A DNA stretch of 64,000 bases from positions 36,726,501 to 36,790,500 of the forward strand of contig JAMPIT010000230.1 of NCBI GenBank assembly GCA_026261815.1, given 5' to 3'. The translations under genes were made by a program, and so were the position numbers. This stretch comes from Monarcha castaneiventris obscurior (lineage: Eukaryota > Chordata > Aves > Passeriformes > Monarchidae). Position 1 is the stretch's first letter; every line of letters starts with the position of its first letter. Under the pieces are notes generated by a model, which was not told the DNA's origin, ran no database searches, and saw only the letters and a program-made list of their open reading frames with translations. Positions 1 to 64,000 of the stretch are shown here, one piece after another.

Positions 1-3000
1 TTTGCTAATGATGCCAAATGAATAACCTTTTGCTAATAAATAGGAGTGGGACAAGAAATAGAGTATTTCCTAAAATTACCAGTGAGAGCAAAGATCAAAA
101 TTTAAACTCCCTCTTTGGTGTTTAATTTTGATTTTGGAAAGACAATGTCCATTTCTTAATTTATTGATGTAGCAAAAACAAGGGTGGAAGTAGGTTTAAG
201 CCCTTTTAAATTTTTCTATCTGTCCAACATGCTCATTGCTACAACCTGGGTGAAGACAGGGCACTGATAGCTGTAAGTACCTTAGCAGCTTTATTTCCAT
301 CCTGAAACACAGGCATGGTTTTTGCCTCTGCTTACATACCTGAGGCAAGAACTTAGTGTTGCTTAATAAAGGCTCAAAGTTTTATTAGCTATTCAGGCTT
401 CAAACAGTCTTTCATGCAGTGGAGAATAAAATAAATATTCCACCGAGCTAAACAGAGGAGAAGTTATTGTGGATGGTGACAGAGTTGAACTGTGCTGTAA
501 GAAAAGCAGTATATAAACAGAGACTCATATATTTTTTTAATGTGCTCAGTCCCCATTCCCTTAGTGCAAACCCTGCCACAGATCAAGGGTTTCACCTAAA
601 GATGAAAGGTCATCTCTGCTGGCTGGCTACCTCAGGCATCCTATGAGGACTTAGCATAGGGAAAACTGACCCATTTCTTAAAGCTGTAGATTTGTATCTG
701 AGAGCTGGTGGGCTAGCTGAGGTTTCACTGGAAATCTGATGCTTAAGTTGTGACTGGTATTGTGGGGTACTTAATTTTTTTTTGTCTCTTGTGAGTTTAT
801 ATAAAATACCTGCTGATTTACAGAAATGTTGTAAATAATGGAATAATTAAACATTTTGATATTTACATAGAATAGGCTACTACACTGAAGAATGTTGTTT
901 TAAAAATTGAGTAGTTGGAACAGTGGGACATAAATGCAGCTTGACATAATACAGCAGAAGTGCAGGCTGGTGAGGAATTTGGATTCGTCTTCTATTTAAA
1001 ATGACCAGCACAGAATTTCTTCAGCAGCCACTATTCTGACAAGGACTAATATGCTGTGTTTCCACTAGAATTTATTATGTGGATTTACAGAAGAACAGTT
1101 CTTGCCCTCTCTATGCAATTTGACCTAAAACTTTACACTACCTTGGTTTTGCTGGCTTGCTATTGAACTAGCAGAGCAAGAATTTAATAGAGGCTTTCAG
1201 GCTGAACTCTGAAAGTAGAGTGAAAACTGAATTAAGCCTTGAAATGAGAACACTCATTAGCTGGGGTGTAAGGGCATTTACCAGGCAATATTAACTTAAT
1301 TTGATATAATATGAAACTCTCTCAAAGTCCCTGTTATCTAGACAGCCATGGAAGACCTTGGACCAGTATCTCCAGCATGCCGTGCATGATGTTCTGGAGA
1401 TGTGTTTTGGTTGCCCAGCTGGAGGCATCAGTGCTGGAAGGGTGACTCCTGCTAAGGGGGACCCTCCAGTGGCTGAGGGGAAAGAGGAATGCTACTGTCA
1501 GAGCTCTTGCTCTTGACACAGGGAAAATCTTCATTTTATCACTCAACAGAGTGAGCCGTGGTTCAAACACAAAATGGATTCCTTTGACCAATGTCAACAG
1601 TGGTTAGGGAGCTGCTGCTCAAGTCATCCAGAACTGGGGAGATCAAGTGGCTCCATCCAGAGAGAGATGCAAAACTGATCACATTAACATGACAGGCCCA
1701 GCTGTGCTTGCCACCTGCAAGCTCTTTGGTCTGGGAGCTGCTGGCAGCAGCTGATTAAAGAAGCTCAGAAATGACTTATTCAGAAGTAAGCAATCATTAC
1801 TCACTGAGAGGTATCTGGTGTGCAGAGATGTAGATTCTAAAGAGGGGCCAAAGTATCTGTGCCCCTTTTGTAGGTTGGACCTGCACAGGAGCATCTCCAC
1901 ACATTCTTTGGCTTTAATGTCAGATTTTCACTGTATGCCTTGGTAATAGTCTCTAAACAACATTATTGTCATCTCTGGCTTGCAGAGGTAGCTGTTTGCT
2001 GCTCTTTCACCCTTCCTGCATCTTGGCCAGCCTCTTCCAGCCGAAGACTACTCACTTGCTTTCTTCCTGTATCATTTTTATGCTATTGTGCTGTTTCTGA
2101 CTGCCATGGTTGTGACAATCTGATCCCTGGCAGTGCACTGTTGCACGGTTCCCAGTGCAGAGAAATTACCCATCACACAGCCCAGCCTTTTTGATGAGTT
2201 TCCAGACGCTGTTTACCTCAGGTATCTTATTTCTCTTATTGTTTTGTCTCCTGTTTACAAGGAAGTAAAACTTCAGTGCCCAGTCTTCATAAAAGTAATC
2301 TGAACAGCCAGTTACTTTTGCTCCCAGTGCTGCTACAATCTTCCTGAGCATCAATTTCCAGCTGCTGTTCTGGTCCTGTGAGGCACTGCCTGAACAGGAC
2401 AGCCTGCTGTAACTTACGTAGACAGGCTTGCCTGTGCTGTCTCCAGCAAATGCAGAATACAAAAGTGAGTTTCCAGAAAGTATTGTGCTTTCTTTGTAAC
2501 TGGTCTCAAGTCCTGCTGGGTCTGGCTGTCACTGGATTAAAAAGTTCCCTTTGCATGTTGAAATAAAAAGTCTGTGTTTCTCTGTTGCTGGTTCCCCCCT
2601 TGGATCCTACTTAGCAGGGTTATTCAGTTTCTATTTCCAACTTTCATATTGGTTTGGCACATCTGCTTTAAGGAATCCAAAGTAATTTGTGCTTAAATAG
2701 CACCCTGGTTTTATTTACATATAAAACTGCTAAAGTGAAAAATGCATTAGACAGATCTGAACAACTTGGGCCCCTGGGGAATTAATCTTCATCTGCAATT
2801 TTAGTCTCCTTTTCCATCATCTGCAGAGAACAGTGTATAGTCACAGCAGAAATCCCAGCAGCAGCGTGCAGATTCAGACATGTGGCCCACAAGGACATGT
2901 GGCAGAACTGCCAATTCTTTGGTTTCTCCAGATGTGCTGAGCTTCCTCAAAGGCTTTTTTTTTGCTGCTGAAGGAGGTGGACTCTGGACAAGTCAGTACG

Positions 3001-4934
3001 TCTGTATTTTAAGTTTATGAAGAGAGAAAGGAGTGAAATAGAAATTAAACAGATGGTTCCTAGAGAAATTTTTTTCACCTTATATCTTACTTAGCATCTC
3101 CACCATGGGGATATAAATACCTTTTTACAGGATAGTTCCAAGGAGTTTCCATACATCAAAGTAAAAATGCCAAAATCTGCTGGGACTGTGAGCTCTTTGA
3201 GAAAGGGATTGTATCATGGGTTCTCTCTGTGACCAGGATCCTAAGTAAGTGATCAAACCACCACAAATAACAAAAAACTCTGAGCAAGGATCTACCTTGT
3301 TGCTTGTGTAGAAGCCAACATCAAAGCAGTGACTGCCAGTCTGAGCAGTTCTGTATTTAGCTGGATCTCTACTGCCAAGGAAAAGGACTTCTGAGCAAGT
3401 TTCCATGCTCTGCTGAGCACTACTGAGTAACCACTGTGCTGAGCAGAGCTCCCGGTGCTTCTCAAATCTGTGTGCACTTTATGTAGCCTGAGTATTCCTT
3501 GGTGCAGAGATTGGTCTCCTGAACAGGAAATGCTTCATTTCATCTGATATCACATCAGTTAGGCAGCTCAGAGCTCTCAGTACCAAATCCTTCCCCATCA
3601 GTGATGGTATAAATTCTCATTTATCCCTTTCACAGAAGGCAGCAGCCAAGACTGGTTTGTCTGGTATTCCTTTTCCCACTGACATGGACATCGCACTTTG
3701 CCTACCACAATTAAGTACATTTACTTATTGAAACCATATTTGTGTTTTTTGGTCACAAGAAGGTAATAGGTAGAGTTTGAAATGAATAATTTATTTTTGT
3801 ATCAATATTCTCTGTGTCTGTCTTTGCCACAACTTTTGAACAATCCTTAATGTTTATTGCTAGGAAGCTTCCTCCCTGTTGAGAGGGAATATTGCTCTTA
3901 TGGTGGAGTTCTGCTGTCTCTTTTTGTAACTTCCTTTTTCTCCCAGCTGGAGAAGAAAGTAGTAGAGATAAAATATCTAATGTAAGTTTTGGTGAGCCTT
4001 TTGTCCTTACCATAAGTATTTAAAACCTGTTTATGTTTCCTATGAAAGCAAGAGAGATCACTGTTGGAATTTGACTTGAGGGTTCTAGGCACTGAAAAGT
4101 GGGAAGGAAGAGTGTCACTGATAGTGAAAAATGTGTTGAAATTACCATGTATTCTGGAATAGTGCAGTGTTTGCACAGTTTACAGCAAATGCCAAAGTAT
4201 CTGTTCGATGCCTGCGAATTTTCCCTCCTGTTACACAGAAATTTACACTTGGATTCTATCACGACTCATCAAGGTATCTTGAAATAACAGTTTTTGGAGA
4301 ACTAACCTAACTTTGTATATGAAACAGCAGGTCCTCTCCCAGTTCTGAAGTGGTTGGACTTCTGTCAGCCAGGGACTTCAAAGAGCTTGGATCTTCTTTC
4401 ATGGAGTTCCCCGGGGAATCCTTAGAAAGTGAAATGGGTTTACAGAAATGTATGCTGGAAAAAAGCATAGTGTAAGGTGAAATCAAGAAACCATCCTTGA
4501 AATGCTGTATAAATTGGTTATGAAATACATTCTTCGGGTACTCAGAGATTCTTATGTTCTCAGATGTAAAATAAGAGGTGTAACTTTTATTCATGGTTGC
4601 TTATTTCTTGTCTTTGGTAGCTCTGAGCATTGTTAGATATGATGTACAATATGCTGTATTTTGATATTATGCTCAAAGTTGCAAATCTGCTGAGAAAATC
4701 ACATAAACCTGGTAATAATATTCCCACATACTGAAGTAAATAGTAGAAGAGAATAAGCATGTTCACAAATCAATTTAGAATATAGTTTCTGTACCTCCAG
4801 AAAGATGCTGCTCTCTTCCCTAATGGAAAGATGTGATAATCAGGCTCGTATGTCACTTGCATTCCATAAAGCATTGCTTTCATAACTTGTAATTTCATTT
4901 TAGCTCAAAGGAAGAGATGACCTGCATAGCTGTG

Positions 4935-5112
4935 GGGGTTTTGTTTGTTTGTGTCTGGGTTTTTGGCTTTTTTTTTTGTTTGTTTGTTTAGTTTTGTTGG
5001 TTTGTTTTTTGTTGGTATTGTTTATTTTTTTTTTCATCTGAATTATCAGAAGACTAGTTGGGGTTTTTTGGGGTTTTGTTTGTTTGTTTGGTTGTGTTTT
5101 TTTTTAGGGAAG
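4935..5112. repeat. T-rich (TTTG)n low-complexity tract
   Basis: The stretch consists mainly of T runs and TTTG/TTTGG tetramers, broken by a short normal segment around 5036-5062. It reads as a degenerate (TTTG)n simple repeat. The Phe/Val/Gly-rich frame that crosses it is a by-product of composition and not a gene. Confidence 0.8.
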
Positions 5113-7801
5113 AAGTGCAGTAATGGCCAAATGAACTGTTTTTAGTAAAACTTCAATAATATACTTCAATTGCTTTGTCTGTTGACTGAAGTCAGGAACA
5201 TTGTTGTCTATAAAAGAGAATACATTACTCTTCTGTATAATAGCCAAACCAGACAGGAATTCTCAGTCTTCCTTTCATTGCAATACAGATGCCAGAAATA
5301 CCGTGTTACAAAACAACACTTAAAAATTTTTCTGATTATGCAATGCCTCTGGTATATACTCTTTGAATAACTTACCATAAAAATTTTCCTAAAATTACCA
5401 CAGAATAAATTAATTCTAGAAATACTAACAAATGAGCTGCTCCTATTAACTACTTCTTAGGTTAAGTTAGGAAATTAGTTAACTTAATTACATTTCCTTA
5501 AACTATGGAGAAAATTCTCTTCCTGGAAAGAAGTATCATGCCTGTAATTGCAGGATCTGTCTGTAGTTCCATGCTTTTTCATAGAACAAGCAAATTTTGG
5601 GACCTGGTGCTTTGTCTGTGTTGTGTTTGCTTCAGACCATACCCTACAAAGTGCTGTTCTTCTGGAACCAAGGCTCCATGACCATCAGCACCAACTCTGG
5701 CATCTGGGATGCAGCAGGATACATTTGACTCAATGGTGGGGACATCTGCATTTCTTTTGACTTAGGCAGGATACCTGATAGTCGATGTTGACTTCGAGGA
5801 TTTTATATCTACCTCCTTCTGGCTGCTGGAGACACTCTCTACCATAAAGCATCCTATAAAAAAACTTAACCTATGAGCCTTTGAATACGTTTGCGCTTGG
5901 AGGATGTGCCCTTAGGTGGATTTGTGCTTTGCCTCGTGTAGTGGGTGCACTTCTCATCTTCATCAGGCAGCTCTGAAGCCCAATTTACTCTTCTCTGAAT
6001 CCCGACACATCCTTGCAAGCAGACTTGTTAGTTATTTGGGCAGTGTCTGTTCTCAGGTAGTCTTTGCCCTCTTTGTCACTGACACTGATCTTTGATGTTT
6101 ATAGGTCCCACAGATTGCTCAAATAAAAGCTACCCTGTCATAATGTTTGTATTAGCAGTTTTCATTTTGTTAGGAAAGTCCTAGAAATTCTTTTATTCCT
6201 TGCATCAGGAGACCATCCTTGTTACCTATTACAAAATTTCTGTATTTTTTAAATGAAGGATGGGCTGTGAGGGGTTGAGGTAAATCCCAGCAGCTTCATG
6301 ATCTGCCTTTGAGTGAGCTGGTTACTCACTACAGAGCAGCATCTTTGTAGTTTGAAGCAGCCCTAGAGGCTGTGTAATATTACAAGTCATAGGGGTGACT
6401 GGATATTTTACAGTTTTATAAGAAGTAAAAGTTTTACTGTTAACTTTCCACTTGTTTTAAAGATGCCTCTTTATGTGTGTACAGTTCTGCAAGTCAGATG
6501 CACATTTTGTTTATCTGTCAAAATACACTGGTAATATTTTAAGTCTTCTGCCAAAACTATTCCCACACATTATCCAGAAGAGACAGTCATAGACTGGAAC
6601 CTCACTGTGCTTTACAGAAAAGAACAAGATGTTGCCCTCCCCACACCAGATGTTCACATGGGATCTGTTGAAAACCATCAGTCCCTTATAGAGAAAATGC
6701 ATGAAGATGTGAGAGATTTTGGAAAAAAATAGGATTTTTTTTTTGGTGAAATATTGGAAAAATATGCAGCACTGTTAATCATATTTAACACATGCCTGGG
6801 ATGGATAGAGTCCAAATGTCAAAAGGCAGATCAAAATATAATATATAATCATGAACTTATAAATACAGAATCTGGGGTGGGGGTTGGTTAGCCATAACTT
6901 AAAACCTCTCTCAAAATACATAAAATCCAAATACAGGATAAGAGACAAGAAATATCCACAAGAAATATGTATAGAGCTCTAAGAAGTATCTCCTGACTGT
7001 TTAATACACAGTGATCATAGCCATATGAAATCATTCTGTAAAATCCAGACAGGAGGACAATCTTTAACATGGATGCACAGATGTACGTGCAAGAGGACTA
7101 TGCAAAATTCTTCATTCTGACTTTAAGTGCAGGTTTAGGGCAAAAAATAGATATTTGAATTCTTTTTGTTGAAGTTGTTTTTATAAAATACTAATAAACA
7201 TTCACTGTAAGTATTTAATATTCAATATTTGAAATTAAACCTGTGTAAAGTATAGGGTACAAACTTTTGCAGTATTGTATCTGAACAATCACTGAACATT
7301 TACATAAATAGTATTTTCATCTCCCACTTAAATGAGAATACATATTTTTTTTATTTTAAGAAAGCAAAGACAGAAACTTCACCATTTTTCTGTGTGTTAC
7401 CAGGGTAGCAGATTCAACTAAATCAGATTACTAATTCAACTGAAGAAAAAATTTGAATAATACGTGAAAATAAGCTTTAACAGATCTCTATATATAGATC
7501 TCTATATATAGGCTTATACTGTATTTATCTTAACATGTGAGCATTAATAAATTAGATAGCAGGATCAAAAAAAGTCAGTGATCTACCCCCATGAGAAGTT
7601 GACTTTATTTGGCTTAGTTACCAGGGTACTTGTTATTTAACAAGTTCGGTAACATTAATTTTGTTCAAATACATTGACTGTCAAAGCTAATTCCAGAAAC
7701 AATGGTCAACACCTTCAGTTTTAACTATTTCTCTACAGAAGAAAACTTGTTTATAGCTGTGCTTTAATAGATCTGCAGCATACTTGTTCTCGAGGTGGTT
7801 T

Positions 7802-7873
7802 GATTTGATGTCTCCCAAGGGTGTGCTCTTGATTCCCTGTGATTTGATGTCTCCCATGGGTGTGCTGTGTGCA
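7802..7873. repeat. 39-bp tandem duplication, two copies
   Basis: GATTTGATGTCTCCCA recurs at 7802 and 7841, and the similarity continues through GGGTGTGCT, giving two imperfect copies with a 39-bp period. No function is suggested. Confidence 0.75.
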
Positions 7874-10800
7874 GTTATTCAGCTCTGCTGCAGTTGCTCT
7901 CTGAACACAGAAGGGATGGAATCAGAGACCATCCAGTGTTACAGCCCACAAAACAAACAATTTTTTTCTCATGCAGTCTCCTAAAATAAGGGAAAAGATT
8001 TGCAATATTATCTGCAAAGCCCATGGTAGTGCTTCCTTGTGCCAAAATGCTCATGGCTTATTAATATAATAACCTGTGAGCAAAGTTCTAATTTATTTGG
8101 ATGCTTATTTGTAAGATATTTGACACATTTCTGCTGCAGCTTTTCCTCTTCATCAGCTAATATTATATTTATAGCAATTTTGATTATGTTTGAGTTATTA
8201 GTAGATTGTAAAAAATTACAGGGAACTGTAAAAGTAACCATAATATCAACCAGTAAGATTCTTTCAACTGCTCCTACTCTCTTGTGGACTTTCTGGTAGG
8301 GTTTCTACAGTAAAAAATGATTGTGTTCATGGATATTATATGGTAAATTGCTTCTTTATCAACTAACATACACTGAAGTCATACTTTCGTAATATTTTGT
8401 ATGTAATTCCATGGTTTATTTCCAGTCAGATGTACGCCTTAGTGTTCACAGAAAAAAAGAAGGCCTCTCTGGTACCACATCTTTCACAATGGATTTAGAT
8501 TTGTAAAATTAAGCATGTGTTCTAACATTTTATTCAAAGAAAAGCACCAGAAAACTGAGTGGGAAATGGTATGTTTGGAAATGTTTTCCAGAAGACTGGG
8601 AAAACAGGTAGCTTTTAGCTGTCTGCTTAACTTAAAAAGTAACTACTAAAACTCTTCATTATCATCAGTAAAAAAGTATAAATCTCTGGATTCCTAAAAC
8701 AATCTGCATTTTATTACCAAAAATAGCTGGAAAAATATTTCTGCCATTTTAACAAAGTTGCTCCATTACTTGGATGCCACAGGTTTTAAAATGCCCTAAA
8801 GCATCTGTATGTTTCATAATACAAGTAAAATATTTGATTTTTTTCTGTATCTTGTAAAAGCATAACCTAGTTTTTCATACTCTCATTGAGAAAACCCCCA
8901 CAACACAAACACATGAGATAAAAGTTAAAAAAAGTTGTCCTTAGCATCAACCTGTCCTTCTGAGTCAATGTATCATGTAACACAATTGCATTTTGGCTTA
9001 ATTTCCACTAGAACTGAGCTGTGACAGGTAACTGCTCAGTGACTGAGTGTATTACCAAGTGTGCGAGGGAGCTGTACTGAGATTCAGAATCCAAAAAAAG
9101 GCTCTAACTGGAAACCAACACCAGAAAAGGCTGGAGAGAGGGTACAATTAAATTCTTGCTCTGGGATCCCCACCTGCTTCACTTGCTGGCTGTTCTCAGC
9201 AGTCAGGGAAATACAGGAGCCAAGGGGTAAAGGCAGTGGCTCTCCCTTCTCCCTCTTTGGACCCAGGGTGGCTGTGCAGGCATCACTCTCAGGGTGGCAC
9301 CCAGGCTTTTCCAGCCCTGGAAACTAACTTCCTCCCACTGGAAATGGGAAAATCTTTTCTGTTTTCCATTGTTTCTTCTGCCTGCTGTTTCAGGAACCTT
9401 TCTAAATCTTACTTCTCGTGTTCAGTTCATTTCAAGCAATGGCTGTCTCCCCTCAGATCCAGAGGAAGATCACTCCATCCCTGAATGCAGCCTACTGCCA
9501 GGTACTATTTCCTGGTGCTTGAGTTAACTCTGCCTACAGCTCCACTGGATCCCTGCTCTGCAGATGCCCAGCAAGCTGCCCTTTCCACAGCTGATGATTC
9601 TGTGTGGATTTCTCACATTGGGGTAGTCCAAAATGAATTTAAACAGGTGAAATCTTCATATAATTTGCAGATAATTTGGCCTTTTATGTACCTATGGAAA
9701 TACTTATATAAATATTTACATAGCTTGCATATATACAGAATTCTGAGGCAACTAAAGAAAGCATTTTAAAGCCAGAAATATGGCTTTAAGAGATGCAAAG
9801 GCACCTCTGCAGGACATGGCACAATCTACTTCAGTTACTACTAAATTGCATTGCTGTCTCCTGCAGAGTTGTTGGGCTGGAGAAAAGACAGTGTCCAGTT
9901 GGTCCTAGGTATTTGGAGTGCCTTTCCCTATTAGCAGTATCTAATAGCAGAGATCTGGCAGCAGCAGAAAAACTAATTTTCTGTCTCTGGGTGTCTCCTC
10001 TCAGCATGGGCATGTCTTACAGCAGCGCAGTGCTCTGATAATGCTCATGGGAAGCTGCATTGTCTGATGTTGTTCCTGAAGGGCTGCAGAATTGAAAATG
10101 ATTGGCAGGAGACCCTAGAAGACATAAAAGTGATTTTAAATGGATGTGGCAGGTGTGGTCAGTGCCTGGCATGAGCGTGTGAGAAACCTGGAAGGGTTGG
10201 ACAGAGAGAGATGGAAATCCCCTGAAACCCACAGTGCTGCCTCTGCCTGGTGAATCTCACCCACTTTCCTTCAGTTCAGCTGCTGCCCCACACCAGAACG
10301 GAAATGGGCTTTTTTAACTCCTAGGAGAGTTGCACACCATGAAAGTAAACAGGGGCTCTGCTAGTGACCCACGTGGCCTCGGGCAAGTGGAGTTTCTTCT
10401 CAGAGCTTCCCACTCTGTGTCTCTTCTCTCCATCTCATCTATTTATTGCAAAGCCTTTGAGGTGGGGTGTGACCTCTGGTGTTTGGAAATGCTTGGCACA
10501 GCAGGCCTTAGATTGTGATCAGGTTTTCTGGGGCAGTGTTTTTTAATCTATGGTCCACTGACCCTTGAAGATTCAAAAATTGCTTCTAAGGAAGTGATGG
10601 AAAGTACAGAAGGGAAACCAACCAATTTCAGAAGGGCTTAACCCAATTTTCTGGGGGCAGCATCTCCACTGCAAATTTTGCTGGAGTCCACATAAGCAAG
10701 GTTGATGCTCCATTTTATTGAGTTGAATGAATACAAATTTTTGACAGAAAAAAAGAATTTGGAGCACTTTACAATAGGTTCTTATCTAGTATTTTACATG

Positions 10801-12537
10801 CTATGCATGTACATATGGTGTGTTTTATTTATAAACACAAGCAGAAACACACACTCGTTTTTTTTCTATTGGTCTGCTATCTTTCTAAAATGGAAGAATG
10901 TCTGCCAGTGTCATGAGCCCTGTTTGTGCCACATCTGTTTTCTGAGGCCACACTGCGTCTTTTCTTTTTCTTTCTATTTCTTTCTCTTCTATTTCTTCAA
11001 ACATTGAAGAGCAGCACCAGAGAATGTGCCTTTGCCAGGCAGGTGTTCCAGAGTTGCTTCCTTAGGCAATTACCACAGATGTAGCACTGAGGACAGACTT
11101 TGCTGCTTTATTGCACTCGCTGCTGCTCCCCTTCCATGTTCCCTGCTGGGAATCCTTTCAGGAGAGCTGCCTTTGATTGCTAGCTGTAGACAGAGTTTTG
11201 AAAGCTGGGGGGTTTTTGGGATATTTTTTTCCCTCTTTCTCTGAACTCCCTCTCCTGGCTGACAGTGGAAGATATGTGTATGCTGAGTCGGTATTTTCTG
11301 TGCTCTCAGGGATTAGGCTGCTGATGTGGAGCAGCTTTACAGCTGGCTCACAGTAACTCTTGCACAGCGAGTGGGGATGCTTGCAGTGGGAGTGCAGCTG
11401 GCTTCAAACAAGGTTCCCAGCCTTTTTTTCCTGGCCAATGCACCGGTAAAAATAGAAATTATTCTTTACTTTTTTGGGCTGAACTCCCTCCTATCCTTGC
11501 TTAACATCTGTCTCCCTCATTCTAGAGGTGGAGTCAAACACAGAACAGTAATTTCTGGGCTGACCTTCCAACCCAGATCTGACAGGTTATCTGGGCTTCT
11601 GGACCTTGTAAAATATTTGAGCCTGTCTCCTTGGCACTGTTTAAGTTACTCATGTTTATTTGCTAGTTTTTAAATAATACGGAAGATTACATTTAAAATA
11701 AAGACAGTACCAATGTAACCCATCTGATGGGTATGGACAGACAATTACAAGCTGTTTGACTTTGTCAGCTGAGATTCACATGCCACAATGTTAAGTAGTA
11801 CCTCTTGTGGCCCTAAGAATGGTTTTAAGTTTCAATGTTTTGTGGCTCTGCTCAAAGATAGAAGTGAGCATTTGGATGGCTTATACAGCTCTGTGGGCAA
11901 ATGGAAACCCATGGAGCAGTGCAGCTCAGCTGCAGCTGTCTATGGATGAAATCTGTAAGAGAGCTGAGATATCTGGAGGGATGAGATGATCTGAGATTTG
12001 GGAAAGAAATCTTTGATGTATGAGAGTTTAGTGGTCTCCAGGGCAGCAACATGGTGCAAAACCTCTCGGGCTACGGGGTTCTTCATTGGGTGCACTTTGT
12101 TCTGAGCATTTCCCAAAACCCCTGACTAGAGATAAAGGGTACCAACAAATGCTTTCTGTGGAACTATTTCAGCCTGCAAGCCACCAAGCTGCATAACAAG
12201 TTCAGTTCATCTGTACTCTGTGGCTCCTGTGGGCCCTTTCTCTGCATATTCAGGCTGTCAAAAGGCAGCCAAGCATTCAAGTTAGCCTGAAGTCTGTCCT
12301 GGAACACCCTCTGCAAACTCCAAGCACTGCTGATGCCTTCTCCTGTGCCCTGTCGTGCTCTCCTGTCCTGTGGACCTCCTGATCATACCTCTGTCTTCTA
12401 GTGACACATCAAGGAAGGGTTCTTCACCTGGCAAGTGAGGTTTCCCAGACAGAAGGGTTATGTGTGCCTCCTAATGCTGCACAGGACTCATGATGGGGCA
12501 GAATTGACAAGTGGATTACAGGTGAATCTCAGGTGAG

Positions 12538-12851
12538 TGTCGCCCTGAGTTTTGCAGTCTTTTGATGTTTTTATTCCTGTAACAGAATTCTCATGCACTC
12601 TTTTGTAAACATAGTTATATTTTGCTAACTCTCCGTATTGTTTTTCATTCCTTCTCCTAAGGCAGAGAAATATGATAGACTTTTCATTTGTCCGGTGTGA
12701 TTGGGGAGGTGGTAACCTCATCCTCCAATCCACGGTTGTTTCTAAAAGGATATATAAATGACTGAAATAAACAGCTGGGGGCTTTTCTGCCTTCTTTCCT
12801 GTCCTGAACTGAGCTGAGTCTGCGTGCTTCTTTTCGTGTCCAAGTGCGACA
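12538..12851 (+). mobile_element. Solo LTR with perfect 6-bp TSD
   Basis: The 314-bp element starts TGTCGC and ends GCGACA, so its termini are a perfect 6-bp inverted repeat with the canonical TG...CA ends. It is flanked by GGTGAG on both sides (12532-12537 and 12852-12857), a perfect 6-bp target-site duplication. Inside are TATATAAA at 12751-12758 and AATAAA at 12766-12771 in the + orientation, as expected of U3/R. No internal retroviral sequence is present, so it is a solo LTR left by LTR-LTR recombination. A 6-bp duplication is usual for class II (ERVK/alpharetro-like) elements. CR1 sequence begins directly after the right duplication. Confidence 0.9.
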
Positions 12852-12857
12852 GGTGAG

Positions 12858-13742
12858 GAACTGGCTCACAGGTCAGGACTGTAGTGAAGGGGAGACATCA
12901 GACTGGTCACCTGTCACTAGTGGGGTTCCACAGGGCTCCACCCTCAGCCCTGCATCCTTCAACATCTTCATCAATGACTTGAATGCAGGACTGGAGGGGA
13001 TACTTAGCAAGTTTGACAATACTGAATTAGCAGGAGCTGTTGACTCCCTCAAAGCCAGAGAGACCTTGACAAATTAGAGGGCTGGGCAATCACCAACTGT
13101 GTGATCTTCAACAAAGACTAGTGGTGAACTCTGCACCTGGGATGGGGCAAACCTGGGTGTATGGACAGACTAGGGAATAAGAAGGTGGAGAGAAGCACTG
13201 GGGAAAGGGACCTCGTGGTCCTGGTCGATGGCAAGTTGAATCTGAGTCAGCAGTGCCCTGGCAGCCAGGAGGGCCAGCCCTGTCCTGGGGGCATCAGGCG
13301 GGGAAGGGTCTAAAGGGGAAGCATATGAGGAGCAGCTGAGGTCACTTGGTCTGTTCAGCCTGGAGGAGGGAGAGACCAAAGGGAGACCTCATCACAGTCT
13401 ACTACTTCCTCGTGAGGGGAAGAGGAGGGACAGACACTGATCTATTCTGTCTCATGACCACTGACAAAACCTGAGGGAATGGCATGGAGCTGTGTTGGGG
13501 AGGTTTATGTTGGATATTAGAAAAAGATTCTTCACCCAAAGGGGGGTTGGGTACTGGAACAGGTTCCTCAGGGACGTGGTCACAGCAGCAAGCCAGACAG
13601 AGTTCAAGAAGTGTTTGGACAACACTCTCAGGCACATGGTGTGACTTCTGGCGCTGTCTTGTGCAGGGCCAGGAGTTGAACTTCAATTGTCCTTGTGGGT
13701 CCCTTCCAACTCAGGATATTCTACGCCTGATTCTGTGATGCA
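12858..13742 (+). mobile_element. CR1 LINE 3' fragment, degenerate
   Basis: The first part translates to a recognisable CR1 reverse transcriptase stretch: [16 protein letters not shown], then [19 protein letters not shown]. The catalytic FADD segment is altered to FDN, one of several inactivating changes. The remainder follows the CR1 ORF2 C-terminal region and 3' UTR (GGCCAGGAGTTGAAC..., then CCCTTCCAACTCAGG) and ends in ATTCTGTGATG, the CR1 terminal motif. Frameshifts and stops are frequent, so this is an old, 5'-truncated copy. A solo LTR abuts its left end; I could not align the sequence left of that LTR to CR1, so whether the LTR lies inside or at the edge of the CR1 is open. Confidence 0.88.
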
Positions 13743-13745
13743 GCA

Positions 13746-16700
13746 CAAAAAACACCATATGCAGGTCAGCCTAAGGTTTTTATGCCTCTTTCAGTGTACA
13801 TGATAATAATCAACCCCCTCTTAAGAGCAGATAATAAGGACTCAGGGGCAGCTAGGAGAAATTTGAGGTTTTGAGTTGTCCCATTTGCAATCAGTGGCAC
13901 AGTGCAGCAAAAGGCTGCTGATGGCTACCTTGCCCATCTAATCAGGCAGCAGATTACTGCATTGCATGGTGGCAATTGGCTGTGCTGCAAACTCCTTCCT
14001 CTAGCAATCGCCACGGTTAGCTACTCCATTTTCTTCACAAGCCTCTTCCTTCTGCATAAACTAACTTTTCTATGTAACTTAAATGATCACAAGTCTAAAA
14101 TGTGTTCAAGTATTAACACATCCATTCTCAGAAATACCTTCAAGGGATGCTTTATCTAAATCTCCTGCACAGTAGTAAATGCATTTGTGGCTCTATAAAG
14201 CATATTAAGTTAATTTATGCTTATGTTCCATGGAGCTGACTACTCAATTTTAGTCCTTCTCAGGAGGTAGGAGCTGAGGGAGATGGATCAGGATTCTGAT
14301 CTGGTAAACGGATTAAGAGGTCTGAACTGGTATCTGGTTACATGTAGACATCGAAATCCTGGTCTCAATCCAACTCACTTGTCCCTGGGATTCCATGGGA
14401 TTTTCTCTCTGTAGTATTTATCAGGTTTGCTGTACCGAAGTGTGTTCCTACAGCCACATCCAGGTTACTTTCCCTGTTTTGAAAACCACAGAGCTTGATA
14501 TCCAGCCCAGAGTAACATGCAGCCAATTTGCAGGAAGGGCTTTGCTTGGAGATGTCTCTCAGAGAACATGACTGGGTGGAACACTGCTTGAGGAGAGTGT
14601 TTCTTCCCATGAGGTCCTTGGCTGATCATGCATTGTACATTGCGGGACAGAAAAAAATAAATTCACTCTATGATAAAACTCAGTTCATTTATAAAGATTT
14701 TCAGAAGACTTTCTATACTCCATTAAAACCTGGCCTGGGTTCTTCATGAATGATGTTTACCAATTCTCCCCACCAACCCTATTTCAGAAAATACCTGTTT
14801 TAGTGTTCACTGCTGCCAGGCAAGTGTCACTAATTGCTACTAATCACAAAGTTTGCAAAAATCAATACAAAAAGAGACAGCAACTGAAATAGGAGCAGGA
14901 GAGTGCTGACAATGAAGTCCCGTCATAACTAAAATCAACTGAAAAAAGAATCACTTCTTCCACAGGACTGTCTTTTGTTTAGTAATTTTTTCTTTTTTTA
15001 ATTTAGTCTTTACACACAGTAGTAGAAAAAGTATAGTATTACTAAGGCAGGATGAGGAGTTTGCACTTCTGCCCTGCCTGTCTCTGGAGTCCTCTGAGAA
15101 CAGCTGGGATGGAAATAATGCAGGAGCATGATGATCCATGAAGCAGAGTTCCCACCCCAAGAGAAGCTGGAGAGTCAGTCTTACTATTTGTGAGTGGGGA
15201 ATAGTGTGTGTTTGAATTAGAAAAATAGGAAGAAGAAGAGGAGGAAAGAAATATGTTATATTTTGCTAATATATTACTTCTATTCCATCGTGGTGGGATG
15301 GTTGTTGAATGATTACATTTATCTCCCACTCAATTTGCATTTATTTCTGCAGGTCTGTTCCTTACATGAGACATAGTGAGGAAATTAATCAAGTTCCTTG
15401 ATGTACAAAATCATAGCTTGAAGTTTATCCAACATAAGCTCAGAGAATAAAAGCATTTTAGAAAATGAACCTTTTTTCCCCCATTTTTGGACAAGAACTA
15501 CTATTTATACTGGATGTGATTTGGAACACACAACTGAATCAGAACATATACAGTCTTACATACAATCAATTATCTACAGATCAAATAGAGAATTAGAGGA
15601 AAATTACCTGGTGCACCACAAAAGAGGGTAAAACCCCCACCCCCATAAACCATCTTCTTTGCATTTTGATTAGTAGCAACAAAAAAAATCCAGGGAAAGA
15701 ACATTACCATGTAATGTGATTTATGTTGCTTTGTCTAAACATCTGAATATCTGAAATATTTGGCTGAGGATGTCCCTAGCACCAACACAACAGATATAAC
15801 CAAACATTAGACGTGGGCCTGGTCTCAGCACAACCTTGCAGCACTGTAGGAAGCAGCCCTTCCCAGCTGTCCTTGTCTCCTGCCTTCCTGCTGAAGGAGG
15901 TGGATGCAATAAAGCACTTTGTTTCTCCTCCCTGAGTGCCGTCCCAGGTAACGAGAGATGAGCAAAGTGGAACAAATTTTGACTTCTCAGGCGACTCCCA
16001 ATGGCTGTTTTTTGGTGGCAGCAGCCCCAGGAGAAGCCTAATGGAAGGACCGGGGCAAACCTGAAGTGTATGAGGCTGATGCACACCTCTGCAAGGTGTG
16101 GTGAGGCTCCTCTCCACCAGCAGCAGTGTTTGTTTGTCCACAAGAAACCTTTGCTTGTTTCCCACTGGGCTCTTCATTTCAAGGGAGATGAAAACCTCTC
16201 AAAATAGCAAGTGCCAGCAACATCACTGCCGTGTTTGTGCCATTATCATGTCGTTAAGGAAACTGCTGAAGGTCCTTCATTCTCCCATGATTTATTTTGC
16301 AGTTAGATCAACCTTGTGAGACCTATTTATATCCAATAAGAACCCTACAGAGAAGAAAATATGATATTTTCTTTAAGACAAAACTGAGTTGAGCAAATAA
16401 ATATCTGGTGAATCCAAACTCTTTCTGTTTACAAGTTGTCTGCAAACATATTACAGACCTGTCACCTTCTCTGCCCAAAATTAATTTACAAGTAATTTAT
16501 ATGAATAATATGAGGTTTATATTGTGTGTGTGTATAATATATATGCCTAGCTTGTTATGAGTGTACCATACTCAAGATTTCAGATGGTTCTGTACATCAG
16601 CATGCTTCAGGTTCCTGGTTGGATGAGGATCAGGCTTTTGGGAAGGATTTATGTGAATGATAAATAATAGACCCTTCAGAAGAAGCCAGCAAACATTCCT

Positions 16701-18506
16701 GTCAGATTCTTAGCTTGCTTGAGTATTTATGGAACATTTGATTACATAAGTATTATGGGCTTATTCTAAATGAACATTAAATAAACCAAGTCACCACTCA
16801 GTATGAATATTTTCCCAGTTTCTATAATAGACACCCTGTATATTTTCCATTGGCATAGAGAACAAAGTGAAAATCTCTTTGAAGTTTTACATTACTGCAA
16901 GCTTTAAGCATTATGGCTTGTGTCCTCTGTATGCAAAGGAATGGCTTAAATTAATGCCTCATAAAACAAAGAATTTTGGAATACATTTTTGACCTGCCTT
17001 GACACCTGGATGGTATTTTTGTGGCTTTTTCTCTGGGTTCATAAGGGCCAGAGTTCCATGATGAATACTGAGATTCCCAGAAGCACTGATTAAAACCACC
17101 ACATAGTACCAGACTGGAAATAAAATCACCAGAATTAACACCACCAGCCTGGTGCAGGTGCTCAGCCCCTTGGTCAATGAGCTCATCATAAATATGCAGG
17201 TAGGGCCTGATGGTTCAGAGCTGCTGAACACCCATTGCTCCTGCTAATTTGTATACAGGCTGTGGGTGTTTGCTAAAAATCAGTCCCTAATGTTTCTCTA
17301 AGCTAAGGAAGGTGAGGGGAATGCAGATGTAGGGAAAGTGAAAACATGAGCAACTGCACATATCTCAGCATAAAATATTGTTTGACTGGGAAGGAGGAAG
17401 AAGAGCAAGAAGCAGCATTGGCTGAAATGGTAATGATCAAGGGGAAGTATACCTCAGAAGAAATACAAATCATGCTATGCTGATAAAACCTTGGAAGAAC
17501 TGTGGGTTTGCAAACACAAAAAGGAAGGCTGGAATATTACAAAACATCCTGAACAGGTTCAGAGGATCATGGCCACTCTCTGACTGTCTTTGCTGAGTGG
17601 AGCTGAGGAAACCCCAGATTTCATCTTGCATCCACTGCAGTGACCAAAGCAGATGAAATGGCCAAACAAAACCAAAACCCCAACAATCTACATCCCCTTA
17701 CTCAAACCACCCAATGAAAAAGAAAATCAAGCACAAAGGAGTAAGGAAGAAACATAAAATTTAAAGTTCCCAAAGTAGCAAGATGAGACAAAATACCTTT
17801 CTCTGTTTGTGCAAAGTCTACACAAGGTGGATACCTAAAAATACAGTCAAATATTCCTTTGACAAATTGGCCATGGGTGATTTGTGCATCCCAGCTGTAA
17901 AGCTTTGTAAATAATGAAGATTTCTATGTGCTTTTAAAACTCTCCAAGGATGCTGCAGAACTATCAGCTGTCAAAATAGCATTCCCCAGCTTGTGCACAG
18001 CATAAACAAATGTTCTTGCACCTGCCAAATTCAATTGCACAAGAGGAAGCACCAGTTGACCAGTGCGAAAAGAGAGGAGGAAGCAGATCTGCAAAAAGGG
18101 GTAAGTATGTCTGCTGGATACAGATACACACTGTTGGGAGATGGGAAATGTAGCTTAAAAAAAGCCAAAATCATAATATCCCCCAACTCTGACTTCTGCC
18201 ATAGGCAAAATCCTTTTGACTTCGGTGCACTTGTATTCTCTGTTGCTACCCCCTGGCATTGTAGGAATGCAGACATTCAAATATTGATTTTTTTTTTTAA
18301 GCTTGTATAATTGGAATGGAATAAATGAAAATTATCAGTACTGCTGATGGACTAGTACAGCTAAGATCAATCCTAGATTTAAATACAACAAGATATCAAG
18401 AGCTGCTCAAAGTGGTGATTTTCTTTGAGGTTCTTTTGGGTGCCATTCTGCCAGAAAACATGGTAGTATTTTTCAAAGCCAGGAGCACTTCCATTTGCTG
18501 TGGAAA
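13746..18506. other. Region without recognisable gene
   Basis: No coding region, RNA gene or mobile element could be identified. The longest open frame (15721-16143, minus) overlaps another open frame in a different phase and has no recognisable domain. A short (TG)n/(TA)n run lies at about 16522-16545. The sequence is AT-rich as in the rest of the left third. Confidence 0.55.
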
Positions 18507-18738
18507 TAAGCTGTGTCAGGGGAGATTTAGGTTGGATGTTAGGAAATGATTCTTCACTCAGAGGGTGGCTGGGCACTGGCACAGGCTCCCCAGGGAAGTG
18601 GTCACAGCATCAGCCTGACAGAGCTCAAGAAGTGTTTGGACGATGCGCTCAGGCACACGGGGTGACTCTTGGGGCTGTCCTGTGCAGGGCCAGGAGTTGG
18701 ACTTCGGTGATCTTTTTGGGTTCCTTTCAACTCAGAAT
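18507..18738 (+). mobile_element. CR1 LINE 3'-terminal fragment
   Basis: The segment follows the same CR1 3' sequence as the copy at 13.5-13.7 kb: GGAGATTTAGGTTGGATGTTAGGAAA, then a TTCTTCACTCAGAGGGTGG-type block, GGGCCAGGAGTTGGAC and CCTTTCAACTCAGAATATTCT. Only the last few hundred bases of the element are present, the usual product of incomplete reverse transcription. Its 3' tail has expanded into the pentanucleotide repeat annotated next. Confidence 0.88.
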
Positions 18739-18823
18739 ATTCTATTCTATTCTATTCTATTCTATTCTATTCTATTCTATTCTATTCTATTCTATTCTAT
18801 TCTATTCTATTCTATTCTATTTC
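18739..18823 (+). repeat. (ATTCT)17 pentanucleotide microsatellite
   Basis: ATTCT is repeated 17 times without interruption (85 bp). It lies exactly where CR1 normally ends in a few copies of ATTCTRTG, so the array most likely grew by slippage from a degenerate CR1 tail. Confidence 0.95.
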
Positions 18824-21800
18824 TACACTCTGAGTAAAGGGGGATGGAGTGAACATGTAGCTGTTAATGCATAGAATAGATGAATTAAAAACAAATCTCT
18901 TTTTTTGCTATGGTCTTGAGAATTAGCACTTGGGATCCTTTAAAACCAAGAGTGCTCTGGATATCTAGTATCCCAAAACAGTCCACATATTGACAGGCAA
19001 ATATTGAGGCAGTGTTATTATCCAAACCTGCCTTCACCTTCAGTTAGGTTATTTCCCTTTGTCTGCAATCCGTGTGTTTCCAGGGAGACAAGGTAAAAGG
19101 ATAGCACAGATTAGCTGGTCTAACGAGGATCCTGCCTAAGGATCAACATGAGAATGACTAATGCCAAGGACAGCCTTCCTAGAGGTGCTGCAGGCTTCAG
19201 TGTAAATACACAGCAGTTATGCTTTTGAGTTGGGCAACTGCAGTTCAAAGCTCATAGATCTTCACATAATGAATTTTTCTGCCTTGTCAATCTTCTCTTT
19301 TGCAAGAACCAGCTTGGGTGATTGATTTCAAAATAAGGGTGCTAAAATCCATCCTAGAGAAACCAGGTATAAATGCTCCGCTAGGACGGGTGCAAGGCAA
19401 GAACTCTTGTGAGAGACTGTGCAAACTGTTACACCATGGAAAATAAAACTTGATTTAGTTGGTAAGGGTGCGTTAAAAGAGAGTGAGTCTAAAAGAGATG
19501 AAACAAGAACAGGATGCCATATCCTGCACTTACACCTTGATAGAGCACAAGGGTTCATACTTTATATAGCAGATAGAGCACAAGGGTTCATACTTTATAT
19601 AGCAGTGACCTAAAAAGCCCTTTTTTATTCTTAAAAGCCTAATCTTGAATTGACTGTTCTCTGGAAACACAGTCTTGCACTCAGGTGCTAGTAATTCAGG
19701 GGAAAGAACATGTTTTTACTACACAGATTGGTATTACTGCAGAGCCTAGTGAGAGGAGGGCACACAAAATGTGACAGCTTCTCTCAAAATATTTTGACCT
19801 TCTGACCATGGAAATGAGGAAAATGGGGACACAGAGAGATAATGAAAATAAACATGGTCAGTGGCAAAGTCAGTGGTAAAACCTATGGTCTCCTGAGATC
19901 TGGCCTGGAGTACTTTCACTTGGACTGCACTGTATGTCTAAAAGAGAGTTCAGAACACTACATAAACCCTGTTCATCCAAATAAATCTGCTGCAAGAGAG
20001 GCTGATTGTAGATATGCAGTGGAAATATTACAATGAGAAAATAAGGGGAAAAAAATCTCACTGAGAAAATGCAATACTGAATCTGTAATTACCTTTTAAA
20101 AAAAAAATTCTGTTTTTAATGCTGATTGTTGGCATAACAGAATATTGAAATTCATATGATAATGATTTTTTAAAATTTTATTGAAGGAGATGCATTTCAG
20201 AATAATCTTGTTGGGTACCAAGGTATAAGTTTAGATATTTCTCTTCAGCTACATATTCATTAGGCATAAATATTTGCCATGTGATCTTTCAAGTTTGTTT
20301 TAGCAGTACTTCATTCAAATGGCAGGTGATCATTCCAAAGTACAGAACGGCTGAAATCTAGCTTAATTTATGTATCTGCCATCCTAAGGAGTCTACGTCA
20401 ACTTCTTTCCCTTCAGGTTTTACTGAAGGAGGAGGAGCAGCAGCAGCACCAGCCTTGAATTAAAAGCTTTAGATATTCAAGTTACAAGTGTAAATGATAA
20501 AACAAAGCAGGGGAAAAGTTTTGTCTTACTTTCAGGTGAACATTATTTGAACACTATTTGAATTTACTCTGGAATGTGTTTCTTGGATTTGAACAGTTTG
20601 TATTTCATCCCACCTCTAAATATGAATGAATATACATATAAATGAGGAACTGCAGGCACCTAGTAGGTCATTAGATTTGGGGATGTTTAAATAATTGAGC
20701 TTCTTAAGTAGCATGAAATCCATGAGTAGCTTGTAATGATTGATCAACTCAAGTGAGCTGCTTTATGCAACAGAAGAACATTTTCATCCATTCTTTTTGG
20801 GGTGCCAATGTTGATTACAATGTGTTCATACAGTGTAGGATGAAATACATGGCCTTGAAGAATAACCTTCATTTTTCACGTGTAAAACAATACTGTAATT
20901 CTATCATTCTTAAAAGTCTATTGCAAGGTCTTTTGTTCTATACTGCTTCCAGAAGTTTTTGGAGCATAAAATTATGGAGTATGTTACTGTCTGATAACAG
21001 GACATGTGAAGGGCACACATGTTTCTGAACCTTCTCAAAGAATGGAGGAGATTTTTATGCAAATACTTGCAGACTCTAATCACTTTTTAAAATCCATGTC
21101 ATCTGTTGAATTTCATTGGCAGCTTAACATGTGGAAAGTATAACTTTATAAATGCTAAAATGTATCTCAATACACACAGAAAATTATACATAATAAAAGA
21201 TTTTGAAGGTGGTGAAGGTGGTATGGACTGTTTGAAAGCACTCACTGTAAAGCACAGACTTAAAATTCTCCTGAAGGATGAGGATATAAAAGGAACTCTG
21301 TACACCCTTTCTCATCTGCTGAGCTTAGTTTTGTGGCATCCCTAAGCGGCTTTGTCAGTAGATTAGCACTGGCATTGCTACAATGATATGTGTAGGCCAA
21401 AAATAGCTGTTCCTAAGGTACTTCTGAAATGAAATTTCTGAAAGGAAAATGAAAAGCTAAATATACTCTGCAGGACTCCAGAGAACAAGGTTTAAATAAG
21501 CTGTGTGAATGTGAAGATTTCCCTCTGTCCATTTATCACATCACAATTCTTAGATGTATTTATGGATGTGAAATTCATAGTCTTTGTCTGAGTCCGAGAA
21601 CTGAATAGTGCATTCTTTTTCTTATTTTTTTAAATCATACAAGTTGTTAATCAAATGGTTAATACACCAGCATGATTTTTCATGCCCTAAATGCCATCAA
21701 CAAAAAAGTGAGCTACTAATCATTTAGATAAAGTGGATTCATAAGCCTGGGTTATACGTTGTATATCTTCATTCAGAAACCAAGTCTGCTACTAATCTTA

Positions 21801-23383
21801 ATTATTTCTTCTGCAGTTTTATGTCACAGATGGCTCTTATTAAATTTATTTTCCTTTAGAGCTTACATGGTAAAGATGCTGATACAAAATGAGATCTAAC
21901 ATGAAAAAATATCGTCCTTCTGTGATACGTCCTGAAATACTTACTCTCTGACACCATCTTGATGATGAGTGGTGAAATGGAAACGTGCCCTGGTCAGCTG
22001 GTGGAAGCTTTCAAAGAGAACCTGTTTCAGAAAATAAATCTTGCTAGTGGTTTGCAGCTCCTTCTAAAGTACACCTAATGAGTGTTTAAATAACACAGGA
22101 CGTCGCACGATACATACATGTGAATTTTTCAGCTGGGACTGTACCTAATTTGCATTTTTAAAATTCTAAAAGCTGAAAATCACTATCTCCTGCAGCTGCA
22201 CTAACTTGCAGTGCTGAGGGCTGCCAACAGAGGAGCTGGTGCTAAGGGCCTAATCCTGCCTTGATATGGCACACCCACAGTATGCCAAGTCAGAGGAGCA
22301 ATTCCACTGAAGCTGATGCTGATTTTTCCATTAACTTTACTAAGATGAGATTTGACCTCATGGTCAAAAAACATGGCTGCTGCTACACTGATATCTTTTG
22401 TTTATTAGTCTTTGAAGTTTTCTTTTCTCATTTTCTCCATACCTCAGCAGAGGTTTCAGGATTAGTTTTAACACCCATTTGATCAGTCTCCTACATTCTA
22501 GCTGTTTTCAGCTCAAAATGTTAGAAAAAATAAAAAAGCCACTTCTGTTGATGCATGAAAATTGCTTTTAATTTCATGGGTTGTCTTGCATCTTTAAATT
22601 CTGGATTAACTATGTAATAGGGAGAGTAGAAATGCCTAAGAATAAGGGAATCATATCAAAGTAGAAATAGAAAAGACTTGCATTTAAACCACTGCTCCTA
22701 CAAGGGCTTTTTTTTAAAAAGTATGTGCTCTCACTAGACATGAAAAGCAGCATTTTACTGAGCTAGGGAAACAGCCTACACATAAAGGATGAAGACAAGA
22801 ACTACACACCAACTTGGATATTACAAAAAGAACAGTAAGAAAAGGAAGCTCTTACAGCTGGCAGCACTAAGAGTAACCCAATACCCTCTGTCCAAGAAAT
22901 GGTTGCTCTGAGGATGCCTGACAGCGGTGGAGATACCAAAACAGGGGTTGTATAACCTCAAATGAGTGTGGGAAGAAGCACAAATATTCACATGGGTATA
23001 AATCAGGCCATTCAAGATCTGTTTTCTCAGTTCTGCTTTTGTGATACTGTTCTGCAGTGGTGTTACAGACCTCCTTGAAAGCCTACCCAGGCTGCTGTTG
23101 GCCTGTGAAAGGTAATGTTACCCTTGCCTGCTTGTGATCAGTCTGCTCTAGCGAATCAAAGATCAAGCTAATGATAAAAAGTTAACATAGAAAGTGGGAT
23201 GCAGAGATGAAGAACAACTAGATGAAACATGACCACACTTATTGGAGTGGCACATGATTCTGTTTTGGAGCAGGCTAATGGGCTTCTCAGCTTTCCTTAT
23301 GGGGATGTTGTCCTCTTTGGGCAGAAAGTTATGATCTCATTGAGAGATGCCTCTGCCTGAATTTAGGTGCAAACATGGGCATA
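18824..23383. other. AT-rich region without recognisable gene
   Basis: No gene or transposon could be recognised. Open frames are short and scattered over all phases. The only structured item is the perfect 33-bp tandem duplication at 19539-19604. Confidence 0.55.
19539..19604. repeat. Perfect 33-bp tandem duplication
   Basis: A 33-bp unit starting GATAGAGCACAAGGG and ending TTTATATAGCA occurs twice with no mismatch, directly adjacent. The identity implies a recent duplication. Confidence 0.92.
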
Positions 23384-23748
23384 TGTTGAAGTCAATAGTA
23401 CGGATTTAATTTAGCATTGAATGTGAGGTAGAGAGATAGAAAGAAACAGAAAGAGAGGAAAGAGAGAGACAGACTAAGCAGAAGATAGTCACCACCTATG
23501 GATCTGGCGGCAATTTGTTGGCCCTTCTTCACCCTGTGCTTCTCAGTGTCCCAAGGACATTCAAAATTTTTCTCTATTTATACAATTTTGCAAACAAAGG
23601 GATAAGTGCTCATTGGCTACACAGTTCTCTTACTATGTTGTTTAAATGATTCCCTTGCTTCTAATGGTAAATCGACCTATGCTCAGTCTTTCTCTTCTTC
23701 CTAGTTAGTGGATTTCTTGGGTTGATGGTCCGTGAGTTGGTGGTCACA
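23384..23748 (-). mobile_element. 3' LTR of a minus-strand ERV
   Basis: Read on the minus strand, the block starts TGTGACCACC and ends TTCAACA, giving canonical TG...CA ends. It contains TGTATAAATAG (a TATA box) and, further on, a pyrimidine-rich U5-like stretch. Immediately before its start on the minus strand is GGCAGGGGGAGAT, a good polypurine tract, which identifies it as a 3' LTR with internal sequence to the right in window coordinates. No matching 5' LTR was found in the window, so I could not confirm the boundaries with a target-site duplication. Confidence 0.75.
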
Positions 23749-25060
23749 ATCTCCCCCTGCCAGAATTACCTTATACCCAACCTGGGCTGATTTCAGCACA
23801 GCTGCTGAGCTGGCTTTCCTTGTGGCCCATGAATTCTGCCACTATCAGTGATACATTCTTCTCCCCCAGCTTTGTTAACCTCATCCTAGGTCTGAGATAA
23901 CACCCAGACAACGGTATCACCTTTATCTTATCTCAAGTTCCCACTGTGGTGGTTTAACTTACAGTCCAAGTTCCAGGTATCCACAGAGGAATATTCTGGG
24001 GGGGCTTCAGTGGCTGGTGGTGGTCACAGGTGCCATCTGTCCCATAAATTTGGGTGATCCTTGTTTGATGAGTGATGTGCTTATGAGCTTCTTTACACAG
24101 TTTTCCACAGTGGGAATTTTTGTCTGGATGCGTTACCCAGGATGTGCTACCCAGATCTCAGCTCTGCCAGGGGCTAGTGCCATCCTGCTGCTCTGCTCTG
24201 TGCTTATCTCATGGCAAAGTCCATCTGTGGACTTAACAGTGTTTGAGATAGGGAACTGTGATCTCTAAGTCTCTATACCATCCCATGACTCAAAGACTGT
24301 TTTCCAGGGACTTTTTGTCAGTTCACAGGTTGGCCATGGGGGTGATGTGTAAGTAGCAGATAGTAGGAGAAAAGACAAAAGCAGCAGAAACAATAAGGCA
24401 AGTAACCATACAGAGCACAATAGATATCCCACTCATTAAAAATGTAAATCCAATTGCAATCATCAACCCAATTCTCATTAGGCACTGCCTCCTCTCCCTG
24501 AGTCCCAAGGATCAGAATGATCTTTAATGAATAGCGGTTGTGAGGCATTTCATAATACTGTGCCTGTTGGATAGGGTCCCAAAATGTCTTGAAATTAGCC
24601 CCACAATTACACAATGGTGCTTGATTTTTAGATTCCATGGAGGGGTAACCCCAACAGATCATGTGTTAAGATGAGTATTTTCTTAATTAGCCAAATCTCA
24701 AGGGGATCTTGAGGTCCCGTACAAAAAATGATTACCTTTGTACACTGGAACAAGTGTGAATGGGTTTGCTGAGGAGGAGTGTTCACATAATTCAATGGCT
24801 TTAAAATAGATTTCTCTCTCAACTGCACCCACATATAATTGGAAGGATTTTATAGGCAATGCTCCTGTCCTACTGGGTAATTCCATACACCATGAAAAAC
24901 TAATTTTTAATGTACAAAGTTCTCATGCAAAATATAAAAAAGTTCTCATACAAAAGGTTCTTAGGCAAACATATCCTTATGTTGAGCCCATACTCTATTC
25001 TCCCGGGGGTAGAGTACAGATCTGCTGTGATGTAATCCTGTCACAAAAAAAACCAAAACC
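23749..25060 (-). pseudogene. ERV 3' internal region, probable decayed env end
   Basis: On the minus strand, directly upstream of the polypurine tract and LTR, open segments encode a CNCGANF/FWDP-containing stretch (24318-24662). In an overlapping phase (24323-24508) there is a strongly hydrophobic span of about 30 residues (IGFTFLMSGISIVLCMV...), like the membrane anchor of a retroviral envelope protein just before a 3' LTR. The two parts lie in different phases, so at least one frameshift separates them, and other stops occur upstream. Position supports env; sequence similarity was not recognised with certainty. The right end is approximate. Confidence 0.45.
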
Positions 25061-25275
25061 AAACTACGGCTTTACTGTTGGTGGGGTTATAAGTGAAATT
25101 GTTGTCTTTTTCAAATTTAGTTATATTATCTCAGGTTGTTTTCTTCTTTTTGGAATTTCAGTGGGCAAATTGCCCTTACCACATTCCTTTACAATTGTTA
25201 CCACAGTAAATTGCACCCGCAGGTGAGAAGAAGTGCTTGAGACAGGCAACTGTGATCTTTAATTCCTTACAAGGG

Positions 25276-25276
<1 letters not shown>

Positions 25277-25327
<51 letters not shown>
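25277..25327. repeat. (GA)n microsatellite
   Basis: An almost pure run of GA dinucleotides of about 50 bp, interrupted once by AAA near 25312. On the minus strand it is a (TC)n tract. Confidence 0.95.
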
Positions 25328-28300
25328 TGTAGCAATTGCAATTTCCAAACCACCCAATGTGTGCCAGGACTCTGAAGAAGCCCTTTGAAAAACACCACTC
25401 TAAATTCTGCATTCCTTTCCTGTTTACCTGCTTTTCATGTTCACAGCTATATGCAGAGAGAAAGTCTTGTAACTTCATATAGGTCTTAGACTTCCTCTTT
25501 TTAAACCATGAGACTAGCTGTTGATTTATATGGTTGGGATCTAAAACTGACATTGTGCTGAATCCGGGATTAAAAAGGTTTTAGGTTATTGTGTCAGCTT
25601 TTACTATGAATGTTAAATATCTTAGTTATATCTAGGTTTTATTACAAAATCAGGTATTTGTAATTTAGATAATGTTTTCTCATGTTAATAAGGATAGGAG
25701 AATGATAACATTATTATATATTAGTACTTATGATAAAAGATTATTATGATTTTTATTAAAGAAATTTATGATTATGAATTAAGGTGTTTCTGAGATGCAT
25801 ATGCATATATATAATGTGAGGCACATTAATGTATTTATAAAATACATAACTATTTTGCAGTAAGTGGCAATTTTTGCTTGCAGTTGTGAGCAAGGGAAGA
25901 GACAATTGCTATGCTATAAAACCTATTCTGTGAGGGATTATAAAAAAGCTTTTGTTTCACTATTAGAAATGAAAAATTTCTGTTTAAAACTGAATTTATT
26001 GGATAACTGCTCTGTCCTACTTACAGACTACTCTAAACCAGGGATGACAGAGAAAAGCCTGCCTAATTGAAAGGATGGTGTAGCTGCTCTGCTACATCGA
26101 GACAGTTATTCACAGTCCTTAACTAAAATTCAAGTCTAGAGTAACTGACTTACAGTATTACTGACTATCAGCAAAAATTAATCAGATAATGTCCAATACA
26201 AAAATCAATTGTTTACAATCCAGGTAATTGCCTTATGCATTATTGCCCATGTAATGAAGGTATACCAGTGTTTAAATCTCTGCTTATTAGGACTCGTTCC
26301 TTTTTGAGTCTGTGGCTAAATATACAGAAATGGATCATGAATGGGGTTTTCATAACTTGGCACTGTTTAGTTTTTAAGGAAATGTGTGTTAAGCTGGCTT
26401 GGTTTAAGTAAAATTGTATTTTATATTTACTGTTGGTAATATGCTGCAATATGGAGTGTACTGGAAATAGTTTTATATCCATTTGGTAATGCTTCTGTGT
26501 TTTATATTTTACATCTCTCAGCTTGCCCTTATAAATAGATTTCAGAGCACATTTGATATGAATTTCTCTCTCCTGTAAATATCTGAGAGAAGTGTCAGAA
26601 TCAGTTCAAGTTTTGGTGACTGTTTATAAATTATTCCTTAGTTCCTGATAGCAGGCTGCTTTTATTTAATTACTTATTTTTTTAAAAAATATTTGAGTCA
26701 GTAAAAGCAATCACGGTAAAAGGTGCAGACGCCTTACAGTATTAGAGATACAAATCAGACTCTCCCCATACAAACAAACTTCCTTAGGGTTGTGGTGTCT
26801 GAATCGACAGCAATCCCCAGGGACTTTCTCAGCTGACTTTGTGCTGACAGCTCTCTGTCATATGTGAGGTGGAAACAAGCCATCCAGAAAGTTAATGCCA
26901 CTTCAGCCCCACATGAGAAGAGGACAGTGTTAACAGGACAGCAGGAGATGTGACAGCCACTGACCTGATGACATGATATGGGGGAGGCTGTCAACAATGT
27001 GGCACAAAACTTCTTGGGAGATGTTGGCTGAGATCTGTTGCTCTATTGAAAAAATTCTTCCAAACACACCTTTTGATTTGGGTAAAGTTTTAAGGCAGAC
27101 AAAGTTGGATGGTGGTAAAACCTGACCATGTTTACTCCAGCTTGACTGTGTCTGGTTTTGCTTTTGGCCACCTCCGGCTTTCCAGGTCCAGGACTCTGGA
27201 AGAGGCTCTGTGGCAGTGGCCTCAGAGATAGAGGGCTGTGAAACCCCCACCATTTTAGGACCTCCTCAGTACTGTTAGCTTATTTCCTACTGTTTCTGCC
27301 CTCATGAAAAAGTTCAAAAGGACAGAGGTACAGGGGAAGCAGGGCAGCTCTCTGTGCCATTTTATACACATCAGCACTGTGAGACATGGCAGCTCTAGTG
27401 CGTGGCACCTGCAGGAGCAGGACCATGCCTGTATTGTGTCTGGAGAGCTGTTTTTGCCAAAGCCCCACAGCAGCAGCCGCACAGAAGAGCTTATTCTCAT
27501 CCCCACCTTGCAGATTTTTGCTGAGAAGAGACCATTTGGGAAATCACAGAAGGGGAAAAGCTGCAGTCAGTTTTATCATACTATTTCCTTCTAACTGAAA
27601 ACTGGCTGGAGAAACTGCTTCATGTAGTTTTGTGCAGTTTAAGGAGAAAGTGGACTTTTTTCTCATGTCTTTCAAGCCCCATAAAACAGTCTTTCTGATG
27701 CAGGGGTGCAATACAGGCTGCAATGATGAAAGCTGTGCTTTCATCAGACTGACTCACTGACCACCAGTAAGGATGAAATGCAGAGGGATGAAGACAGACA
27801 CAAAAAGCAATGATTTCATTCTCACTCAGGAAAAAGTCCTTTCATTAGCTGGAAAAACAACTACAAAATGCAGAAATCCCCAGAGGTTTATACCCCCCTA
27901 ATTCAGATAGTGCCTCAGAAAAGGTCTGCCTGTATAGGACAAGTTGCTTGCCTTCTTCTAGTAAGGGTTAAAAAAAGCTGATCTCTAAACTATCATATAA
28001 ATGATGTCTTGTAAAGGGGGAGTCACCTGAAAAATCTGTATTTTTCTATATATCTTGTATTTTTATATAAGTAAGTTATATCATGCCCTTGTGCAATTCT
28101 GTCAGCTTCAGCTGGGTTACTCTAGGCTTGAGAGTTACCCGGACCCCTGGAGGATCCTCTTAGCCTGCATGTCTGTTTGTCTCTGAGCCTCACTTAATTT
28201 AGCAAGATTATTCCCAAAGTTCTTACTGGTCTTTTTTTACAAATCCACTCTATGAATGTACTTCTTTTTCTACAGTCCTCTTCCAGGTAATGCCATTTTA

Positions 28301-30221
28301 TGGTCTGTAAAAAAACCCTTGTAATGCTCATCTAAAGCAACAGAGATTCCTTCTCACAATCATAACAGGGCAAAGGTTTCCAGGGAAGAAACCTTGTGTT
28401 TCCTCCCTGCCTTCCTATTGGATGGAAAGTTAGCAGCCTGCCCTCTTCTTACAGAAATGCAAGCTTGAAGTCCCACAAGGCTGAGTGTATTTGCTCTGCA
28501 CAATTTTAGAAGCTCTTTGTTTTCCTCAGCTGGAACATGGCTGTAGGTAGATGATTCTGGCTTTGGAAGCTATGAACCAGAGCTGTCTTCAAAGTTGAAA
28601 TACTTACAGCACATGTGTCAACTGTGCACGCATCTTGCCATAATCAAAATTAACCAGGATGAATCAGCAATTTAATTTTCCTTTAAATTATGTCCACATG
28701 CAGTCTGGAGGCTTTTTTTACATTATCTTGGTACTTGTAATTGAAAGTACTGTTGTATATGCCTGCTGCCAACTCTAGCTACTGCTCTATCAGGATTAGT
28801 TCTGAATTTTTCATTGTAGCTTTTATGGTAACACACAGCTGATAATTTGGGAATGTGCTCAGAAATGTTCATTTCAGACTAGCCAGAGGTTACATCATTA
28901 CTGAGCAACTAAAACTGGAGCCCCAGGCTCCTAAATCTGCTGGGATTTTTATGATGGACTATTACATCTGAGTGTCTGATTTTTGGAGGCTTGAGTTTGA
29001 GATGATTTTATGATGTATGATTATTTTTTCCCTTCCCCTGAATGTTAATCTGGTCCCATTTCATTTTTATATTTTTTTTTGGTCCCATGTCTAAAAATCA
29101 GTTCTTGGTGTTTCGAAACTCAGCCTGAATGACCCAGTAAAATAACAGAACATCTTTGTGAATCACTGCCTCTGGGTTTAGCTCTTGGAGGTAATGAGTA
29201 CTGACACTCCAGGGGTGTAGGGTTCAGATTAGTTTTGTCTCCCCCAGCAGATGGACCAAAGTCAGGGTGAAAGCTCTGAACACATCACACGCAGTGCCCA
29301 GGCCATATCTGCCTCTGATGCAGAAAGGATTTTGTCCTGAGCAATGTCACACCTGGTTTTTAGAAGCATTAAACTCATGCTTGCACAGCTCTCTGGATCA
29401 ATGTGTTAGCCACAGTGACCACTAATCTCTGTAGCCTACAGCGAGCCTTATTTCTGAAAGGAGAATGTAATGATAGCATTGCATGGCAATCCCAGCTGTC
29501 TCAGTCAGGGTCTTGCATGCTTTCCTCCACGTCGAAATCAAGAGGTAATACCTTAATTTTTGAACCTGTGCTGCAGCCAAGTGAGACCAGATTTGTCTTT
29601 TTATCCTGCCTGGAGACTGGACAGTGCTCCCTAGGGAAGGGATTATGGAAACTCACAGTGGTTTTGGGGCATCAGTTCTTTCTTTTGGACTGATGACTTC
29701 ACCAGCATGAGTGGCTTGGATTGGAAGAAAGCAAATTCAAAATCCCTGAAAATTGATGTTGTGTGCTGGAGGGGAGACACAGGGACAGCCACTGAAAGGC
29801 AAGCAGGGTCTATGAAATAATAACTTGGTTTCAGAGCTAAAATGAGAGGCTGTAAAGGACAGGTGGCTGCAGCAAATCTGTCCCTGCCTGAGGGGAGGAT
29901 GCTGCTGAATCTGCTCTCAGTGTGAGTAGGAAGGAGAACCACAAACCTGTGCCAGAGGAACGGGTGGGAAAAATCAGGGAGGAAAAAAATTAAAAGCAAA
30001 AAGTCAACAAAATGAGTGGGCTCTTGGCCAGGCTCATCAAGGCAGATGGATGGCACTGCTGGTTATGACAGCTGCAACTGAAAATGCAGGAGACAACAGG
30101 GGTAGCTGAAAAATATTTAAAGATCACTACCAGCTGTTTAGCCCAAACTATATCTCCTTTTCTGCTGGGTAGAGGAAGATTTGTACTGTGTGAAAAACCA
30201 GGTTCACTCTCCTGTTAGGAC
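25328..30221. other. AT-rich region without recognisable gene
   Basis: No coding region with a recognisable product. Open frames near 26.9-27.7 kb and 29.4-30.1 kb (up to 137 codons) overlap one another in opposite phases and contain no identifiable domain. It may be intergenic DNA or part of an intron of a gene lying outside the window. Confidence 0.55.
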
Positions 30222-30786
30222 TGAAAAGTTTAATAAAGGACAATAAGGGACAAAGCTAATAAAGCAAAAGAAACAGCGCTGGGTGCTTTGGCGCTCAGCC
30301 AAGAGCACGGCTGCTATCCTGGGGACTGCCTTTACATACACATCGACTTATTACATATTCATAAACAATTATACATATTCATATACATATTCAATTGTTC
30401 CTTTCCAGGAACAATTATCCTCTTCCCAAAACCAGCAGATAGCTGTGGGGATAAGTCTCTTGGTGACTAATATTATCCTATTTGTCGGTGATATGCCATA
30501 GCTGCTGATACGCCGTAGCGTAGCTGCTGATATGCCGTAGCCGGAGTGCAAGCAAATAGTTTATAAGCATAGCTATTTCTAAGGTTTTGGTTGAATAAAA
30601 TGTATTAAAAGCCAAATCTTCACAACCAAGCTACCTTAAGTAGCATCTATTTTGTAATAAAGCCTATATATATATATATATATATATGATATTTATTTGT
30701 GACAAAGCCACAACTTTTAACATTACATATTTTAACATTTGCAGAAAGCCAATATTATAGTATTTATTTATCACACCTGCCTCACA
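30222..30786 (-). mobile_element. Possible LTR at the left edge of the array
   Basis: The block lies exactly between ordinary AT-rich DNA and the first base shared with the gene array. On the + strand it begins TGAAAAGTTTAATAAAGG and ends CTCACA, so on the minus strand it would read TGTGAG...CTTTTCA. It contains three related copies of GATAYGCCRTAGC (30489-30542), a 9-bp hairpin (30393-30401 with 30408-30416) and a TA run. I found no target-site duplication, so the LTR identity is tentative. Confidence 0.35.
30665..30687. repeat. (TA)11 microsatellite
   Basis: A pure TA run of 23 bp in the AT-rich block just left of the gene array. Confidence 0.9.
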
Positions 30787-30904
30787 GTTATTTTTTTCCA
30801 AGTGCACCTGGTGCCATAGCCCTTTCTCATCCTGCTGGGAGCAGCAGCACAGTGGATTACACAGGGTTTAGGAGCGGAGCTGCTGCCATAGAGGTGCCCG
30901 ATGT

Positions 30905-31340
30905 GTCAGGACACTGTGAGCTCCAAGTCCCTGCTGTGCTGACGATCCAGAGCTGGACACAGCACTCCAGAGGTGCCCCCGGGGCTGGGTAGAGGGTCAG
31001 GGTCCCACCCAGACCTGCTGGGAATGCACTTCCCCATGTCCCCAGGACTGGCGGCTGGCAAGGGCAGCTTGTTGTTCCCCAGGGCCTCCAGCTCCTTCCC
31101 CACAGAGCTGCTCCAGCAGCTCCCCACCAGCCTGTGCTACTGCCCGGGGTTGTTCCTCCCCAGCTGCAGGATCTACCTTTGCATTTGTTGAGTTTAAGAA
31201 TGTTCCTCTCTTCCCATCTCTTTGATCTGTCAAGGTCCCTCTGAAGGGCCACACAGCCCTCAGGGGAATCGGCCACTCCTGGGGGTTTGTGTCACCAGAG
31301 AGCTCGCATTGACCCCTCCATCCAGGTCACAGATGGACAA
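30905..31340 (-). mobile_element. Old CR1 fragment of unit 1 (truncated)
   Basis: In minus orientation this follows CR1 ORF2: CCAGAGCTGGACACAGCACTCC, CAGCTCCTTCCCCACAGAGC, TTTGCATTTGTTGAGTT, GCCACTCCTGGGGG and CCCTCCATCCAGGTCAC are all recognisable CR1 segments in the expected order. It ends abruptly at GATGGACAAA and jumps to the gene-upstream block, so part of the CR1 seen in the 4.13-kb units is deleted here. Confidence 0.8.
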
Positions 31341-32068
31341 ATGGAATGGTTTGTTTGAGCCACAGGTTTATCTCCCATTTCTCCTTGCCCTGCAAGTGTC
31401 ACCTTCCCGCTGTCCCTGCCGGGTTGTCTCAGGCCAGGAGCCACCCGTGGTGTCCACAGTGATGTGGGCCAGGCTGCCTCGGAGGACCAAGTGGAATGGG
31501 GGATGTCCAGGCAAGGGCAGCCAGGCTGGCCAGAGGCTCAGGAGAGCTGGCAGCAGTGCCCAGAGAGCCCAGGGAGGAGGCTGGTGCCCCACAGATAAAT
31601 AATGACCGCCCAGTCCCGTGGCACGGCCAGGGCACCCTCCTGAGCCCTCTCTGGGCCCCAGACGGGCAGGGGGCTCACCCCGGCCATGCCCAGCCAGCCG
31701 TGGCTCAGGCTAGGGAGCAGAGCTCTCCGTGTGCCCCTGCCATGCCCCGGGGCTGGGGCTTCTCCTGCTGCTGGAGGTGCTCGGAGCCAGCAGCCAGGGC
31801 AGAGAGCTCCCTGGATGTGGGGGAACTGCAGCTCCCTTGGTGTCGGCAGCATCTTCTCAGGCCCAGAGTGGAGGCTGCTCCCGGCTGGCACTGCCACAGC
31901 GTCCTGGGAGCCCTGGGCTAGACACTGGTGGCACCAGGCCTGCTCCTGGTGTGCCCCTTGCTCCTGGCAGTGCTTCACTGCCGGGGACTGGGCTCCCATT
32001 TTCACTTCCAGGCTTTTCCTGGCCATGAGCACCCTCAGGGCTGAGATGCTCCTGCTGCCCTCGAGGCA
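31341..32068 (+). other. Upstream region of gene 1
   Basis: This GC-rich block is conserved before every gene of the array. It carries open frames in several phases, but their lengths and ends change from unit to unit. Indels here are not restricted to multiples of three; for example a segment near 31860-31890 is lost in units 5 and 6. I therefore treat it as non-coding 5' flank that may hold distal regulatory sequence. Confidence 0.6.
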
Positions 32069-32180
32069 GGCGGGGCGGTGACGGCACAAAGGGGCTGAGC
32101 GCTGGCCTGAGGCCGGGCTCTGATGTCACAGGGTGTCCTGGCCCCGGCACTGTGACATCACCATGCCATCCCTATAAAAG
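32069..32180 (+). promoter_or_regulatory. Promoter of gene 1: GC box, CRE-like inverted repeat, TATA
   Basis: A GC box (GGCGGGGCGG, 32069-32078) is followed by a perfect 11-bp inverted repeat, TGATGTCACAG at 32121-32131 and CTGTGACATCA at 32150-32160, separated by 18 bp. TATAAAAG lies at 32173-32180. Each arm contains a CRE-like octamer (TGATGTCA/TGACATCA), the kind of site bound by CREB/ATF-type bZIP factors. TATA to ATG is 42 bp, so a start about 30 bp past the TATA box would leave a leader of only about 12-17 nt. Factor identity is inference. Confidence 0.85.
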
Positions 32181-32214
32181 CCGGGCCGGCCCCACCGCTG
32201 CCAGTGCAGCCACG

Positions 32215-33462
32215 ATGGGAAGCGCCGCAGCCATGAGCGACGGTGGCCTCCTGCTCGCTGCACTTGCCCTGCTGCTGCTGCTGGCCACCGTGGCTGTCTG
32301 GTGGGCCATTGGCCCCCGGGCACCGCGGGGGCAGAAGGCAGGGACTCGCAAGGGGCCACAGCGCCCCGGGGTCCGGGCCAGGGGCCCACGGAGGAGCCGA
32401 GCAGCTCCTGTGGCTCCCAGGGCCTCCAGGCCTCGGACGAGCCCTCGCGAGCGTCCGCACGGTCCTGCGAGCCCCCCGAGCGTCCCCTGCAGCTGCGGCC
32501 CCTGCGTGAGCGTGGCCAAGGAGCTGCAGGGGCTGATGCTGCTGCTCTGGGCTCCGCGGGGGACACCGGCACCGCTCTACGCCGGGATGTGGCGGGCGCT
32601 GTGGGCACGGCTGGAGCAGCTGGGCAAGCGAGGCCACCTGCCCTGCTGTGCCTTGTCCTGCTGCTCCGGGCGCACCCGGCCCTGCAAGAGGCTGCTCCCG
32701 CCCACAGTGGCCTTTCCTGGGAGAGCCTCCAGCCCGTCAAGGTTATTTCGACGGAGAAGGACCATCCCTCCAAGAAGCTCGGGCATCATTCTAGGAGCCT
32801 CAACTGCCTCTGACGGCCTCCCGCCCTGCAAGATCCTTTCTACACCCAACCGCCGCCCTCCCTCGGAGAAGCTTCCTCCTTCTGAGATGCTCCCTGACGC
32901 TCAGACCCCACATCCCTCTGAGACCCTCCCGACAGCCTGCGTTCCCTCTCAGATCCGCCATCCCCTGAAAATCACCCCGCTTCGAAGACCCTTCGCTCTC
33001 CGCCAGTTCCTGCCTCCCTCCCAGAGCGTTGCTCCTGAAAGCCCCCATCCCGCCCAGACTCTCCAGAAGCCCTGCCGGCCTGCGCACACTGAGGAACCCC
33101 TGGACAGCTCTCCCTGCTCCCTTGGGGATCACCAACATCCCATGGAGATCGACACCACCGGCGCATCCCAGAGCATTGACACGGCCTGGGAAAGCCGGGG
33201 AGCAGAAATGGGAACCCAGCTGGAGCCAGAGAAGCGTTCCCAGGAGCAGGTGGCAAAACCACAAGCGTCCTGCAGCCAGCGGTGTCCACCCCAGGGCTCC
33301 CAGGATGCTGCAGCTGAGCCAGCTGGGAACAGCCCGGGCTTGGTGGCAGAGACGGCCCCCAGGAGACCCTGGAGGTTCACCGGTCTCCAGGAGGCTGCCC
33401 CAAGACGGCCACCGCGTCCCAGCCAGGCGTTTGTGGTGTATGGAGAGCCCTTCTGGGTTTAG
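32215..33462 (+). CDS. Array gene copy 1: single-anchor, Pro-rich, Cys-module protein
   Basis: I do not recognise the family. The 415-residue product starts MGSAAAMSDGG. Residues about 11-31 are a Leu/Ala/Val-rich membrane segment ending VAVWW. A strongly basic stretch follows (about 35-80, many Arg and Pro), which by the positive-inside rule suggests a short outside N-terminus and a cytosolic body. Next come a CSCGPC motif (about 92-97), an amphipathic Leu/Trp-rich helix, a second Cys cluster (CC...CC......C, about 144-157), an RLFRRRR patch, Pro/Ser repeats of the PSEKLP/PSETLP type, and the conserved C-terminus WRFTGLQEAA...FVVYGEPFWV. I chose the ATG at 32215 because the upstream in-frame ATG at 32152 lies before the TATA box; a second ATG lies six codons on. 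Compared with copies 2, 5 and 6 it lacks five residues (RQRSA) after the RSSG segment, an in-frame 15-nt deletion. Confidence 0.75.
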   Translation: MGSAAAMSDGGLLLAALALLLLLATVAVWWAIGPRAPRGQKAGTRKGPQRPGVRARGPRRSRAAPVAPRASRPRTSPRERPHGPASPPSVPCSCGPCVSVAKELQGLMLLLWAPRGTPAPLYAGMWRALWARLEQLGKRGHLPCCALSCCSGRTRPCKRLLPPTVAFPGRASSPSRLFRRRRTIPPRSSGIILGASTASDGLPPCKILSTPNRRPPSEKLPPSEMLPDAQTPHPSETLPTACVPSQIRHPLKITPLRRPFALRQFLPPSQSVAPESPHPAQTLQKPCRPAHTEEPLDSSPCSLGDHQHPMEIDTTGASQSIDTAWESRGAEMGTQLEPEKRSQEQVAKPQASCSQRCPPQGSQDAAAEPAGNSPGLVAETAPRRPWRFTGLQEAAPRRPPRPSQAFVVYGEPFWV

Positions 33463-33789
33463 TGTTAAATAGATTGGGATTCCCCCAAAGAGCTGTCTGA
33501 GTGTTCTTGCTGCTCTGCATTTGACTGCTAGAGGTCCCCTTTCTTCCCAGGGACTGCCTCACTGCTGGCTTTGGATGCAGGATTTGGAATGCTGGTGGAA
33601 GACTGAACTACCTGATTGGATTTAAAATCCCATTTCTCCTCTGGGGCTGAGCAGCTTTCAGTTGCCCCCTTCATGGGTATTTTTTGCAAGTGCACCTTGT
33701 GCAACAGCCCCTTCTCATCCTGCTGGGAGCAGTAGCACAGTGGATTACACAGGGTTTAGGAGCGGAGCTGCTGCCATGGAGGTGCCCGA
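33463..33789 (+). other. 3' flank of gene 1
   Basis: The block after the stop (TTAAATAGATT..., CCCCCAAAGAGCTGTCTGAG, then the CAAGTGCACCT...GGATTACACAGGG segment) is shared by all units. No AATAAA or ATTAAA lies near the stop, so the site of 3'-end formation is not evident. Confidence 0.6.
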
Positions 33790-34021
33790 TGTGTCAGGAC
33801 ACTGTGAGCTCCAAGTCCCTGCTGTGCTGACGATCCAGTGCTGGACACAGCACTCCAGAGGTGCCCCCGGGGCTGGGTAGAGGGTCAGGGTCCCACCCAG
33901 ACCTGCTGGGAATGTACTTCCCCATGTCCCCAGGACTGGCGACTAGCAAGGGCAGCTCGTTGTTCCCCAGGGCCTCCAGCTCCTTCCCCACAGAGCTGCT
34001 CCAGCAGCTCCCCACCAGCCT
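33790..34021 (-). mobile_element. Old CR1 fragment of unit 2 (shortest)
   Basis: The same CR1 segment as in the other units, but cut at CCCACCAGCCTGTG, where the sequence passes directly to GGCCACAGCGAGGACCACG. About 1.1 kb present in the 4.13-kb units is missing here, which accounts for the 2.96-kb period between genes 1 and 2. Confidence 0.8.
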
Positions 34022-35026
34022 GTGGGCCACAGCGAGGACCACGTCCCTGCTCTGGCTCCCCTGCACCAGCCCCCTCCCCAGCAGTGCCTGATGTTGCTCC
34101 TTTGGGGGGGGCTGCAGCTGCTCCCTCACACACAGGGGGTCGCCTCCCTCGGCTGTGCCCTGTCCCTGTGGCTGGCACTGCCCCAGGCCAGGCCCTCTGC
34201 CCACATTCTGGAAAGGCCGGTCCCTTGTGGCCTGTGAACATCAACATTTGGAGGAGGCCAAGAAGAGCAGGAGGCAAAGGAAAAAGAAATGGGGGGACAC
34301 GGAATGGTTTGTTTGAGCCACGGGTTTATCTCCCATTTCTCCTTGCCCTGCAAGTGTCACCTTCCCGCTGTCCCTGCCGGGGTGTCTCAGGCCAGGAGCC
34401 ACCCGTGGTGTCCACAGTGATGTGGGCCAGCGCTGCCTCGGAGGCACCAGTGGAATAGGGGATGTCCAGGCAAGGGCAGCCAGGCTGGCCAGAGGCTCAG
34501 GAGAGCTGGCAGCAGTGCCCAGAGAACCCGAGGAGAAGGCTGGTGCCTTAGAGATGAACAATGACCGCCCAGTCCCGTGGCATGGCCAGGGCACCCTCCT
34601 GAGCCCTCTCTGGGCCCCAGACGGGCAGGGGGCTCACCCCGGCCATGGCCAGCCAGCCGTGGCTCAGGCTGGGGAGCAGAGCTCCCCATGTGCCCCTGCC
34701 ATGCCCCGGGGCTGGGGCTTCTCCTGCTGCTGGAGGTGCTCGGAGCCGGCAGCCAGGGCAGGGAGCTTCCTGGATGTGGGGGAACTGCAGCTCCCTTGGT
34801 GTCGGCAGCATCTTCTCAGGCTCAGAGTGGAGGATGGTCCCAGCTGGCACTGCCACAGCGTCCTAGGAACCCTGGGCTGGACACTGGTGGCACCAGGACT
34901 ATTCCTGGTATGCCCCATACTCCTTGCAGTTCTTCACTGCCGGGGACTGGGCTCCCATTTTCACTTCCAGGCTTTTCCTGGCCATGAGCACCCTCAGGGC
35001 TGAGCCGGTCCTGCCGCCCCTGAGGT
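34022..35026 (+). other. Upstream region of gene 2
   Basis: GC-rich flank homologous to the other units. It contains only one copy of the TGTGCCCTGTCCCTG minisatellite unit (near 34155). The long open frame at 34422-35003 is not preserved at equal length elsewhere and is taken as chance. Confidence 0.55.
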
Positions 35027-35139
35027 GGGCGGGGCGGTGACGGCACAAAGGGGCTGAGTGTTGGCCTGAGGCCGGGCTCTGATGTCACAGGGTGTCCTGG
35101 CCCCGGCACTGTGACATCACCATGCCATCCCTATAAAAG
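35027..35139 (+). promoter_or_regulatory. Promoter of gene 2
   Basis: A GC box (GGGCGGGGCGG, 35027-35037), the perfect 11-bp CRE-like inverted repeat (35080-35090 with 35109-35119) and TATAAAAG (35132-35139) occur in the same order and spacing as in copy 1. TATA to ATG is 42 bp. Confidence 0.85.
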
Positions 35140-35173
35140 CCGGGCCAGCCCCACTGCTGCCAGTGCAGCCACG

Positions 35174-36436
35174 ATGGGAAGCGCCGCAGCCATGAGCGAC
35201 GGTGGCCTCCTGCTCGCTGCACTTGCCCTGCTGCTGCTGCTGGCCACCGTGGCTGTCTGGTGGGCCACTGACCCCCGGGCACCGCAGGGGCGGCAGGCAG
35301 GGACTCGCAAGGTGCCACAGCGCCCCGTGGTCCGGGCCAGGGGCCCACGGAGGAGCCGAGCAGCCCCTGTGGCTCCCAGGGCCTCCAGGCCTCGGACGAG
35401 CCCTCGCGAGCGTCCGCACGGTCCTGCGAGCCCCCCGAGCGTCCCCTGCAGCTGCGGCCCCTGTGTGAGCGTGGCCAAGGAGCTGCAGGGGCTGATGCTG
35501 CTGCTCTGGGCTCCGCGGGGGACACCGGCACCGCTCTACGCCGGGATGTGGCGGGCGCTGTGGGCACGGCTGGAGCAGCTGGGCAAGCGTGGCCACCTGC
35601 CCTGCTGTGCCTTGTCCTGCTGCTTGGGGCACACCCGGCCCTGCAAGAGGCTGCTCCTGCCCACAATGGTCTTTCCTGCGAGAGCCTCCAGGCCATCAAG
35701 GTTATTCCGACGGAGAAGGACCATCCCTCCAAGAAGCTCGGGCCGTCAGAGATCCGCCATCATTCCAGGAGCCTCGACTGCCTCTGACGGCCTCCAGGCC
35801 TTCAAGACCCTTCCTGCGTCCAACCGCCGCCCTGCCTTGGAGAACCTCCTTCCCTCTGAGACGCTCCCCGTCACTGAGACCCCGCATCCCTCTGAGACCC
35901 TCCCGGCAGCCTGCGTTCCCTCCGAGATCCGCCAGCCCCTGAAAATCACCCCGCTTCGAAGACCGTTTGCTCTCCGTCCGTTCCTGCCTCCCTCCCAGAG
36001 CGTTGCTCCTGAAAGCCTCCATCCTGCCCAGACTCTCCAGACGCCCTGCCGGCCTGTGCACACTGAGGAGCCCCTGGACAGCTCTCCCTGCTCCCTTGGG
36101 GATCACCAACATCCCATGGAGATCGACACCACTGGCGCATCCCAGAGCATCGACACGGCCTGGGAAAGCCAGGGAGCACAAATGGGAGCCCAGCTGGAGC
36201 CAGAGAAGCGTTCCCAGGAGCAGGTGGCAGAACCACAAGCGTCCTGCAGCCAGCGGTGTCCACCCCAGGCCTCCCAGGATGCTGCAGCTGAGCCAGCTGG
36301 AAACAGCCTGGGCTTGGTGGCAGAGACGGCCCCCAGGAGACCCTGGAGGTTCACCGGTCTCCAGGAGGCTGCCCCAAGACGGCCACCGTGCCCCAGCCAG
36401 GCGTTTGTGGTGTATGGAGAGCCCTTTTGGGTTTAG
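35174..36436 (+). CDS. Array gene copy 2: single-anchor, Pro-rich, Cys-module protein
   Basis: The product has 420 residues and serves as the reference for the family. Approximate layout: membrane anchor 11-31; Arg/Pro-rich 35-90; Cys 92, 94 and 97 (CSCGPC); amphipathic helix with GLMLLLW and MWRALWARLEQLGKRG at 98-141; Cys 144, 145, 149, 150 and 157; basic RLFRRRR at 166-172; Pro/Ser repeats 195-260; acidic/Gln-rich tail with MEIDTTGAS (315-323) and SQEQVAEP; C-terminal FVVYGEPFWV. After the anchor it reads ATDPRAP where most copies have AIGPRAP. It keeps the RQRS segment missing from copy 1. No stop or frameshift is present. The function is unknown; membrane location is inferred from the anchor. 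Confidence 0.77.
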   Translation: MGSAAAMSDGGLLLAALALLLLLATVAVWWATDPRAPQGRQAGTRKVPQRPVVRARGPRRSRAAPVAPRASRPRTSPRERPHGPASPPSVPCSCGPCVSVAKELQGLMLLLWAPRGTPAPLYAGMWRALWARLEQLGKRGHLPCCALSCCLGHTRPCKRLLLPTMVFPARASRPSRLFRRRRTIPPRSSGRQRSAIIPGASTASDGLQAFKTLPASNRRPALENLLPSETLPVTETPHPSETLPAACVPSEIRQPLKITPLRRPFALRPFLPPSQSVAPESLHPAQTLQTPCRPVHTEEPLDSSPCSLGDHQHPMEIDTTGASQSIDTAWESQGAQMGAQLEPEKRSQEQVAEPQASCSQRCPPQASQDAAAEPAGNSLGLVAETAPRRPWRFTGLQEAAPRRPPCPSQAFVVYGEPFWV

Positions 36437-36642
36437 TTTTAAATAGATTAGGATTCCCCCAAAGAGCTGTCTGAGTGTTCTTGCTGCTCTGCATTTGACT
36501 GCGAGAGGGCCCCTTTCTTCCCAGGGACTGCCTCGGTGCTGGCTTTGGATTCAGGCTGGGAATGCTGTGGAATGCTGAACTACCCGATTGGATTTAAAGT
36601 CCTATTTCTCCTCAGGGGCTGAGCAGCTTTCAGTCGCACCCC
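36437..36642 (+). other. 3' flank of gene 2, cut by an ERV LTR
   Basis: It follows the common 3' flank up to CAGTCGCACCCC, where an inserted LTR begins. The CAAGTGCACCT segment and the older CR1 that should follow are absent here. Confidence 0.7.
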
Positions 36643-36905
36643 TGACGTAATCCTGTAAATCAGTACTTAGTCAGTTATAAAGAGGCAGGAAGGGTATTAT
36701 TTGCTTGCAATTCCGGCAGGAGGATTTTATTGCATCTTCACTCTCGAAGGGTGCAGAGGCAAATACACAGAACATGGCTAACTCAGGCCAGGAGAAAGGT
36801 GGGACCATGGAGCGGGGACCAATGGGAGAGCTCTGGGGCAGTGGCCAGGCTGACAGACAACCGGGGAATTCATGCCGATATAGCTCACCCCAACACATGT
36901 TCACA
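36643..36905 (-). mobile_element. LTR (3' LTR of a minus-strand ERV)
   Basis: On the minus strand the 263-bp block starts TGTGAACATG and ends GATTACGTCA, with TG...CA ends. It contains GCAATAAAATC (poly-A signal), CCCATTGGTC (a CCAAT-type box in reverse) and TATAACTG late in the element. The array sequence stops exactly at its lower-coordinate end. A purine-rich tract, AGAAAGGAGGAG, precedes it on the minus strand, as expected for a polypurine tract. No partner LTR is found to the right. Confidence 0.7.
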
Positions 36906-37987
36906 GGCCACCACCACTCCTCCTTTCTGTATTAAACTAGGAGGCCTCCCCCAGGGATCCCAAAACCCAACATCCCAAAAACTTAACATACGCAGAACAA
37001 CAAAAATGATCATAAACACCCAAAACTCAATGTCCTAACAAACCAAACATTCAGAAACACCCCCAACCCAGTGTCCCAACAAGTCCTCAAATCTTTCAGA
37101 TGATTTTCTTTCTGGATGCTGGAATGGATGCTCTCACAGGCAGAGGTGAGGTTGAAGCAGCACAGTTTTTTCTGGGCTGTGGCAGAGTTCGAGCATTCAC
37201 TGCAGGTGGTACCAGGAGCATTCAGAGGACAGCAGGGTGATAGGTGTTGGGTACTAGACATCATGATGGTGAGTGCGAGCACAGGCTCTGGCAGTTGCTT
37301 CTGTTGGCATTCAAAGAGAGTTAAAATTTTGCAATTTCAAATGGAGGGGGGCCATTCCCTTCTCCCTTCTCTCAAAGCTTTGGGGATAGGGGAATGGCAC
37401 GAGGTTTGCAGGGATATGGGAACCCGAGGCTAGGGAAAAACCTAGCAGAGGGGTGGTCGTAGGGAATATTAACTGGGAAGTAACAGAATGGGGTAGGATA
37501 TGGGGAAACACCACAGGTGTCCATCTTTGCCTTTTGCAGTCTTTTTTGCAGTTCTGGTTCTCGGGACTACGTGTGTCTGTTTCTATCGTGGTCATCGATG
37601 CTGGCTTGCATCGTCTTTGCTTCCAGGCGACAAATGTTTCATCTTTTGACTGCACCTTGTTCATCTTGGTTGGTGTTATGTCTGCAGCAATGGTGTTTGC
37701 TGGGCTGGTGCAGTTTTTCTCTGGCAGCTTCCAGTTGTCATCTGTGGCTTTTGGCTTTCGCTCTCCAGTCCTTTGGTCTTTACACTCAGTAACAGAATCT
37801 GAAAAGTCTCTGTTTTGCTTCTTTGGCTGCTGTTTTGAATCTTCTGGCCATGCCTGCCAGCTGCTCAGGTCTACTGTTTCTGGGAACAGTCTGAGTCCTA
37901 CAGCCGGGCTCCTGCAACATCCCCTCTTCTTCTGCTTTTCTTGCAGCATGGGGGCAGGGGATGGAGGCAGAGCCGGGGCGGAGGTGA
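36906..37987 (-). pseudogene. ERV internal fragment, unidentified reading frame
   Basis: This sequence lies between the LTR and a CR1 insertion and has no homology to the array unit. A minus-strand open frame of 212 codons (37311-37949) begins MLQEKQKKRG and is Lys/Gln/Thr-rich, but I recognise no gag, pol or env motif in it. A comparable open frame runs on the other strand (37453-38082), so coding status is uncertain. It is best read as the 3' internal part of the ERV whose 3' LTR is at 36643-36905. Confidence 0.45.
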
Positions 37988-39997
37988 ATCACAGAATCAC
38001 AGAATTCACAGAATCACCAGGTTGGAAGAGACCTTCAAGATCATCGAGTCCAACCTCTGTCCTAACACCTCAACTAAACTAAACCATGGAACTGAGTGCC
38101 ACATCCAATCTCTTTTTAAACATGTCCAGGGATGGTGATTCCACCACTTCCCCAGGTAGACCATTCCAATATTTTATCACTCTTTCTGTAAAAAAGTTTC
38201 TCCTAATATCTAACCTATATTTCCCTTGGCGCAACTTAAGACTGTGTCCTCTTGTTCTGTCAGTTGTTGCTCGGAAAAAGAGCATCCCCACCTCACTACA
38301 ACCACCTTTCAAGAAGTTGTAGAGAGTGATAAGGTCACCTCTGAGTCTCCTTTTCTCCAGGCTAAACAACCCCAGCTCCCTCAGCTGTTCCTCACAGGGC
38401 TTGTGTTCCAAGCCCCTCACCAGCCTTGTTGCCCTCCTCTGGACATGCTCAAGTGTCTCCACGTCCTTCCTGAACTGAGGGGCCCAGAACTGGTGCGGCC
38501 TCACCAGTGCTGAGTATAGGGGAAGGATGACTTCCCTGCTCCTGCTGGCCACACTATTCCTGATACAAGCCAGGATACCATTGGCCTTTTTGGCCACCTG
38601 GGCACACTGCTGACTCATGTTGAGTCGGCTGTCGACGAGTACTCCCAAGTCTCTTTCTGCCTGGGCACTCTCCAACCACCCTGTCCCCAGCCTATAGCGT
38701 TGCAGGGGGTTATTGTGGCCAAAATGCAGGACTCGGCACTTGGACTGGTTAAACTTCATCCTATTGGACTCAGCCCATCTATCCAACCATTCCAGGTCTC
38801 TCTGCAGAGCCCTCCTACCCTCCAACAGATCGACACACGCTCCCAGCTTAGTGTCATCTGCAAATTTACTAATGAAAGACTCAATACCCTCATCCATGTC
38901 ATCAATAAAAATATTAAACAGAGCAGGTCCCAGCACAGACCCCTGAGGGACACCACTGGTGACTGGCCGCCAGCTGGATGCAGCACCATTCACCACCACT
39001 CTCTGGGCCCAGCCATCCAGCCAGTTCTTAACCCAGCAAAGAGTGCACCTGTCCAAGCCGTGGGCTGCCAGCTTTTCCAGGAGTTTGCTGTGGGAGACAG
39101 TGTCAAAGGCCTTACTGAGGTCTAAATAGACAACATCTACAGCCTTTCCTGTATCTACCAGGCGGGTTACCTGGTCATAAAAGGAGACCAGGTTGGTCAA
39201 ACATGACCTACCCCTTCTAAACCCATGCTGGCTGGGTCTAATCCCCTGTCCATCCTGTAGGTGCTGTGTAATAGCACTCAATATAAACTGTTCCATGACT
39301 TTCCCTGGTACCGAGGTCAGGCTAACCAGCCTGTAATTACCAGGATCCTCCTTCTTACCCTTTTTGTGAATGGGTGTCACATTGGCCAGCTTCCAGTCAT
39401 CTGGAACCTCGCCAGCGAGCCAGGACTGCTGGTAGATGATGGAGAGTGGCTTTGCAAGCTCATCTGCCATCCCCCTCATCACCCTGGGATGGATCCCATC
39501 CGGTCCCATAGATTTATGGATATCCAGGCAGCTCAGCAGTTCCCTGACTGCCTCCTCTTGGATAACAGGGGGACTGTTCTGCTCCCTGACACTATCTACC
39601 AACCTAGGAAGACAGTTGTCCTGAGCACCATGTGTCTTTTCAGTAAAGACCGAGGCAAAGAAGTCATTAAGCACTTCCACTTTCTTCTCATCTGCAGTTA
39701 CTAAATTCCCTTCCGCATCCAATAGACAACAAAGGTCGGTCTTGCCCTCCTTTTTTCATTAATATATTTGTAAAAGCATTTTTTATTGTCCTTTACAAGG
39801 GTTGCCAAATTGAGTTCAAACTGAGCTTTGGCCTCCCTAATTTTTTTCCTACATGCCCTAGCAGCCTCCTTAAATACTTCCTGAGAGACCTGACCCTCCT
39901 TCCAAAGATGATATATCCTCTTTTTGTTCCTAAGTTCCTTCAAAACCTCGTTGTCCACCCAGGATGAACATTTACCTCGGGATGAGGCAAATCAAAT
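37988..39997 (-). mobile_element. CR1 LINE, 5'-truncated, about 2 kb
   Basis: The lower-coordinate end has AATCACAGAATCACAGAATTCACAGAATC, i.e. repeats of the CR1 3' terminal motif on the minus strand. The body encodes a long uninterrupted piece of CR1 ORF2 (annotated separately), preceded by a second segment in another phase. The 5' end is truncated near 39997, where the older array sequence CTCACGCTGACTGTTCCTGAG resumes. It is better preserved than the CR1 fragments in the array units and is therefore younger. Confidence 0.92.
38079..39722 (-). pseudogene. CR1 ORF2 reverse transcriptase, 547 codons
   Basis: The open segment encodes the reverse transcriptase and C-terminal region of CR1 ORF2. 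Visible blocks in order are [87 protein letters not shown] with the catalytic Asp pair, and the C-terminal [12 protein letters not shown] and [12 protein letters not shown] blocks. The endonuclease domain is missing through 5' truncation. A further upstream ORF2 segment (39701-39958: [31 protein letters not shown]) is in a different phase, so a frameshift separates the two. The protein is not functional as it stands but the RT core is unusually intact. Confidence 0.92.
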
Positions 39998-41144
39998 CCT
40001 CACGCTGACTGTTCCTGAGCACCCTCAGGGCTACCTCTGTCTCCGCCGGCCACCCGTTCCACACCCGACACCACCCCTGTGGCTCCTTCCCTAGCCCCTG
40101 CCAGCTCACCTGGCCACAGCGAGGACCACGTCCCCTCTCTGGCTCCCCTGCACCAGCCCCCTCCCCAGCAGTGCCTGATGTTGCTGCTTTGGGGGAGCTG
40201 CAGCTGCTCCCTCACACACCGGGGGTTGCCTCCCTCTGCTGTGCCGCATCCCGGCTGTGCCCTGTCCCTGCTGTGCCCTGTCCCTGTGGCTGCCACTGCC
40301 CCAGGCCAAGCCCTCTGCCCACATTCTGGAAAGGCTGCTCCCTTGTGGCCTGTGAACATCAAGATTTGGAGGAGGCCAAGAGGAGCAGGAGGCACAGGAA
40401 AAGGAAATGGGGGGACACGGAATTGTTTGATTGAGCCACGGGTTTATCTCCCATTTCTCCTTTCCCTGCAAGTGTCACCTTCACTCTGTCCCTGCCGGGG
40501 TGTCTCAGGCCAGGAGCCACCTGTGGTGTCCACAGTGATGTGGGCCAGCGCTGCCTCGGAGGCACCAGTGGAATGGGGGATGTCCAGGCAAGGGCAGCCA
40601 GGCTGGCCAGAGGCTCCGGAGGGCTGGCAGCAGTGTACAGAGAGCCCAGGGAGGACGCTGGTGCCCCACAGATGAACAACGACCGCCCAGTCCCGTGGCA
40701 TGGCCAGGGCACCCTCCTGAGCCCTCTCTGGGCCCCAGACAGTCAGGGGGCTCACCCCGGCCATGCCCAGCCAGCCGTGGCTCAGGCTGGGGAGCAGAGC
40801 TCCCCATGTGCCCCTGCCATGCCCCGGGGCTAGGGCTTCTCCTGCTGCTGGAGGTGCTCGGAGCCGGCAGCCAGGGCAGAGAGCTCCCTGGACGTGGGGT
40901 CACTGCAGCTCCCTTGGTGTCCGCAGCATCTTCTCAGGTCCAGAGCAGTACCTGTACTGAGCTGGCGCTGCAACAGCGTCCTGGGAGCCCTGGGCTAGAC
41001 ACTGGTGGCACCAGGCCTGTTCCTGGTGTGCCCCTTGCTCCTGGCAATGCTTCAGTGCTGGGGGCTGGGCTCCCATTTTCACTTCCAGGCTTTTCCTGGC
41101 CATGAGCACTCTCAGGGCTGAGCTGGTCCTGCTGCCCTCGAGGC
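39998..41144 (+). other. Upstream region of gene 3
   Basis: It begins with a short remnant of the old unit CR1 (39998-40045) and continues as the GC-rich gene-upstream block. It includes a short TGTGCCCTGTCCCTG minisatellite at 40237-40287 (about three units). Open frames are present but not conserved in length between units. Confidence 0.55.
40237..40287. repeat. 15-bp minisatellite, about 3 units
   Basis: Tandem copies of a unit close to CTGTGCCCTGTCCCTG with a 15-bp period. The copy number differs between array units (see 44337, 48477 and 62101). Confidence 0.75.
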
Positions 41145-41257
41145 GGGCGGGGCGGTGACGGCACAAAGGAGCTGAGCGCAGGCCTGAGGCCGGGCCCTGA
41201 TGTCACAGGGTGTCCTGGCCCCGGCACTGTGACATCACCATGCCATCCCTATAAAAG
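41145..41257 (+). promoter_or_regulatory. Promoter of gene 3
   Basis: GC box at 41145-41155, perfect CRE-like inverted repeat (41198-41208 with 41227-41237) and TATAAAAG at 41250-41257. Order and spacing match the other copies. The first ATG (41292) lies 42 bp past the start of the TATA box, but here it opens only a short frame. Confidence 0.85.
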
Positions 41258-41291
41258 CCGGGCCAGCCCCACCGCTGCCAGTCCAGCCGCG

Positions 41292-41318
41292 ATGGGAAGC
41301 ACCGCAGCGCAGCCATGA
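41292..41318 (+). CDS. Eight-codon upstream ORF created by a 5-bp duplication
   Basis: In this copy CGCAG is duplicated between the two ATGs (CCGCAGCGCAGCCATGAG). The first ATG therefore reads eight codons and stops at TGA, which overlaps the second ATG as ATGA. In the other copies the two ATGs are in frame, 18 nt apart. Confidence 0.8.
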   Translation: MGSTAAQP

Positions 41319-42529
41319 GCGACGGTGGCCTCCTGCTTGCTGCACTTGCCCTGCTGCTGCTGCTGGCCACCGTGGCTGTCTGGTGGGCCATTGGCCCCCG
41401 GGCACCGCAGGGGCGGCAGGCAGGGACTCGCAAGGGGCCACAGCGCCCCGGGGTCCGGGCCAGGGGCCCACAGAGGAGCCGAGCAGTCCCTGTGTGTTCC
41501 AGGGCCTCCAGGCCTCCGGCGAGCCCCCCGAGCGTCCCCTGCAGCTGCGGCCCCTGTGTGAGCGTGGCCAAGGAGCTGCAGGGGCTGATGCTGCTGCTCT
41601 GGGCTCCATGGGGGACACCGGCACTGCTCTACGCCGGGATGTGGCGGGCGCTGTGGGCACGGCTGGAGCAGCTGGGCAAGCGAGGCCACCTGCCCTGCTG
41701 TGCCTCGTCCCGCTGCTCCGGGCGCACCTGGCCCTGCAAGAGGCTGCTCCTCCCCACAATGGCCTTCCCTGGGAAAGCCTCCAGGCCTTCAAGGACATTT
41801 GTTCAGAGACCGACCATCCCTCCGAGACATTTGGGCCGTCAGAGATCCACCATCATTCCAGGAGCCTCGTCTCCCTCTGACGGCCTCCAGCCCTGTAAGA
41901 CCCTGCCTGCGTCCGACCGCCACCTTCCCTCAGAAAAGCTCCCGCCCTCTGAGAAGCTCCCCGTCGCTGAGACCCCGCATCCCTCTGAGACCCTCTCGAC
42001 AGCCTGCAGTCCTTCTGAGACCCGCCAGCCCTTGAAGATCACCCCGCTTCGAAGACCCTTCGCTCTCCGCCAGTTCCTGCCTCCCTCCCAGAGCTTTGCT
42101 CCTGAAAGCCTCCATCCCGCCCAGACTCTCCAGAAGCCCTGCCAGCCTGTGCACACTGAGGAGCCCCTGGACAGCTCTCCCTGCTCCCTTGGGGATCACC
42201 AACATCCCATGGAGATCGACACCACCGGCGCATCCCAGAGCATCGACACGGCCTGGGAAAGCCGGGGAGCAGAAATGGGAGCCCAGCTGGAGCCAGAGAA
42301 GCGTTCCCAGGAGCAGGTGGCAGAACCACAAGAGTCCTGCAGCCAGCGGTGTCCACCCCAGGCCTCCCAGGATGCTGCAGCTGAGCCAGCTGGGAACAGC
42401 CCGGGCTTGGTGGCAGAGACGGCCCCCAGGAGACCCTGGAGGTTCACCGGTCTCCAGGAGGCTGCCCCAAGACGGCCACCGCGTCCCAGCCAGGCGTTTG
42501 TGGTGTATGGAGAGCCCTTCTGGGTTTAG
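41315..42529 (+). CDS. Array gene copy 3: protein starting at the second ATG
   Basis: The 404-residue product starts MSDGGLLLAALALLLLLATVAVWW, i.e. directly at the membrane anchor. The upstream ATG is out of frame because of a 5-bp duplication, so the protein can be made only from this second ATG, which is reachable by leaky scanning or by reinitiation after the short upstream frame. It has an in-frame loss of ten residues (RTSPRERPHG in other copies) before CSCGPC. The Cys module (CCASSRCSG...C), basic patch, Pro/Ser repeats and conserved C-terminus FVVYGEPFWV are present. Apart from the start, the frame is intact. This copy suggests that MSDGG may be the functional start in the whole family, or that this copy is translated less. 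Confidence 0.7.
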   Translation: MSDGGLLLAALALLLLLATVAVWWAIGPRAPQGRQAGTRKGPQRPGVRARGPQRSRAVPVCSRASRPPASPPSVPCSCGPCVSVAKELQGLMLLLWAPWGTPALLYAGMWRALWARLEQLGKRGHLPCCASSRCSGRTWPCKRLLLPTMAFPGKASRPSRTFVQRPTIPPRHLGRQRSTIIPGASSPSDGLQPCKTLPASDRHLPSEKLPPSEKLPVAETPHPSETLSTACSPSETRQPLKITPLRRPFALRQFLPPSQSFAPESLHPAQTLQKPCQPVHTEEPLDSSPCSLGDHQHPMEIDTTGASQSIDTAWESRGAEMGAQLEPEKRSQEQVAEPQESCSQRCPPQASQDAAAEPAGNSPGLVAETAPRRPWRFTGLQEAAPRRPPRPSQAFVVYGEPFWV

Positions 42530-42864
42530 TGTTAAATAGATTAGGATTCCCCCAAAGAGCTGTCTGAGTGTTCTTGCTGCTCTGCATTTGACTGCGAGAG
42601 GGCCCCTTTCTTCCCAGGGACTGCCTCAGTGCTGGCTATGGATTCAGGCTGGGAATGCTGTGGAATGCTGAACTACCCGATTGGATTTAAAGTCCTATTT
42701 CTTGTCTGGGGCTGAGCAGCTTTCAGTTGCCCCCCCTCACGGGTATTTTTTCCAAGTGCACCTGGTGCCACAGCCCTTTCTCATCCTGCTGGGAGCAGTA
42801 GCACAGTGGATTACATGGGGTTTAGGAGCTCAGCTGCTGCCATGGAGGTGCCCGATGTGTCAGG
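42530..42864 (+). other. 3' flank of gene 3
   Basis: The common 3' flank. The sequence from here to about 44.2 kb is nearly identical to 46.68-48.36 kb after gene 4, much closer than the genes themselves are to each other. Confidence 0.65.
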
Positions 42865-44140
42865 ACACTGTGAGCTCCAAGTCCCTGCTGTCGTGACGAT
42901 CCAGACCTGGACACAGCACTCCAGAGGTGCCCCCGGGGCTCGTCAGGGTCTCTCCCTGACCTGCAGGGAATGCACTTCCCTATGCCCCCAGGATCCCATT
43001 GGCCTCCTTGGCCCCAGGACAAGTGGCTTGCAAGGGCAGCTCGTTGTCCCCCAGGGCCTCCAGCTCCTTCCCCACAGAGCTGCTCCAGCAGCTCCCCACC
43101 AGCCACCAGCCTGTGCTGCTGCCCGGGTTTGTTCCTCCCCAGCTGCAGGATCTACCTTGGCATTTGTTGAGTTTCAGAATGTTCCTCTCTGCCCATCTCT
43201 TTGATCTGTCAAAGGCCACACAGCCCTCGAGGGGATTGGCCACTCCTGGGGGCTTTTTGTCACCAGAGAGCTCACATTGACCCCTCCATCCCGGTCACGG
43301 ATGGAGAAATTATTGAACAGCCAGTGCTGACCCTTGGGGGAACACGGCTCGGGAGAGGCCTCTGGCATGTGCCCCTCAGCCACTGCCCAGCCCGTCCCAC
43401 CGTCCCCTCAGCCAGCCCACACTGCCCAGCTCTGCCCATGAGGATTCCATCAGAGCTGTGGAGGGCAGTGAGCCTTTGGCTCAGGAATCCTCTGCACTCC
43501 CTTGCAGGAGAGAAGCCTGAGGGCAAAAGGACTAAGAGATAAGAAACTTCTCTCTAGGTTAGGGTGAGAAGACTGAACCCAGCATGCCTTGTTTCTATAT
43601 GGTAATACCTTGTATCCAGTTGGTAAATTGGGTTCTACCCCACCACCTGCTTTTCCCATAAAAATGGCCCTGGATCTGCCCTGAATTAAGGAGCCGATGT
43701 CCCTGGCCTCCCCTTCACAGGCACTTCTGGACAATAAAGCTGCCTCTGTGGAAATGTCACACAAATCTCCTGTCTCTCTGTCCCTGAGTTTGCCCGGGGG
43801 GTCTCGCAAAGAGCTGAATTCACAAGAGCTGAAATCATTTGTAGCCAAGAAATCGCTATCACCTGCTGTGCAGGGAGGCTGCCTCAGCCCCTAGAAGAGC
43901 TGTTCTTTGCTGGACACTCTTGCTAGGAAGGTCCTGGTTTTTGGTGCCTAACCAGCACCCTACCTCCTGCAACACAGAGCAAGTGTCGAAGCCTTGCTGC
44001 AGCCAGGAGAGACAACGTCCAGTGCTGTCCCCTCATCCATCCAGGGGGCTGTTCCTTTGAGAACATCGCGTGCTTCAGACACCATTTGCCTTTAATGAGC
44101 CCACGCTGACTATTCCTGAGGACCCTCTGGGCCACCTCTG
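42865..44140 (-). mobile_element. Old CR1 fragment of unit 4, interrupted by an LTR
   Basis: Minus-oriented CR1 ORF2 segments occur in order: CTGGACACAGCACTCC, GGATCCCATTGGCCTCCTTGG, CTCCAGCTCCTTCCCCACAG, TTGTTGAGTTTCAGAATG, CCCTCCATCCCGGTCACGG. After the LTR at 43457-43974 they continue with CGAAGCCTTGCTGCAG, CAACGTCCAGTGCTGTCC, CTCATCCATCCAG and CCCACGCTGACTATTCCTGA. The layout matches the younger CR1 at 38-40 kb. The ends are approximate because the copy is diverged. Confidence 0.82.
43457..43974 (+). mobile_element. Solo LTR with 6-bp TSD CAGAGC (unit 4)
   Basis: The 518-bp element starts TGTGGAGGGC and ends CTGCAACA (TG...CA). It is flanked by CAGAGC at 43451-43456 and 43975-43980. CCCATAAAAATGG (TATA-like) and AATAAA at 43733-43738 give a + orientation. 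The paralogous position at 51731-51736 has a single CAGAGC with no element, which fixes both boundaries. It is inserted in the old CR1. Its AATAAA is the first canonical poly-A signal I noticed downstream of gene 3, about 1.2 kb after the stop. Confidence 0.92.
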
Positions 44141-45272
44141 TCCCCCCCGGCCACCTGTTCCACACCCGACACCACCCCTGTGGCCTCTTCCCCAGCCCCT
44201 GCCAGCTCACCTGGCCACAGCGAGGACCACGTCCCCACTCTGGCTCCCCTGCACCAGCCCCCTCCCCAGCAGTGCCTGATGTTGCTGCTTTGGGGGGGCT
44301 GCAGCTGCTCCCTCACACACCGGGGTTTGCCTCCCTCTGCTGTGCCGCGTCCCTGCTGTGCCCTGTCCCTGCTGTGACCCGTCCCTGCTGTGCCCCGTTC
44401 CTGCTGTGCCCTGTCCCTGTGGCTGCCACTGCCCCAGGCCAAGCCCTCTGCCCACATTTTGGAAAGGCCGGTCCCCTGTGGCCTGTGAACATCGACATTT
44501 AGGGGAGGCCAAGAGGAGCAGGAGGCATAGGATAAGGAGGGACACGAAATGGTTTTTTTGAGTCAAGAGTTTCTCTCCTATTTCTCCTTTTCCCTGCAAG
44601 TGTCACCTTCACTCTGTCCCTGCCGGGGTGTCTCAGGCCAGGAGCCACCCGTGGTGTCCTCAGTGATCTGGGCCAGCACTGCCTCGGAGGCACCAGTGGA
44701 ATAGGGGATGTCCAGGCAAGGGCAGCCAGGCTGGCCAGAGGCTCCAGAGGGCTGGCAGCAGTGTCCAGAGAGCCCGGGGAGGAGGCTGATGTCCCACAGA
44801 TAAACAACGACCGCCCAGTCCCGTGGCACAGCCAGGGCACCCTCCTGAGCCCTCTCTGGGCCCCAGATGGGCAGGGGGCTCACCCCGGCCATGCCCAGCC
44901 AGCCGTGGCTCAGGCTGAGGAGCAGAGCTCCCCGTGTGCCCCTGCCATGCCCCGGGGCTGGGCCTTCTCCTGCTGCTGGAGGCGCTCGGAGCCGGCAGCC
45001 AGGGCAGAGAACTCCCTGGACATGGGGGAACTGCAGCTCCCTTGGTGTCTCCAGCATCTTCTCAGGCCCAAATCAGAGGCTGTTTCCAGCTGGCGCTGCC
45101 ACAGCGTCCTGGGAGCCCTGGGCTGGACACTGGTGGCACCAGGCCTGTTCCTGGTGTGCCCCTTGCTCCTGGCAGTGCTTCACTGCTGGGGGCCGGGCTC
45201 CCATTTTCACTTCCAGGCTTTTCCTGGCCATGAGCACCCTCAGGGCTGAGCCAGTCTTGCTGCCCCTGAGGC
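44141..45272 (+). other. Upstream region of gene 4
   Basis: The common GC-rich block, including the longest version of the 15-bp minisatellite. Open frames (for example 44761-45249) vary between units and are not called as genes. Confidence 0.55.
44337..44420. repeat. 15-bp minisatellite, about 5-6 units
   Basis: Tandem units close to CTGTGCCCTGTCCCTG with single-base variants (GCCGCG, GCCCTG, GACCCG, GCCCCG). This is the largest allele among the array units. Confidence 0.85.
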
Positions 45273-45385
45273 GGGCGGGGCGGTGACAGCACAAAGGGGC
45301 TGAGCGCTGGCATGAGGCCGGGCTCTGATGTCACAGGGTGTCCTGGCCCCGGCACTGTGACATCACCATGCCATCCCTATAAAAG
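45273..45385 (+). promoter_or_regulatory. Promoter of gene 4
   Basis: GC box at 45273-45283, perfect CRE-like inverted repeat (45326-45336 with 45355-45365) and TATAAAAG at 45378-45385, 42 bp before the ATG. Confidence 0.85.
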
Positions 45386-45419
45386 CCGGGCCAGCCCCAC
45401 CGCTGCCAGTGCAGCCGCG

Positions 45420-46676
45420 ATGGGAAGCGCCGCAGCCATGAGCGACGGTGGCCTCCTGCTCGCTGCACTTGCCCTGCTGCTGGCCACCGTGGCTGTCTGG
45501 TGGGCCATTGGCCCCCGGGCACCGCGGGGGCGGCAGGCAGGGACTTGCAAGGTGCCACAGCGCCCCGTGGTCCGGGCCAGGGGCCCACGGAGGAGCCGAG
45601 CAGCCCCCGTGTCTCCCAGGGCATCCAGGCCTCGGACGAGCCCTCGCGAGCGTCCGCACGGTCCTGCGAGCCCCCCGAGCGTCCCCTGCAGCTGCGGCCC
45701 CTGCGTGAGCGTGGCCATGGAGCTGCAGGGGCTGATGCTGCTGCTCTGGGCTCCGCGGGGGACACCGGCACCGCTCTACGCCAGGATGTGGCGGGCGCTG
45801 TGGGCACGGCTGGAGCAGCTGGGCAAGCGAGGCCACCTGCCCTTCTGTGCCTCGTCCCGCTGCTCCGGGCGCAACCGGCCCTGCAAGAGGCTGCTCCCGC
45901 CCACAATGGCCTTCCCTGGGAAAGCCTCCAGGCCTTCAAGGACATTTGTTCAGAGACCGACCATCCCTCCAAGAAGCTTGGGCCGTCAGAGATCCACCAT
46001 CATTCCAGGAGCCTTGTCTCCCTCTGACGGCCTCCAGCCCTGTAAGACCCTGCCTGCGTCCGACCGCCGCCTTCCCTCGGAGAAGCTCCCTCCCTCTGAG
46101 AAGCTCCCCGTCGCTGAGGCCCCGCATCCCTCTGAGACCCTCCCGACAGCCTGCGGTCCTTCTGAGACCCGCCAGCCCTTGAAGATCCTCCCGCTTCGAA
46201 GACCCTTCGCTCTCCGCCAGTTCCTGCTTCCCTCCCAGAGCTTTGCTCCTGAAAGCCCCCATCCCGCCCAGACTCTCCAGAAGCCCTGCCAGCCTGCTCA
46301 CACTGAGGAACCCCTGGACAGCTCTCCCTGCTCCCTTGGGGATCACCAACATCCCATGGAGATCGACACCCCCGGCGCATCCCAGAGCATCGACACGGCC
46401 TGGGAAAGCCAGGGAGCAGAAATGGGAGCCCAGCTGGAGCCAGAGAAGCGTTCCCAGGAGCAGGTGGCAGAACCACAAGCGTCCTGCAGCCAGCGGTGTC
46501 CACCCCAGGGCTCCCAGGATGCTGCAGCTGAGCCAGCTGGGAACAGCCCGGGCTTGGTGGCAGAGACGGCCCCCAGGAGACCCTGGAGGTTCACCGGTCT
46601 CCAGGAGGCTGCCCCAAGACGGCCACCGCGCCCCAGCCAGGCGTTTGTGGTGTATGGAGAGCCCTTCTGGGTTTAG
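45420..46676 (+). CDS. Array gene copy 4: single-anchor, Pro-rich, Cys-module protein
   Basis: The product has 418 residues from MGSAAAMSDGG. The membrane segment is two Leu shorter than in the other copies (a 6-nt in-frame loss in the CTG run), leaving about 19 hydrophobic residues. The Cys module has one change: LPFCASSRC replaces LPCCASSRC, so one cysteine of the second cluster is lost. The helix reads AMELQG instead of AKELQG. The basic patch, Pro/Ser repeats (LPPSEKLPPSEKLPVAEAPHPSETLP) and C-terminus FVVYGEPFWV are intact. The open frame continues upstream of the ATG through the TATA box and inverted repeat, but that part is taken as untranscribed. Confidence 0.75.
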   Translation: MGSAAAMSDGGLLLAALALLLATVAVWWAIGPRAPRGRQAGTCKVPQRPVVRARGPRRSRAAPVSPRASRPRTSPRERPHGPASPPSVPCSCGPCVSVAMELQGLMLLLWAPRGTPAPLYARMWRALWARLEQLGKRGHLPFCASSRCSGRNRPCKRLLPPTMAFPGKASRPSRTFVQRPTIPPRSLGRQRSTIIPGALSPSDGLQPCKTLPASDRRLPSEKLPPSEKLPVAEAPHPSETLPTACGPSETRQPLKILPLRRPFALRQFLLPSQSFAPESPHPAQTLQKPCQPAHTEEPLDSSPCSLGDHQHPMEIDTPGASQSIDTAWESQGAEMGAQLEPEKRSQEQVAEPQASCSQRCPPQGSQDAAAEPAGNSPGLVAETAPRRPWRFTGLQEAAPRRPPRPSQAFVVYGEPFWV

Positions 46677-47004
46677 TGTTAAATAGATTAGGATTCCCCC
46701 AAAGAGCTGTCTGAGTGTTCTTGCTGCTCTGCATTTGACTGCGAGAGGGCCCCTTTCTTCCCAGGGACTGCCTCAGTGCTGGCTTTGGATTCAGGCTGGG
46801 AATGCTGTGGAATGCTGAACTACCCGATTGGATTTAAAGTCCTATTTCTCCTCAGGGGCTGAGCAGCTTTCAGTTGCACCCCTCACGGGTATTTTTTCCA
46901 AGTGCACCTGGTGCCACAGCCCTTTCTCATCCTGCTGGGAGCAGTAGCACAGTGGATTACACGGGGTTTAGGAGCTCAGCTGCTGCCATGGAGGTGCCCG
47001 ATGT
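46677..47004 (+). other. 3' flank of gene 4
   Basis: The common 3' flank without a canonical poly-A signal. Nearly identical to the flank of gene 3. Confidence 0.65.
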
Positions 47005-48280
47005 GTCAGGACACTGTGAGCTCCAAGTCCCTGCTGTCGTGACGATCCAGAGCTGGACACAGCACTCCAGAGGTGCCCCCGGGGCTCATCAGGGTCTCTC
47101 CCTGACCTGCAGGGAATGTACTTCCCTATGCCCCCAGGATCCCATTGGCCTCCTTGGCCCCAGGACAAGTGGCTTGCAAGGGCAGCTCGTTGTCCCCCAG
47201 GGCCTCCAGCTCCTTCCCCACAGAGCTGCTCCAGCAGCTCCCCACCAGCCTGTGCTGCTGCCCGGGTTTGTTCCTCCCCAGCTGCAGGATCTATCTTGGC
47301 ATTTGTTGAGTTTCAGAATGTTCCTCTCTGCCCATCTCTTTGATCTGTCAAAGGCCACACAGCCCTCGAGGGGATTGGCCACTCCTGGGGGCTTTTTTTC
47401 ACCAGAGAGCTCACATTGACCCCTCCATCCCGGTCACGGATGGAGAAATTATTGAACAGCCAATGCTGACCCTTGGGGGAACATGGCTCGGGAGAGGCCT
47501 CTGGCATGTGCCCCTCAGCCACTGCCCAGCCCGTCCCACCGTCCCCTCAGCCAGCCCACACTGCCCAGCTCTGCCCATGAGGATTCCATCAGAGCTGTGG
47601 AGGGCAGTGAGCCTTTGGCTCAGGAATCCTCTGCACTCCCTTGCAGGAGAGAAGCCTGAGGGCAAAAGGACTAAGAGATAAGAAACTTCTCTCTAGGTTA
47701 GGGTGAGAAGACTGAACCCAGCATGCCTTGTTTCTATATGGTAATACCTTGTATCCAGTTGGTAAATTGGGTTCTACCCCACCACCTGCTTTTCCCATAA
47801 AAATGGCCCTGGATCTGCCCTGAATTAAGGAGCCGATGTCCCTGGCCTCCCCTTCACAGGCACTTCTGGACAATAAAGCTGCCTCTGTGGAAATGTCACA
47901 CAAAGCTCCTGTCTCTCTGTCCCTGAGTTTGCCCGGGGGGTCTCGCAAAGAGCTGAATTCACAAGAGCTGAAATCATTTGTAGCCAAGAAATCGCTATCA
48001 CCTGCTGTGCAGGGAGGCTGCCTCAGCCCCTAGAAGAGCTGTTCTTTGCTGGACACTCTTGCTAGGAAGGTCCTGGTTTTTGGTGCCTAACCAGCACCCT
48101 ACCTCCTGCAACACAGAGCAAGTGTCGAAGCCTTGCTGCAGCCAGGAGAGACAACGTCCAGTGCTGTCCCCTCATCCATCCAGGGGGCTGTTCCTTTGAG
48201 AACATCGCGTGCTTCAGACACCACTTGCCTTTAATGAGCCCACGCTGACTATTCCTGAGGACCCTCTGGGCCACCTCTGT
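47005..48280 (-). mobile_element. Old CR1 fragment of unit 5, interrupted by an LTR
   Basis: The same CR1 segment and LTR interruption as in unit 4, with only scattered differences over more than 1.2 kb. Confidence 0.82.
47596..48113 (+). mobile_element. Solo LTR with 6-bp TSD CAGAGC (unit 5)
   Basis: 518 bp, TGTGGAGGGC...CTGCAACA, flanked by CAGAGC at 47590-47595 and 48114-48119. By eye it differs from the copy at 43457 by a single base (CAAAGCTCC versus CAAATCTCC), so the two units were copied from each other or homogenised very recently. Confidence 0.92.
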
Positions 48281-49440
48281 CCCCCCCGGCCACCTGTTCC
48301 ACACCCGACACCACCCCTGTTGCTCCTTCCCCAGCCCCTGCCAGCTCACCTGGCCACAGCGAGGACCACGTCCCCTCTCTGGCTCCCCTGCACCAGCCCC
48401 CTCCCCAGCAGTGCCTGATGTTGCTGCTTTGGGGGGGCTGCAACTGCTCCCTCACACACCGGGGGTTGCCTCCCTCTGCCGTGCCACGTCCCTGCTCTGT
48501 CACGTCCATGCTGTGCCCCATCCCTGCTGTGCCCTGTCCCTGTGGCTGCCACTGCCCCAGGCCAAGCCCTCTGCCCACATTCTGGAAAGGCCAGTCCCCT
48601 GTGGCCTGTGAACATCAACAATTGGAGGAGACCAAGAGTAGCAGGAGGCACAGGAAAAGGAAATGGGGGGACACAGAATGGTTTGTTTTAGCCACGGGTT
48701 TATCTCCCATTTCTCCTTGCCCTGCAAGTGTCACCTTCCCGCTGTCCCTGCCGGGTTGTCTCAGGCCAGAAGCCATCAGTGGTGTCTGCAGTGATATGGG
48801 CCAGTGCTGCCTTGGAGGCACCAGTGGAATGGGGAATGTCCAGGCAAGGGCAGCCAGGCTGGCCAAAGGCTCAAGAGAGCTGGCAGCAGTGTCCAGAGAG
48901 CCCGGGGAGGAGGCTGGTGCGCCACAGATAAATAATGTCCCGTGTCCAGCAATGTCCTGTTGCATGGCCAGGGCACCCTCCTGAGCCCTCTCTGGGCCCC
49001 AGATGGGCAGGGGGCTCACCCCGGCCATGCCCAGCCAGCCGTGGCTCAGGCTGGGGTGCAGAGCTCCCCGTGTATCCCCTGCTATGCCCCGGGGCTGGGG
49101 CTTCTCCTGCTGCTGGAGGTGCTCGGAGCAGGCAGCCAGGGCAGAGAGCTCCCTGGACGTGGGGGAATTGCAGCTCCCTTGGTGTCCCCATCATCTTCTC
49201 AGGTCCACACGCTACCACAGCGTCCTGGGAGCCCTGGGCTGGACACTGGTGGCACCAGGCCTGTTCCTGGTGTGCCCCTTGCTCCTGGCAATGCTTCACT
49301 GGCGGAGGATGGGCTCCCATTTTCACCTCCAGGCTTTTCCTGGCCATGAGCACCCTCAGGGCTGAGCCGGTCCTGCTGCCCCTGAGGCTGGGGGGCAGTG
49401 ACAGCACAAAGGGGCTGAGTGCTGGCCTGAGGCTGGGCTC
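48281..49440 (+). other. Upstream region of gene 5 (variant type)
   Basis: Homologous to the other upstream blocks, but with a short deletion at about 49203 (CCACACGCTACCACAGCG) and no GC box: the position reads GAGGCTGGGGGGCAGTGACAGC. The same variant is found before gene 6. Minisatellite at 48477-48542. Confidence 0.6.
48477..48542. repeat. 15-bp minisatellite, about 4 units, degenerate
   Basis: Tandem CTGTGCCCYGTCCCTG-like units with more variation than in unit 4 (for example CTCTGTCACGTCCATG). Confidence 0.7.
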
Positions 49441-49500
49441 TGATGTCACAGGGTGTCCTGGCCCCGGCACTGTGACATCACCATGCCATCCCTATAAAAG
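49441..49500 (+). promoter_or_regulatory. Promoter of gene 5 (no GC box)
   Basis: Perfect CRE-like inverted repeat (49441-49451 with 49470-49480) and TATAAAAG at 49493-49500. The GC box present in copies 1-4 and 7 is mutated here. TATA to ATG is 42 bp. Confidence 0.83.
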
Positions 49501-49534
49501 CCGGGCCAGCCCCACTGCTGCCAGTGCAGCCGCG

Positions 49535-50797
49535 ATGGGAAGCGCCGCAGCCATGAGCGACGGTGGCCTCCTGCTCGCTGCACTTGCCCTGCTGCTGCTG
49601 CTGGCCACCGTGGCTGTCTGGTGGGCCATTGGCCCCCGGGCACCGCGGGGGCGGCAGGCAGGGACTCGCAAGGGGCCACAGCGCCCCGTGGTCCGGGCCA
49701 GGGGCCCACGGAGGAGCCGAGCAGCCCCTGTGTCTCCCAGGGCCTCCAGGCCGCGGGCGAGCCCTCGCGAGCATCCGCACGGTCCTGCGAGCCCCCTGAG
49801 CGTCCCCTGCAGCTGCGGCCCCTGTGTGAGCGTGGCCAAGGAGCTGCAGGGGCTGATGCTGCTGCTCTGGGCTCCGCGGGGGACACCGGCACCGCTCTAC
49901 GCCGGGATGTGGCGGGCGCTGTGGGCACGGCTGGAGCAGCTGGGCAAGCGAGGCCACCTGCCCTGCTGTGCCTCGTCCCGCTGCTCCGGGCGCGCCCGGC
50001 CCTGCAAGAGGCTGCTCCCGCCCAAAGTGGCCTTCCCTGGGAAAGCCTCCAGGCCGTCAAGGTTATTCCGACGGAGAAGGACCATCCCTCCGAGAAGCTC
50101 GGGCCATCAGAGATCCACCATCATTCTAGGAGCCTCGAATGCCTCTGACGGCCTCCAGCCCTGCAAGGCCCTTCCTGCGTCCGACCACCGCCCTCCCTCG
50201 GAGAAGCTCCCTCCCTTGGAGAAGCTCCCCATTGCTCAGACCCCGCATCCCTCTGAGACCCTCCCGACAGCCTGCGTTCACTCCGAGATCTGCCAGCCCT
50301 TGAAGATCACCCCGCTTCGAAGACCCTTCGCTCTCCGCCCGTTCCTGCCGCCCTCCCAGAGCATTGCTCCTGGAAGCCTCCATCCTGCCCAGACTCTCCA
50401 GAAGCCCTGCCGGCCTGCGCACACTGAGGAGCCCCTGGACAGCTCTCCCTGCTCCCTTGGGGATCACCAACATCCCATGGAGATCGACACCACTGGCGCA
50501 TCCCAGAGCATCGACGCAGCCTGGGAAAGCCAGGGAGCACAAATGGGAGCCCAGCTGGAGCCAGAGAAGCGTTCCCAGGAGCAGGTGGCAGAACCACAAG
50601 CGTCCTGCAGCCAGCGGTGTCCACCCCAGGGCTCCCAGGATGCTGCATCTGAGCCAGCTGGGAACAGCCTGGGCTTGGTGGCAGAGACGGCCCCCAGGAG
50701 ACTCTGGAGGTTCACTGGTCTCCAGGAGGCTGCCCCAAGACGGCCACCGTGCCCCAGCCAGGCGTTTGTGGTGTATGGAGAGCCCTTCTGGGTTTAG
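49535..50797 (+). CDS. Array gene copy 5: single-anchor, Pro-rich, Cys-module protein
   Basis: 420 residues, same length and layout as copy 2. Anchor GLLLAALALLLLLATVAVWW, CSCGPC, LPCCASSRCSGRARPCKR, basic RLFRRRRTIPP, Pro/Ser repeats, and C-terminus with RRLWRFTGLQEAA and FVVYGEPFWV. Against copy 1, substitutions in the last 110 codons are mostly amino-acid-changing and often CpG transitions (R to Q, P to L, R to C). The reading frame runs open for 200 codons upstream of this ATG, but that stretch crosses the TATA box and inverted repeat and is not conserved as a frame in the other units, so I do not include it. Confidence 0.76.
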   Translation: MGSAAAMSDGGLLLAALALLLLLATVAVWWAIGPRAPRGRQAGTRKGPQRPVVRARGPRRSRAAPVSPRASRPRASPREHPHGPASPLSVPCSCGPCVSVAKELQGLMLLLWAPRGTPAPLYAGMWRALWARLEQLGKRGHLPCCASSRCSGRARPCKRLLPPKVAFPGKASRPSRLFRRRRTIPPRSSGHQRSTIILGASNASDGLQPCKALPASDHRPPSEKLPPLEKLPIAQTPHPSETLPTACVHSEICQPLKITPLRRPFALRPFLPPSQSIAPGSLHPAQTLQKPCRPAHTEEPLDSSPCSLGDHQHPMEIDTTGASQSIDAAWESQGAQMGAQLEPEKRSQEQVAEPQASCSQRCPPQGSQDAASEPAGNSLGLVAETAPRRLWRFTGLQEAAPRRPPCPSQAFVVYGEPFWV

Positions 50798-51134
50798 TGT
50801 TAAATAGATTAGGATTCCCCCAAAGAGCTGTCTGAGTGTTCTTGCTGCTCTGCATTTGACTGCGAGAGGGCCCCTTTCTTCCCAGGGACTGCCTCACTGC
50901 TGGCTTTGGATGCAGGGTTTGGAATGCTGGTGGAAGACTGAACAACCCGATTGGATTTAACGTCCTATTTCTCCTCTGGGTCTGAGCAGCTTTCAGTTGC
51001 CCCCCTCATGGGTATTTTTTGCAAGTGCACCTGGTGCCACAGCCCTTTCTCATCCTGCTGGGAGCAGTAGCACAGTGGATTACACGGGGTTTAGGAGCTG
51101 AGCTGCTGCCATGGAGGTGCCTGATGTGTCAGGA
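50798..51134 (+). other. 3' flank of gene 5
   Basis: The common 3' flank. Details such as GGATGCAGGGTTTGGAATGCTGG resemble the flank of gene 1 more than those of genes 2-4, so flank and gene relationships differ among units. Confidence 0.6.
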
Positions 51135-51912
51135 CACTGTGAGTTCCAAGTCCCTGCCATGCTGACGATCCACAGCTGGACACAGCACTCCAGAGGTACC
51201 CCCGGGGATGGGCAGGTTCCCACCCTGACCTGCTGGGAATGCACTTCCCTATGCCCACAGGATCCCATTGGCCTCCTTGGCCCCAGGACACGTTGCTGGC
51301 AAGGGCAGTTCGTTGTCCCCCATAGCCGCCATCTCCTTCCCCACAGAGCTGCTCCAGCAGCTCCCCACCAGCCACCAGCCTGTATTGCTGCCGGGGTTTG
51401 TTTCTCCCCAGCTGCAGGATCTACTTTTGCATTTGTTGAGCCTCAGAATGTTCCTCTCTGCCCATCTCTTTGATCAGACAAGGTCTCCCTGAAGGGCCGC
51501 ACAGCCCTCAGGGGAATCGGCCACTCCTGGGGGCTTTGTGTCACCAGAGAGCTCGCACTGACCCCTCCATCTCGGTCACGGATGGACAAATTATTCAACC
51601 GCTGGTGCTGACCCTTGAGGGACACCGCTCAGGAGAGGCCTCTGGCATGTGCCCCTGAGCCAGTGCCCAGCCCGTCCCACTGTCCCCTCAGCCAGCCCAC
51701 ACTGCCTGGCTCTGCCCATGAGGATTCCATCAGAGCAAGTGTCGAAGCCTTGCTGCAGCCAGGAGAGACAACGTCCAGTGCTGTCCCCTCATCCATCCAG
51801 GGGGCTGTTCCTTTGAGCAAGGCCATCGTGGGCCTCAGACACCACTTGCCTTTAATGAAGCCACGCTGACTATTCCTGAGGACGCTCTGGGCCACCTCTG
51901 TCCCCCCCGGCC
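51135..51912 (-). mobile_element. Old CR1 fragment of unit 6, without LTR
   Basis: The same CR1 segments as in units 4 and 5 but continuous: ATTCCATCAGAGCAAGTGTCGAAG joins the parts that elsewhere lie on either side of the LTR. It keeps the state before LTR insertion. Confidence 0.82.
51731..51736. other. Empty (pre-integration) site CAGAGC
   Basis: A single CAGAGC occupies the point where three other units carry CAGAGC-LTR-CAGAGC. The lack of any scar indicates an unoccupied site rather than a later deletion, although deletion between the repeats could give the same sequence. Confidence 0.88.
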
Positions 51913-52302
51913 ACCCGTTCCACACCCGACACCACCCGTGTGGCCCCACATTCTGGAAAGGCTGGTCCCCTGTGGCCTGTGAACATCAACATTTGGAGGA
52001 GGCCAAGAAGAGCAGAAGGCACAGGAAAAGGAAATGGGGGGGCACGGAATTGTTTGATTGAGCCACGGGTTTATCTCCCATTTCTCCTTTCCCTGTAAGT
52101 GTCACCATCCCGCTGTCCCTGCCGGGGCGTCTCAGGCCAGGAGCCACCCGTGGTGTCCACAGTGATGTGGGCCAGCGCTGCCTCGGAGGCACCAGTGGGA
52201 TGGGGAATGTGCAGGCAATGGCAGCCAGGCTGGCCAGAGGCTCAGCAGAGCTGGCAGCAGTGTACAGAGAGTCCGGGGAGGAGGCTCGTGCCCCACAGAT
52301 AA
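51913..52302 (+). other. Upstream region of gene 6, distal part
   Basis: The gene-upstream block with an internal deletion (GTGTGGCCCCACATTCTGG joins parts that are about 250 bp apart elsewhere, removing the minisatellite). It ends at CCCCACAGATAA, where the 6.1-kb ERV is inserted; the block resumes at 58420. Confidence 0.65.
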
Positions 52303-52648
52303 GTCGCTTTGATGTCGGAGGCAGGAATGCGAGACGACACACCTTGGATCATGCACAATAGCCATCATTATTGAGTCCTTCCTCACATATATAGGGTTGA
52401 AGGTCTGCATGGTCGATTCCTATTGGCTGAACCCGTTGCCAGCCAGCTAACTAGCCAATGGCGGCTTGCGGCCCCAACGGCCTGGGCCTGCTCTCCAACC
52501 GTCCACACTGGTCGAGTTACATAATTTACTGGTCAAGGCACTTATATAATTTCAGTTATACCTTAATTATTTCAGTTATAAAACGGGGAGTTATAAAATT
52601 GGATTAATTATTTTTGTGAGGCATTCAGGCCAGCTGTTTACCATCACA
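52303..52648 (-). repeat. ERV 3' LTR
   Basis: On the minus strand it starts TGTGATGGTAAACAG and ends CAAAGCGAC. It includes a TATATATGTGAGG-type TATA region and a CCAAT motif (GCCAATAGG). A run of A followed by GGGGGGAATTAT immediately before it on the minus strand is the polypurine tract (about 52649-52672). Confidence 0.9.
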
Positions 52649-52672
52649 ATAATTCCCCCCTTTTTTTTTTTT

Positions 52673-53180
52673 GTTAATGCAAGAGTGGTATCTGTCATCC
52701 TGTCTGCAGGGCCCTTGGAGACAGGGTGGCAGACTAGGCATTATGTATGAAATATTTGTAATGATACCATTAAAAAACCTTGGCTTTTTTACCCTACTTG
52801 ACAGGTATAGCCTTTTTCAGTCTGTGATGTATCCCATTGTATTATTTGCAATGTAGCAGTCATAAAATATCATACAGGTGTTATAAACTCTCAAGTTGGC
52901 AGACTGCAGGCTTATTAACTTAGAAGTTACAATTTTACAACTAGACTTTGAACAAGAAATAATTTAACGAAATTGTTGAGCTCAAACAATTTAGATCAAG
53001 AAAACTAACTAACTTTTTTTTTTCTTTTTTTTTTAATGTCATTAGATAGGTAAGGTTCCTTAAATAGACTTGCTATCACAAGAAATTCCATTCTCTGTTT
53101 GGCACATGTGTAGGTTGTTAAAGTCATTGTTCCTTGACATCTACTAGAGGATCATCATGAGGATGTTGAGGATGTTGTCT
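52673..53180 (-). other. ERV segment between integrase and 3' LTR, no env
   Basis: About 0.5 kb of AT-rich sequence lies between the integrase C-terminus and the polypurine tract. No envelope-like frame, signal peptide or membrane anchor is seen, so env has been lost or was never present in this lineage. Confidence 0.65.
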
Positions 53181-53924
53181 TTAGTCCTGAGCACGATGTA
53201 GGGCAGGACGGACACACCTGGCAGGTATCCTCTGTGTTCTGGTGTCCGTAAAGACGCACGCATACCCACGCCCCCATGTAACAAGGTCCCATGGACCTTC
53301 CCACTTATTTGTAATAATGTTTTTTACCATTACCTTAGGTCTAGGTGACTGAGCATCAATAGACGACTGCAAGGATATAAAATGATTCAAGGTTGTTGGG
53401 TTCTGGGACTTCTCTGGGACTGTTAGATGGTTTAGGTTGTAGACAGCTTTGGCTACTCTACCTTGTGGGGTCTCGCCACACATTCCTCCTCTTTGTTTCT
53501 CCAAAACACGTTTTAGAGTGCCATGGGCACGTTTGATAATGGCTTCCCCTGTTGCCAAATGGGGGATAGCTGTGTGGTGTTTTACGCCCCATAGTTGAAG
53601 GAATTGTTTAGTATTGTGTGCAACGTAAGCAGGGCCATTATCTGTTTTTATGATGTGTGGGATACCCAAAGCGGTAAAGGCTGATTGCTAATGTGCAATG
53701 GCATCCTGGCTTTTTTCTTCTGTATGTACAGTAGCTCACATAGCTGAAGAAAATGTATCAATTGATTTAAGTTTTCCAAATTCTGGAATGTGAGTTACAT
53801 CTGTTTGCCAAATCTGCAAGGTTTTTAGGCTACGGGGATTAACTCCTAACTGTGGTGGTGCTATGTGACTTTGGCAATCAGAGCAGGAGTTGACTATGTT
53901 GCGAGCCTCTGAGTGTGATAGCAT
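53181..53924 (-). pseudogene. ERV integrase, catalytic Glu changed
   Basis: The 53736-53924 part holds the end of the zinc-binding domain (SCSDCQ) and the start of the core (WQTDVTHIPEFGKLK, with the first catalytic Asp). The 53181-53669 part holds the rest of the core (IKTDNGPAY, second Asp) and the C-terminal DNA-binding domain (NKWEGPWDLVTWGRGYACV). In the third catalytic position the usual VERAH-type Glu reads IIKRAH, i.e. Lys, so the D,D-35-E triad is broken. A stop separates the two parts in the same frame. Confidence 0.88.
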
Positions 53925-54011
53925 AAATTGTCTCTGCAGGGCTCACACGCCTTGATGGGAAAAGGCATGTGAAGTTTTTGCTTGTATACTTATGTTCGGT
54001 TGTGGTGCTGT

Positions 54012-54275
54012 CTAAGCAGGGCTCGCTAGACGATCTGCTCGGACATTGCCCTTTGTAATGAAGCCTGGTAGATTTGTGTGACTTCTAACATGTAAAATAT
54101 AGTAGGGACAGTTTTTGGCTTGGATGGTATGCCACAGACCTTTTAATATGTTGAATAATTGTGCATTGTTAATCTCTTTGAGCAGGGCTTGGTCCAGTCT
54201 TTGTGTTATATTCGCAATGTAGGCGGAGTTAGTGACAATATTTAGTGGAGTGTCTGGAAAACGCTGAAAGGCCAT
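54012..54275 (-). pseudogene. ERV RNase H fragment
   Basis: The frame encodes PLNIVTNSAYIANI, the third-Asp region of retroviral RNase H in altered form (usual VTDSxY; Asp replaced by Asn), followed by HVRSHTNLPGFITKGNVRAD, the C-terminal His-containing block with its final Asp. It lies in the same phase as integrase but in a different phase from RT, so a frameshift lies between 54276 and 54558. Confidence 0.85.
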
Positions 54276-54558
54276 AATTACTGCACATAGCTCAACAATT
54301 TGAGGTGATTCATTTTCAAAACCTTCTAGTTTCTGCCATTTATTTTTCTTTTTTCTACGTCACAATGGCTTTTTTTGTTTTTCCAGACTCATTGGTAAAT
54401 ACAGTGATACCCTTTAGGGGTATACAACTATTTAATAGTTTTAAGGATATTTTAGTAATTCCACTTAATTGTAGTAATTTATGACTTGGTAGATGGTAGC
54501 TAATTTGTCCTGAAAAATTTTTTAAAGTGCTTTGTAATGATGTGCTGTTGGCATAGCA

Positions 54559-55311
54559 CTATTTCAATTGTTCCTGAGTCACAGGTATAATAATTTTGGA
54601 AGGATCTTTTGCATTTAATTGTAAATCTTTGATTTTTAATTTAATTGTTAATCTTTGACGGCATTTGATGATCAGTTGAGCGATCAGCTCAAAGATGGTA
54701 AGTGCCGTCTTTTTTGGTTGATGGGGTAGAAACACCCACTCAAGGACATGTAAGGGGTCAGACCACTGACTATTCCACTGCCCTATGATAGCTGTAGGGT
54801 GGAAATTAACTATGAAAATAAACATAGTAATACATATTTTAGGGTAAATACAGTGAACTTGTCTGTTTGTGACAGCCTGCTTCACTATTTCAAGAGCAGC
54901 TTTTGCTTTTGGAGTTAATTTTTTGGGGGAATTTAGATCAGGATTATCTTTTAGGATGTTAAATAAGGGTGCCAGTTGTGATGTAGTCAATCCTAGATAC
55001 GGTTTGAGCCAATTTATGGTACTCAAAAGTTTTTGCACATTGTTTAGAGTTTTAATTTTTGTTGAAAATTGAATTTTTTGTGGTTGTATGGTCTGATTTA
55101 TGATTTTGAGTCCAAGATATTTTCAGGGTGGTTGTTGTTGGACTTTTTCTGGTGTCACTTGCAGCCCATATGTTTTTAATGCTTGCATTAGGCTTGGTCG
55201 AATTAATGAAAGATCTTTTTTGGTTGGGGTTGCTATTAAAATGTTATTCATATAATGGTAGCAGTATGGCCCCGGAAATTGTTCTTTGGCTGATGATAAT
55301 GTTTGAGCCAC
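54559..55311 (-). pseudogene. ERV reverse transcriptase, catalytic part and connection
   Basis: The 55123-55311 part contains the catalytic loop as YMNN in place of the YMDD that retroviral RT requires: both Asp residues are changed to Asn. ILIATPTKKDL and LQVTPEKVQ follow. The 54559-55038 part contains the thumb/connection (INWLKPYLGLTTSQLAPLFNIL, PHQPKKTALTIFELIAQLI). Stops lie between the parts. It cannot act as a polymerase. Confidence 0.88.
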
Positions 55312-55314
55312 ATA

Positions 55315-55860
55315 TCACTGACAAATTGTGGGGCTGTTTTTTATTCCTTGTGGTAAAACTTTCCATTGATAACGCTCCACTGGTGCAGTGTTATTAATGG
55401 ATGGCACTGTAAATGCAAACTTTTGGGTGTCATTTGGGTGTAAAGGAATAGTAAAAAAACAATCCTTTAGATCCACAATCAGAATGTCCCAATTGACAGG
55501 AATCATTGTAGGGGATGGCATGCCTGGTTGCAGGGCTCCCATGGTTTCCATGACCGCATTGATTTTTCTGAGGTCATGTAGCAACCTCCATTTCCCGGAT
55601 TTCTTTTTGATGACAAACACTGGGGTGTTCCAAGGGCTTGTAGATGGTTCTATATGCCCTTGAACCAGTTGCTCTTGCACTAAAGTTTTGAGGGCGTGTA
55701 ACTTCTCCCTTTCTAGGGACCACTGTGGTACCCACACAGGCTTAGTGGTGAGCCATTTTAGGGCTTGTGTGGGATATTTCACGCCCTTTAAAACAGTGGC
55801 CCCTATTAAAAATCCGTTCCTACCCGTACTCCCCATGCAGAAAGAACATCCCTCCCTCAT
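55315..55860 (-). pseudogene. ERV reverse transcriptase, N-terminal part
   Basis: It encodes the RT fingers and palm start: [73 protein letters not shown] with the first catalytic Asp, and [10 protein letters not shown]. The pattern is that of alpha/betaretrovirus-type RT. The frame lies one phase back (-1) relative to the protease frame, matching the pro-pol frameshift layout of betaretroviruses. An in-frame stop at its end separates it from the next RT part. Confidence 0.9.
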
Positions 55861-56117
55861 AGGCTGAGTGGTGCTGCAGTGACATATGGTCGTATGGTGG
55901 CTGTCTGACCTTTGGGATTTTTGACTAACACACTTTTGCTGCTCAAGGAGCTCTGCGTGGTTCCCCCAAGGCCAGCAATGGTAGTTCCTACAGCTGTGGT
56001 AGGCCATGACAGTGGCCAGGTATGGGCAGAGATAATTGTAACATTTGCCCCTGTGTCGACCATCCTGCTGACTTTTATTTGTGAGGGCCTCGCCTGAAGC
56101 ATGGTTACAGTGCACAC
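55857..56117 (-). pseudogene. ERV aspartic protease
   Basis: A retropepsin segment: [18 protein letters not shown] carries the DTGA active site, and [17 protein letters not shown] follows the usual second half. It is in the same phase as the dUTPase frame, separated from it by a stop near 56151. It overlaps the RT frame, which is -1 relative to it. Confidence 0.87.
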
Positions 56118-56150
56118 AATATTAGGTTTTTGATCACTTATGACCTCAGT

Positions 56151-56531
56151 TCAGCACACTTCAGGTTCTCCAGTGGATCTGAAGCTTTGGTTTTGTTGCT
56201 CTACAGGCTCTGTTTCAGGAATAAGAAACTGAAAAGGGATGAGTTGGGCAATTTGTGTTTTTTCGGGGATTGTCACGGGTGGAGTAGGAGTTGAAACTAA
56301 GGTGTGTATCTGTCCGGTGAAATTTGCATCAATAATTCCAGGGTGCACAAAAATACCTTGTAGAGTTGCACTGGATCTCCTAATCAACAGTGCACTTAGT
56401 CCTCTCCCGATGGGCCCATGGGCCTTGAAAGGGACCTTGTGTACTCTTAAAGTGCTGATGGTTACTGTACTAGAGGTGGAAACATCAATTCTAGCAGCTC
56501 TTGCTGTCCTTCCTGTGAGCTGGTCACACAA
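56151..56531 (-). pseudogene. ERV dUTPase domain
   Basis: The blocks KVPFKAHGPIGRGLSALLI, GIFVHPGIIDANFTGQIH and VTIPEKTQIAQLIPF match the conserved order of trimeric dUTPases. A dUTPase in front of the protease is typical of the pro gene of betaretroviruses. The frame is -1 relative to gag and overlaps its end by about 70 nt, consistent with gag-pro frameshifting. The N-terminal motif is altered, so activity is doubtful. Confidence 0.85.
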
Positions 56532-57769
56532 GCTTGCACAGGAAGGTGGGAAGATGTTTGTATCTGCACGCGTCTTCCCCTCGCGCTCGGAGTAGCTGTC
56601 AGCAGCGTAGCGATGGCAGCATTTTCTTTGGGCTCAGCAGAGGAGTGATGACTCTGGCTCTCTCTGTGGGTATGTATCGGGTTTCTAGTTTGTGTATTTT
56701 CCAGGGGCTGCTTTAACTCCTGTGGTGGCGGTGGCGCGTGCGCGATGGCGGCAACTTTAAAAATCTTTAATGCACCGTCACTTCCAGGTTTGACATAGGC
56801 TTGACTCCTGTGTGACGACGTGTCTCCAAGGTCTGCCCATGAGTTGCAGCCCTGGGCGGGTGCATCTGATGGGGGCAGGGTTGTAGGCATGGTCTTGCAG
56901 CCCAGCCAATCAGCTCCAGGGCAAGGCAGTCCGAGTGCATCCGTGGTGATGCAGGACGCATGTGACTCCAGCACGTGCTGTTCAGATGGCCACGTAGGCA
57001 CACTTGGCACCTCTCCACAGTGGCCACACATGGCTCTGCAGCAGCTGGGCACGGCTTCATAGTGGCAAGGTGTGGTTTTACCGTGGCTGGGGAGAGTTTC
57101 AGGGTGATCAGCGCATTTCGCTGTTGGTGTGTCCCAGCACGGGCAAGCGGTGCTGCTTTGCGCACTTGTAGGATGCTCCTCGGGTGAGATGCCCCAGCTC
57201 AAGCTGGCAGAGCTGCCCCGCTCGGCTGCGGGATGTGTCTCAGGTGAGACATCCCGGCACGAGCCAACGGCGGAGGAGCCCCGCACAGCTGCAGGGCGCA
57301 CCTCCTGGGAAATGTCCCAGCACGGAGCGGCAGCATGATTTCTCGCTGCTGCTTTGCCTGTCCTTTTCTCTCGCATGCCCATTGTGGCATTCACACCTCT
57401 AGCTGCTCTTCCTGGTGCCCTCTCCTCCCTGCTGGCCCCAGTGGGCGGCGCTCGGGGTGTCCCCACTGCTGTCCTTGCGATGCTCTCGGTTTTTAACTGC
57501 CCTAGCAGATTCACTATAAGCCTCCAAGGCTTTGTCACATTGATGGCTGATTCGTCTCCTATGGAGGCTGCTTCCACTATAAACTTGCCTACTTGCTCCC
57601 ATGTTTTTAAATCTAGAGTGGTTCCTTCAGTTATATATAGTCCATGCTTCTCGGACCATGTTAGCAGGGCCAGTAAAGTCTGCTTATTGTACCTTATCCC
57701 CTGTTTCTTTAAAAGAGGAATCCGTACCTTAATAACGGGGTCCTGCTGTACCGAGGCCCACACTCCCAT
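56462..57769 (-). CDS. ERV gag: matrix domain plus Cys/Pro repeat region, no capsid
   Basis: 435 codons begin MGVWASVQQDPVIKV. The first 95 or so residues (IPLLKKQGIRYNKQTLLALLTWSEKHG..., LKTWEQVGKFIVEA) look like a retroviral matrix domain. Then comes an unusual stretch of about 22-residue repeats (CWDISQEVRPAAVRGSSA, SCRDVSPETHPAAERGSSA, SWGISPEEHPTSAQSSTA) and a Cys/His-rich segment. I find no capsid major homology region and no CCHC zinc knuckle. The frame is free of stops over 1.3 kb while pol is broken. It may be a deletion product in which capsid and nucleocapsid were replaced by repeat sequence. It is not expected to form particles. Confidence 0.65.
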   Translation of the reverse strand: MGVWASVQQDPVIKVRIPLLKKQGIRYNKQTLLALLTWSEKHGLYITEGTTLDLKTWEQVGKFIVEAASIGDESAINVTKPWRLIVNLLGQLKTESIARTAVGTPRAPPTGASREERAPGRAARGVNATMGMREKRTGKAAARNHAAAPCWDISQEVRPAAVRGSSAVGSCRDVSPETHPAAERGSSASLSWGISPEEHPTSAQSSTACPCWDTPTAKCADHPETLPSHGKTTPCHYEAVPSCCRAMCGHCGEVPSVPTWPSEQHVLESHASCITTDALGLPCPGADWLGCKTMPTTLPPSDAPAQGCNSWADLGDTSSHRSQAYVKPGSDGALKIFKVAAIAHAPPPPQELKQPLENTQTRNPIHTHRESQSHHSSAEPKENAAIATLLTATPSARGRRVQIQTSSHLPVQACVTSSQEGQQELLELMFPPLVQ

Positions 57770-58052
57770 ATTTTTCTTTCCCGGCAGCGTCTTCTATTCC
57801 CATAAAAATGTTGGGGGGTCAGGACCCATGCGGCTCTCTCCACCGCCTTCCGCAGCTCTCCCCGCTGCACACTCTCTGCTGCTCCACCGGGAATTCACAG
57901 CTTTTTCTGCTGTTCTCCGCAGCCCTATGGGCTGCCGGCTGCAACCCCCGCTGCCCTGAGGCTATCCCTGCCGCTCTCCAAAGCCTTACCAGCTGCAGGC
58001 AGCAATTCCCGCTGCCCTCTGCCTCTCCGCAATATCCGCGGCAGCTTGTTGT

Positions 58053-58070
58053 ATCACGTCGGGGTCACCA
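58053..58070 (-). promoter_or_regulatory. ERV primer binding site, tRNA-Trp type
   Basis: On the minus strand the 18 bases TGGTGACCCCGACGTGAT lie 3 bp after the 5' LTR. This equals the tRNA-Trp primer binding site of avian leukosis/sarcoma viruses as I know it. Confidence 0.9.
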
Positions 58071-58073
58071 GGC

Positions 58074-58419
58074 GTCGCTTTGATGTCGGAGGCAGAAATG
58101 CGACGCGACACACATTGGATCATGCACAGTAGCCAACATTATTGAGTTCTTCCTCACTTATATAGGGTTGAAGGTCCTCACGGTTGATTCCTATTGGCTG
58201 AACCAGTTGCCAGCCAGCTAACCAGCCAATTGCAGCTTGCGACCCCAACGGCCCGGACCTGCCCTCCAATGGTCCACACTGGTCATGTTACATAACCTAT
58301 TGCTCAAGGCACTTACATAATTCCAGTTACAACTTAATTATTTCAGTTATAAAACGGGGAGTTATAAAATGGGATTAATTCTTATTGTGAGGCGTTCAGG
58401 CCAGCTGTTTCCCATCACA
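58074..58419 (-). repeat. ERV 5' LTR
   Basis: 346 bp, same length as the other LTR, on the minus strand TGTGATGGGAAACAG...CAAAGCGAC. It contains CCAAT (AGCCAATAGG) and TATATAAGTGAGG boxes. Transcription from it would run away from gene 6 and antisense to the array. Confidence 0.9.
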
Positions 58420-58925
58420 ATAAACAATGACTGCCCAGTCCCGTGGCACAGCTAGGGGATCCTCCTGAGCCCTCTCTGGGCCCCAGACGGGAAGGGGGCT
58501 CACCCCAGCCATGCCCAGGCCGCCGTAGCTCAGGCTGGGGAGCAGAGCTCGACATGTATCCCCTGCCATGACCCGGGGCTGGGGCTTCTCCTGCTGCTGG
58601 AGGTGCTCGGAGCCGGCAGCCAGGGCAAAGAGCTCCCTGGATGTGGGGGAACTGCAGCTCCCTTGGTGTCCCCAGCATCTTCTCAGGTCCACACGCTGCC
58701 ACAGCGTCCTGGGCGCCCAGGGCTGGACACTGGTGGCACCAGGACTGTTCCTGGGGTGCCCCTTGCTCCTGGCAATGCTTCATTGGCGGAGGATGGGCTC
58801 CCATTTTCACCTCCAGGCTTTTCCTGGCCATGAGCACCCTCAGGGCTGAGCCGGTGCTGCTGCCCCCGAGGTGGGCAAGGCGGTGACAGCACAAAGGGGC
58901 TGAGCACTGGCCTGAGGCCGGGCTC
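58420..58925 (+). other. Upstream region of gene 6, proximal part
   Basis: Only about 0.5 kb of the usual upstream block remains between the ERV and the promoter core. It has the same variant as unit 5: a short deletion (CCACACGCTGCCACAGCG) and a damaged GC box (GAGGTGGGCAAGGCGG). Confidence 0.65.
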
Positions 58926-58985
58926 TGATGTCACAGGGTGTCCTGGCCCCGGCACTGTGACATCACCATGCCATCCCTATAAAAG
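58926..58985 (+). promoter_or_regulatory. Promoter of gene 6 (no intact GC box)
   Basis: Perfect CRE-like inverted repeat (58926-58936 with 58955-58965) and TATAAAAG at 58978-58985, 42 bp before the ATG. The ERV ends about 510 bp upstream of the inverted repeat. Confidence 0.83.
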
Positions 58986-59019
58986 CCGGGCCAGCCCCAC
59001 TGCTGCCAGTGCAGCCGCG

Positions 59020-60282
59020 ATGGGAAGCGCCGCAGCCATGAGCGACGGTGGCCTCCTGCTCGCTGCACTTGCCCTGCTGCTGCTGCTGGCCACCGTGGCT
59101 GTCTGGTGGGCCATTGACCACCGGGCACCACGGGGGCGGCAGGCAGGGACTCGCAAGGTGCGACAGCGCCCCGGGGTCCGGGCCAGGGGCCCACGGAGGA
59201 GCCGAGCAGCCCCTGTGGCTCCCAGGGCCTCCAGGCCTCAGACGAGTCCTCGCGAGCGTCCGCACGGTCCTGCGAGCCCACAAAGCGTCCCCTGCAGCTG
59301 CGGCCCCTGTGTGAGCGTGGCCAAGGAGCTGCAGGGGCTGATGCTGCTGCTCTGGGCTCCGCGGGGGACACCGGCACCGCTCTACGCCGGGATGTGGCGG
59401 GCGCTGTGGGCACGGCTGGAGCAGCTGGGCAAGCGAGGCCACCTGCCCTGCTGTGCCTCGTCCCACTGCTCCGGGCGCAACCGGCCCTGCAAGAGGCTGC
59501 TCCCGCCCACAATGGCCTTCCCGTGGAGAGCCTGCAGCGTGTCAAGGTTATTCCGCCGGAGGAAGCCCATCCCTCCAAGAAGCACGAGCCGTCAGAGATC
59601 CACCATCATTTCAGGAGCCTCGAATGCCTCTGACGGCCTCCAGCCCTGCAAGACCCTTCCTGCGTCTGACCACCGCCCTCCCTTCGAGAAGCTCCCTCCC
59701 TCTGAGGAGCTCCCCGTCACTGGGACCCCACATCCCTCTGAGACCCTCCCGACAGCCTGCGTTCCCTCTCAGATCCACCAGCCTTTGAAGATCCGCCCGC
59801 TTCAAAGACCCTTCGCTCTCCGCCCGTTCCTGCCTCCCTCCCAGACCGTTGCTTCTGAAAGCCCCCATCCCGCCCAGACTCTCCAGAAGCCCTGCCAGCC
59901 TGTGCACACTGAGGAGCCCCTGGACAGCTCTCCCTGCTCCCTTGGGGATCACCAACATCCCATGAAGATCGACACCCCCGGCGCATCCCAGAGCATTGAC
60001 ACGGCCTGGGAAAGCCGGGGAGCAGAAATGGGAGCCCAGCTGGAGCCAGAGAAGCGTTCCCAGGAGCAGGTGGCAGAACCACAAGCATCCTGCAGCCAGC
60101 GGTGTCCACCCCAGGGCTCCCAGGATGCTGCAGCTGAGCCAGCTGGGAACAGCCCGGGCTTGGTGGCAGAGACGGCCCCCAGGAGACCCTGGAGGTTCAC
60201 CGGTCTCCAGGAGGCTGCCCCAAGACGGCCACCGTGCCCCAGCCAGGCGTTTGTGGTGTATGGAGAGCCCTTCTGGGTTTAG
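59020..60282 (+). CDS. Array gene copy 6: single-anchor, Pro-rich, Cys-module protein
   Basis: 420 residues, intact. The segment after the anchor reads AIDHRAPRG. Before the first Cys motif it reads ASPQSVPCSCGPC (others ASPPSV). The second Cys cluster is LPCCASSHCSGRNRPCKR. The basic patch is changed to RLFRRRKPIPP, and the MEIDT motif to MKIDT. Pro/Ser repeats and the C-terminus FVVYGEPFWV are conserved. It lies directly downstream of the ERV insertion, yet frame and core promoter are undamaged. Confidence 0.76.
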   Translation: MGSAAAMSDGGLLLAALALLLLLATVAVWWAIDHRAPRGRQAGTRKVRQRPGVRARGPRRSRAAPVAPRASRPQTSPRERPHGPASPQSVPCSCGPCVSVAKELQGLMLLLWAPRGTPAPLYAGMWRALWARLEQLGKRGHLPCCASSHCSGRNRPCKRLLPPTMAFPWRACSVSRLFRRRKPIPPRSTSRQRSTIISGASNASDGLQPCKTLPASDHRPPFEKLPPSEELPVTGTPHPSETLPTACVPSQIHQPLKIRPLQRPFALRPFLPPSQTVASESPHPAQTLQKPCQPVHTEEPLDSSPCSLGDHQHPMKIDTPGASQSIDTAWESRGAEMGAQLEPEKRSQEQVAEPQASCSQRCPPQGSQDAAAEPAGNSPGLVAETAPRRPWRFTGLQEAAPRRPPCPSQAFVVYGEPFWV

Positions 60283-60614
60283 TTTTAAATAGATTAGGAT
60301 TTCCCCAAAGAGCTGTCTGAGTGTTCTTGCTGCTCTGCATTTGACTGCGAGAGGGCCCCTTTCTTCCCAGGGACTGCCTCGATGCTGGCTTTGGATTCAG
60401 GCTGGGAATACTGTGGAATGCTGAACTACCCATTTGGATTTAAAGTCCTATTTCTCCTCAGGGGCTGAGCAGCTTTCAGTTGCACCCTCACGGGTATTTT
60501 TTCCAAGTGCACCTGGTGCCACAGCCCTTTCTCATCCTGCTGGGAGCAGCAGCACAGTGGATTACACGGGGTTTAGGAGCTGAGCTGCTGCTGTGGAGGT
60601 TCCTGATGTGTCAG
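60283..60614 (+). other. 3' flank of gene 6
   Basis: The common 3' flank, with TTTTAAATAGATT directly after the stop. No canonical poly-A signal before the LTR at 61214. Confidence 0.6.
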
Positions 60615-61905
60615 GACACTGTGAGCTCCACGTCCCTGCTGTACTGATGATCCAGAGCTGGACACAGCACTCCAGAGGTGCCCCCGGGGCTGGGCAGAAG
60701 GTCAGGGTCCCTCTCTGCCCTGCTGGGAATGCACTTTGCTATGCCCCCAGGATCCCATTGGCCTTCTTGGCCCCAGGACACGCGGCTGGCAAGGGCACCT
60801 CATTGTCCCCCAGGGCCTCCAGCTCCTTCCCCACAGAGCTGCTCCAGCAGCTCCCCACCAGCCACCAGCCACCAGCCTGTGCTGCTGCCCGTGTTTGTTT
60901 CTCCCCAGCTGCAGGATCTACCTTTGCATTTGTTGAGTTTCAGAATGTTCCTCTCTCTTTGATCTGTCAAGGGCCACACAGCCCTCGGGGGAATCAGCCA
61001 CTCCTGGGGGTTTTGTGTCACCAGAGAGCTCGCATTGGCCCCTCCATCCAGGTCACGGATGGACAAATTATTCAACAGCCGGTGCTGACCCTTGGGGGAC
61101 ACCACTCGGGAGAGGCCTCTGGCATGTGCCCCTCAGCCAGTGCCCAGCCCGTCCCACCGTCCCCTCAGCCAGCCCACACTGCCCGGCTCTGCCCATGAGG
61201 ATTCCATCAGAGCTGTGGAGGCCAGTGAGCCTTTGGCTCAGGAATCCTCTGCACTCCCTTGGAGGAGAGAAGCCTGAGGGCAAAAGGAGTAAGAGACAAG
61301 AAACCTCTCTCTAGGTTATGGTGATAAGACGGAACCACCCCCAGCGTGCTGTGGTTTTATATGGTAATACCTTGTAACCAGTTGGTTAATTGGGTTCTAC
61401 CCCACCCCCTGCTTTTCCCATAAAAATGGCCCAGGATCTGCCCTGAATTAGGGAGCCGTTGTCCCTGGCCTCCCCTTCACAGGGACTGCTGGACAATAAA
61501 GCTGCCTCTGTGGAACTGCCACACACGGCCCCTGTCTCTCTGTCCCCGAGTTTGCCTCGGGTGATCTCGCAAAGAGATGAAATCACAAGAGTTGAAATCA
61601 CTTGTAGCCGAGAAATTGCTATCACCCGCTGTGCATGGAGGCTGCCTCGGCCCCTAGAAGAGCTGTTCTTTGCTGGACACTCTTTGAGAGGAAGGTCTTG
61701 GCTTTTGGTGCCTAACCAGCACCCTACCTCCTGCAACACAGAGCAAGTGTTGAAGCCTTGCTGCAGCGAGGTGAGACAACGTCCACTGCTGTCCCCTCAT
61801 CCATCCAGGGGGCTGTTCCTTTGAGAACATCGCGGGCCTCAGACACCACTTGCCTTTAATGAACCCACGCTGACTATTCCTGAGGACCCTCTGGACCACC
61901 TCTGT
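60615..61905 (-). mobile_element. Old CR1 fragment of unit 7, interrupted by an LTR
   Basis: The same CR1 segments as in units 4 and 5, with a local expansion of CCACCAG (CCACCAGCCACCAGCCACCAGCC near 60855-60878) and the LTR at the same base. Confidence 0.82.
61214..61738 (+). mobile_element. Solo LTR with 6-bp TSD CAGAGC (unit 7)
   Basis: About 525 bp, TGTGGAGGCC...CTGCAACA, flanked by CAGAGC at 61208-61213 and 61739-61744. It is clearly more diverged from the two other copies than they are from each other, so the insertion predates the split of these units. Confidence 0.92.
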
Positions 61906-63020
61906 CCCCCCCGGCCACCCGTTCCACACCCGACACCACCCCTGTGGCCCCTTCCCCAGCCCCTGCCAGCTCACCTGGCCACAGCAAGTACCACGTCCCC
62001 TCTCTGGCTCCCCTGCACCAGCCCCCTCCCCAGCAGTGCCTGATGTTGCTGATATTGGGGGGCTGCAGCTGCTCCCTCACACACCGGGGGTTGCCTCCCT
62101 CTGCTGTGCCGCGTCCCTGCTGTGCCCCATCCCTGCTGTGCCCCGTTCCTGCTGTGCCCTGTCCCTGTGGCTGCCACTGCCCCAGGCCAAGCCCTCTGCC
62201 CACATTCTGGAAAGGCCGGTCGCCTGTGGCATGTGAACATCAAGATTTGGAGGAGGCCAAGAGGAGCAGGAGGCATAGGATAAGGAGGGACACGAAATGG
62301 TTTTTTTGAGTCAGGAGTTCCTCTCCTATTTCTCCTTTTCCCTGCAAGTGTCACCTTCACTCTGTCCCTGCCGGGGTGTCTCAGGCCAGGAGCCACCCGT
62401 GGTGTCCACAGTGATCTGGGCCAGCGCTGCCTCGGAGGCACCAGTGGAATAGGGGATGTCCAGGCACGGGCAGCCAGGCTGGCCAGAGGCTCCGGAGGGC
62501 TGGCAGCAGTGTCCAGAGAGCCCGGGGAGGAGGCTGGTGCCCCACAGATAAACAATGATCGCCCAGTCCCGTGGCACAGCCAGGGCACCCTCCTGAGCCC
62601 TCTCTGGGCCCCACACGGACAGGGGGCTCACCCCAGCCATGCCCAGCCAGCCGTGGCTCAGGCTGAGGAGCAGAGCTCCCCGTGTGCCCCTGCCATGCCC
62701 CGGGGCTGGGGCTTCTTCTGCTGCTGGAGGTGCTCGGAGCCGGCAGCCAGGGCAGAGAACTCCCTGGACATGGGGGAACTGCAGCTCCCTTGGTGTCGGC
62801 AGCATCTTCTTAGGCCCAAATCAGAGGCTGTTTCCAGCTGGCGCTGCCACAGTGTCCTGGGAGCCCTGGGCTGGACACTGGTGGCACCAGGCCTGTTCCT
62901 GGTATGCCCCTTACTCCTGGCAGTGCTTCACTGCCGGGGACTGGGCTCCCATTTTCACTTCCAGGCTTTTCCTGGCCATGAGCACCCTCAGGGCTGAGCC
63001 GGTCCTGCTGCCTCTGAGGC
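61906..63020 (+). other. Upstream region of gene 7
   Basis: The common GC-rich upstream block with the minisatellite at 62101-62167. In its proximal part it resembles unit 4 (for example CAGAGGCTGTTTCCAGCTGGCGCTG in both). Confidence 0.55.
62101..62167. repeat. 15-bp minisatellite, about 4 units
   Basis: CTGTGCCCYGTCCCTG-like tandem units. Confidence 0.8.
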
Positions 63021-63133
63021 GGGCGGGGCGGTGACGGCACAAAGGGGCTGAGTGCTGGCCTGAGGCTGGGCTCTGATGTCACAGGGTGTCCTGGCCCCGG
63101 CACTGTGACATCATCATGCCATTCCTATAAAAG
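63021..63133 (+). promoter_or_regulatory. Promoter of gene 7
   Basis: GC box at 63021-63031, perfect CRE-like inverted repeat (63074-63084 with 63103-63113) and TATAAAAG at 63126-63133, 42 bp before the ATG. The bases between the inverted repeat and TATA differ slightly (TCATGCCATTCC), but the spacing is kept. Confidence 0.85.
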
Positions 63134-63167
63134 CCGGGCCAGCCCCACTGCTGCCAGTGCAGCCGCG

Positions 63168-64000
63168 ATGGGAAGCGCCGCAGCCATGAGCGACGGTGGC
63201 CTCCTGCTCGCTGCATTTGCCCTGCTGCTGCTGCTGGCCACCGTGGCTGTCTGGTGGGCCACTGGCCCCCGGGCACCGCGGGGGCGGCAGGCAGGGACTC
63301 GCAAGGTGCGACAGCGCCCCGTGGTCCGGGCCAGGGGCCCACGGAGGAGCCGAGCAGCCCCTGTGGCTCCCAGGGCCTCCAGGCCTCGGGTGAGCCCTCG
63401 CGAGCGTCCGCACGGTCCTGCGAGCCCCCCGAGCGTCCCCTGCAGCTGCGGCCCCTGCGTGAGCGTGGCCAAGGAGCTGCAGGGGCTGATGCTGCTGCTC
63501 TGGGCTCCGCGGGGGACACCGGCACCGCTCTACGCCGGGATGTGGCGGGCGCTGTGGGCACGGCTGGAGCAGCTGGGCAAGCGTGGCCACCTACCCTGCT
63601 GTGCCTCATCCCACTGCTCCGGGCGCAACCGGCCCTGCAAGAGGCTGCTCCGGCCCACAGTGGCCATTCCTGGGAGAGCCTCTAGCCCGTCAAGGTTATT
63701 CCGCCAGAGAAAGAGCATCCCACAGAGAAGCTTGGGCTGTCAGAGATGCACCATCATTCCTGGAGCCCCGACTGCCTCTGACGGCCTCCAGCCCTGCAAG
63801 ACCCTTCCCGTGTCCGACTGCCGCCCTCCCTCGGAGAATCTCTTTCCCTCTGAGAAGCTCCCTGACGCTCAGACCCCGCATCCCTCTGAGACCCTCCCGA
63901 CAGCCTGCGTTCCCTCCGATATCTGTCAGCCCTTGAAGATCACCCCGCTTCGAAGACCCTTCGCTCTCCACCCGTTCCTGCCGCCCTCCCAGAGCTTTGC
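63168..64000 (+). CDS. Array gene copy 7, 3' end outside the window
   Basis: The reading frame is open from the ATG to the window edge (277 complete codons), covering the anchor (with LLLAAFALLLLL, one Leu changed to Phe), the Arg/Pro-rich part, CSCGPC, LPCCASSHCSGRNRPCKR, the basic patch (RLFRQRKSIP) and the first half of the Pro/Ser repeats. It has two extra cysteines near the basic patch (LGCQRCTII where others read LGRQRSTII). The conserved C-terminus would lie beyond the edge. No stop or frameshift is seen in the visible part. Confidence 0.74.
   Translation, partial: MGSAAAMSDGGLLLAAFALLLLLATVAVWWATGPRAPRGRQAGTRKVRQRPVVRARGPRRSRAAPVAPRASRPRVSPRERPHGPASPPSVPCSCGPCVSVAKELQGLMLLLWAPRGTPAPLYAGMWRALWARLEQLGKRGHLPCCASSHCSGRNRPCKRLLRPTVAIPGRASSPSRLFRQRKSIPQRSLGCQRCTIIPGAPTASDGLQPCKTLPVSDCRPPSENLFPSEKLPDAQTPHPSETLPTACVPSDICQPLKITPLRRPFALHPFLPPSQSF

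Follow-up and report, generated by a model that had tools for sequence, protein, structure and literature searches.

The question raised by this locus is whether the tandem repeats found in the 64-kb window (the whole stretch of DNA analysed) carry a working gene family, and if so what its product may be and where it would be expressed. By its sequence the array is consistent with a membrane-protein gene family that has been amplified and changes fast. The explanation we favour, held at about even confidence, is an active protein-coding amplicon of avian type with at least seven tandem copies, which would encode a small single-pass membrane tether with putative expression in male germ cells. 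In bird genomes, assembly and annotation of GC-rich tandem gene arrays is difficult. A genuine family active in the male germ line would extend the known protein-coding amplicons by one whose promoter is defined and whose protein parts can be tested, and selection on the frame and ends could then be separated from drift of the linker inside one array.

The gene array is a tandem repetition (n = 7) of a gene-carrying unit of ~4.1 kb, with all copies head to tail on the + strand as an earlier note on this DNA had described. The complete unit of copy 4 (44102..48240, + strand), delimited by blastn of the unit against the window, served as reference, and the unit of copy 3 (40001-44101) matched it by blastn at 94.2% over 4165 columns. 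On the left the array starts with a truncated spacer copy (30780..31342, + strand; blastn to unit positions 2780-3348, 85.1%). ATG-to-ATG distances are 2959, 6123, 4123, 4115, 9485 and 4148 nt, the longer gaps containing a reverse-transcriptase element (frame 38082-39755) and a provirus (LTRs at 52303-52649 and 58074-58420). Host genes were sought in the left flank, but the long frames scanned outside the array genes (130 of 216) matched retroelement domains, the sole other match being a marginal one to RM3_Med14 (E = 0.0048).

Six copies are complete, with 404-414 codons counted from the ATG of MSDGG, each followed by a stop: copy 1 at 32233..33462 (409 codons, in-frame 15-nt gap), copy 2 at 35192..36436 (414 codons), copy 3 at 41315..42529 (404 codons, in-frame 30-nt gap), copy 4 at 45438..46676 (412 codons, in-frame 6-nt gap), copy 5 at 49553..50797 (414 codons) and copy 6 at 59038..60282 (414 codons), all on the + strand. 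Copy 7 (63186..64000, + strand) is visible for 271 codons and is then cut by the window end, its last third lying outside. The copies are intact and not decayed, copy 7 being judged on these 271 codons. A mechanically listed 620-aa ORF is an upstream extension of the copy 5 frame, and such a length is seen in copy 5 only. The 420-residue product proposed earlier starts at an upstream ATG (MGSAAA...), and this start had to be given up for the family as a whole because a 5-nt insertion at -12 places it out of frame in copy 3; the start open in 7/7 copies is the second ATG, that of MSDGG.

Stop and indel tests bore out the claim of a protein-coding family with an uninterrupted main frame, free of stops and frameshifts in all copies up to their common end. 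Over 212 distinct derived states, no new stop was found in the coding frame against 6.02 expected, and none of 2000 CpG-aware simulations gave zero. Within a fixed 1227-nt stretch copy 3 shows two apparent stops, because the stretch extends beyond that copy's own stop. The coding regions hold three indels (6, 30 and 15 nt), every one a multiple of three, where 13.2 were expected from flank density (P = 0.0009 for the deficit); in the flanks, nine indel events were counted in 850 nt, eight of them not multiples of three. Taken from the sequence, these tests indicate that the frame is retained by selection, beyond chance. The stop evidence is weak when the middle third is taken alone (P = 0.015), and likewise for the stretch from -110 to +545 (0 against 2.24 expected, P = 0.097).

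Two other readings of the coding stretch were rejected. The term 'intronless' was checked by a crude splice-site score only, which found a strong acceptor-like site at column 807 and donor-like sites at columns 68 (7/7 copies) and 509 (5/7 copies). The middle third as an intron fails with both pairings: joining 68 with 807 was rejected because the conserved Cys/helix part would be lost, and joining 509 with 807 because the 298 columns spanned would shift the frame. An antisense gene was also considered, a stretch of 200-216 antisense codons being open in 7/7 copies, and was dropped as its stop avoidance is not significant (one new stop where 3.40 were expected, P = 0.12); a stop is also present in the consensus of these codons.

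Each copy also carries its own compact promoter, as claimed earlier, with identical sites and spacing in 7/7 copies. Every core consists of two inverted CRE-like sites (TGATGTCA/TGACATCA) and a TATA box in fixed geometry (TGATGTCACAG - 18 nt - CTGTGACATCA - 12 nt - TATAAAAG), and places the CRE-like pair near the putative transcription start, which was assumed from the position of the TATA box. The cores lie on the + strand at 32121..32180 (copy 1, exact match), 35080..35139 (copy 2, the same as copy 1), 41198..41257 (copy 3), 45326..45385 (copy 4), 49441..49500 (copy 5), 58926..58985 (copy 6) and 63074..63133 (copy 7). That of copy 3 is 5 nt farther from the ATG because of the insertion at -12, and that of copy 6 is retained although a provirus ends ~620 nt upstream of the ATG. 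The exact octamers occur nowhere else in the window. An 11-nt inverted repeat alone is no proof of function; 20 exact ones with loops of up to 40 nt were counted in the window, 10 of them inside coding regions.

Substitution rates along the unit were expressed as derived states per 100 nt with CpG columns removed. Compared with the spacers, change is 3-5 times slower in the promoter core and at both ends of the protein, whereas the middle third changes at the spacer rate or somewhat above it: among seven copies the values were 4.0 for the promoter, 5.4 for the N part, 16.5 for the upstream spacer and 21.9 for the middle, and among six copies 3.4 for the C part against 15.3 for the upstream spacer. 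By dN/dS the segments differ, with 0.31 at residues 86-140, 0.45 at residues 291-414 and 1.28 at residues 26-85. Synonymous divergence is low at the ends as well (dS 0.039 and 0.045; middle, 0.164), and some of the similarity seen there may therefore reflect homogenisation. The pooled dN/dS is 0.80 (bootstrap 0.63-1.07), wrong frames score lower (0.71 in sense +2, 0.67 in one antisense frame), codon position 2 is more variable than position 3 (0.078 against 0.065), and a CpG-aware replacement count gave no departure from chance in any segment; the substitution pattern and dN/dS thus do not single out the coding frame.

The best reading of the product is a small single-pass membrane protein with a disordered tail, as judged from structure prediction. 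An AlphaFold2 model built from seven copies is poor (mean pLDDT 39.9), yet the N-terminal anchor named in the earlier note reappears as a predicted helix at residues 3-25, the first three 10-residue blocks having mean pLDDT values of 71, 85 and 60. Two further helices are weakly predicted behind CSCGPC (model residues 84-95 and 103-122). The tail of ~380 residues is basic, Pro/Ser-rich and contains a Cys cluster, and the conserved, acidic C terminus ends in -FWV, resembling a PDZ-type end; ends of this kind, three residues long, often match by chance. In the favoured explanation the short N terminus would lie in the lumen or outside and the tail in the cytosol. The helices behind CSCGPC and the acidic -FWV terminus may be docking pieces linked by a disordered, loosely constrained linker, and the protein would thereby be a scaffold or tether at the membrane. 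CREM/CREB-type factors would drive its expression in male germ cells, probably in spermatids. This is suggested by the TATA box with paired CRE-like sites, by the retention of CpG over promoter and gene (in the copy 4 unit, observed/expected 0.49-0.80 from -200 to +800 against 0.09-0.40 in the rest) and by the precedent of avian testis amplicons. CRE-like sites serve many tissues, and the array genes would perhaps be expressed in developing sperm.

Among the alternatives, a possible though less probable one is that every copy has the same function and was amplified purely for more product, whatever the cell type. The earlier note had claimed dosage amplification of one product, and this stands in part: the promoter cores are identical, the protein ends are strongly similar, and the copies are mosaics (fragment statistic 13510 against 10666, sd 356; 0 of 2000 permutations, six copies), a relationship that suggests homogenising exchange. 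Against a single product, identity to copy 3 is 82-93% in the remaining six copies, a difference of 7-18%, and the middle third varies freely, with a divergence no lower than that of the spacers. The added claim of 'one cell type' would be drawn from the promoter.

It is unlikely that the genes are divergent avian relatives of the mammalian SPATA31/FAM205 family. Its members occur in spermatids and combine an N-terminal membrane anchor, a basic stretch, a Cys-containing helical part and a long disordered tail, a layout similar to that of the array product, and Pfam contains SPATA31 models. The copy-number behaviour is also alike. SPATA31 copies show concerted evolution, and Spata31 knock-out mice are infertile (available text of PMC5338094). 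No SPATA31 domain was matched, however, in the Pfam scan of whole copies 3 and 6 and eight pieces of copies 2, 3, 4, 5 and 6 (E up to 10). According to the same portion of that source, SPATA31 proteins of the A and C types are predicted at 130-157 kD, with exon 4 as the longest coding exon among several, as opposed to 43.7-45.0 kD from one uninterrupted frame of 404-414 codons here.

Nor did that Pfam scan return any convincing family, within the sensitivity allowed by the HMMER filters; three chance matches to other families, below cut-off, came from two pieces. Together the family-library searches covered copies 2 to 6, in whole or in part. NCBIfam gave no match for copies 3 and 6 or for 49 residues of copy 4, PHROGs and PDB sequences gave none with copy 3 as query, and Rfam gave none for the whole window at gathering thresholds. 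Viral and prokaryote contig collections, which are poor places to find relatives of a vertebrate gene, gave 2 and 103 pattern matches to copy 3 and no confirmed relative. Among the matches listed from the literature on bird and amplified gene arrays, SPATA31 and CREM (no sequence search), none described the family. A bolder reading, less likely than not, is a vertebrate orphan family without relatives outside its lineage, amplified into a mosaic single-pass membrane-protein array with fixed ends and promoter, a free middle and a drive by paired inverted CRE-like sites with TATA in haploid male germ cells.

A little less probable than kinship with SPATA31 is diversifying selection, under which the middle third would vary as a recognition surface, like those of immune or gamete-recognition families. 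Before CpG correction the middle exceeded the spacers in derived states per 100 nt (32.9 against 22.3 in seven copies, P = 0.0003; 24.6 against 16.7 in five, P = 0.003), and it stays above them in every comparison without CpG columns, but the excess is then not significant (P = 0.06, 0.21, 0.15 and 0.23 in four overlapping comparisons). A hypervariable middle was dropped when removal of these columns cost it its initial significance. Within the middle, variation is similar at all three codon positions (21.7, 20.2 and 23.9), dN/dS is 0.85 with dS raised as well, and the tail is predicted to be cytosolic. Most improbable is a GC-rich satellite-like array, recently dead or never coding, whose frame is open by chance: GC of 0.56-0.70 lowers stop frequency, antisense codons are open in every copy, dN/dS lies close to 1 and falls below that of the coding frame in two wrong frames, and position 2 outpaces position 3, but the whole-frame stop and indel tests, the slowly changing promoter, N part and C part, the lack of significant stop avoidance in antisense and the 4-6 and 4-9 stops per copy in sense frames +1 and +2 speak against it.

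The favoured protein-coding amplicon has counterparts in known systems. Seven of 10 chicken dot chromosomes carry testis-biased multicopy genes, and HINT1W on the W is a GC-rich tandem unit of 5648 bp in 52 copies for which gene conversion was suggested (available text of PMC9974502). The array resembles these testis amplicons and HINT1W in its gene-carrying tandem units, and HINT1W in GC richness. It differs in that HINT1W and OR29G are named families, whereas the array family has no relative in the databases searched and a copy number of at least seven, and in that testis-biased expression, known for the chicken amplicons, is putative for the array. SPATA31, in the text available (PMC5338094), is a multicopy male-fertility family with concerted evolution; the array is likewise multicopy and mosaic, and its predicted products have a similar membrane-anchored layout but are smaller. 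In the portion of PMC3091680 available, spermatid CREM sites mostly have imperfect CREs, half CREs or no CRE, and TATA is not enriched at CREM-regulated promoters. Like the CREM/CREB-bound spermatid promoters described there, the array has CRE-like rather than perfect elements near the putative transcription start; unlike them, it combines two inverted sites 18 nt apart with a TATA box.

The seven gene copies, numbered here from left to right, lie head to tail on the plus strand with one open frame each, as the earlier note had claimed in describing an array without stops in the main frame. Counted from the second ATG (MSDGG), which was taken as the start in all copies, the complete frames begin at 32233 (copy 1, 409 codons), 35192 (copy 2, 414 codons), 41315 (copy 3, 404 codons), 45438 (copy 4, 412 codons), 49553 (copy 5, 414 codons) and 59038 (copy 6, 414 codons); copy 7 begins at 63186 and runs off the window after 271 codons. 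As the right window end falls inside a copy, the copy number is at least seven. The left edge of the array was placed at 30780, within a truncated spacer copy. Complete units of gene plus spacer are ~4.1 kb long (40001–44101 and 44102–48240 are 94.2% identical), the first interval between copies is short with part of the spacer missing, and the two long intervals contain insertions, one of a reverse-transcriptase element and one of a provirus. GC content in 1-kb windows is 56–70% in the array outside the insertions versus 32–50% over the 31 kb of left flank. The left flank also carries a 133-nt direct repeat (13591–13723 and 18612–18744, 83% identical), the second copy of which ends at 16.8 tandem units of (TATTC) (18738–18821), and a perfect 33-nt tandem duplication (19539–19605).

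The frame was evaluated by stops and indels. None of the 212 distinct derived states relative to the seven-copy consensus creates a stop; with the same changes placed randomly and CpG sites handled separately, the mean expectation was 6.02 stops, and none of 2000 simulations was stop-free. The coding region holds three indels (6, 30 and 15 nt), and the 850 nt of flank counted hold nine, eight of them not multiples of three; at flank density 13.2 coding indels would be expected (P = 0.0009 for three or fewer), or 11.7 when two overlapping flank indels are merged as one. A 45-nt spacer gap just past the counted flank was excluded. The remaining two sense frames contain 4–9 stops in each copy. 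Maintenance of the sense frame is based on stops and indels across the whole gene, and the basis is weaker for parts such as the middle third (3.34 stops expected, P = 0.015). Comparison of dN/dS among frames did not single out the sense frame (0.80 pooled, versus 0.71 for sense +2 and 0.67 for one antisense frame), and variation by codon position (0.078 at position 2, 0.065 at position 3, 0.055 at position 1) does not favor coding. All seven copies further have an open antisense stretch of 200–216 codons (32126–32773 in copy 1), which likewise does not favor coding and probably arises as a side effect of conserved, GC-rich sequence; its stop avoidance is not significant (one new stop versus 3.40 expected, P = 0.12), and the sense frame over the same stretch has 0 stops versus 2.24 expected (P = 0.097).

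The compact promoter that the earlier note assigned to each gene was recovered in all seven copies as TGATGTCACAG, 18 nt, CTGTGACATCA, 12 nt and TATAAAAG, with words and spacing unchanged, and we hold with high confidence that an array of uninterrupted coding genes with an invariant promoter core is real. Six copies have their TATA at -60, whereas copy 3 has it at -65. Two octamers, TGATGTCA and its reverse complement, are each one base off a perfect CRE, and neither has a further occurrence within the 64-kb window. Of the two ATGs, that of MSDGG is more likely to be the start, because in copy 3 the upstream one (MGSAAA...), from which the earlier note had read a 420-residue protein, is disrupted by an insertion of 5 nt. 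In the one unit measured, that of copy 4, CpG observed/expected is 0.49–0.80 from -200 to +800 and 0.09–0.40 elsewhere; this retention fits an unmethylated germline, and coding constraint could add to it. Close behind the stop in all six complete copies is AATAGA, which we take to be a weak variant poly(A) signal, and AATAAA follows ~1.2 kb downstream in three of the six.

Rates were expressed as derived states per 100 nt with CpG columns removed. Across seven copies the 120-nt promoter has 4.0, residues 1–125 have 5.4, residues 126–271 have 21.9 and the upstream spacer has 16.5; across six copies the value is 3.4 for the C-terminal part versus 15.3 upstream. Constraint, sequence exchange among the copies or a combination of the two would account for the slow change of the promoter and both ends. 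Synonymous change is low at the ends too (dS 0.039 for residues 1–140, 0.164 for 141–260 and 0.045 for 291–414). The nearest copies shift along the gene: upstream the closest pair is 4 and 7, in the middle it is 3 and 4, and past the stop it is 2 and 4. Mosaic structure is also supported by a Sawyer-type fragment test run on six copies, in which 0 of 2000 permutations reached the observed value (the upstream part by itself gave 45 of 2000); together these point to probable sequence exchange between copies. The dN/dS values are 1.28 (residues 26–85), 0.31 (86–140), 0.85 (141–260) and 0.45 (291–414), and a CpG-aware simulation showed no significant deficit or excess of replacements in any segment. 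The middle changes at the spacer rate or somewhat above. Diversifying selection on it is improbable and is not claimed here. Before CpG correction the variability of the middle significantly exceeded that of the spacers (P = 0.0003 and 0.003). Correction removed the excess only partly, which makes diversifying selection slightly less improbable; what was left was smaller and not significant in four overlapping comparisons (P = 0.06, 0.21, 0.15 and 0.23), in part because fewer sites remained.

The inserted elements lie in spacers. Between copies 2 and 3 is a reverse-transcriptase element with a minus-strand frame at 38082–39755; its 547-aa open minus-strand frame (38079–39722) contains a reverse-transcriptase domain (E 8e-38), and the element reads as CR1-like, which was part of the reason to regard the array as avian. 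The provirus (52303–58420) ends ~620 nt upstream of copy 6, has 347-nt LTRs (52303–52649 and 58074–58420) that are 89.3% identical, and carries separate minus-strand frames matching Gag_p10, dUTPase, RVT_1, RVT_thumb, RNase_H and integrase domains. Well-aligned spacer parts diverge by ~4–11% between copies; since LTR divergence is similar or higher, the array is probably not young. By reading, an LTR-like spacer stretch (47640–47910) with a TATA-like box followed by AATAAA at 47872 is possibly a solo LTR carried within the unit; spacer AATAAA also occurs at 43733 and 61495. Among 130 frames outside the genes, four matched RVT_1, two of which were placed on the window, and there was a marginal RM3_Med14 match (E 0.0048).

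The protein is 43.7–45.0 kD with a pI of 9.7–10.7 (six copies). The structure model (mean pLDDT 39.9) has a comparatively confident helix only at 3–25, two weaker helices (84–95 and 103–122) behind CSCGPC and, close to the C terminus, short elements that are weakly predicted; the remainder is unstructured. The basic side of a membrane helix is cytosolic by the positive-inside rule, and the strongly basic residues behind helix 3–25 therefore suggest a cytosolic tail. The product is predicted with moderate confidence to be a membrane tether whose cytosolic tail is disordered. Its C-terminal part is acidic (pI 4.7–5.3) and ends in -FWV in all six complete copies, which weakly resembles a PDZ ligand.

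Searches of Pfam with full-length copies 3 and 6 and with parts of further copies gave no convincing relative, nor did those of NCBIfam, PHROGs and PDB sequences for the copies tested, and none was confirmed in two contig collections. A link to the mammalian spermatid proteins SPATA31/FAM205 was considered for their layout and is improbable, with no family-model match for the copies scanned and with size and exon structure differing from those of the array genes. Expression in spermatids may be proposed with moderate to low confidence. Male germ-cell expression is plausible because the nearest known kind is the avian testis-expressed amplicon. Amplified chicken genes are testis-biased on 7 of 10 dot chromosomes, and the chicken W carries a HINT1W unit of 5648 bp with 52 repeats in GC-rich sequence (PMC9974502).
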